Shown piece by piece: positions 1-33,145 of a stretch of 33,145 bases of DNA. Source of the stretch: Baffinella frigidus (lineage: Eukaryota; Cryptophyceae; Cryptomonadales; Baffinellaceae). The stretch lies in assembly GCA_026770585.1 (NCBI GenBank), contig MU646636.1:114578-147722 (forward strand), read 5' to 3'. Position 1 is the stretch's first letter. Each line of letters opens with the position of its first letter. Under the pieces are notes generated by a model. That model did not search any database, was not told the DNA's origin, and saw only the letters and a program-made list of their open reading frames with translations. The translations under genes and the position numbers were made by a program.

Positions 1-14
1 CCAACAAAACGCAG

Positions 15-3000
15 GTGATAGTGGCGAACGACATTGACATCGCCGTTCCCGGCAGCCTCGCGACGATCGCGCGCGCGATTTCCGAGCGGACCGTTGCCCT
101 GCGCATGCGCCTCCCGGGTACTTCACCCCAAACCCCTCAGGCCATCTCCAGCATCCTGGACAGACACCCCTGCACCCTGAGCACGCCACGCCACGCACGC
201 GGGACGCGTTCGACCCTTGCTGCGAGCACGATGTCGGAGCGGGTTGTTGCGCCTCCCAGGCACCCCAGACCTCAGACCCTGAACCCTGAATCTTGGCCCA
301 TAAACGCCAAAACGTCAACCCACAAGCCCCTAGTCCCCACACACTCAGGCCTGACTCTTATCGCAGACCGCCTCCCGCCCTTTCGGAACCACGTCGAGGT
401 CCGGGCGCATTGCCCAATCAATCTTGAACCCGGGACGTTGTACCCTGAGCCCGAACCCCAGACCCCAGACCCCTGAACCCTGAACCCTAATCACTTGAAC
501 CTCGCGCCTCACCAGCTGAATCCTCAACTCAAACCTAAAAAAATCCCTGAACCCTGCCCCGAACCCCCAACCTATGATCTCTCACCCCTCACCACCGAAC
601 CCCCAATCCCCAGACCTCAAACCCTTGCCACCCCTAACCCCTATCCCCAAACCCTAGGTGGGCTCCTCCCGGCAGGACGAAATCAAATCGAGGTCGGGGT
701 GAACTGTCCGCACCTCCACCTCGCGCGCCTCACCACCCACTTCATCCAGGTTCCACGCCCCCTCTTGGACACCTTCTGGGCTTAGGGTGTGTGGCTTCGG
801 GTTTAGGGTTCAGAGTGTAGGGGTTATGGCCTCGGGCGCCTCACCATTCAGGACTTTATTCAAGTTTCGGGTTCAGGGTTTTGGGTGTGGGGTGCAGGGG
901 TGCAGGGCTTGGAGTTCAGTTTGTGGAGATTAGGGTGTAGGGTTTAAAATGTGGAGTTTAGGATGCAGGGTTTAGGGAGTAGGGGGGTAAGGTTCAGGGC
1001 TTAAGGCCTAGAGTATAGTGTTTAGGGCTTATAGGGCGCCTGACGCGGCAAGTGCCCACGCGCACGTGTGAGTCCAACGTTCCGAGTTGAAATTACCTTT
1101 CAAAGTCCATTTTCATCAATTAACTTCCGAGGTTGATTTTGAGAAATCAAGTTTGTGAGGGGGAGCAGGTGCGAGGAAACTCTACCCCCCCCGTCTACCC
1201 CCCCCGTAAGGAGGAGGAAATGTCGGAAGATCAAGGATCGGACCGAGAAGGGACGAGATTGGTAGAACCCTACAGCCTAAACCCTGAGCCCGAACCCTCA
1301 ACCATGAACCCGAAACCCGAAACACGAAACCCGAAACACGAAACCCGAAACCTGAGACCCTACATGAGCTCTTGGAAGATGAAAGATCGAACCGCGAAGG
1401 GACGAGAGCGGAGGCAAGAGCCGAAGCCCAAAACTCAAGACCCTTAAAACCTTAGCCCGGTCCTGAACCCAAATCCCTGAACCCTACGCCTGGAACCTTT
1501 ACTCGAAACCTGAACCCTAAACCCTAAACCTCAACCCTTATCCTGAACCCGAAACCCAACCCCCCAAAACCCAAGACCCGAAACCCGGAACCCTACAAAC
1601 CAGGTGAGGGCGGCGGGTGAAAAGATGGACGACCAGGGGGGGGGGCAGAGGGGGGCAGAGGGTGGTGGGAGAGGCTGGGAGCGCGCCACGGGGGAATGCT
1701 TCGGAGGGGTAACCCCTAAACTCTAAACTCTGAACCCTAAACCTAAACCTTGGACCCTACACCCTACACTCTAAACACTAGCCTCCTAAACCCCAGTCCT
1801 TAAACCCTAAACCCTAAACCCTAAACCCTTACCCCTAAACCCTAAACCCCAAACCCTAAATCCGAAACCCTAAACCCTAAACCCTACACCCTGAATCCTA
1901 CACCCCAACCCCTACACCCTAAACCCTACACCCGAAAGCAGATCCGCGTGGGTTTCCCAGGAGAGGATCCGGAGGCTGGCTTTGTGCCTGTGGGCACTGC
2001 GCTCAAGGTTTGGAGTTTGGGGCGTAGGGTGAACGTGGTAGGGGTAGAGTTCATGATTTGGGGTTATCGGGTTGTGGTTAGTTTTAGGGTGTTGGGTTTG
2101 GGTTTCCCGGGAGCGGATCAGGAGGCTGACTTTGTGCCTGTGGGCTCTGCACTCAAGGTTTTTGGGTTTATGGGTTGTTGGGTGTGAGGTGTAGGATGCA
2201 GGGTTTGGGGTTGATGCAGGGAGTGGGGTTTGGGGTGTGGCAGTTGAGGTGTAGTTGTTCGGGTATAGAGGTATAGAGCTATGGTTTCCCGGGAGAGGAT
2301 ATGGAAGCTGGTCTTGTGCCTGTGGGCACGGCGCGCAAAGGTTTGGGGTTAGAGTTTGTTGTTTAGGGTTTAGGATTGCGGCTTGGGGTTTGGAGTTTGA
2401 GCTGTTGGGTTCAGGATGTAGGGTTGCTTGGCGGCACTGCGCTTACTGGCGCCAAACAATGCACCCTCAACCTGAACCCCAAACCCCAAACCCTCAACCC
2501 CACGCCCCAAACCCCAAACCCCTAACCCCAAACCCTCACCCCTTATCCCTGAACCCTCAACCTTGAACCCTCAACCCTGAATGCTGCACCAGGTGGAGGT
2601 TCTCCTCTCTGGCCCGCTCGGCGAAGAGGTGCCCCAGGAGGGGATTGGCCCGCCTGTGGAGGAGTGCGCCGCGTGGCGCGTCCTCGTGAGACTCGAGGTT
2701 CGACCCCCATCACAATCTCTTCACACCTTCAATTCGTACAAGTTTGTTCAGATATATCTGGGGTGTGGCGAAGAAAATTACCAGACAATTGACCCCCTTC
2801 CAGGAAATTGTTGTATATTGGGGGATTGTCAATGAAACTTCTTCCTCTTTGCTTCTTCATTACTACACATATGTTTGACTACTATTAGTAGGGTCGACCC
2901 CTCTCCATGCAAGACTGTTGGGGAGGGCATTCCATTTGTTCTGTGGCCCTTCAAGTAATAACCCTGCGATCCTCGATCGAGCAGCATCTGTCGATACCTC

Positions 3001-3975
3001 AACCCTCACCCCGAAACCAGGACCTCTCCATACCCTCCGCGTTTCCTGAGCACGCGGCCGGCATGAAAGCCCTGGCTGAAGCGCCAGTATGCGGGGAGGG
3101 GAGGGCTGTGGGGGACGAAGGGGAGTGGAGGGTGGGAGTTGAGTTCGCAGCCGAGGAGGTCGTGCCTTCCACTTTCCAACCGCGGTTTCCGTTGACCTAC
3201 GTGTCTGCCTCTCCCTCTCGCATCCTGTATTTCGCGCCATCGCAGGTTCTCTTGAGCCTTCACCCTAAGCCTCAACCCCCAACGCAGGTGTCTTTCAACC
3301 AAGGGATCGAGGCGTCTCCCCCGCTCCCTCTTGTCTCGCCTTCTCCTTCCTCCCGCAGGTTTCCTTCAGTCTATACTCTAAACCTCCAAACCCCACACCG
3401 CAACGCAGGTGCCCTTCTCCCACTTGAGCGAGGCAAGCGCCAAGTGGGTGCAGCCTCCTCTCACCAAGCACCATCAGATTACTGTCCAGGTGCGCCACCC
3501 TACCCCATGTCCGTACCCAATAGTTGGTTCCAACTATCCAGCCCCGTCTCTGATGCCTGACTCCTAATCCATAGACCCTAAACCCTAAACCCTAAAACAT
3601 ACAACAAACCATAAACCATAAACAATAAACCATAAACCATAAACCATAAACCATAAACCATACACCTTAAACCATAAACCATAAACCATGAACCACACGC
3701 CTCAAACCCTGAACCTCAGCCCTCAACCCTAAACCCCAAACCCTCAACCCTAAATCCTAAACCCTGAACCTTAAACCCCAAACCCTTAGCCCTAAACCCA
3801 TCCCCTGAACCCTCTAAACAAAAACTAAAAACTAAACCTCAACCAGGCAAACCCTAACGCCTAATCTCTTCAGCAGGTGATATCCCCGTCAGGACGGGTG
3901 GTGGACTCTCACACAGTCAGGGTGGCCCTACTCCGCCTCACTCTCCCTCTCCATGCCAAGTCGCTCATAAACCAG
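15..3975 (+). CDS. Unrecognised N-terminal exons of the methyltransferase-family gene
   Basis: Eight exons (15-117, 676-749, 1169-1261, 1942-2007, 2593-2697, 3021-3131, 3409-3489, 3877-3975). Each opens after an AG and closes at a GT, and their phases chain (phase 1 after the first, phase 0 afterwards). Short readable stretches include VIVANDIDIAVPGSL, RNQIEVGVNCPHLHLARL, IRVGFPGEDPEAGFVPVG, VEVLLSGPLGEEVP and VISPSGRVVDSHTVRVALL. Alternating hydrophobic residues with Pro/Gly turns suggest beta-rich, possibly repeated domains, but I recognise no family. Exon 1169-1261 is the least certain: a strong GTAAGG donor at 1206 offers a shorter end, and its Ser/Pro/Glu-rich composition is odd. The region could instead belong to an upstream gene if a terminator was missed, but no stop codon or intergenic break is visible before 4212. 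Confidence 0.55.
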
Positions 3976-6776
3976 GTTGGCCCTCGCCCCCTGTTGCTCT
4001 CTCTCCCTCCCTCCCTCCCTCCCTCCCCCCCCCCCTCTCTATTTTTTCCGCTCGCTCTCTTTCTGCGCTGCTCCGCCTCTCTCTTCCTCCCCAAGCCTGC
4101 CAAATCTCTCACAAACCCAAATCCCTAACCTCCAATCCCTAATCCCCAATCCCTAATCTCCAAGCCACTAATCCCCAACACCGAAGCACCAAACCCTACC
4201 CACCGCCGCAGGACGGATCGGGTGGGTGTCGCGCAGACATTCCCTCTTTCATGCAGGCGCGAGGGCTGGCGGGGGGGCAGGTTGCACCCCCAACCCTCAT
4301 CCCTAAGTCTTAATCCCTAATCCCTACTCCCGTATCCCTAATCCCTAATCCCCGGACCCTCAACTCTCAAGCCTGAACCCTGGGACAGGCAGTGGAGGTC
4401 GGGGTCTCGACGGGGGCGTTTTCGAAGACGCTTCTCTCGGCGGGGGTGCTTGGCCATCTGTACGCTGTTGATGCGTGGGGGTGGGGGGGGGTGGAGGGAG
4501 GAGGAGGAGGGGATGATAAGGGCCGGGATGTCAAGGAGTATTGGGAGGTGTGATCTTTTCTCTCTCTCACGTGCGGTGTCTCTCGTTTTCTCTCTCCCTC
4601 TTCCTATCCCTTGGTCTCGTTCCCTCTCTCTCCCTCTCTCTCCCTCTCTCTCCCTCTCTCTCCTTCTCTCTCCCTCTATTGAGAGCATGTGAGCCTACCG
4701 CCCTGTGCCCTGTGCCCTGTGATGTGTGAGTTCACACTGCACGAGCCTGCCTACTATTCAAAGCGTCGACGCCGGCTGGGCGGGATGAGTACTGGGGAGT
4801 GTGCTGTTCTCTCTGTCACCCTCACGGTCACGCTCCCTCTTTCGCACACTCTCTCACGCTCCCCTCCCTCTCTTGCTCTCGTATGCTCCCTCTCTCACTC
4901 ACTCACTCACTCACTCACTTACTCACTCACCCACCCTCCCTATCTCACTCTGATACTGCACAAACCCACCATTGAAATCGTCTGAGCCGACCATAACATG
5001 TTGTTCTATTTGAACAGGTTTTGAGGCTGCTGGAGCCCTTGTCGTGCAACGTCACCGTGGTCCGCCTCACCTCACGCGAGGTACATAAACCTGTGTTCCA
5101 CCCGAGATCACAAGTTGACAACTCACAAAAGTCGACTTTCGCCATTCTGTCTTTAGGCAAGAGGTGTATGATGCTGGGATTCAAGTATGTGTTGTTTAAC
5201 ACCGAGTGGGTCTCAAGGCTCCTTGCGCTCACGCTGATCCCCCCAAAAATCTCGTACAGTCATCCTACACACTATCAATCAGCACACCCCAAACACAATC
5301 ACGTTTGTTGTATCACTTGCCTGCCCTCCCCCGCATCGCGCATTACTTAATTGAATCAATTAACCCATCCTACACATCATCACCTAATCCGCGATTCCGG
5401 GGGGGCAGGCGCTGCAGGGTTTCGCAGACGCCTCGCTCGACTTCGTCTACCTCGATGGTCCCCCTCCCGTCCACCCTCCCCCCGCGCCAGTGGTTTGTCG
5501 AATATTTCGCACTAGGGTTGAACGAGGCAGCATTTTGAACCAGGCGACATTTAACAAATTGAATCTTTTGAAATGGTGCCACCTGGCACGTGCACGGGCC
5601 CGCCTCGCGATCTTGTGGCGGACCCGCCTCGGGTGCATTGAGCGCTGGAATTGAATCCGGCAGGTTATGTGCACATGGGGCTGGAGGGGCACTTCGGAGG
5701 CTTCTTGCGGGACTGGGCGCGAAAGCTCCGCCCAGGAGGTACGTTCATCCAGCTCTTGGAAATAGTGCAAATTGGGTAAAGTTGACGATTCAGGTCCAAC
5801 AACTTTAGTACCAGCATCGTCAACTTCGCAGAGCACCGAAACTAGCCAGCCTAGACCCTGAACCCTCAGACTGTGAACCGTGAACCCCCAACACCCAAAA
5901 CCGGAACGCAGGGATTCTCGCGGGGCGTTGCTACTCGTTATTCTTCCAGAACTAACCAATCGACCTTCAACCCTAAACCCTAGCCATCCCAGACCCTGAA
6001 ACATCCGTGGACCGTAAACCCCCTAACACCAAACACCAAACACCAAACACCAAACACCAAACGCCAAAGCCCATCCCAGGGATGCTCGCGGGGCATCGCT
6101 ACTCGCCTTCGCGCTACCCCCTACTCTTCCACAACCCTCAGCCATAAACCACAACCCCTACACCCTGAACCATGAACCCTACACCCCAAACGCAAACCCC
6201 ACGATCTGCCCGAGGAAGACTTGAGGGTTTGGTGACACACCGTGACCGCCCCCGATGTTGGGCTCACAGGCGCGTGCCCCTACACCAGGGATCCTCGCGG
6301 GGCATCGCTACTCGCGCTCGCGCTACCCGCTCCTGTTCCACAACGTCAACGTCTTCGCCAACACCCTCCACGTCCCGCTGTATTCAACAGATGCGTGCGA
6401 CGACCCGCAGGCTGCCCTCCCTAGACCTTAAACCCTTCACTCTAGACCATAAAACCCAAACCCTCAACCCTCAACCCTAACCCCTAACCCCTAACCCCTA
6501 ACCCCTAACCCCTAACCCCTAACCCCTAACCCCTAACCCATAACCCCTAACCCATAACCCCTAACCCTTAACCCCTAAACGCTGAACACTAAACCCTAAA
6601 CAATAAACCAGGCCTACACGTCATGGCTGCTTGAAGTCCCGCTTGGAATCCCACACGAGGTTGAGGGTTTAGGATTCAAGGTTCAGGGATTCGGGGTTAG
6701 GGTTTAGGGTGTGTCACAGATCGGGGAGGGCGGCCCTCCCCGGACCACAACCCAGACACTCAACGACCTGTATTGA
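15..6776 (+). CDS. Class I SAM-dependent methyltransferase family protein, multi-exon, 5' partial
   Basis: Proposed exons: 15-117, 676-749, 1169-1261, 1942-2007, 2593-2697, 3021-3131, 3409-3489, 3877-3975, 4212-4280, 4389-4480, 5018-5080, 5409-5457, 5664-5738, 6289-6410, 6612-6659 and 6720-6776 (stop TGA at 6774-6776). Splice phases agree between neighbours except between 4480 (phase 2) and 5018 (phase 0), where a small exon must be missing from my model. The last seven exons carry the methyltransferase motifs; the first nine are unrecognised. All introns use an AG acceptor, and donors are GT except the GC donor I propose at 6411. Introns are filled with CCCTAAA-like repeats and partial exon copies. 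The gene starts left of the window. It converges with the TRAF-like gene; 471 bp separate the two stop codons. The family call is firm at motif level. Substrate and cellular location are unknown. Confidence 0.8.
228..286 (+). pseudogene. Degraded donor-side copy of exon 15-117
   Basis: The string CGATGTCGGAGCGGGTTGTT followed by GCGCCTCCCAGGCAC matches the end of the exon (CGATTTCCGAGCGGACCGTT, then GCGCCTCCCGGGTAC) with a 9-bp deletion. The donor GT has become GC. It lies downstream of the intact exon. Confidence 0.7.
382..415 (+). pseudogene. Degraded acceptor-side copy of exon 676-749
   Basis: GGAACCACGTCGAGGTCCGG aligns with the exon's GAAATCAAATCGAGGTCGGG and continues a little further. 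Translation RNHVEVRAHCP parallels RNQIEVGVNCP. It lies upstream of the intact exon and preserves a CGCAG at 361-365. Confidence 0.65.
785..1035 (+). repeat. G-strand telomere-like array, donor-proximal in intron 750-1168
   Basis: Variants of TTTAGGG, TTCAGGG and TGTAGGG begin 35 bp after the donor and stop before the acceptor half. Confidence 0.85.
826..858 (+). pseudogene. Degraded donor-side copy of exon 676-749
   Basis: GCGCCTCACCATTCAGGACT plus TTATTCAAGTTTC matches the exon end GCGCCTCACCACCCACTTCA plus TCCAG|GTTCC. It lies downstream of the exon, just after it within G-rich repeat. Confidence 0.65.
1262..1941 (+). repeat. C-strand array with CCCGAAA and CCCTAAA variants
   Basis: Runs such as CCCGAAACACGAAACC and CCCTAAACCCTAAACC fill the intron before exon 1942-2007. 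A G-rich tract interrupts at about 1637-1690. Confidence 0.85.
1372..1416 (+). pseudogene. Donor-side copy of exon 1169-1261
   Basis: GGAAGATGAAAGATCGAACC plus GCGAAGGGACGAGAG repeats GGAAGATCAAGGATCGGACC plus GAGAAGGGACGAGAT at 1224-1258. It lies downstream and loses the GT donor. Confidence 0.65.
2095..2160 (+). pseudogene. Donor-side copy 1 of exon 1942-2007
   Basis: Starts at GGTTTCCCGGGAGCGGATCA inside the exon and runs through GTGCCTGTGGGCTCTGCACT to a GT. It lacks the exon's first bases and the acceptor. Confidence 0.85.
2279..2342 (+). pseudogene. Donor-side copy 2 of exon 1942-2007
   Basis: Second downstream copy (GGTTTCCCGGGAGAGGATAT, then GTGCCTGTGGGCACGGCGCG). A third, very short relic (GCGGCACTGCGCTTACTGG) occurs near 2431-2450. 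Confidence 0.85.
3236..3371 (+). pseudogene. Serial acceptor-side copies of exon 3409-3489
   Basis: Three CGCAG|GT starts precede the intact exon: near 3243 (GCAGGTTCTCTTGAGCC), near 3284 (CGCAGGTGTCTTTCAACCAA, followed by GGGATCGAGGCG) and near 3354 (CGCAGGTTTCCTTCAGTC). Each parallels the exon start GCAGGTGCCCTTCTCCCACT, followed by TGAGCGAGGCA. The middle one is the clearest; the other two are short. Confidence 0.6.
3575..3860 (+). repeat. CCATAAA / CCCTAAA array
   Basis: About fifteen units, with a homogenised block of ACCATAA units at about 3605-3695 that lacks the telomeric CCC. Confidence 0.9.
4066..4118 (+). pseudogene. Donor-side copy of exon 3877-3975
   Basis: CTCCGCCTCTCTCTTCCTCC plus AGCCTGCCAAATCTCTCACA parallels the exon's CTCCGCCTCACTCTCCCTCT plus ATGCCAAGTCGCTCATAAAC. 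It lies downstream; the donor is gone. Confidence 0.75.
4212..6776 (+). CDS. Methyltransferase domain exons (SAM-binding fold, Methyltransf_24-like)
   Basis: Exons 4212-4280, 4389-4480, 5018-5080, 5409-5457, 5664-5738, 6289-6410, 6612-6659 and 6720-6776. Motif I is AVEVGVSTGAFSKTLL (acidic residue followed by a glycine loop that binds SAM). It is followed by LYAVDAWG, whose Asp is the usual ribose-binding acidic position. Exon 5409-5457 plus the next gives ADASLDFVYLDG (motif IV region). Exon 5664-5738 gives FLRDWARKLRPGG and runs in phase into ILAGHRYS, the family's typical turn where many members have GHDY. These are hallmarks of soluble class I methyltransferases of the Methyltransf_24 kind. 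The C-terminus reads TTTQTLNDLY then stop. The residue after GH is Arg rather than the frequent Asp, so activity is not assured. Confidence 0.82.
4556..4680 (+). repeat. CT-rich microsatellite in intron
   Basis: CTCTCTCC units, then (CTCC)n-like runs. A TCAC tandem follows at about 4893-4925. Neither appears coding. Confidence 0.9.
5907..5949 (+). pseudogene. Acceptor-side copy 1 of exon 6289-6410
   Basis: GCAGGGATTCTCGCGGGGCG plus TTGCTACTCG matches the exon start CCAGGGATCCTCGCGGGGCA plus TCGCTACTCG. It is upstream of the exon, retains the AG acceptor, and decays after about 40 bp. Confidence 0.85.
6075..6137 (+). pseudogene. Acceptor-side copy 2 of exon 6289-6410
   Basis: CAGGGATGCTCGCGGGGCAT and onwards through CGCGCTACCCCCTACTCTTC repeats about 56 bp of the exon with about six differences, three of them synonymous. 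The copy stops at CACAAC and passes straight into CCTCAGCC-type repeat. Confidence 0.9.
6425..6611 (+). repeat. CCCCTAA array in intron
   Basis: About nine nearly perfect CCCCTAA units at 6475-6560 flanked by CCCTAAA and CCCTCAA variants. Ends at the AAACCAG acceptor of exon 6612-6659. Confidence 0.95.
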
Positions 6777-7247
6777 TACCAACATCGAGAATAGGGTTCG
6801 TCACCCTGGAGCCTACAGGAGGCCTAACACCCTACGAGTGCTGCGTGTCCTCGTTTTTGAGTAGCCCCCATGGTGCCCATACACCAATCAACTTTCCTTG
6901 ATATCTGAGGCAGGCCGTGATTGACACCCACACGGCCGCCATGTATGCACCCCCGTCAAGGCTTGGTATGAGCAGGACCTGGAGGAGTTTCGGTCCTGAT
7001 TCGATCGTCACTGGGCAGGAATACTGGCCAGAGCTCACGTGAGTGGCAGCGCATTGTCGAATGAATGAATTTAATGTACATATGGTGCGAATCGACGCCC
7101 CCCCCGTCTCGACTGCGCATCCGCCCCCAGAAAGAGACCTTTCTTACTAATTTACCTACACGGACGCCATGTAGGCACCCCACCGAGACAGTGTCTGAGA
7201 ACTGCCGACCCCCCCACCCACCCACCCGCCTAGCCACCAAGCAGCGC
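6777..7247. other. Intergenic, convergent 3' ends; two dispersed-repeat blocks
   Basis: There is no gene and no heptamer array. Related blocks occur at 6938-6990 and 7070-7205, both containing GCCATGTA.GCACCCC, a CCGAG- or TCAAGG-type motif and TCTGAG or ATGAGC. A third relative is at 11215-11312. Confidence 0.65.
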
Positions 7248-7770
7248 CTACTCGGGGAGGTACAGGTGCACCACCATACGGAGCTTGATGCTCCCGTCCT
7301 CCCGCACCGCCCCCGCCTTGTCTTCTTCTGTCAGATCGAACCAAGCGCCTTCCACTCGGCCTATGCCAGCAGTTTCGACGGGAAGCAGCTGGAAGTCACA
7401 AGACTCCGGGCGACTGACGACGCGGAGAACCTTGTCGTTCTTGTCCAGGATAGAACACTTGTAGTGCATCGTGCACGCATGCCCTTCTCGGAGGAGGAAA
7501 GACATGGAAAACACCTCGTCCCCCACGCCCACCTGGTTTCCTACCGTGAAATTGCAACACTGGCCACACACCCCGTCCGTGAACGTGTACGAAGCACTCC
7601 GTTTGACGACAAACGAGCTGTCGGTGCTCCAGGTGAACACGCGCGTCAGTGCGTCAGAACGCTTTTGCAGCCCGAAGTTTGCCAGTTTCTGTTTCGAGAT
7701 CTCAGCGGCCTGGTTTAGGGTTGAGGTTTCAGGGTTTGGGGTTTAGGGTTTAGGGTTCAGGGATTAGGGT

Positions 7771-7802
<32 letters not shown>

Positions 7803-8971
7803 GGTTTAAGGTTTATGGTTCAGGGTTTAGGGTTTAGGGTTTAGGGTTTAGGGTTTAGGGTGTAGGGTGTAAGGTGTAGGGTGTAGGGTGTAGGGAGTAG
7901 GGTGTAGGGTGTAGGGTGTAGGGTTCAGGGTTTAGGGTGTAGGGTTGAGGGTTGAGGGTTGCGGGTTGAGGGTTGGGGTTTAGGGTTCAGGACCTGCAGC
8001 GCTGACTTCGCTTGGAGCATGGCGATCTCCGCTTTCTGCTCGACAATCACGTCCCCCTGCTCTGCGACCTTCTGCTCCAGCCCCACCGCCGTGCCCTCCA
8101 TCTCCGCCGCCCACCGCCACGCCCTCCGCACATGCACCGCCCCCGACGCCTCCACGTGCTCCTCCACCTTCGCCCGCACCATCCGCTCCTCGCACCCTGG
8201 GCACGGACACGCCACAATCTCCCGCCCGCACCCCCCCCGATGCTCCGCCATGCCCCCCCTCGCGACTGTCACACCGCATCCCGCGTTCGGGCACTCGACC
8301 TGCGCCTCCGGGCAGATCCCCTCGTGCTCCGCCAGGTCACGCGCCATGAAGAGCGCGCGGCAATGCGTGCAGGGGCTCAGCCGGTACGCGCATGCCTCCG
8401 ACGCGTGGCGGGCTGCGTCCTTGCGCATCACCGACTCCTGGCAGCCCGCCGCCGCGTTCGGGCACTCCACAGGCTCGTGCCCGCAGGTCCCGGCCAGGTG
8501 CGTCGACAGCTCGCACACCATGCCCTCCCAACTGCACCAGCGCGCCTCTTCCTCGCCCGCATCGCTTCGCCGGCGCTCCACCAGGGGCGCAGGCTTCTCG
8601 CCCGTCTTGCCTTGCTCATCCAGCTTGGCGCGCTTGGCCCGCGGAGCCGCCCCCCCGCCCTCCCCCCGTCCCTCCTCCTCGCGCTCATCCTGCCCGTCCG
8701 GCCGCCCGTGCTTGCAGCGCAGCCGCAGCTCCAAGATGACCTCCTCGAGCGGGCGGCACCGCTGCAGCTTGCTGGCGTCCGTCGGGTGTCGGCACGTGGG
8801 GCACCGCGCCCTATGTTGCAGCTCCAAGACGTAGCATGGCCGACAGAGGGCGTGACCCTCGGGACAGGCCGTCGTCGGCTCATCCAGCACCATTGCGCAC
8901 ACGGGGCACGTGACCTTGTCCCGGCTCTTCTCCAGAAGCAGCCAGTCCGGGTCGATCGGCATTCTTGCCAT
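7248..8971 (-). CDS. TRAF-like RING / zinc-finger / MATH protein, two exons
   Basis: Exon 1 is 8971-7994 (ATG at 8971-8969), the intron 7993-7710, exon 2 7709-7248 (TAG), giving about 479 residues. The exon 1 donor follows a CTGCAG; the acceptor is CCCTAAACCAG; phase is 0. A C3HC4 RING lies at residues 22-60 (C22, C25, C36, H40, C43, C46, C57, C60). A Glu/Gly-rich linker with a basic patch RAKRAK follows, then TRAF-type zinc fingers at about 140-275 (repeated CPN..GC and H..C spacing), then a coiled coil at about 285-330. Exon 2 has a MATH-like beta-sandwich beginning FTWSTDSSFVV. The RING suggests an E3 ubiquitin ligase acting as an oligomer through its coiled coil; this is inferred from family knowledge. 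The ATG was chosen because upstream in-frame sequence has only a GTG and no domain. The stop lies 471 bp from that of the convergent methyltransferase gene. Confidence 0.9.
7710..7993 (-). repeat. TRAF-like gene intron made of telomere-like heptamers
   Basis: On the plus strand: TTTAGGG, TTGAGGG and TGTAGGG blocks from 7716 to 7990 with hardly any other sequence. In the transcript it is C-rich, starts GTCCTGAACCC and ends CCCTAAACCAG. It is the clearest single case of an intron consisting of the repeat. Confidence 0.95.
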
Positions 8972-9267
8972 CGCGCTGCTCTGTCGCGGTGTCTTCCTTC
9001 CCCTCCTCCTTCCCGCCCGATCCCAGAGTTTTTTTTTCGGTTCATGGTCAAATCTGCGGCTAAAGGTCTCAATTCTCTCTCGCTCGGTGCCCACACCGGG
9101 GACCCTCCCACTGAGTTGGAGATCGTTGAGTTTGAGTTAGTGATGGCAAGCAAAGCCGTGAAGCGAGTACCTCCGACGCTAAGGTAGGTAGACTCGGTTG
9201 TACATTTAGGTCTTTAGGTCATTTAATTAAGAAGCATTTACTGGTCTTAGTTCGTCCTTTAGGTCCT
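8972..9267. promoter_or_regulatory. Probable TRAF-like gene upstream region
   Basis: Intergenic, with no heptamer array in the strict sense. 9206-9280 holds several TTTAGGTC / TTTAGGTCC units around an AT-rich TCATTTAATTAAG. A similar TTTAGGTCCTTTAGGTTTTC recurs at 27255. No recognisable TATA box. Confidence 0.35.
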
Positions 9268-10086
9268 TTAGGTTTTTAATTTCGAGCCCTCTCTGGACGC
9301 CTTAAGTTTACGGTCCGACGTCATAAGTTCAATAAAAGTCTCTTCCCAAGGAAGGAAGGCCCTGCTTTCGCTCTGCTGTTGCTCTTGGCGGCCGCTGTCC
9401 GGGTTGGTGCACTGCAGCAGCCGGACAGCTCCGTGGTCCCGCTGCTCAAGCGCCAGCCGCTCCAGCACGCTCGCCTGAAGAGATGGAACATATCTAGCAT
9501 TCTGGCGGGACGCGCGCTGAATCGTGCATAGTGATGGACCAGGTGTGGGACGGGGAGCACATTCTCACGCCCGGCGATTGCGCCGTGCATGGAACTTCGA
9601 GGATGAGGGGTCGGAGGTGGGGCCTCTGCGATTAAAGGGCTCCTTGTGAGTCCAACCCTGAACCAGAGATGACAAGGAGAGCTTGCGAGCGAGAGGGTAG
9701 CATGAGCAGGAGCAAGAGAGCAAAAGGGACTGATGCGGAGGGGGATGGGGGTGCAGAACGCCATGATGTGGCGTTCGCCAGGAGATTCATGTCTGAGATT
9801 CCTGTGAGGGATGCGATGATGCAAAATGCAACTAAACCACCCTGCACCCTACACCCTACACCCTAATCCCTGAACCCTACACCCTGAACCCTTCGGGAAT
9901 GTGTGACGCTCTTTGGCCGCTGTCAGACAACAACTCTCGGGGTCCTACTGATTGTAACTGCTCGATACAAGTCGGCCTGAGGAAACGAAGTTAGTAAATC
10001 ACTTTGGAGCCATGGTGGACCTTGTGGATTGGCGTGGAGAGGGTGTTGGAGGTCTCGTGCAGCTGCATTCGGTTCATCTTCTCGTA
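9268..10086 (-). CDS. Unrecognised gene, 3' exons only
   Basis: Tentative exons on the minus strand: 10086-10021 (reads YEKMNRMQLHETSNTLSTPI), 9976-9935 (ADLYRAVTISRTPR), 9625-9569 (RPHLRPLILEVPCTAQSPG) and 9474-9268 (starts ASVLERLALEQRDHG, ends with TAA). All boundaries are AG/GT and all are phase 0, so the reading frame runs through without a stop. Exon 9625-9569 ends at a strong GTGAGA donor. The last exon is Gln/Ser/Glu-rich in the middle. I do not recognise a family. The 5' end is not found; an inverted-repeat element at 10153-10290 lies just upstream. The gap to the TRAF-like start codon at 8971 is 297 bp in the same orientation. The weak point is that the small middle exons rest only on splice-site and phase logic. 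Confidence 0.4.
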
Positions 10087-10152
10087 CTGCAGCGTCCCCT
10101 CCTCCCAACCCAAGCCCCTAACACCCTACCCCTTCACCCTTAACCGCGCCAT

Positions 10153-10290
10153 CTAGCTCTGTCGCAGTCTATTTTGTCTCACCAATTTGGTGAGCCCGGG
10201 TTCTTTTCCGCTCCAAAGTTGACGAATTTGTACCACAAAATATGCATGCCAATTTGATAATAGTCGGTCAACCCGAGTGAGGCAGAGCTC
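10153..10290. mobile_element. MITE-like element, family A
   Basis: Starts CTAGCTCTGTCGCAGTC and ends GAGTGAGGCAGAGCTC, imperfect terminal inverted repeats. The internal AAAGTTGACGAATTTGTACC is shared with other members. About 138 bp, non-coding. Confidence 0.85.
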
Positions 10291-11418
10291 GATCCTAGTG
10301 GTTGCATGGTGAGAGACCCTGCCCCCTTTTCCAGGTGCTGACCATGTTTTTCTGGCCCGCATGGAACGTCTTGTGTGATCCTGCTTTCGGCCTACGTGCC
10401 ACAATCTCTTAACAGCCCGCGTGCCAGTCCTGCGATAAAGACCGCACCCACGTGCCTCGTGTGCCGCTGTGCCATTGTCGGAGGGTGCACCTTCCTCACT
10501 TTCTTGATGCGGGCCTTGGAAACTGAGCTTATGAGGAAGGAAAGAGAGGTCGTGCCGCATCAGTGCACCTTCCCTGTCGCCGCGCGGTCCCTCCTTGAGT
10601 TTCTGGGGGAGAGCATCTCGGCGAAGATGCCTGCATACCGGGCCATACCGATGCGTCTTCGCGGCATTTGCCCTGGGGTTTGCCTTCCTCGCGGGGAGGC
10701 ACGGGGGGTTGCCACCAAGAGAAGCACACAGTGCATCTCTTGTGGGTTTGCATCCCTGCCTGGGCAAGCTTCGTCAGCTTCTGAACTTGCGAGTGGGGGG
10801 GTTCGGGATGAGCTACCGTGGGTGGACGTCTCTAGGTCCTGCTTGGACGAAGGTTTGGTGGGGGCACCCATGATGCTAATAATGAAGGTCTGTCTGCAAC
10901 GTGGTGGACTGGAGATCTGCGGGGTGGTCAAGTTGATGGCTTCTATTTCAATGAAGGACCTCTTCTCTCCGATGTGTGTGATCTCTTTTGTTTGGGCAAA
11001 ACGTGTCAGTTCAAGATGATCTCTCGGCCCGGTGCAGGAGAGCTCTCTGGACTTCAATCTTGCCCCCAGCCCAAGTGAAACATCTGGATTCCCCGGAATT
11101 CTCCCAGCTAGCTCGAAGAATTGGCAGACAATTTGCTAATTCGGGTCATATCTCCTACCCCTTCATTTACATTTTATCGGCAGAAACGTCGTTTCAATTT
11201 TCATTTACGATCGCACACTGGTGCACCCTTCCGAAAAGAAAGACTTTGATTACTACTAGCACCGCCGCCATGTATGTACCCCCACCGAGGCTGTGTCTGA
11301 GCAGGGACGACGAGAGAGGTCGTGTGCACTCTCAAACCATCAAGAGCTTGAGAGGAGTGAGAGGAGTGGTGCGCGCCTCGGGCGCCTTGCGCAGGTCCTT
11401 CCCCCTGGCACACTCCAC
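10291..11418. other. Intergenic region without recognised gene
   Basis: No heptamer repeats. A 214-codon open frame (10375-11019, plus) has no recognisable motif and competes with open frames on the other strand. The dispersed-repeat block at 11215-11312 (GCCGCCATGTATGTACCCCC) is shared with 6938-6990. Confidence 0.5.
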
Positions 11419-11419
11419 A

Positions 11420-11562
11420 CAGCGGGCTACAAAGGGGTTTTCGGCCCGAATCGGGCCGAGACTCCGAAACCATATTCGTAGGAACCCCCGTATGTCCCTA
11501 CGGTATTACCCACCGTGGATGCCATGGTTCAGTATTCACAAAACCCCTTCTTACTCCGCTGC
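11420..11562. mobile_element. MITE-like element, family C
   Basis: Left end CAGCGGGCTACAAAGGGGTT and right end AACCCCTTCTTACTCCGCTG are inverted. The internal CGTAGGAAC..CCCTACGGTATTACCCACCGT is shared with 32655-32781. Confidence 0.85.
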
Positions 11563-11609
11563 GTAGTTTCGAGGGCCTGAAAAGGGTTCGAGAAAGTTTG
11601 AAAACCCCA

Positions 11610-11785
11610 CTCGACAATACTGGAGCACCCAATTTAAATCCGGGGGTCATTTATAAGTCGGCCACTGTGTGATATTTTTTATTCAAACATCCGGTTTTGG
11701 CCACGTTCCCTCCGCATAAGGCGGTGACTGTTACAAACCCTTACAGCCCCACATGTAAACAGGGTGCTGCAGCGTTCTGGAGTGG
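11610..11785. mobile_element. MITE-like element, family B (reverse copy)
   Basis: Left end CTCGACAATACTGGAGCACC, right end AGGGTGCTGCAGCGTTCTGG, with CAATTTAAATCCG and ACATGTAAACAGGG matching the ends of 24861-25045 in inverse order. Confidence 0.85.
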
Positions 11786-12095
11786 AACGCGGACAGGCTA
11801 GGAAATATCCCGTATGCGGCGATAGGGTCGCCTGAGACCCTTGGGCAAGCTCCTCGCACAGAGGCACTGCGAGAGATTCGTTGGATACACCCGCACTACA
11901 GGGGCGCCTCGCTCATAAGGAGCGGTCCCCTCCCCTAGGACCACCGTAGGGCCATAGATAGGCCTACTAGAGGGTCTTAGGCGGATGCGCCTCCTTGTGG
12001 GAGAGGTAACCCTGCACAGGCGTATCTCTAGCAGCACATAACCACCCCGAAGGTGGGTGGGGGAGAGCAACGTCTCGCCCACTCGGACGAGCTAC
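11786..12095. other. SMC6 3' flank
   Basis: No heptamer repeats, no gene recognised. GC-balanced unique sequence that probably contains the SMC6 3' UTR. Confidence 0.5.
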
Positions 12096-15000
12096 CTACA
12101 CCGCAGAGGAGGCCTCGACGACGGGGACAATGTTGAGGGTCTGCTGTCCGCGCTCGATCGGGCGCATCAGATGCTTTTTGATGTCACGGTCGTTGTCCGA
12201 GATCAGTCTGGTTGAAGGTTTGGGGGTTTGGGGTTTGGGGTTTGGGGTTTGGGGTTTAGGGTTAGGGTGTAGGGTGTTGGGTGTAGGGTGCAGGTTTGAG
12301 GGTTTAGGTTTCAGGGTTTAGGGTTTAGGGTTTAGGGTTTAGGGTTTAGGGTTCAGGGTGTATGGCTTAGGGTATGGGGTTTAGGGCTTATGGTTTGGGG
12401 TTTGGGGTTCAGGGTTCAGAGTGCAAGGTGCATAATTCAGAGTACAGGGTGAAGGGCTTTTTGTTGGTTTGGGGTTTGGGGTTCAGGGTTCAGAGTGCAT
12501 GGTGCATAATTTAGAGTACAGGGTTTAGGACTTTCTGTTGAGGGCGAACGGTTTATGGCTCAGCTTTGGTTCAGGTTTTAGGGTTTAGGGATTGGCGTTA
12601 ACTGTTTTGGGTTCAGGGTTCAGGGCTTAGTGTCGAGGACAAAGGAATTATGGTTCAAGCGTGGAGTTTAGGGTTTGGGGTTTCGGGCTCGGGGTTTGGA
12701 GTTGAGGGTTGAAGGTTTAATGTTTACTTGATCGAGTTGGGCGTGATGATGACACACTGCGTCGGGTACAGCTTGAGGACCTGAGTTCAGGGTTCAGGGT
12801 TCAGGGTTTAGGGTTCAGAGCTTACGGACTCACAAATTTGGTTTGGGACGTGTGGTCGCACCCGGGCCCGGAGCCTGGGCCCGGGCTCCAACGTTGACGA
12901 ATTTGCGCAGCACACCCAACTTGTCAACCTGAGAATAGTCTGACAGTCAACCCGAGAGAGGCAGTCTCGCGCGAGAGAAAGTCTGGCGTCCAAGGCATGT
13001 CGCGTGTGGAGGAGCGGGAAACCCCAAACCCTAAACCCTAAACACTAAACCCTAAACACCAAACCCTAAACCCTGAACCATTAACCATTAACCCTAAACC
13101 CTCAACCCGAACACCTTGACGAGCATATCGAGAGCCACGGTGCGGTTCGCGTCATCCATGAAGACCTGGGAAAACAACCTTGCCACTTAGCAGCCACCGC
13201 CGACTTCGGGAATCGCTCCAAACTTGATTCTCACCCGGGAAACCAGCCAAAAGTGTAGAATATCTCCCGGAAATCCGGGAGAGTAGGGCATCGGTGGCTG
13301 CTAAGTGGGCGGTTATCCATTCGTTCCGATGGACTTTTGATGAGCCCAGCTTGGCGGTCAGCAATGTGTTTCGATGTACATTTCGATGAGTTCCTGCAAA
13401 GCCGTCAATCTCAAATTGGTAAACTGCATGCGCGGTTCGCAAAGGCTCCAGAAGGTTCCAGAGGGTTCGAGAAGATTCACGTAGTGTCTAGGATCTGGGG
13501 TCTGGGGTTTGGGGTCTGGAGTCTAGGGTTTAGGGTTGATGGTTTGGGGTGTGGGGTTTGGGGCTTGGTGTTTGGGGTTTGGGGTCTATCCTTTCGGGTT
13601 TGGGGTTTAGAATTTGGGGTTTAGACCTTTCGGTTTTGAGTGTGGGGTTTGGTGTTTGGTGTTTGGTGTTTGGGGTTTGGGGTTTGGGGTTTGGGATTTG
13701 GGATTTGGGGTTTGGGGTTTGGTGTTTGGGGTTTGGGGTTTGGGGTTTGGGGTTGGGGTNNNNNNNNNNNNNNNNNNNNNNNNNNNNNNNNNNNNNNNNN
13801 NNNNNNNNNNNNNNNNNNNNNNNNNNNNNNNNNNNNNNNNNNNNNNNNNNNNNNNNNNNNNNNNNNNNNNNNNNNNNNNNNNNNNNNNNNNNNNNNNNNN
13901 NNNNNNNNNNNNNNNNNNNNNNNNNNNNNNNNNNNNNNNNNNNNNNNNNNNNNNNNNNNNNNNNNNNNNNNNNNNNNNNNNNNTGGGGTGTGGGGTGTAG
14001 GCTGACGTCGAACTCGTCCATGCCGAGGAAGGGCGAATTGGTCGCCTCTTTGAGCGCGAGCACCTGCGCGGGTCGGGTGTCGGATTTCAGGTTTCGGGTT
14101 TCGGGGTTCGGGTTGGGTTCACGTCTTGCAGGGCCCGACACACGAACAAGACGGCGCTAAGGGGGAGCAAGTTTAGGGTTAAGGGTTTAGGGTTGCTGGT
14201 TTCGGTTTCGGGCATAGGGTCTAGGGTGTAGGGTTGAGGGTTTGGGGTTGAGGGGTTTGGGGCTTCGGGTTTAGGGTTGGAGTCCCCATACGACTGGTGA
14301 CCTGCGACAGGACGGCTGAGGAAGATCGATATAAACTAGGGTGGGGGGTCGGCACAGTTGACTAACCCAGGCAGGGTTTGTATCAAGACGATGACTGAAC
14401 CGGACAGTGCTTCTACCGGAGAACACTCTGTTGAGTCAACTACTGCTTGACTTGCGGGATGCACGATGCGTCGGTTAGTCAAGGGTTTAGGGTTTAGGGA
14501 TTAAGGTTTAGGGATTAGGGTTTAGTGATGAGGAGTTAGGGTTGAGGGTGTATGGTCAAGGGTTGAGAGTGTAGGGGTTAGGGCATAGGGGACCATGCAG
14601 AGGGTGATGAAGGAGCGCTCGCCGCCAGAGAGCCGGTCCACCGTCACCTGGGGTCAGGGGTTAGGGTTCAGTGTTAGGCTCAACCTCCAGCCACCAGCCC
14701 TCACACAGTCGACTTGATCCATCGTTTGGGGAGCCTAGCTCTCTCTCAGTCTATTTGGGCGCACCTGCTCGGGAGAGTCGGGGTTCTTGTACGCTTCAGT
14801 GTTGACGGGTTTCTGAGCACGTGTGTATACGGCGGGGGCGGCACCGCGAACCATGTCCAAATCTTTGAGGGCTGCTTCTGTTCCGAGGCGGGCCCGTAAG
14901 GTTTAGGGTCCAGGGTTCAGGGTTGAGGGTTGAGGATTGAGGGTTGAGGATTGAGGGTTGAGGGGTTGGCGTTGAGGGTTTAGGGTTTAGGGTTTAGGGT

Positions 15001-16109
15001 TACGGTTAAGGTTGAGGTTAAGGTTTAGGGTTAGGGAAGGGCTGGGTAGCACCTCATCGCCCCTGCCGTTGGGTTTCTCGTGGCTTCGGGGTTTCACCTT
15101 CAACTGCCCGGAGGGTTAGAAGTTAGGAGTTAGGCTTGGTGTGCGGTTGGGGGTGAGGAGTTAGGAGTGAGGCTTGGTTTAGGACTTGGGAGTAAGGAGT
15201 TAGGCACAGGGCGGCGAAGCAGCCTTGTGATCCACTCTCCCACCAGGGGTACTCCCGAACCCCTGATCCACGACCCCCCCCAAAACATTACCACAATTTT
15301 TTAAACGTAAACCGTGATGGTCATGCGTCCATACACCGGGCTACGAAGAAAAAAATATGGCCGTTGACCAACGTTCCGTTACTGTATCTATTCATTAAAG
15401 CTCCAATAGCTCCAATAGCTCCGTGGGAACACACCTATGTCCCTACACGATTGCCTACCGTAGGGTCCTTTGCATCAGCTGCCATCTGTGTGTCACGACA
15501 ACAATCGAACAATGAAAAACGTTGAATCTAGTGCCTGCATGGTCATTTTTTTGCTATTGTTTCATTCTTTCCGCGTAGCCAACATGAGTGAAACCCGCTG
15601 TATACACACGTGCCAAGAGAATGGGGTTTCAAATCGGTTAGCTACAGAAAAAAAAGGATTGAAACCAGCACCAAACGTTGGCGATGCTGGCAGCCATCAA
15701 CTTTTGCCATTTTGTTGCTGTTTTTTGCAGCCCCAAGCACTTACCAGCATTTCATAGATAGGATAGGATACGCTTGCTGACCCGGTGAACGCGCGCGGTG
15801 AGTGGTTTTAAACCCTAAACTCTGAACCCTGAGCCCTGCACCTGAACCCTGGACCCTAAAACATAGACACTAAACCCTATCTCCTTGATTGTACAGGAGT
15901 CTGTCCGAACTCCTCACCCCACACCAAGTCTAACTAAGCTTTGGTGCGACTGCCCACCTCAAGCCGATGCCACGGCACAAACCCTAAACCCTAATCCCCT
16001 GAGCCCCCAAGTGTTGACATACCTCCATCTCTTTGGTAGCAAAGTTGACGCTTGCTGACCCAGCGAAGGAGCGCTGTGACAGGTTCTTCTCCAAGTAGTA
16101 CCTGAACGC
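12096..16109 (-). CDS. SMC6: SMC6 C-terminal ATPase lobe and stop
   Basis: Exon 16109-16023 reads AFRYYLEKNLSQRSFAGSAS, the SMC6 F...LsqR.f.G segment. Exon 15103-15053 (LKVKPRSHEKPNGRGDE) precedes 14647-14594 (VTVDRLSGGERSFITLCM), which is the ABC signature motif. Exon 14063-14007 ends SPFLGMDEFD, the Walker B with its catalytic Glu, and continues in 13165-13115 as VFMDDANRTVALDMLVK (D-loop). Exon 12780-12728 gives QCVIITPNSI (the H-loop region, without His as is usual in SMC6). Exon 12207-12096 ends PIERGQQTLNIVPVVEASS.. then TAG. All catalytic motifs of this lobe look intact. An exon around 16940-16990 (FFKICKTDRQW in one frame) is likely but its phase does not fit both neighbours. Confidence 0.95.
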
Positions 16110-19094
16110 CTGACACCAGAAGGGCCGCAGGATCCAGGGTTCAGTAGGGGGGTTCAGGGGAAGGGTTCAGTGTCCAGCAGCCCAAGAACGCGCGATGTGT
16201 TCTTCTCAAAATAATACCGGAAACCCTGCGGATAGTTTGACATCGTTACGCGTTTGGTGCCATTGTTAAGCGTTGAATGACATCGTGCAGCATTGATTGA
16301 CATCGTCAAGCGTTTGTCGCCAGAGACCAAGTACAATCTCGCCAGATCAAAGTCCATCTAGCCACCCAGAGAAAATGTTCCTCACCATTCGTACGACGGT
16401 TCCTCCAGAAAAACCTACCGATTATAGTTGTATAGGACTTACTGTACCGAACAAAAAACGCGAAACGTTTTGCATGTAGACCTCTAGGGTTATTGCTGAT
16501 GATGGTTATAGCCATCATATAACCATCATCAGGCTCCAGGGACATCCGTGTGACGGTCTCTTCAGGGCTTTCGACTTGCCTCTGTCGCTTGCCCCGTCCT
16601 ACTTCTAAACCCTCAACCCTAAACCCTAAACCCTCAAACCCCTACAACCCTATAATCCCGACATTTGCAAGTGATTCACACGTTCTGCCCACGAGAAGAT
16701 CCCATGCGGATTTGTTTAATTCAAACTACCTTTTGTCTATCGTAGGGGCAGGTTTTGTGCTATGGTTTAACTATGGCGAGGCCAAGATAGTAAATGCAAC
16801 CCTTGGGGTTAGAAGGAATAAACCATCAACCCTACTCAGGGTCTAGGGAACCCTGCGTAGGGTTTTGGATACCGATTGGCGGACCGTCTTCCTAGCCTTG
16901 CAGAAATTGCGTTAACGTAAACCCCGAGTTTGGTGTCTAGAGTTTGGGGTTGAGGGTACCCATTGGCGATCCGTCTTGCAAATCTTGAAGAAAACTCTGC
17001 GCCGCTTGAATTCTGCGCGGAATTTCTGTTTCCAGAGTTTTGGGTTGAGGGGTTGGGGTTGAAGGTTTGGGGTTTAAGTTTTAGGGACTACGGTCTAGGG
17101 TTTAGGGTTTGTGTTCAACGACTGTCCAGGTGAGCTCGCGGACGATCCCAGTTTAGGGTTTAGGGTTTGGGGTTCAGGGTTGCTCGTCAAGGTTGCAGGT
17201 TTCAGGGTTGTAGGGTTCAGGGTTTAGGGTTTAGAGTTGAGGGTTTAGGGTTTAGAGTTTAGAGTTGAGGGTTTAGGGTTTAGGGTTTGGGTTGAAGGGA
17301 TTGGTGTTTTGGGGGTTTGGGTTTGGGGTTTGGGGTTTGGGGTTTAGGGTTCAGGGTTCAGGGATTGGAGTTTGGAGTTTATGGTTTAGGGTTCAGGGTT
17401 TAGGGTGTAGGGTTTAGGGTTTAGGGTTTAGGGTGTAGGGTGTAGGATTTAGGGATGAGGGTTTAGGTTTTAGGTTTTAGGGTTTAGGGTTTAGGGTTTA
17501 GGGTTTCGGGTTTAGGGTTTAAGGTTTGTGGTTTGGGCCTTATAGCTTGGCGCTAGAGTTTAGAGTTTACTGTGTTGGGTTTACGGTTTAGGGTTTCGGG
17601 ATTGGGTATGAAGGTTCATGGTTTAGGGTCTGGGGTTTAGTATGTAGTGTTTGGGGGTTGGGTTTGAAGTTTAGGGGTTAGGGTTTGGGGTTTATGATGA
17701 GGGTGTACGGTTCAGTGGGGGTTGGGTTTCAAGTTTGGGGGTTTGAGGTTTAGGGTTCAGGGTTCGGATTTTAGGGTCAAGGGTTTATGGTTGAGGGTCT
17801 ACGGTTCAGGTTTCAGGGTCCAAGGTTTAGAGTTTAGGGTTTAGGTTTTAGGGTTGGTGGCTCGGATATTAGGGCCTGTAGTCTAGGGTTTGGGGTTTAG
17901 TGTTTGGGGTTCACCGTTTAGGGTTTGGGGTTTGGGCATTAGGGTTCATTGTTCAGGGTCTGGGCTTTAGTGTTTAGTGTTTGGGGGTTGGGTTTCAATT
18001 TTCGGGTTCAGGGTTTGGGGTTTATGGTTTAGGGTCGGGGGTTCAGTGTTTAGTGTTTAGGGGTTGGTTTTCAAGTTTAGGGGTAAGGGTGGGGGGTTCA
18101 GGGTCGTCACCGTGCTGTAAAAAGAGAGCGTCCTGGCCTGATTTTTCCTGGATTCCTTTTGCGTCTCCTGGTGAAGGGTTTAGGGCGTAGGGTTTAGGGT
18201 TTAGTGTTCAGGGTTTAGGGTGTGTGGTTTATGGTTTAGGGTTTGGGGTTTGGGGTTTAGGGTTTAGGGTTTAGGGTTGCACGAAAACCTGAAGCAGACA
18301 GGTTGGGTTCTGTGAAACGGAATATTTACAGTGGGTGCTTGAAAATTAGGACAATCACCGCCCTAGGGTCCTGCAGTAGTGCCACTCCCAGGAGCATAGG
18401 ACCACCCTGGGGGCGTTGTTATTCTTGAATGTCAAGTACTCCTGTAGCGATCACAAATGCGGATGGTGTTGTTACGGACCCGTCATTGTTTGTCATTTTT
18501 TTGTTGATTTCGCGAAGAGTAGTGAGACTGACGATAGCAGTGGTTTTGAGCATGCGGTGTGGGACACTGGCAACTTGACCAGAAAGGGTAATTCCAAGTT
18601 GGGTGAAGCAAGTGTGATTCGAGGGGCAGAGCCGTCTTATAGCTCAATCTCAGCCTCGTTTGGTATCACTTGTCTGGTAAGACCGGGATGTTTTGCACTC
18701 CCGAGTTGACGGATGTATACGACACACCCAGGCTGTCAACTCAAAGATAGTCAGTGGACCAGACTGAGGGGGGGCTAGGTCATACGTACACGTTGAGCAG
18801 CCACTCGGTGGACTACGAATCTTTCACTTCACCCAGAATCTGAGTGCAACGTGACCAAACGTGTGCTAGAAAAGGCTTTTTGTTAACTTTGAGGAAAGTT
18901 GACTGTTACAAAGAGACTTGTACTGTGTGGGGGGGGGTTCAATAGTAGGGTCAACTTAAGGAGGTCTTACGAATCTGGCGAAGTTGACGGCGAGCGACAC
19001 ATGCTTCTGACTCCTCTTCTTCATTTTTGTGATCGTGTCCCTGGTTCAGGGTTTAGGATTCAGGGTTCAGAGTTTAGGGTTTATGGTTTATGGT

Positions 19095-19161
<67 letters not shown>

Positions 19162-20056
19162 GGTTGAGGGTTGAAGGTTGAAGGTTTGAGAGTGTTGACG
19201 TGGTAGGTTCGTCACTGTTTAGGGGGTTAGGGCTGCAGGATTTTTTACGCGACGATCGCGTTTTCACGCGATCGTGAGTTACATTACTTAGCCTACGCCC
19301 TACAGTCACATTGGTTACAGTCCCATTGCGTACCCTACCCGCTACGCCTCGACGGCCTTTCCAGCCTCTTCAGGGGTCCTGTCAGTATCGATGCGCAATG
19401 CAGAGAGAGGGCGAGAAGTTGGGCGAGAGGGCTCGAGGGAGGGAGGGAGGGAGGGGGAGAGAGAGAGCAAGTGGGAAAGTTTCTGATGCCAGCATCAGCG
19501 AGAGAGAGAGAGAAGGAGAAACCTACACTCCAGGGGGGGGATCTCTCCTCCCCCCCCCCTCCCTTCCGCCCTCCCTCTCTCCCCCACCCTCCCCTCTCTC
19601 TCTCAGGGGGGGGGGGGGCATACGTCTTAGCCTGGAGGGCGCAGTCGGCCTGAGCAGGAGACTTGGCAGTGTCGACGCGCGCCCCGAGCTCCTCGGCCGC
19701 CTTGCTCACCTCCTGCACACAGGTCATCATCCTCCATCATCAGCACAATCTGTACGCGTGTTGCCATTTCCTGGTCTTGTCAGAGGGTTTGAACCAGGAA
19801 GGCTCGAGACAACTGGCGTTTTGTTGAGGCACACAACCGCCTTTTGCGAACAAGTGAAGCACATACGAACAGGTTGTTGCCGGGGCTCACACGAAAGTAC
19901 CTCAGGTGGTTCTCGCTGAACAGGTTATGAAACCCAAATTGGTACGGGGCTTTGGGCATTTTCTGACTGTATCAGAGAGTTTGCACCAGAAAGGCCGAGG
20001 TCTGAAGCCGCAAGGTCCCTGATCTGGCAGCTCAGAATTCTGCTCCAGGTCAGACC

Positions 20057-20088
<32 letters not shown>

Positions 20089-20119
20089 ATCCTCAACCCT
20101 CAACCCTCGACCACCAACC

Positions 20120-20193
<74 letters not shown>

Positions 20194-23100
20194 ACCCTAT
20201 AAACCCTATAAACCCTGCAACCTATAAACCCTGAACCCTATAACCCCCAAACCCCATACATCCCAAACCCTACACACACGTACCCCTCAACCCCAACACC
20301 AGGAAGTCCTGTACAAGCAGAACAAGGCCGTGAATCCCGTTACCCGAACATCTGACTCTCGACCAACTCTCGGACCTTGAGAGCTCTGTTTTGTTCTTTG
20401 ATCTCCAGGACTGTGGCTTGGGCCTTCCGCGCCATTTTCTCCACGTCCTGTTGACCACGCCAGATTCTTAGAAGGGGTCGCCGAATGTCAATTCCCCGTA
20501 AGGAATAAGGGGGAATTGTTTTACGTTTGGCGTCGTTCAGCGCCCAGAGGTGCGCTCGGAAAGAGCCGAACCTCCACGAGCAATCTGGCGTGGGATGAGC
20601 AGGAGTATACGAATTGTGTGGGCTACCCAACTGCAGGGATGTATATTGGTTCCCCCATTGTTGGGTGACCATAGGCGATAGGGGGCTCTCCTGCTGGCAC
20701 TAAAACGCCCTGTTTGGTCACGCGCCGCGTACAAAAACAGCCCGGGTTATCAACACAAAAGGCGTGCTGCGGGGCTTTGCTGTTGGGTACCGAACAGCAT
20801 GCAAGTGCTGCGGACAAGTGGCCTAGTCCCTGAATCCTGCTTGGAGCGGTCAATGTCGTTTTGGGGATGCTGGGCGGCCCCGCTCTCGAGCGGAGAGGGG
20901 ACAAACCAAAAGGATTTGAGGAATTTCACCTGAACCCGAGGCCAGATTCTGGCCTTGACTGTCTTATATGTGCCGAGCTCGCGTGGGCGGTATCGGGCCT
21001 CCTACACAAACACACACCAACCCCTAAACCGTTGGTGGGTGGGAGGGCAGGAGGGAAAGGGAGGGAGAAGGAGGGGTGGGGGGAAGAGGGAGGGAGGGAG
21101 AGGGAGGGTGAGGGAGGGAGAGGGGGGGTGAGGGAGGGAGAGGGGGGGGTGAGGGAGAGAGAGGGGGGGAGAGAAAGGGAGGGAGAGGGAGAGAGAGGGA
21201 AGGGGGAGAGGGGCAAAGGCGTGGATGAGGCGTGCCTTGGTGTAGCGGATGATGTTGCTCTGGGCACTCTGGATCGCCTCCACGATCGGCCACGTCTCCT
21301 CACTGTCGGGTGCCGGTTTAGGGTTTAGGATTTAGGGTTTAGGGTTTAGGGTTTAGGGTTTAGGGTTTAGGGTTTAGGGTTTAGGGTTCAGGGTTTGAGG
21401 GTTCAGGTTTGAGGGTTCAAGGTTCACTTGATCCGTCCAATAGGGGTTCGGATTCAGGGGCTAGGCTTTGGGATTGAAGGTGTGCCTGATCTTTTCCGAT
21501 TCCGAGTTGACATGCTCCGCCTTCTGAATGATGACATTTCTCCCCTTCCGTGCCTCCTCGTAGTGCGCCTGAGGAGAAGTTTTTCAGGGTTCAGAGGAAG
21601 TTGATTTCCCTGTTTTGTGGTACAAATCCGCCACCGGCTGGTGTAAAAATGTTGAAAATGAAGCGCCTAGATTAAGCGGGAAAGAGCTCAAGGACCTTGA
21701 GGCCTGCGACGACTTGCGCCTGCGCGCGCTCGCGTACCCTGGTTTAGGGTTTGGTGTTTGGGGTTAAGGGTTTAGGGTTTAGAGTTTAGGGTTCAGGGTT
21801 TAGGGTTTAGGGATCAGGGTTTAGGGATGAGGGTTGAGAATTTGAGGTTTGGGGTTTGGAGATTAGGGATTAGGGTTTAGGGTTTAGGGTTTAGGGTTTG
21901 GGGTTTAGGGTTTAGGGTTTAGGGTTTAGGGTTGAGGGTTTACAGAACCTCGTCTCTTCGACCTGCTGCTGCTTCTCACGGATCTCCTGTGTGGGGTTTG
22001 GAGTTGACGGTTCAGGGTTGAAAGTCTGGAGTGCAATCTCCTGATTCGGTTCAAGTTCAGGGTGTGGATCTCGCCGATCAGGGTTTAGCGTTTGGATTAC
22101 CACGACTGTTGACCAAACCAGACGGTTCATGGTTACCTTCTCGATGTCATCGGTGTTGTACAGGGCGTCCAGGGCAGCGTCCGGCTCGTCCTACGTTCAG
22201 GGTTTGGGGTTTAGGGTGTGGGCTCGAATTTCCGTACAACCCCCGTGAACCGGAAGATGCTGTTGCAGCAGGGTGGGTAGGGGGTACCTGTTCGATGCGC
22301 GTCTTCTCCTTCTCGATCTCCTGTGAGAGCATCTTCATCGCCCTGCAAAAGTAGTCCTATTTTAGAAACCAAATTGCACCCTACAATGGCCCCTTTTTGC
22401 ACAAATTTGCACCCTGCACACAGAACGCTAAACCCGCGCACCTGAATCGGCCGCTGAGGGTTTTTTTGATGGCCAGAAGAGTCTTGATCGCAGCGTCGTA
22501 GTCCCGCTTGACCAACCCCGCCGCCTCCCTCTTGACCCGCTCCTCGCGATCGGCATCATGGAGGCGCGCCTCCCGCTCCTGCCTCGCCCCAGAGAGGTCT
22601 TTCGTGAAGATGTTTGTCGCCCGATCCACCCTGATTCGGGGTTTGGGGGTTTGGGGGTTTGGGGTTGGGGGTGTGGGGCTTGGGGGCTGGGGGGTTGGTG
22701 TTTGGGGTTTGGGGGTTGGGGTTTGGGGAGTTGGGGGTTGAAGGGTGGGGGTTGGGGTTGGGGTTTTCGGGTCTCGGGTCTACGTTCAGGGGTCCAAGTT
22801 TAGAGGTCTACGTTTAGGGGTCTACGTTTAGGGTTGAGGGTTGAGGGTTACCATTCAGAGCCCTTGAAAGCGCCCTTGAAATACCCTCGGCGCGTAACCC
22901 TCCCGTCTGCCTCGCTGTAGCTGTACACCTCTTTCCTGGTTTACAGCTTAGGGTTTAACGTTCAGGGTTCAGGGTTCAGGGTTTAGGGTGTAGGGTTCAT
23001 GGTTCAGGGATCAGGGATTAGGTTTCAGGGTTTAGGGTTCAGGGTTCAGGGTTTAGGGTTGAGGCATCAGGGTTTAGGGTTTTGGGTTTAGACAGAGAGT

Positions 23101-26100
23101 CCTCGGCGATCAGTGCACTACATAATTACGAACTATGTGGGAACATCACGCAAGACCAAAACACCGCATGGTGTATGTGTGATGTCACGATCACATTCCC
23201 GTACCGCTATGCCAAACAACTGGATTACTCGGTGCAAGAGGGCACATACGTGACACGCCAATGGGAAGACGGATTTCAAGGACTTAGCTGCGTTTATCCC
23301 CCATAGGGATTTGGAGCCTTTTCTGCAGAAGGTAGGCGAATGGCTCCAATTTCCCACGGGCGGAGAGTAAGCAAATTGAATACTGATCCGGATGGCAGGT
23401 TTCGGTTAGATTCGGATGGCAGGTTTGGGTTACTTGATGTTATGGCCGACGCCATTGGGCAGAATGATCTTCTGGACTTGGCTGGCCATGTATTCCGTCC
23501 CCTGGTCCAGCGAGCGCGCCAGCCGGATCTGCGAGAGTAGTTTAGGGTTTAGGGTTTAGGGTTTGGGGTTGAGGGATGAGGGTTTAGGGTTTAGGGGTTT
23601 GGGTTGAGGGTTGAGGGTTGAAGGTTGAGGATTGAGGTTTGAGGTTTGAGGGTTGAGGGTGTCTACGATGCTCCCACTAGCGCCGCGCTGAATTCTAAAC
23701 TCTAAAGCCTCAACCCTAATTCCTACACCCTACACCTTAAACCCTCAAGCCTAATCCCTGTACCCTCAACCCTTAACACTAAACCCTAAACCCGAAACAC
23801 AAGAGTCGAGAGGAACGCGGGAACCCTAGACCCTTAGCACCAAATACTAATCCCTAGACGATGGATTCAGGGTTTAGGAATCCGGAGTTAGGGTGCCCTT
23901 ATCGTTGGATCGGAAGGCGCCTTTTCACGCGAGAATGCTAGAGGATCCTATTTGCATGTGGGGTTGTAAATATGTTTACCAGGATGGTGTGTTCCAATCT
24001 CGCGTCTCTGCTAATTTCGCAGAGTTACTTTACAAATCAACCAAAGTTACTACTACACAAATGTCCACCTTTAAAAGCACATCGGTTTTAAATAGGCCCC
24101 TGTAGCATTCTCACGTGGTCCCCCCCCCGAGAAAGTTGACTTTCAGGCTTCGGGTGTGACTTTGACGATACGTAAAACTCAATACACCGAAGAACAAAGT
24201 GAATATGTTGACAATAATAAAGGCAGCGGACCTCGTTGGAGCGGAAGGAATCAACGAGAAACGCGTGCACGATGCTCTGCGCGCCCTGCTTTCAGGTTTC
24301 GGGTTCAGGGTTTAGGGTTTAGGGTTGAGAGTTTAGGGTTTAGGGTTTAAGGTTTTAGAGTTTAGGAGCTAGGCTTGAGGATTGAGAGTTCAAGCTTTAG
24401 AGTCTAGTGTTCAGGGTTCATGGTTAAGGGTGTAAGGTTGAGGGTGTGGGGTTTAGTGATTAGAGTATAGGGTTTAGGCAGACCGGGTTGTCGTGCTTGA
24501 TTTGGATCACGTCCAGCAGGCTCGGCATTCCTGGTGTTGCGTTTTCCACAGTCACTTAAGTCACCGGAGGTTCCACTTTGGCTTTGAGACGTTCCACTCT
24601 CGACTTTTGACTCGGATAAAAGTCAGGGGCAACGCTCTTCAAACCCGAACCCGGAAACACCCCTGCGTGTAAGTTGGCTGGCGGCACAAAGGGCAGATAA
24701 AATGCATTTATCCGAGTGCCAGTAAACATCTCTCTCTCCGAAACGCCACACCAGGGATTCCGGTTTAGGTAAACCCCGTCGCCGGAATCCGGACCAGTGG
24801 AACAAATCAAAGGCCTCGGCCAAGAGGATTTTCTCCCTCGTTGAGAGGCCGGTGGCACCCACTCGAGAATGCTGGAGCACCCTATGTACATGCGGGGTTG
24901 CAAGGAGTTGTACCAGGATACGTACCAACCTCTTGTCTGACAAAAATTCCACCAGGAATGTGACCAAACTCACAAAAGTCATTACACAAATGCCCACGTG
25001 TAAAAACATCTCGGTTTTAAATTGGGTGCTCCAGCATTCTCGTGTGGTGCGGTGCACTGGACGGCGCATGCAAAGAATGAAAGAACAATTAATCCCACGA
25101 AACTAAATAGACCGTTGTGTGAAGCCCGGTGTGAGGGCCTGGAGAGGGTAGCCCTCCCGGAACAGACGCCCCGGATTTCCGTACGCAACGTGACCAATCC
25201 CCATACAAATCCTCTTAACATTTTTGCGCAGCCACTTGCAGAGTATTTAAACAGGGCTACGGTGAGCCTCGAGTAGCACCTGAGTCGCACTGGATGCGCG
25301 ATTCCGTGCAGACGCGATGCGCGTCCTTGGACCAGATCTTGATAGAGATGTTGCCTCTCCCGCTGCCCACCCGCGCCCCTGGGACGCTTCGCACCATCTC
25401 TTCCGCCTTGCGCTGCATCTGTTGTGGGTTTAGGCGCTTTATCTCAGAGAATGTATTACTTGAAGCCTTTCCTGCCAACCAAATTTATTACACCAATGGA
25501 TCATACTTGTAATAGTGACGCATTTTGAAGTAACTTTCGTTGGTCTCTCCCGGAGCCCACCCGCGCCCCGACTCCTCGCACCTTCTCTTCTGCTTTGTGT
25601 TGCATCTGTTTGAGGGTTGGGGGGTTGGGGTTACGGGTTTGGGGTTAGGATTGAGGGGGGTGTACCGCAAACCCAGCATTTCAACTTGAGAACAGTCTTG
25701 TCAACCCGAGAGAGGCAGAGCTAGGGGTTCTCAAGCTCGGCCAGCAGACTCTGTCAGCTTTTTGCTTCTGGCCGAGTCTGCTCCAACAACATGTGCCGAT
25801 ATCGAATCTACCTTACCGAAAACTGCCAACCCTAAAACCGACACCCTACACCCCAACCCCTAGACTTCGCCGGTGAAAAGTCCTTGCGTTCTTGACATGC
25901 ACGCATCACTATTCGGGTTTAGGGTTCAGGGTTTAGGAATTAGGGTTTAGGGTTTAGGGTTTAGGGTTCGGGGTAGAGGGTTTATTTCGCCGGCATGTAG
26001 ATTCCGAGCCTACTTCCGGGAGCCTCGATCCCCGACCAGTTGAGGGGGGTTAGGGTGTAGGATGCAGGGTGTAGGGTGTAGGGTGTAGGGTGTAGGGTGT

Positions 26101-29100
26101 AGGGTGTAGGGTGTAGAGTTTAGGGTTTATTCAGGTTAGGGTGTACCTCGCTGTTGGGGACGAGGAAGGTGGTGGCGAGAGACGCCAGGCTGCTGCACAC
26201 GCCGTTGCTCCACATCTGCCAAACGACAGGTTGCCACAAGTTGACAGTTTGTCACAAGTAGACAGTTTGGGCACAGTAACATTTTGACATGGAGAGAACA
26301 GCAGCTGCACGCGCCATTACTCACACACATTTACCGTAGAGAACAACTTCCACAGAGTCACAACTTAACAAAGTTCAAGACATGTTAAAGCTTTGCAGAA
26401 CGGGCTAGGCAACGTCCTCACACCAAGACACGAGCAATGTGTGTCCCCCAACACCGAAAGAAACGTTCACCATCCCCGACTGCGAGGTTCAGGGGTGAGG
26501 GTTGAGGGGTGCGGGCAAATTCTCGGTCGTCTTTGATGCTCATGTAGCGCCCTGCTTAGAGTTTAAACCCCACAACCTGAACCCTACACCATAAACCCTA
26601 AACTCTCAGGTTTAATCTGAACTCGAACCCCTAAGGTTTGGTCTAAACCCTAAACCCTCAGGCGGTGACCTCCTGGCCGTGCTTGATGCAGGTTTAATCT
26701 GAACTCGAACCCCTAAGGTTTGGTCTAAACCCTAAACCCTCAGGCGGTGACCTCCTGGCCGTGCTTGATGGAGATGTAGCGCGCAAGGGGGCCTAGAGGC
26801 GGGGACCCGCCAAATGCCTGCTTTCGGGCTTCGGGTTTCAGGTTTCAGGTGTCAGGTTTCATGTTTCGGGTTTCGGGTTTCGGGTTCCAAGTTTCGGGTT
26901 CCGGGTTTCGGGATTCGGGATTCGGGGTTCGGTCTTCGGGGTTTGGGTGACGACGACACGATTTAACTTGAATCGGAACACAACTACATTCTGAGTCGAA
27001 TCAAATCAATTCGGAACGCTCTGTACGTCGCCTGGAGGGCACTTGAGCCATATCTGAGCTCAACTCACCTGTTGTAAGGGTTTCAACCCCCTGGGTTTGT
27101 ACAGAATTTCTTTGAATGGACGTGTCGCGAAATATTATCTATTTGGGTCCGGGACAAGAGTTGAGGGGCCTGGGTCTGCCGGCGTTTTATTCTGGCTCGT
27201 CCTCAAAAGTATTCAAGAGAAGAAAACCAGTACAAAACGGGTGAATAACAAGCCTTTAGGTCCTTTAGGTTTTCAATGCTCCCAACATATGCCAACGACA
27301 CGCCCTTCAGGACGAGGCAGAATACAACTTAGGCAGAGCTAGAGGAAATTCGACCTGGCGGTTCTGTTCAAACTTCTGCACGACTTTCGGCACATCCTGG
27401 TTTCGGGTTTCGGGTCTTGGATTCACGTGACGATTTTCGGATTTCAGATTTCGGGGTTTTGATTTTGGGTTTCGGGTTTCGGATTGGCGTTTCGGGTTTA
27501 CATTTCGGGGTTTGAATTAGGGTTTCGGGTTTCGGGTTTGAGTTTAGGGTCAAGGGTCAAGGGTTTCGGTTTCGAGCTTCGGGTTTAGAGTGAAGAGATT
27601 GGGGTTTAGGGTGTAGGGTTTGGGGTTTAAAGTTTAGGGGTTTTGGGTTTCGGGTTTAGGGTTTGGGGGTTGGGTTTTGGGGGTTCGGTTTTCGGTTTAG
27701 GGTTTTTGGGTTTTTCAGATTTGGAACTCGGGTTTGAGGATTGGTTTCGTGTTTCGTGTTTCGGGTTTTGGGTTTGGGGGTTGGGGTTTCGTGTTTCGGG
27801 TTTACCCGCCCCAGCATAGCGAGGGGATTGTTCTGCTGCTTGTCCATTGCCTGGTTGAGCGTTGAGTTTTAGATTTTCAAGGTTTCAGGGTTTTAGGAGT
27901 TGAAGGTTTTAGGGGTGTAGGATTTTGGGGTTTCAGGGTACTGGGTTCAGGGATTAGGGCGTTAGGTTGTGGGGTTGTAGAGTTTGGGTTGAGGGTTTCA
28001 GGGTTCAGGGTTTGTGTATAGAGTGCAGGGGTTCAGTGTTGTAGAGGTCAAGGTTCAGGGTTGAGCGTTGAGGGTTTCAAGTTTCATGGTTCAGGGTTCA
28101 GGAAATCTCGGTGTTCAGGGTGAAGGATTTGGGGTGTAGGGTTTAGGGTGCATGGTTTAGGTTGTGAGGGGTGGGTTCACCTGGAACGAGGCCTTGGCCT
28201 CCTGCGTGCGCTGGTTCGCCGACTTTACCTGCGGGTTTCAGGGTTTCGGGTTTCGGGTTTCGGGTTGCGGGTTTAGGGTTTAGGGTTTAGGGTTTAGGGT
28301 TTAGGGTTTAAGGTTCAAGGTTTAGGGCTGAGGGTTTAGGGTTCTTGGTTTAGGTATGGGGTTTGAGTTCAGGGAGTGGGGCCTGGGTTGAGTTCAGGGA
28401 GTGGGGCCTGGGGTTCGGGGGTTCATGGTTCTGGGTCTGGGGATTGTTTTATCTCAGCTTGGCATAATTTTACCATAGCATAAAACGCCCCCAAGATAAC
28501 AGAAGGGTAATTTGGATCAAATCAGCCCTGATGGCAGGACGATTTTCGGGCTCCGACTGTGACCAAGTCGGTCGGGTGTTGGGTGTCGGGTCCACTCAGT
28601 GGGCGCTGCATCCTTCAAGGCCCCCGGATCTAGCGGCCACGTGATCAAATTTGTTTCAGAAAAGGCTGTAAAGTCATTTTTTGCGGGGCAAGTTAACTTT
28701 TAAAAAAGAGGGCTGTAGTTCACCGAGTGAATCGCGGACGGCCTACACACAAATCGAGAACGGCTTGGGTAGGGACTGCAGCACGCACCTCGGAATCCGC
28801 CGATTCGAAGATTCCCTTGGCCACGTCCAGCTTCGCTTGCTCCTCCTTGGAGACCTACGGTTTAGGGTGTAGGGTTTAGGGTTCAGGGTTTTGGGTTTTG
28901 GGTTTTGGGTTTAGGGTTTAGGGTTTAGGTTTGGGGGTTTACCTCCTCCTGAACCCTTTGCGCGGTCTGTAACTCCTGAAGCTTTGCCTGGTTTATGGTT
29001 TAGGGTTTACGTTTTAGGGTTGTGGGTTGAAGTAGTCCCTGTTGGCCACGCGACATGAAACAAGGCAAAAGATGACGATGCTGGTACTAAACTGTCAACT

Positions 29101-32100
29101 TGTGGCATTGTTCGATTGCAACTTTTGGCATATTTTTATTGGACGCCGACGACTGCCCTCCCGGATTTCTTTGTCAGCAAAAAGAGAGCCACCTTTATAC
29201 GGGCGCGTTCTGGGTTAGTATGGGCGCGTCGTGATGGAACACAAAAGCTAGTACTGCCCCGTCCTGAAGGGACACTCAGATCTGAAGAGCTCCCGAATGT
29301 CTTTGGCCGCTCCTGCACCGGCTGCCACGCTCCTCCTAGCTCTGTCTCAGTCTATTTGGGCCGACCAATGCGGTTCCCCCGGGCTCTTTCCCGGTCCAAA
29401 GTCGACGGATGTGTACCGTGAAGGCAGCGTGTCCACTTGGACATAGTCTGACAGAACCTCGAGGCCCGGACGTCGAATTCCTTCTCTAAATGTACTCTAA
29501 AGTCTAAACGCATTTTCACTCTAAATGTAGTTTTCCTATTATTACACTAAATATTGTTACTCTAAAAGTGGTTTTAGAGCCTCGACGCCCGGGACCATCA
29601 ACGCTCAATCATGTACCCCAACCCTTTACCAATTACCCTTTACCCTTTACCCTTTACCCTTTACCCTCTACCTGGTACCCTTTACCCTCTACCTTTTTTC
29701 CTGTACCCTTTACCCTTTGCCCTTTACCCTGTACCCTTTACCCTTTACCCTTTACCCTTTACCCTTTACCCTTTACCCTTTCCCCTTCACCCTTTACCCT
29801 CTACCCTTGACCCTTCACCCTTGACCCCTGACACCCTAACCCTGAAGCCTGAGCACCTCAAGGCCAGGGACATCGACGAAATCAGCAAGAGCGTGCCCAC
29901 CTTTCCTCGCCCGCTCCTGCGCCGCCTTCCTGTTTTCGGCTTTCGGGTTTGGGCTACGGGAATTGTGGTTTGGGGTTTGGGGGTTGGGGCTTGGAGTTGA
30001 CCACGCCCGCTCCTGTGCCGCCTCCCTAGTGTAGGATTTAGGGTTTGGTGTAGTCCTCCCTGCGAACAAAGCCGCGTCTTACAAGTACACTCTGAGCCAG
30101 AACATTTCACCCGAGTCAACTCCTCCTGAAAACCAGAGCCTCAAGTCAAATGCCTGCACCCAGAGCCAGTCCATCCAAATAAAATGTCAACTTACTGCTC
30201 AGGATCAGCTTTGTTGACTTAAGGTCAACTAACCTGGCTGTAAAATAAGAAGGGTTCGTACCGGGGATGACTTGGTCTTCTCCCTGGTTATGGTTTCCTA
30301 TTTATTGGAGAACAAATCAGAGGGTGGCAACTGATTTCGTCTTCGCAACAGGATAGAAAACCTGTCCGAACTCTTGATCCCGAAGCAGCAGCCTCTGCGT
30401 GTGGGCAATTGCCCGCCTCAAGACGATGTCACGGTACAAACCCTAAACCCTAAAACCCTGCACCACCAACTGTTTGATCGCAGGGTCAAGTTTAGGGTGT
30501 AGGGTGTAGGGTTCAGCCTGCCTCTGCGTGTGTGCGATGCCTCCTCGTCTGCAACCCTAAACCCTGAACGCTCTCGCCGGAACCCTAGTCCTCGAGAGCG
30601 TGGAACACAAGTCCCTAACCCTTGAACACGCTTGCCTCAGCTTGTCGCTCATTTCTTGGCGGAGGAGCACAATGTCTTGCTCTAGCTTGTTGCCTTCTCC
30701 CTCCACCTGTGTCAGCCTTTGGGGTTAAATTTCTAAAGGCCTTTGGGGCGTAGGGTTTAAGTTTGGGGTTGGTTTCTCCAACGGCGCTACCGCGGGTCGC
30801 CTTGTTAGCACGGTATTCACCAATTGAGGCATTGAATCGTGCAAGATTCACGCGTTGGTGAGGTGTGCAAGACCTAGCTCTGCCTCCCTCGGGTAGACCG
30901 ACTGTTCTCAAGTTGACGTTTTGGGTGTGCGGTACAAATCCGTTAACTTTGGAGCGGGACAGAGCCCCCGGGCACCAAACTGGTGAGCACAAATAACCTG
31001 AGACAGAGCTAGGAGGCCTGATTTAGCCTGTGCCCCCCTCTTCTATCTGGAAGGGAGCTAGCCCGTCCAACCACACCACACACGCGGTACAAGGTAGCTT
31101 CGTTGACACAAGGTTCAGTAGGTAGACTCTGAGGGTAATGGAGAAGAAGAGACTCGACCTTCTTGAGATCGCCGTCGGCCTGGCCTGCCGCTTGGTTCCG
31201 CTGGGTGCACACTTCCTTCGCGGCGTTTACCTGCAACTCAGGGTTTAGAGTTATGGGGCTAGAGTTTAGGGTTTAGGGTGTGGGGTTTAGGGTTTACGGT
31301 TCAGGGTTTACGGTGTAGGGTATAGGGTTGAGGGTTGAGGGATTAGGGTTTGCACACTTCCTTTACGGCATTCACCTGCCGAAAGGAAAACTTGGGGTTC
31401 AGGGTTCAGGGTTTAGGGCTTCGAGTTTGTGATTTACTGTTTAAGGTATTACCTCAGCAGTCGGGGGGTGCATCTGCGCTTTCATGACTTGCTCTGAATC
31501 AGAAACACCCCGAGGGGGCTAGGTGCGAAACACTTGAAAGTCCCGGCTGGTTGAGGATGCAGGGCATAGAGTTTGGGGTGTTACATCAGCGGCGTGGGCC
31601 TGGGCCTGGGCCTTGATCTCTTGCATTCGCTGCGCCGCCCCGGCCAGCTTCTCCTGCACACGCATACCTTTCTCAATACCAATGGAGAAGGGGCCTTGAG
31701 CGCCCACCGGGAAAAATGAAAAAATGGTAACAGTTGACGATTCTGGTGGGAAAACGTCGACTTTTACCCTTTTATTACTATTATTTGAAAAGTTTCTCCG
31801 CAAACCGCTCTAGCCAAACAGATACGGCGAACACGAGCTCTGCCTCACTCGAGTTGGCTCACTATTCTCAACTTGAAATGCAGGGTATGTGGTACAAACC
31901 CGTAAACTTTGGAGCGGGAAAGAGCCCGGCCGCACCAACATGTTGAGCCCAGATCGACTGAGGCAGCGCTGAAGGAGTGGGATGGGTGCCGTCCTAAGGC
32001 TCATTAGACTTGGATCACTCAACTTAAGGCCCGAGAGTAATAAACAGTAATACAAGTAATGAGAGCAATCAGAGGAAAAGTAATACGAGCGATAATTTGT

Positions 32101-32881
32101 AGATAACGACGGGGTGCCTGCAGTTGAGCGACGGTGTTCTCCTGTTGGATGATCTTTTCCTTGCGCGCCCCCTCGTCTTGCTTCAGCGCTTGCAAACCCA
32201 CCTGCGGTTTCGGGCCTACGATTGAGGGAAACAATAGACCCTAAATAATAAAGGTTTCGGGTTTGGGGATTTGGGTTTGGGGTTCAGGGTTTGGGGTTCG
32301 GGGGTCAGGGTTCGGGGTTGAGGGTTTGGGATTTAGAATTCAGAGCTGAGGGTTCAAGGTTTAGGGTTAGGGTGTAGGGTTTGAAATTAAAGGTGTAGGG
32401 TTTAGGGTTAGGACTATGATGAACTCCTGAGCACTTCTCAGGATTTGGGGTGAAGGTTCTCGCAAAAGGGTTCCCCGCGACTGACCACCACCCCCATCTG
32501 GGCCTATCTACTGCTTCGATTCCTTGGACACACCCTGGTTTAGGGTCTGGGTTTAGTGTTTAGGGTTCAGGGTTTAGGGTTTGGTAGAAGGCTGGGTGCG
32601 CCGGGCTTCAATCTGGTCCTGTACCAAATCGGCTGAGAAATTGCTGCACCGCCAGCAGCGGGCTACGAAGGGATGCTTGGTTGGATGTCAACCAATCGGT
32701 TACGACATCCGTAGGAACAACCCTATCTCACTACGGTATTACCTACCGTAAGATCGGAGAAAGCCCTTCGTATGCCCGGTGTGTGGTATGAAAGGAGTGG
32801 GGCGGGTACGTTCTGGGCTTCGATCTGGCGCTCTTTCGACCCGACGTGCGCCCACGCCATCTCCACTACCAGCATCTCCTC
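12096..32881 (-). CDS. SMC6: SMC6, structural maintenance of chromosomes protein 6 (5' exons off the window)
   Basis: SMC6 pairs with SMC5 in the nuclear SMC5/6 complex, an ATPase that acts in recombinational repair and chromosome disentangling. Exons (start-end, transcript order): 32881-32810, 32201-32118, 31653-31585, 31230-31159, 30706-30636, 30416-30362, (30125-30091?), 29929-29857, 28987-28943, 28854-28789, 28228-28181, 27850-27806, 27396-27355, 26817-26752, 26215-26147, (about 25.9-26.0 kb?), 25418-25280, 24530-24484, 24288-24232, 23528-23434, 22935-22852, 22630-22442, 22342-22288, 22190-22137, 21986-21949, 21738-21696, 21568-21486, 21302-21236, 20447-20376, 19712-19624, 19040-18989, 18167-18111, (about 16.95 kb?), 16109-16023, 15103-15053, 14647-14594, 14063-14007, 13165-13115, 12780-12728, 12207-12096 (TAG). 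Diagnostic strings are VEMAWAHV, GPLARYISIK, LSGGERSF, DEFD|VFMD and VIITPN. About 866 residues are covered, as expected for SMC6 lacking its first ~280. Some small exons could be mis-bounded. Confidence 0.95.
12213..12720 (-). repeat. Heptamer array in last SMC6 intron with a 74-bp tandem duplication
   Basis: TTTGGGG, TTTAGGG and TGTAGGG variants. Units 12392-12465 and 12466-12540 are tandem copies (both hold GGTTCAGAGTGCA.GGTGCAT). Confidence 0.9.
12828..12968. mobile_element. MITE-like element, family A, 5' end missing
   Basis: Shares ACAAATTTGGT, GTTGACGAATTTG, TAGTCTGACAGTCAACC and GAGAGAGGCAG with 10153-10290. Contains the near-palindrome GGAGCCTGGGCCCGGGCTCC. Confidence 0.75.
13181..13311. 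mobile_element. MITE-like element, family D, in SMC6 intron
   Basis: Terminal inverted repeats of about 18 bp: left GCCACTTAGCAGCCACCGCC, right CGGTGGCTGCTAAGTGGGC. Internal palindrome TCTCCCGGAAATCCGGGAGA. It lies only 15 bp upstream (transcript sense) of the exon starting at 13165. Confidence 0.9.
13488..13759 (-). repeat. TTTGGGG-dominated array abutting the assembly gap
   Basis: Mostly TTTGGGG and GGTGTTT variants on the plus strand. The gap begins inside it and the same repeat resumes at 13984. Confidence 0.9.
13760..13983. other. Assembly gap (224 N)
   Basis: Run of N inside an SMC6 intron. Its length may be arbitrary. Confidence 1.
14735..14832. mobile_element. MITE-like element, family A, 3' end missing
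   Basis: Starts CTAGCTCTCTCTCAGTCTAT; shares the TTTGGGC..ACC start and the TGTTGACGGGTTT core; no closing inverted repeat. Confidence 0.65.
15333..15470. mobile_element. MITE-like element, family C, degenerate
   Basis: Starts ACACCGGGCTACGAAG and contains GGAACACACCTATGTCCCTA plus CACGATTGCCTACCGTAGGG. The right end is unclear (a candidate lies near 15580). Confidence 0.6.
15767..15803 (-). pseudogene. Donor-side half copy of SMC6 exon 16109-16023
   Basis: On the minus strand GCGTTCACCGGGTCAGCAAG plus CGTATCC matches CCTTCGCTGGGTCAGCAAGC plus GTCAAC. Downstream of the intact exon, which is thus flanked on both sides. Confidence 0.8.
15897..15990 (-). pseudogene. Distant copy of SMC6 exon 30416-30362 with both flanks
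   Basis: On the minus strand GCCGTGGCATCGGCTTGAGG plus TGGGCAGTCGC and, further on, GGAGTTCGGACAG correspond to ACCGTGACATCGTCTTGAGG plus CGGGCAATTGC and AGAGTTCGGACAG about 14.5 kb away. The middle is diverged and frame-broken. The copied block includes the adjoining CAAACCCTAAACCCTAA. Confidence 0.8.
16170..16230 (-). pseudogene. Acceptor-side copy of SMC6 exon 16109-16023
   Basis: On the minus strand it reads GFRYYFEKNTSRVLG after CCGCAG, paralleling AFRYYLEKNLSQRSFAG. Upstream of the intact exon, with homology fading after about 45 bp. Confidence 0.85.
16496..16532. repeat. Perfect 15-bp inverted repeat, 7-nt loop
   Basis: Arms CTGATGATGGTTATA and TATAACCATCATCAG around GCCATCA, in an SMC6 intron. 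Confidence 0.95.
16871..16913 (-). pseudogene. Paired copy of the tentative SMC6 exon near 16944-16990
   Basis: On the minus strand TTTCTGCAAGGCTAGGAAGA plus CGGTCCGCCAATCGG parallels TTCTTCAAGATTTGCAAGAC plus GGATCGCCAATGGGTACC. The pairing itself suggests the 16.95-kb sequence is an exon. Confidence 0.55.
17040..18100 (-). repeat. Longest heptamer array of the window
   Basis: Over 1 kb of TTTAGGG, TTCAGGG, TTTGGGG and TGTAGGG variants on the plus strand, i.e. C-rich in the SMC6 transcript. It continues beyond the small exon 18167-18111 to about 18280. Confidence 0.95.
18111..22630 (-). CDS. SMC6: SMC6 exons for the C-side coiled-coil arm
   Basis: The longest exon, 22630-22442, is charged coiled coil (RQEREARLHDADREERVKRE). 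Next come 22342-22288, 22190-22137, 21986-21949, 21738-21696, 21568-21486 (AHYEEARKGRNVIIQKAEHV, matching the HYEEK segment of SMC6), 21302-21236, 20447-20376, 19712-19624 (GARVDTAKSPAQAD, matching the R...d...tp..l segment), 19040-18989 and 18167-18111. The phase chain is continuous: 2-0-0-2-0-2-0-0-2-0-0. Exons 21568-21486 and 21302-21236 end at CAG|GCACAC and AAG|GCACGC, that is, GC donors. No GT alternative keeps all coding sequence in frame as well. Confidence 0.85.
18638..18779. mobile_element. MITE-like element, family A
   Basis: Begins ATAGCTCAATCTCAG, ends GACTGAGGGGGGGCTAG; the core GAGTTGACGGATGTATACGA and the GTCAACTCAAAGATAGTC stretch are shared with other members. Confidence 0.75.
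19088..19185 (-). repeat. TTGAGGG block
   Basis: A dozen consecutive GGGTTGA units with few differences, showing local homogenisation of one variant. Confidence 0.95.
19333..19397 (-). pseudogene. Donor-side copy of SMC6 exon 19712-19624
   Basis: On the minus strand GCGCATCGATACTGACAGGA plus CCCCTGAAGAGGCTGG aligns without gaps to GCGCGTCGACACTGCCAAGT plus CTCCTGCTCAGGCCGA, and continues through to the GTA donor. Translation RIDTDRTPEEA parallels RVDTAKSPAQA. An in-frame TAG just before the donor argues against use as an exon. Confidence 0.85.
19430..19620. repeat. GA-rich then CT/C-rich tracts in SMC6 intron
   Basis: GAGGGAGGGAGG and GAGAGA runs on the plus strand, then CCTCCC and CTCTCT runs, then poly-G. 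The two halves are roughly complementary. Confidence 0.85.
20046..20290 (+). repeat. CCCTCAA array
   Basis: About 17 consecutive CCCTCAA units, then CCCTATAAA variants. G-rich in the SMC6 transcript and located in the donor-side part of the intron 20375-19713. Confidence 0.95.
21035..21220. repeat. GAGGG-type purine tract
   Basis: About 180 bp of GGGAGGGAGAGG variants in an SMC6 intron; not a heptamer. Confidence 0.9.
21310..21430 (-). repeat. Near-perfect TTTAGGG block
   Basis: About nine perfect TTTAGGG units in a row at about 21318-21387, the best-preserved plant-type telomere sequence seen here apart from similar short runs near 7820 and 12315. Confidence 0.95.
22852..26817 (-). CDS. 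SMC6: SMC6 hinge exons
   Basis: The hinge dimerises with the SMC5 hinge. Exon 26817-26752 reads PPLGPLARYISIKHGQE, the SMC6 GPiG.yv.vk motif, and runs into 26215-26147 (SLASLATTFLVPNSE, matching lg..l..Fiv.n). Exon 25418-25280 follows, then 24530-24484 (MPSLLDVIQIKHDNP), 24288-24232 (IVHAFLVDSFRSNE, equivalent to the ANsLIDmrgiE stretch), 23528-23434 (IRLARSLDQGTEYMASQ) and 22935-22852 (YSYSEADGRVTRRGYFKG, equivalent to the ..aDGdqVf.gRYY region). Phases agree 1/0/0/2/2 through these exons. One short exon between 26147 and 25418 is uncertain: two homologous candidates exist near 25875-25900 and 25990-26015, and neither has both splice sites clean. Confidence 0.88.
23925..24117. mobile_element. 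MITE-like element, family B
   Basis: Left CACGCGAGAATGCTAGAGG, right CCCCTGTAGCATTCTCACGTG. The internal TACACAAATGTCCACCTTTA and ATCGGTTTTAAAT match 24861-25045. Confidence 0.9.
24861..25045. mobile_element. MITE-like element, family B, best preserved
   Basis: Terminal inverted repeats CTCGAGAATGCTGGAGCACC and GGGTGCTCCAGCATTCTCGT, about 19 bp almost perfect. About 185 bp; no transposase; in the intron upstream of exon 24530-24484. Confidence 0.93.
25534..25608 (-). pseudogene. Acceptor-side copy of SMC6 exon 25418-25280
   Basis: On the minus strand CAGATGCAACACAAAGCAGA through GCGCGGGTGGGCTCCGGGAG closely repeats the exon start CAGATGCAGCGCAAGGCGGA through GCGCGGGTGGGCAGCGGGAG. About 70 bp, AG retained, then divergence. 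Confidence 0.9.
25661..25724. mobile_element. MITE-like element, family A, 3' half only
   Basis: GTACCGCAAACCCAGCATTT then TCAACTTGAGAACAGTC and GAGAGAGGCAGAGCTAG. A still shorter relic, GCAGAGCTAGAGG, is at 27334. Confidence 0.75.
26286..26330 (-). pseudogene. Acceptor-side copy of SMC6 exon 26215-26147
   Basis: On the minus strand ATGTGTGTGAGTAATGGCGC plus GTGCAGCTGC matches ATGTGGAGCAACGGCGTGTG plus CAGCAGCC with small shifts. Upstream of the exon; its acceptor has been lost. Confidence 0.75.
26520..26568 (-). pseudogene. Old donor-side copy of SMC6 exon 26817-26752
   Basis: On the minus strand CGCTACATGAGCATCAAAGA plus CGACCGAGAATTTGCC parallels CGCTACATCTCCATCAAGCA plus CGGCCAGGAGGTCACC. 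It could be an alternative exon because a CAG directly precedes it, but it has no donor. Confidence 0.7.
26609..26770. repeat. 82-bp near-identical tandem duplication spanning an SMC6 exon end
   Basis: Copy 1 is 26609-26690 and copy 2 is 26691-26770; the only difference I see is near the last bases (GATGCA against GATGGA). In transcript sense the unit holds the last ~20 bases of exon 26817-26752, its donor, and the start of the intron with G-rich repeat. It therefore creates a downstream donor-side exon fragment. Confidence 0.95.
26820..26945 (-). repeat. TTTCGGG array
   Basis: Homogenised TTTCGGG variant units. Similar blocks at 27400-27580, 27640-27805 and 28236-28270 cluster within 1.5 kb. 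Confidence 0.9.
27355..32881 (-). CDS. SMC6: SMC6 exons for the N-side coiled-coil arm
   Basis: Exon 32881-32810 reads EEMLVVEMAWAHVGSKERQI; the EM.WA.V motif is characteristic of the SMC6 arm just after the N-terminal head. The following small exons are Lys/Glu/Gln-rich heptad-like sequence (for example KQDEGARKEKIIQQENTV, EKLAGAAQRMQEIKAQ, KLEQDIVLLRQEMSDKL, AKLQELQTAQRVQEE). The arm ends with QQNNPLAMLGR and VPKVVQKFEQNRQ, matching the N.la.fG...p.ll..I pattern that precedes the hinge in SMC6. Almost every boundary is phase 0. Donors at 32118 and 30636 are GC rather than GT. Exon 30125-30091 is proposed only because a phase-0 to phase-2 exon is needed between 30362 and 29929. Confidence 0.85.
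27860..28180 (-). repeat. Mixed degenerate heptamer array
   Basis: TTTCAGGG, TTTAGGG and TGTAGGG variants between SMC6 exons 27850-27806 and 28228-28181. Confidence 0.85.
29336..29462. mobile_element. MITE-like element, family A
   Basis: Starts CTAGCTCTGTCTCAGTCTAT; core CGGTCCAAAGTCGACGGATG; ATAGTCTGACAG near the end; the closing TIR has decayed. Confidence 0.75.
29620..29850 (+). repeat. CCCTTTA array
   Basis: About 25 ACCCTTT units. G-rich in the SMC6 transcript and lying directly after the donor of exon 29929-29857. Confidence 0.95.
30004..30033 (-). pseudogene. Acceptor-side copy of SMC6 exon 29929-29857
   Basis: On the minus strand TAGGGAGGCGGCACAGGAGC plus GGGCG matches CAGGAAGGCGGCGCAGGAGC plus GGGCG. 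Upstream of the exon with an AG retained. Confidence 0.8.
30515..30551 (-). pseudogene. Acceptor-side copy of SMC6 exon 30416-30362
   Basis: On the minus strand GAGGAGGCATCGCACACACG plus CAGAGGCAG parallels GAGGCGGGCAATTGCCCACA plus CGCAGAGGCTG. Upstream of the exon. Confidence 0.7.
30874..31012. mobile_element. MITE-like element, family A, best preserved
   Basis: CTAGCTCTGCCTCCCTCGGG at the left and CCTGAGACAGAGCTAG at the right form inverted repeats. The internal GTACAAATCCGTTAACTTTG corresponds in reverse to 10153-10290. About 139 bp. Confidence 0.93.
31351..31385 (-). pseudogene. Acceptor-side copy of SMC6 exon 31230-31159
   Basis: On the minus strand GCAGGTGAATGCCGTAAAGG plus AAGTGTGCA matches GCAGGTAAACGCCGCGAAGG plus AAGTGTGCA. 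It is upstream of the exon, keeps the AG, and the break joins directly to AACCCTAATCCC. Confidence 0.9.
31449..31486 (-). pseudogene. Donor-side copy of SMC6 exon 31653-31585
   Basis: On the minus strand AAAGCGCAGATGCACCCCCC plus GACTGCTGAGGTAATACC parallels AAGGCCCAGGCCCAGGCCCA plus CGCCGCTGATGTAACACC. The GT donor context is kept. Confidence 0.7.
31835..31970. mobile_element. MITE-like element, family A
   Basis: GAGCTCTGCCTCACTCGAGT at the left and GACTGAGGCAGCGCT at the right; the core TGTGGTACAAACCCGTAAAC is shared with 30874-31012. Confidence 0.88.
32597..32627 (-). pseudogene. Donor-side copy of SMC6 exon 32881-32810
   Basis: On the minus strand CAGGACCAGATTGAAGCCCG plus GCGCACCC parallels GAGCGCCAGATCGAAGCCCA plus GAACGTACCC. 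Downstream of the exon. Confidence 0.6.
32655..32781. mobile_element. MITE-like element, family C
   Basis: Left CAGCGGGCTACGAAGGG and right CCCTTCGTATGCCCGGTG are inverted. Contains the small palindrome TACGGTATTACCTACCGTA. Confidence 0.88.
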
Positions 32882-32885
32882 CTGA

Positions 32886-33145
32886 GTTGGGTTTAGGTTT
32901 GGGGTTCAGGGTTCAGGGTTTATGGTTTAGGGTTTAGGGTGTAGGGTTTAGGGTTTAGCCTTTAGGGTTCAGGGTCTAGGGTGTAGGGTTTAGGGTTTAG
33001 AGTTGAGGGTTGAGGGTTGAGGGTCGAGGCGGCAGAGTCGCCACTCACGACCGTGTAAGGTCGCAGCAACGAGTTTAGGGTGTAGGGTGTAGGGTGTAGG
33101 GTGCAGGGTGCAGGGTGCAGGGTGCAGGGTGCAGGGTGCAGGGTG
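32886..33145 (-). repeat. Heptamer array at the right edge
   Basis: TTTAGGG, then TGTAGGG, then at least six TGCAGGG units running off the window. A non-repeat island at 33026-33072 has a GTGAGTGG-like motif on the minus strand, but I could not make it an exon. Confidence 0.9.

Follow-up and report, generated by a model that had tools for sequence, protein, structure and literature searches.

In several genes of the intron-rich cryptophyte Baffinella frigidus, many exons are accompanied, in their flanking introns, by decayed partial copies of themselves (here called echoes) whose content depends on the side on which they lie: upstream copies carry the start of the exon, and downstream copies carry its end. 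This polarity rule is real, and it extends beyond the window in which it was noticed, the window being the whole stretch of 33,145 nucleotides from contig MU646636.1. An alignment of exons to their flanks, which the first-pass annotation of the window had proposed genome-wide and which was run here on a sample, ties the side of a copy to the half of the exon it carries in 73 of the 77 copies above threshold (16 of 18 in the window, 57 of 59 elsewhere). The annotation had held that every copy is polarised; the rule lies far above chance, but so strong a wording fails at window exons 29930-29857 and 676-749. The binomial probability of the 57 of 59 is 6e-15 on the assumption that copies are independent, which serial copies are not; counted by exon side, 34 of 36 outside the window obey the rule (2e-8).

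Altogether 82 exons were aligned to both flanks: 44 from the window, and 38 from elsewhere in this 382-Mb genome, where seven loci on six other contigs were sampled. Exon boundaries in the window are our own approximate calls; outside it, exons were called by a visual inspection that was not blind to the copies. Within a set of eight loci, of which L001 is the window, exons were called in L003, L004 and L008, while L002, L005, L006 and L007 were covered by a repeat survey with their exons left uncalled; that survey saw none in L005 and L006. Doubtful or cut exons were also left uncalled, for example in L033 near 6778 and at the start of L036. Copies were found at 12 of the 44 window exons, fewer than the eighteen or more that had been claimed for the window, and at 28 of the 38 exons elsewhere, a share inflated by the choice of loci and the omission of doubtful exons, neither of which affects the side of the copies. 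Five of the 77 copies are nearly exon-length and take their start or end label by a narrow margin.

The score cut-off of 29 or more was set by swapping, and was reached in 0.9% of 9656 comparisons of an exon with a foreign flank; the top score of this null was 36, and many copies score 50-142. On the antisense strand the cut-off was reached in 3 of 163 flanks, as against 51 of 163 in the sense orientation. On the swap null and the antisense controls together, chance similarity is rejected. The genome is a draft with gaps, its introns are of low complexity, and simple-sequence matches were left unmasked, so that at least 3 of the 73 rule-obeying copies lie in such tracts (two of exon 3890-3972, one of exon r3 in L003). 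Even so, an artefact of assembly or chance is hardly credible as an explanation of copies that recur in seven loci on six other contigs, outscore the swap null, and diverge from their exons by 0-32% with a silent-site bias unlike that of misassembly.

The window holds two genes. A fragment of the first, on the plus strand, matched no Pfam family. Its exons and their echoes are as follows.

222..254, plus strand: downstream echo carrying the end of exon 15-100 (score 31, 76% identity)
676..749, plus strand: exon
830..862, plus strand: downstream echo carrying the end of exon 676-749, with GT after it (score 32, 76% identity)
481..514, plus strand: exception, a marginal match lying upstream of exon 676-749 and covering its residues 25-60 of 74 (score 29.5, 72% identity)
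3890..3972, plus strand: exon, approximate
4065..4116, plus strand: downstream echo carrying the end of exon 3890-3972 (score 54.5, 77% identity)
6289..6410, plus strand: exon (GILAGHRYSRSRYPLLFHN...)
6080..6163, plus strand: upstream echo carrying the start of exon 6289-6410 together with CCAG (score 89; 90% identity across an ungapped core of 60 nt)
5912..5937, plus strand: a further upstream echo, the second, of the start of exon 6289-6410, here together with GCAG (score 40, 88% identity)

The second and third matches of exon 3890-3972 (3973-4011 and 4622-4648) fall within CT-rich sequence and could be spurious; they are counted in the 16 of 18. Exon 676-749 had been credited with copies on both sides; the downstream copy stands, while the match of 371-415 to 665-709 is no more than suggestive of an upstream echo (69% identity, E 0.044).

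The second gene lies on the minus strand, and its identification as SMC6 is supported. In Pfam the SMC6 tail matched no family, and the three weak families matched by the coiled coil are unconvincing (best E 0.0036).

16023..16109, minus strand: exon with AG and GT at its borders and an open frame, and with copies on either side
16178..16222, minus strand: upstream echo carrying the start of exon 16109-16023 (residues 4-49 of 87 at 72% identity, score 37), with GCAG before it
15748..15807, minus strand: downstream echo carrying the end of exon 16109-16023 (residues 25-84 of 87 at 73% identity, score 56), with GTAAGT after it
19346..19396, minus strand: downstream echo of exon 19723-19623 (residues 44-94 of 101 at 67% identity, score 34), unanchored by the 6-nt rule
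23255..23300, minus strand: downstream echo of exon 23531-23439 (residues 36-83 of 93 at 71% identity, score 37.5), unanchored at the exon edge
25302..25418, minus strand: exon
25539..25605, minus strand: upstream echo carrying the start of exon 25418-25302 (residues 1-69 of 117 at 80% identity, score 79) together with AG
26267..26327, minus strand: upstream copy of residues 2-62 of 68 of exon 26215-26148, without AG or GT (score 36.5, 69% identity)
26607..26770, minus strand: exact 82-bp tandem, two copies at 100%, running from the interior of the exon called at 26813-26753 into the intron (Tandem Repeats Finder)
29857..29930, minus strand: coiled-coil exon
30001..30026, minus strand: upstream copy of the start of exon 29930-29857 (score 40, 88% identity)
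29268..29326, minus strand: exception, a downstream copy of residues 1-65 of 74 of exon 29930-29857 (score 38.5, 70% identity)
31351..31375, minus strand: upstream echo carrying the start of exon 31230-31147 together with GCAG (score 34, 84% identity)

As had been claimed, exon 16109-16023 has copies on both of its sides, and the tandem at 26607-26770 is a fresh downstream echo.

Outside the window the rule was followed by 29 of 29 copies in a CFAP251 gene, whose 18 exon calls, when concatenated, give a protein that matches solved CFAP251 homologues at E 1e-79. In stretches fetched once the rule had been stated, it was obeyed by 21 of 21 copies, on 11 of 15 exons. Up to four copies were scored on any one side of an exon, with four upstream of one CFAP251 exon and four downstream of another. 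Further short serial copies are visible by eye. The orientation of local repeats is lopsided too, with 97 direct and 5 inverted repeats within 1 kb in nine loci.

Copies anchored at the exon edge, that is, within the 6-nt rule, mostly carry a single splice site: AG is retained in 31 of 32 anchored upstream copies, and GT or GC in 31 of 34 anchored downstream copies, a one-base shift being allowed in both. The five copies that reach both exon ends to within 8 nt include none with both splice sites. Copy-exon identity ranges from 1.00 down to 0.68, and across 59 framed pairs the mismatch rates at codon positions 1, 2 and 3 are 0.079, 0.092 and 0.211 (76/960, 88/960 and 201/954), a pattern expected of copies free to drift beside exons that change at silent sites alone. 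Indels are likewise indifferent to frame, 32 of 36 being other than multiples of three and 4 being multiples. Judged on these pooled substitution patterns, the copies fit neutral evolution.

Retention of splice dinucleotides in 62 of 66 anchored copies, and the presence of copies at 28 of the 38 exons called outside the window, might suggest that the copies are functional, serving as decoy splice sites, regulatory pseudo-exons or alternative exon ends. Such roles are improbable: codon positions 1 and 2 drift about equally, identities are spread as in decay, and 62 of 66, a count for which a one-base shift was allowed, is little above the roughly 0.83 expected at 9% drift per site. Ordinary or mutually exclusive alternative exons are disfavoured by the absence of both splice sites from all five near-full-length copies and by the 32 of 36 frame-breaking indels.

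Similarity between copy and exon often ends near the exon edge, as it would if copies had been templated by spliced RNA or cDNA. An RNA template is nevertheless very improbable and, for the tested copies, largely refuted, because none of the 55 testable copies runs across an exon-exon junction into the next called exon (the best score being 20, below the threshold of 29), although missed exons could hide some. Moreover, both downstream copies of an L003 exon keep its GC donor, indicating that genomic DNA was copied there.

The echoes are probably, if by no means assuredly, the remains of recurrent local duplications across the exon edge, filtered by splicing. Duplications that break once within the exon and once in the intron beside it would be very frequent, and copy spacing is mostly 160-380 bp. 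Each event would leave a whole exon and a truncated copy, either the exon start with its acceptor upstream or the exon end with its donor downstream, and other arrangements of this kind would break the gene; breakpoints of this sort, with the intact exon kept, thus predict the polarity exactly as seen. A copy with one splice site would go unrecognised as an exon and therefore be removed with the intron, decaying neutrally, and whole-exon copies, which splicing would include, would be weeded out. The intron half of the duplicated unit, composed of telomere-like CCCTAAA arrays, minisatellites and small inverted-repeat elements, may be rewritten faster than the unique exon half, so that often the exon half alone would stay visible.

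Repeated tandem duplication, the explanation offered in the first-pass annotation, predicts the polarity, the neutral copies, the mostly direct local repeats and young full units, of which the 82-bp tandem is one. It predicts a copied intron half as well, but related intron flanks were detected in only 19 of 65 pairs (200-nt flanks, p<0.05). Some pairs are duplicates of the full unit, more often young ones, with related flanks in 11 of 23 pairs at exon identity of 0.90 or more and in 8 of 42 below it (Fisher p = 0.022). An earlier, smaller set had given 6 of 47 pairs (150-nt flanks, p<0.03), and the statement that contiguous duplication fails for nearly all pairs is softened by the enlarged set and its age effect. 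No related flank at p<0.05 was found in the other 46 of 65 pairs, including 12 of the 23 at exon identity of 0.90 or more. In many pairs similarity ends within a few bases of the splice site, and at positions 21-40 beyond it intron identity is 0.31 and 0.29 against null values of 0.29 and 0.25 (47 pairs). If the intron half is copied too, block length should equal spacing, but the two are close in only 1 of the 97 direct repeat pairs, telomere-like blocks being masked. Telomere-like sequence accounts for anything from 0 to about 0.9 of a gap. Pair q1, at 78% exon identity, keeps about 150 nt of intron similarity, whereas pair t1, at 100%, keeps only about 10-20 nt, so that the speed of turnover would need to vary a lot. 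Because the intron half is seen in few pairs, a simple tandem model needs either very fast turnover of the intron repeats or an added process, in which many duplications would end at the splice junction and be joined there by unrelated filler.

A rival explanation, possible if doubtful, is insertion with target duplication, whereby unrelated filler (a telomere-like array or small inverted-repeat element) enters at or near the splice junction by break repair or transposition, 20-110 nt of exon are duplicated on one side around it, and the new intron end comes from the filler. This would account for the similarity that often ends near AG or GT, and for the 46 of 65 pairs in which filler and the sequence beyond the copy have no detected relation. 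At CFAP251 exon x1 the filler has facing inverted-repeat ends (9535-9558 and 9677-9700 of L018), and in L036 two upstream copies, compared by eye, enter the same minisatellite at the same exon position. Gained introns of Daphnia are flanked by short direct repeats that are read as staggered-break repair in the relevant part of a review (PMC3443670). Insertion leaves the related intron flanks and the exact 82-bp tandem unexplained, however, 20-110 nt is long for a target duplication, and there is no clear reason for a second cut on the exon side at both acceptors and donors. It is rather unlikely that the process duplicating exon edges in this lineage instead recognises splice junctions or halts there (chromatin, R-loops or AG|GT-directed insertion being examples of how), so that 20-110 nt of exon are copied as far as the splice site and flanked by new filler, repeatedly; were this so, introns would grow outward from exon edges, leaving a readable stratigraphy of half-exons.

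If many exons keep decaying, side-specific half-copies, the rate and direction of intron growth could be read from single genomes, and the amount of sequence that a splicing system ignores would become testable. The apparent survival of copies only with one splice site is in effect a natural experiment on exon definition. Should the sharp stop at splice sites be real rather than a product of turnover, it would indicate that some mutation process is linked to exon boundaries, and such a process would, to our knowledge, be new.

Tandem exon duplication was reportedly described by Letunic in 2002. No description of the polarity rule was found in a search of part of the open-licence literature, subscription papers lying outside it. 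As reported in the accessible portion of the Exonize study of 20 genomes (PMC12343006), partial, inter-boundary and intronic matches occur in more genes than full-exon duplications do, and the echoes resemble such tandem duplications and degenerate intronic exons in being partly degenerate exon-like sequence in introns of the same gene. They differ in being nearly always half-exons of fixed polarity, that portion of the study reporting no link between side and half, and in occurring at most of the called exons of some genes. Intron gain by tandem genomic duplication at AGGT, treated in part of a review (PMC3443670) and in a potato case (PMC4974935, in part), likewise involves a short tandem duplication with splice-like AG and GT and copies of exon ends inside an intron. 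Under that model, as we read its published outline, the copies should adjoin the neighbouring exon of the new intron, whereas here none of 55 testable copies lies within 12 nt of a neighbouring called exon, the smallest gap being 77 nt. Introners, as in Amoebophrya (PMC7789003), and intron gain by break repair (PMC3443670), both drawn from partial texts, share with the echoes an inserted filler that lies between duplicated stretches of the host and is tolerated since splicing removes it; unlike introners, the copies have no single repeated element family identified at them, and the duplicated stretches are longer here. Finally, the direct repeats close to exon/intron borders that Rogers and Bendich (2025; PMC11782384, in the portion available) read as traces of break repair or insertion are similarly placed, but those repeats are 4-30 bp long and pair the two borders of one intron, whereas the echoes place 19-109 nt of an exon edge within that exon's own flanking intron.

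Partial, decayed copies of exons lie in the introns that flank them, and they are distributed with a near-perfect polarity, whereby upstream copies carry the exon's start and downstream copies its end. Exons in the window, many of them approximate, were called from open frames and splice sites: 36 in SMC6, which runs on the minus strand from the window's right end to ~12.7 kb and whose concatenated exon translations matched PDB SMC6 chains (E 1e-9), and 8 in a plus-strand gene at the left, a fragment of which matched no Pfam family and which, from its motifs, may encode a SAM-dependent methyltransferase. Every exon was aligned on the sense strand with up to 1500 nt on each side, using the flanks of other loci as the null; the threshold of 29 is the 99.5th percentile among 5777 null scores, and in the final set 0.9% of 9656 null comparisons scored at least 29 (maximum 36). 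By this measure the window holds 18 copies on 12 of its 44 exons, and the first-pass annotation's figure of at least eighteen exons with copies was not reproduced. Polarity is kept by 16 of the 18, two of them in CT-rich tracts; the rule thus stands as a strong tendency, and the claim that every copy follows it gives way to two exceptions, at 29326-29268 (downstream of exon 29930-29857) and 481-514 (upstream of exon 676-749).

The rule drawn from this window also reaches other contigs, being kept by 57 of 59 copies at seven loci on six contigs. Stretches came from DNA-search loci, from arbitrary positions on other contigs (16 of 20 wholly N), and from two further stretches taken after the rule was stated, in which 21 of 21 copies agree, on 11 of 15 exons. 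Copies were found at 28 of the 38 exons called outside the window, a share that is inflated because exons were called by eye with copies in view and four DNA-search loci were left uncalled. Homology served as a check on these calls: 18 joined exons matched a CFAP251 chain over ~460 residues (E 1e-79), and all 29 copies in that gene agree with the rule, while exons of two other loci matched F5_F8_type_C (L036, 2e-22) and Laminin_G_3 (L003, 1e-7). One exception, at locus L004, is a third match in the exon's upstream flank beside a regular copy, and is probably an internal repeat; the other, at L029, is a weak downstream match scoring 30.

Of the 77 copies, 66 extend to the exon edge or stop no more than 6 nt short of it. 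These edge-reaching copies have a median exonic length of 46 nt (19-109), identity of 0.87 (0.68-1.00) and spacing of 220 nt (82-1182); allowing a one-base shift, AG is kept in 31 of 32 upstream and GT or GC in 31 of 34 downstream. The L003 exon at 879 has a GC donor (CAG|GCGAGT), and its downstream copies at 1094 and 1437 also keep GC. Copies can be serial, with four scored upstream of one CFAP251 exon and four downstream of another, besides extra short ones seen in the sequence. Eleven exons are matched in both flanks, and for three of these (29930-29857, 676-749 and t2 of L029) one match breaks the rule.

Mismatches in the 59 framed pairs occur at rates of 0.079, 0.092 and 0.211 for codon positions 1, 2 and 3, respectively; of the 36 indels, 32 have lengths not divisible by three. 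The rates fit drift of the copies at ~0.08-0.09 per site plus exon change mostly at silent sites, and the pooled copies do not look coding-like. None of the five copies that span both exon ends within 8 nt has both splice sites. On the usual principles of exon definition, sequence bearing just one splice site would not be treated as an exon, and a copy of the whole exon would be included in the mRNA and then selected against; splicing is the likely reason that only halves remain.

Tandem duplication with one breakpoint inside the exon would, by geometry, yield the observed polarity, and an 82-bp exact tandem at 26607-26770 shows the duplication process caught young. Copying of whole units predicts that the two copies also share related intron sequence past the splice site. 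When 200-nt flanks were compared with foreign flanks (p<0.05), 19 of 65 pairs were related (~3 expected), comprising 11 of 23 pairs at exon identity of at least 0.90 versus 8 of the 42 less similar pairs (Fisher p = 0.022), so contiguous units appear to exist, with an intron half that becomes harder to recognise as it ages, as expected of arrays that change quickly. Insertion of filler, with the exon edge duplicated around it, stays a live rival because no related flank was detected in 12 of the 23 young pairs and base-level intron similarity is near null more than 20 nt out (47 pairs). Both AGGT intron gain and copying from spliced RNA are disfavoured, with 0 of 55 testable copies showing signs of either one, though missed neighbouring exons could hide cases.

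The assembly comprises 382 Mb in 1364 contigs, and the stretches adjoining the window, where fetched, are N. Telomere-like 7-mers abound in the window's introns. Further features noted are:

7248-9094, minus strand: intron-poor gene, presumably RING/TRAF-like, flanked by two very intron-rich genes
7712-7991, 17151-18062 and 20054-20198: examples of telomere-like intron repeats, the first breaking into the intron-poor gene
10210-10285, 12885-12964, 29330-29418, 30876-31015 and 31836-31977, with 8848-9240 of locus L033: related dispersed intron repeats

On the sense strand the telomere-like repeats are C-rich (CCCTAAA type) in nine of nine loci, whichever the genomic strand, with C-rich forms making up 0.18-0.50 of intron bases versus 0.06-0.13 for G-rich. 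Splicing may fix this orientation, since CCCTAAA lacks both AG and GT and TTTAGGG has both. Other repeats lie beside copies. At 9535-9700 of L018, in CFAP251, facing inverted-repeat ends (GATCGAGCACCC...) bound the interval that separates an upstream copy from its exon, which looks as though filled by a small element. By eye, the dispersed-repeat end in L033 directly precedes successive downstream copies of one exon, and a non-telomeric minisatellite (TACAACACTATTAGTCAGCAC) at ~1540-1840 of L036 occupies the intervals separating two upstream copies from their exon, both copies stopping at one exon position. The 3-kb loci L005 and L006 have telomere-like repeats, and the repeat survey found no local non-telomeric repeats there.

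Degenerate intronic exon copies and tandem exon duplication (PMC12343006), intron gain through tandem duplication (PMC3443670) and repeats at intron borders (PMC11782384) have already been described. No description of the polarity rule was found in the open-licence literature searched. The ingredients are known; the density of copies and their near-perfect polarity are the unusual part.
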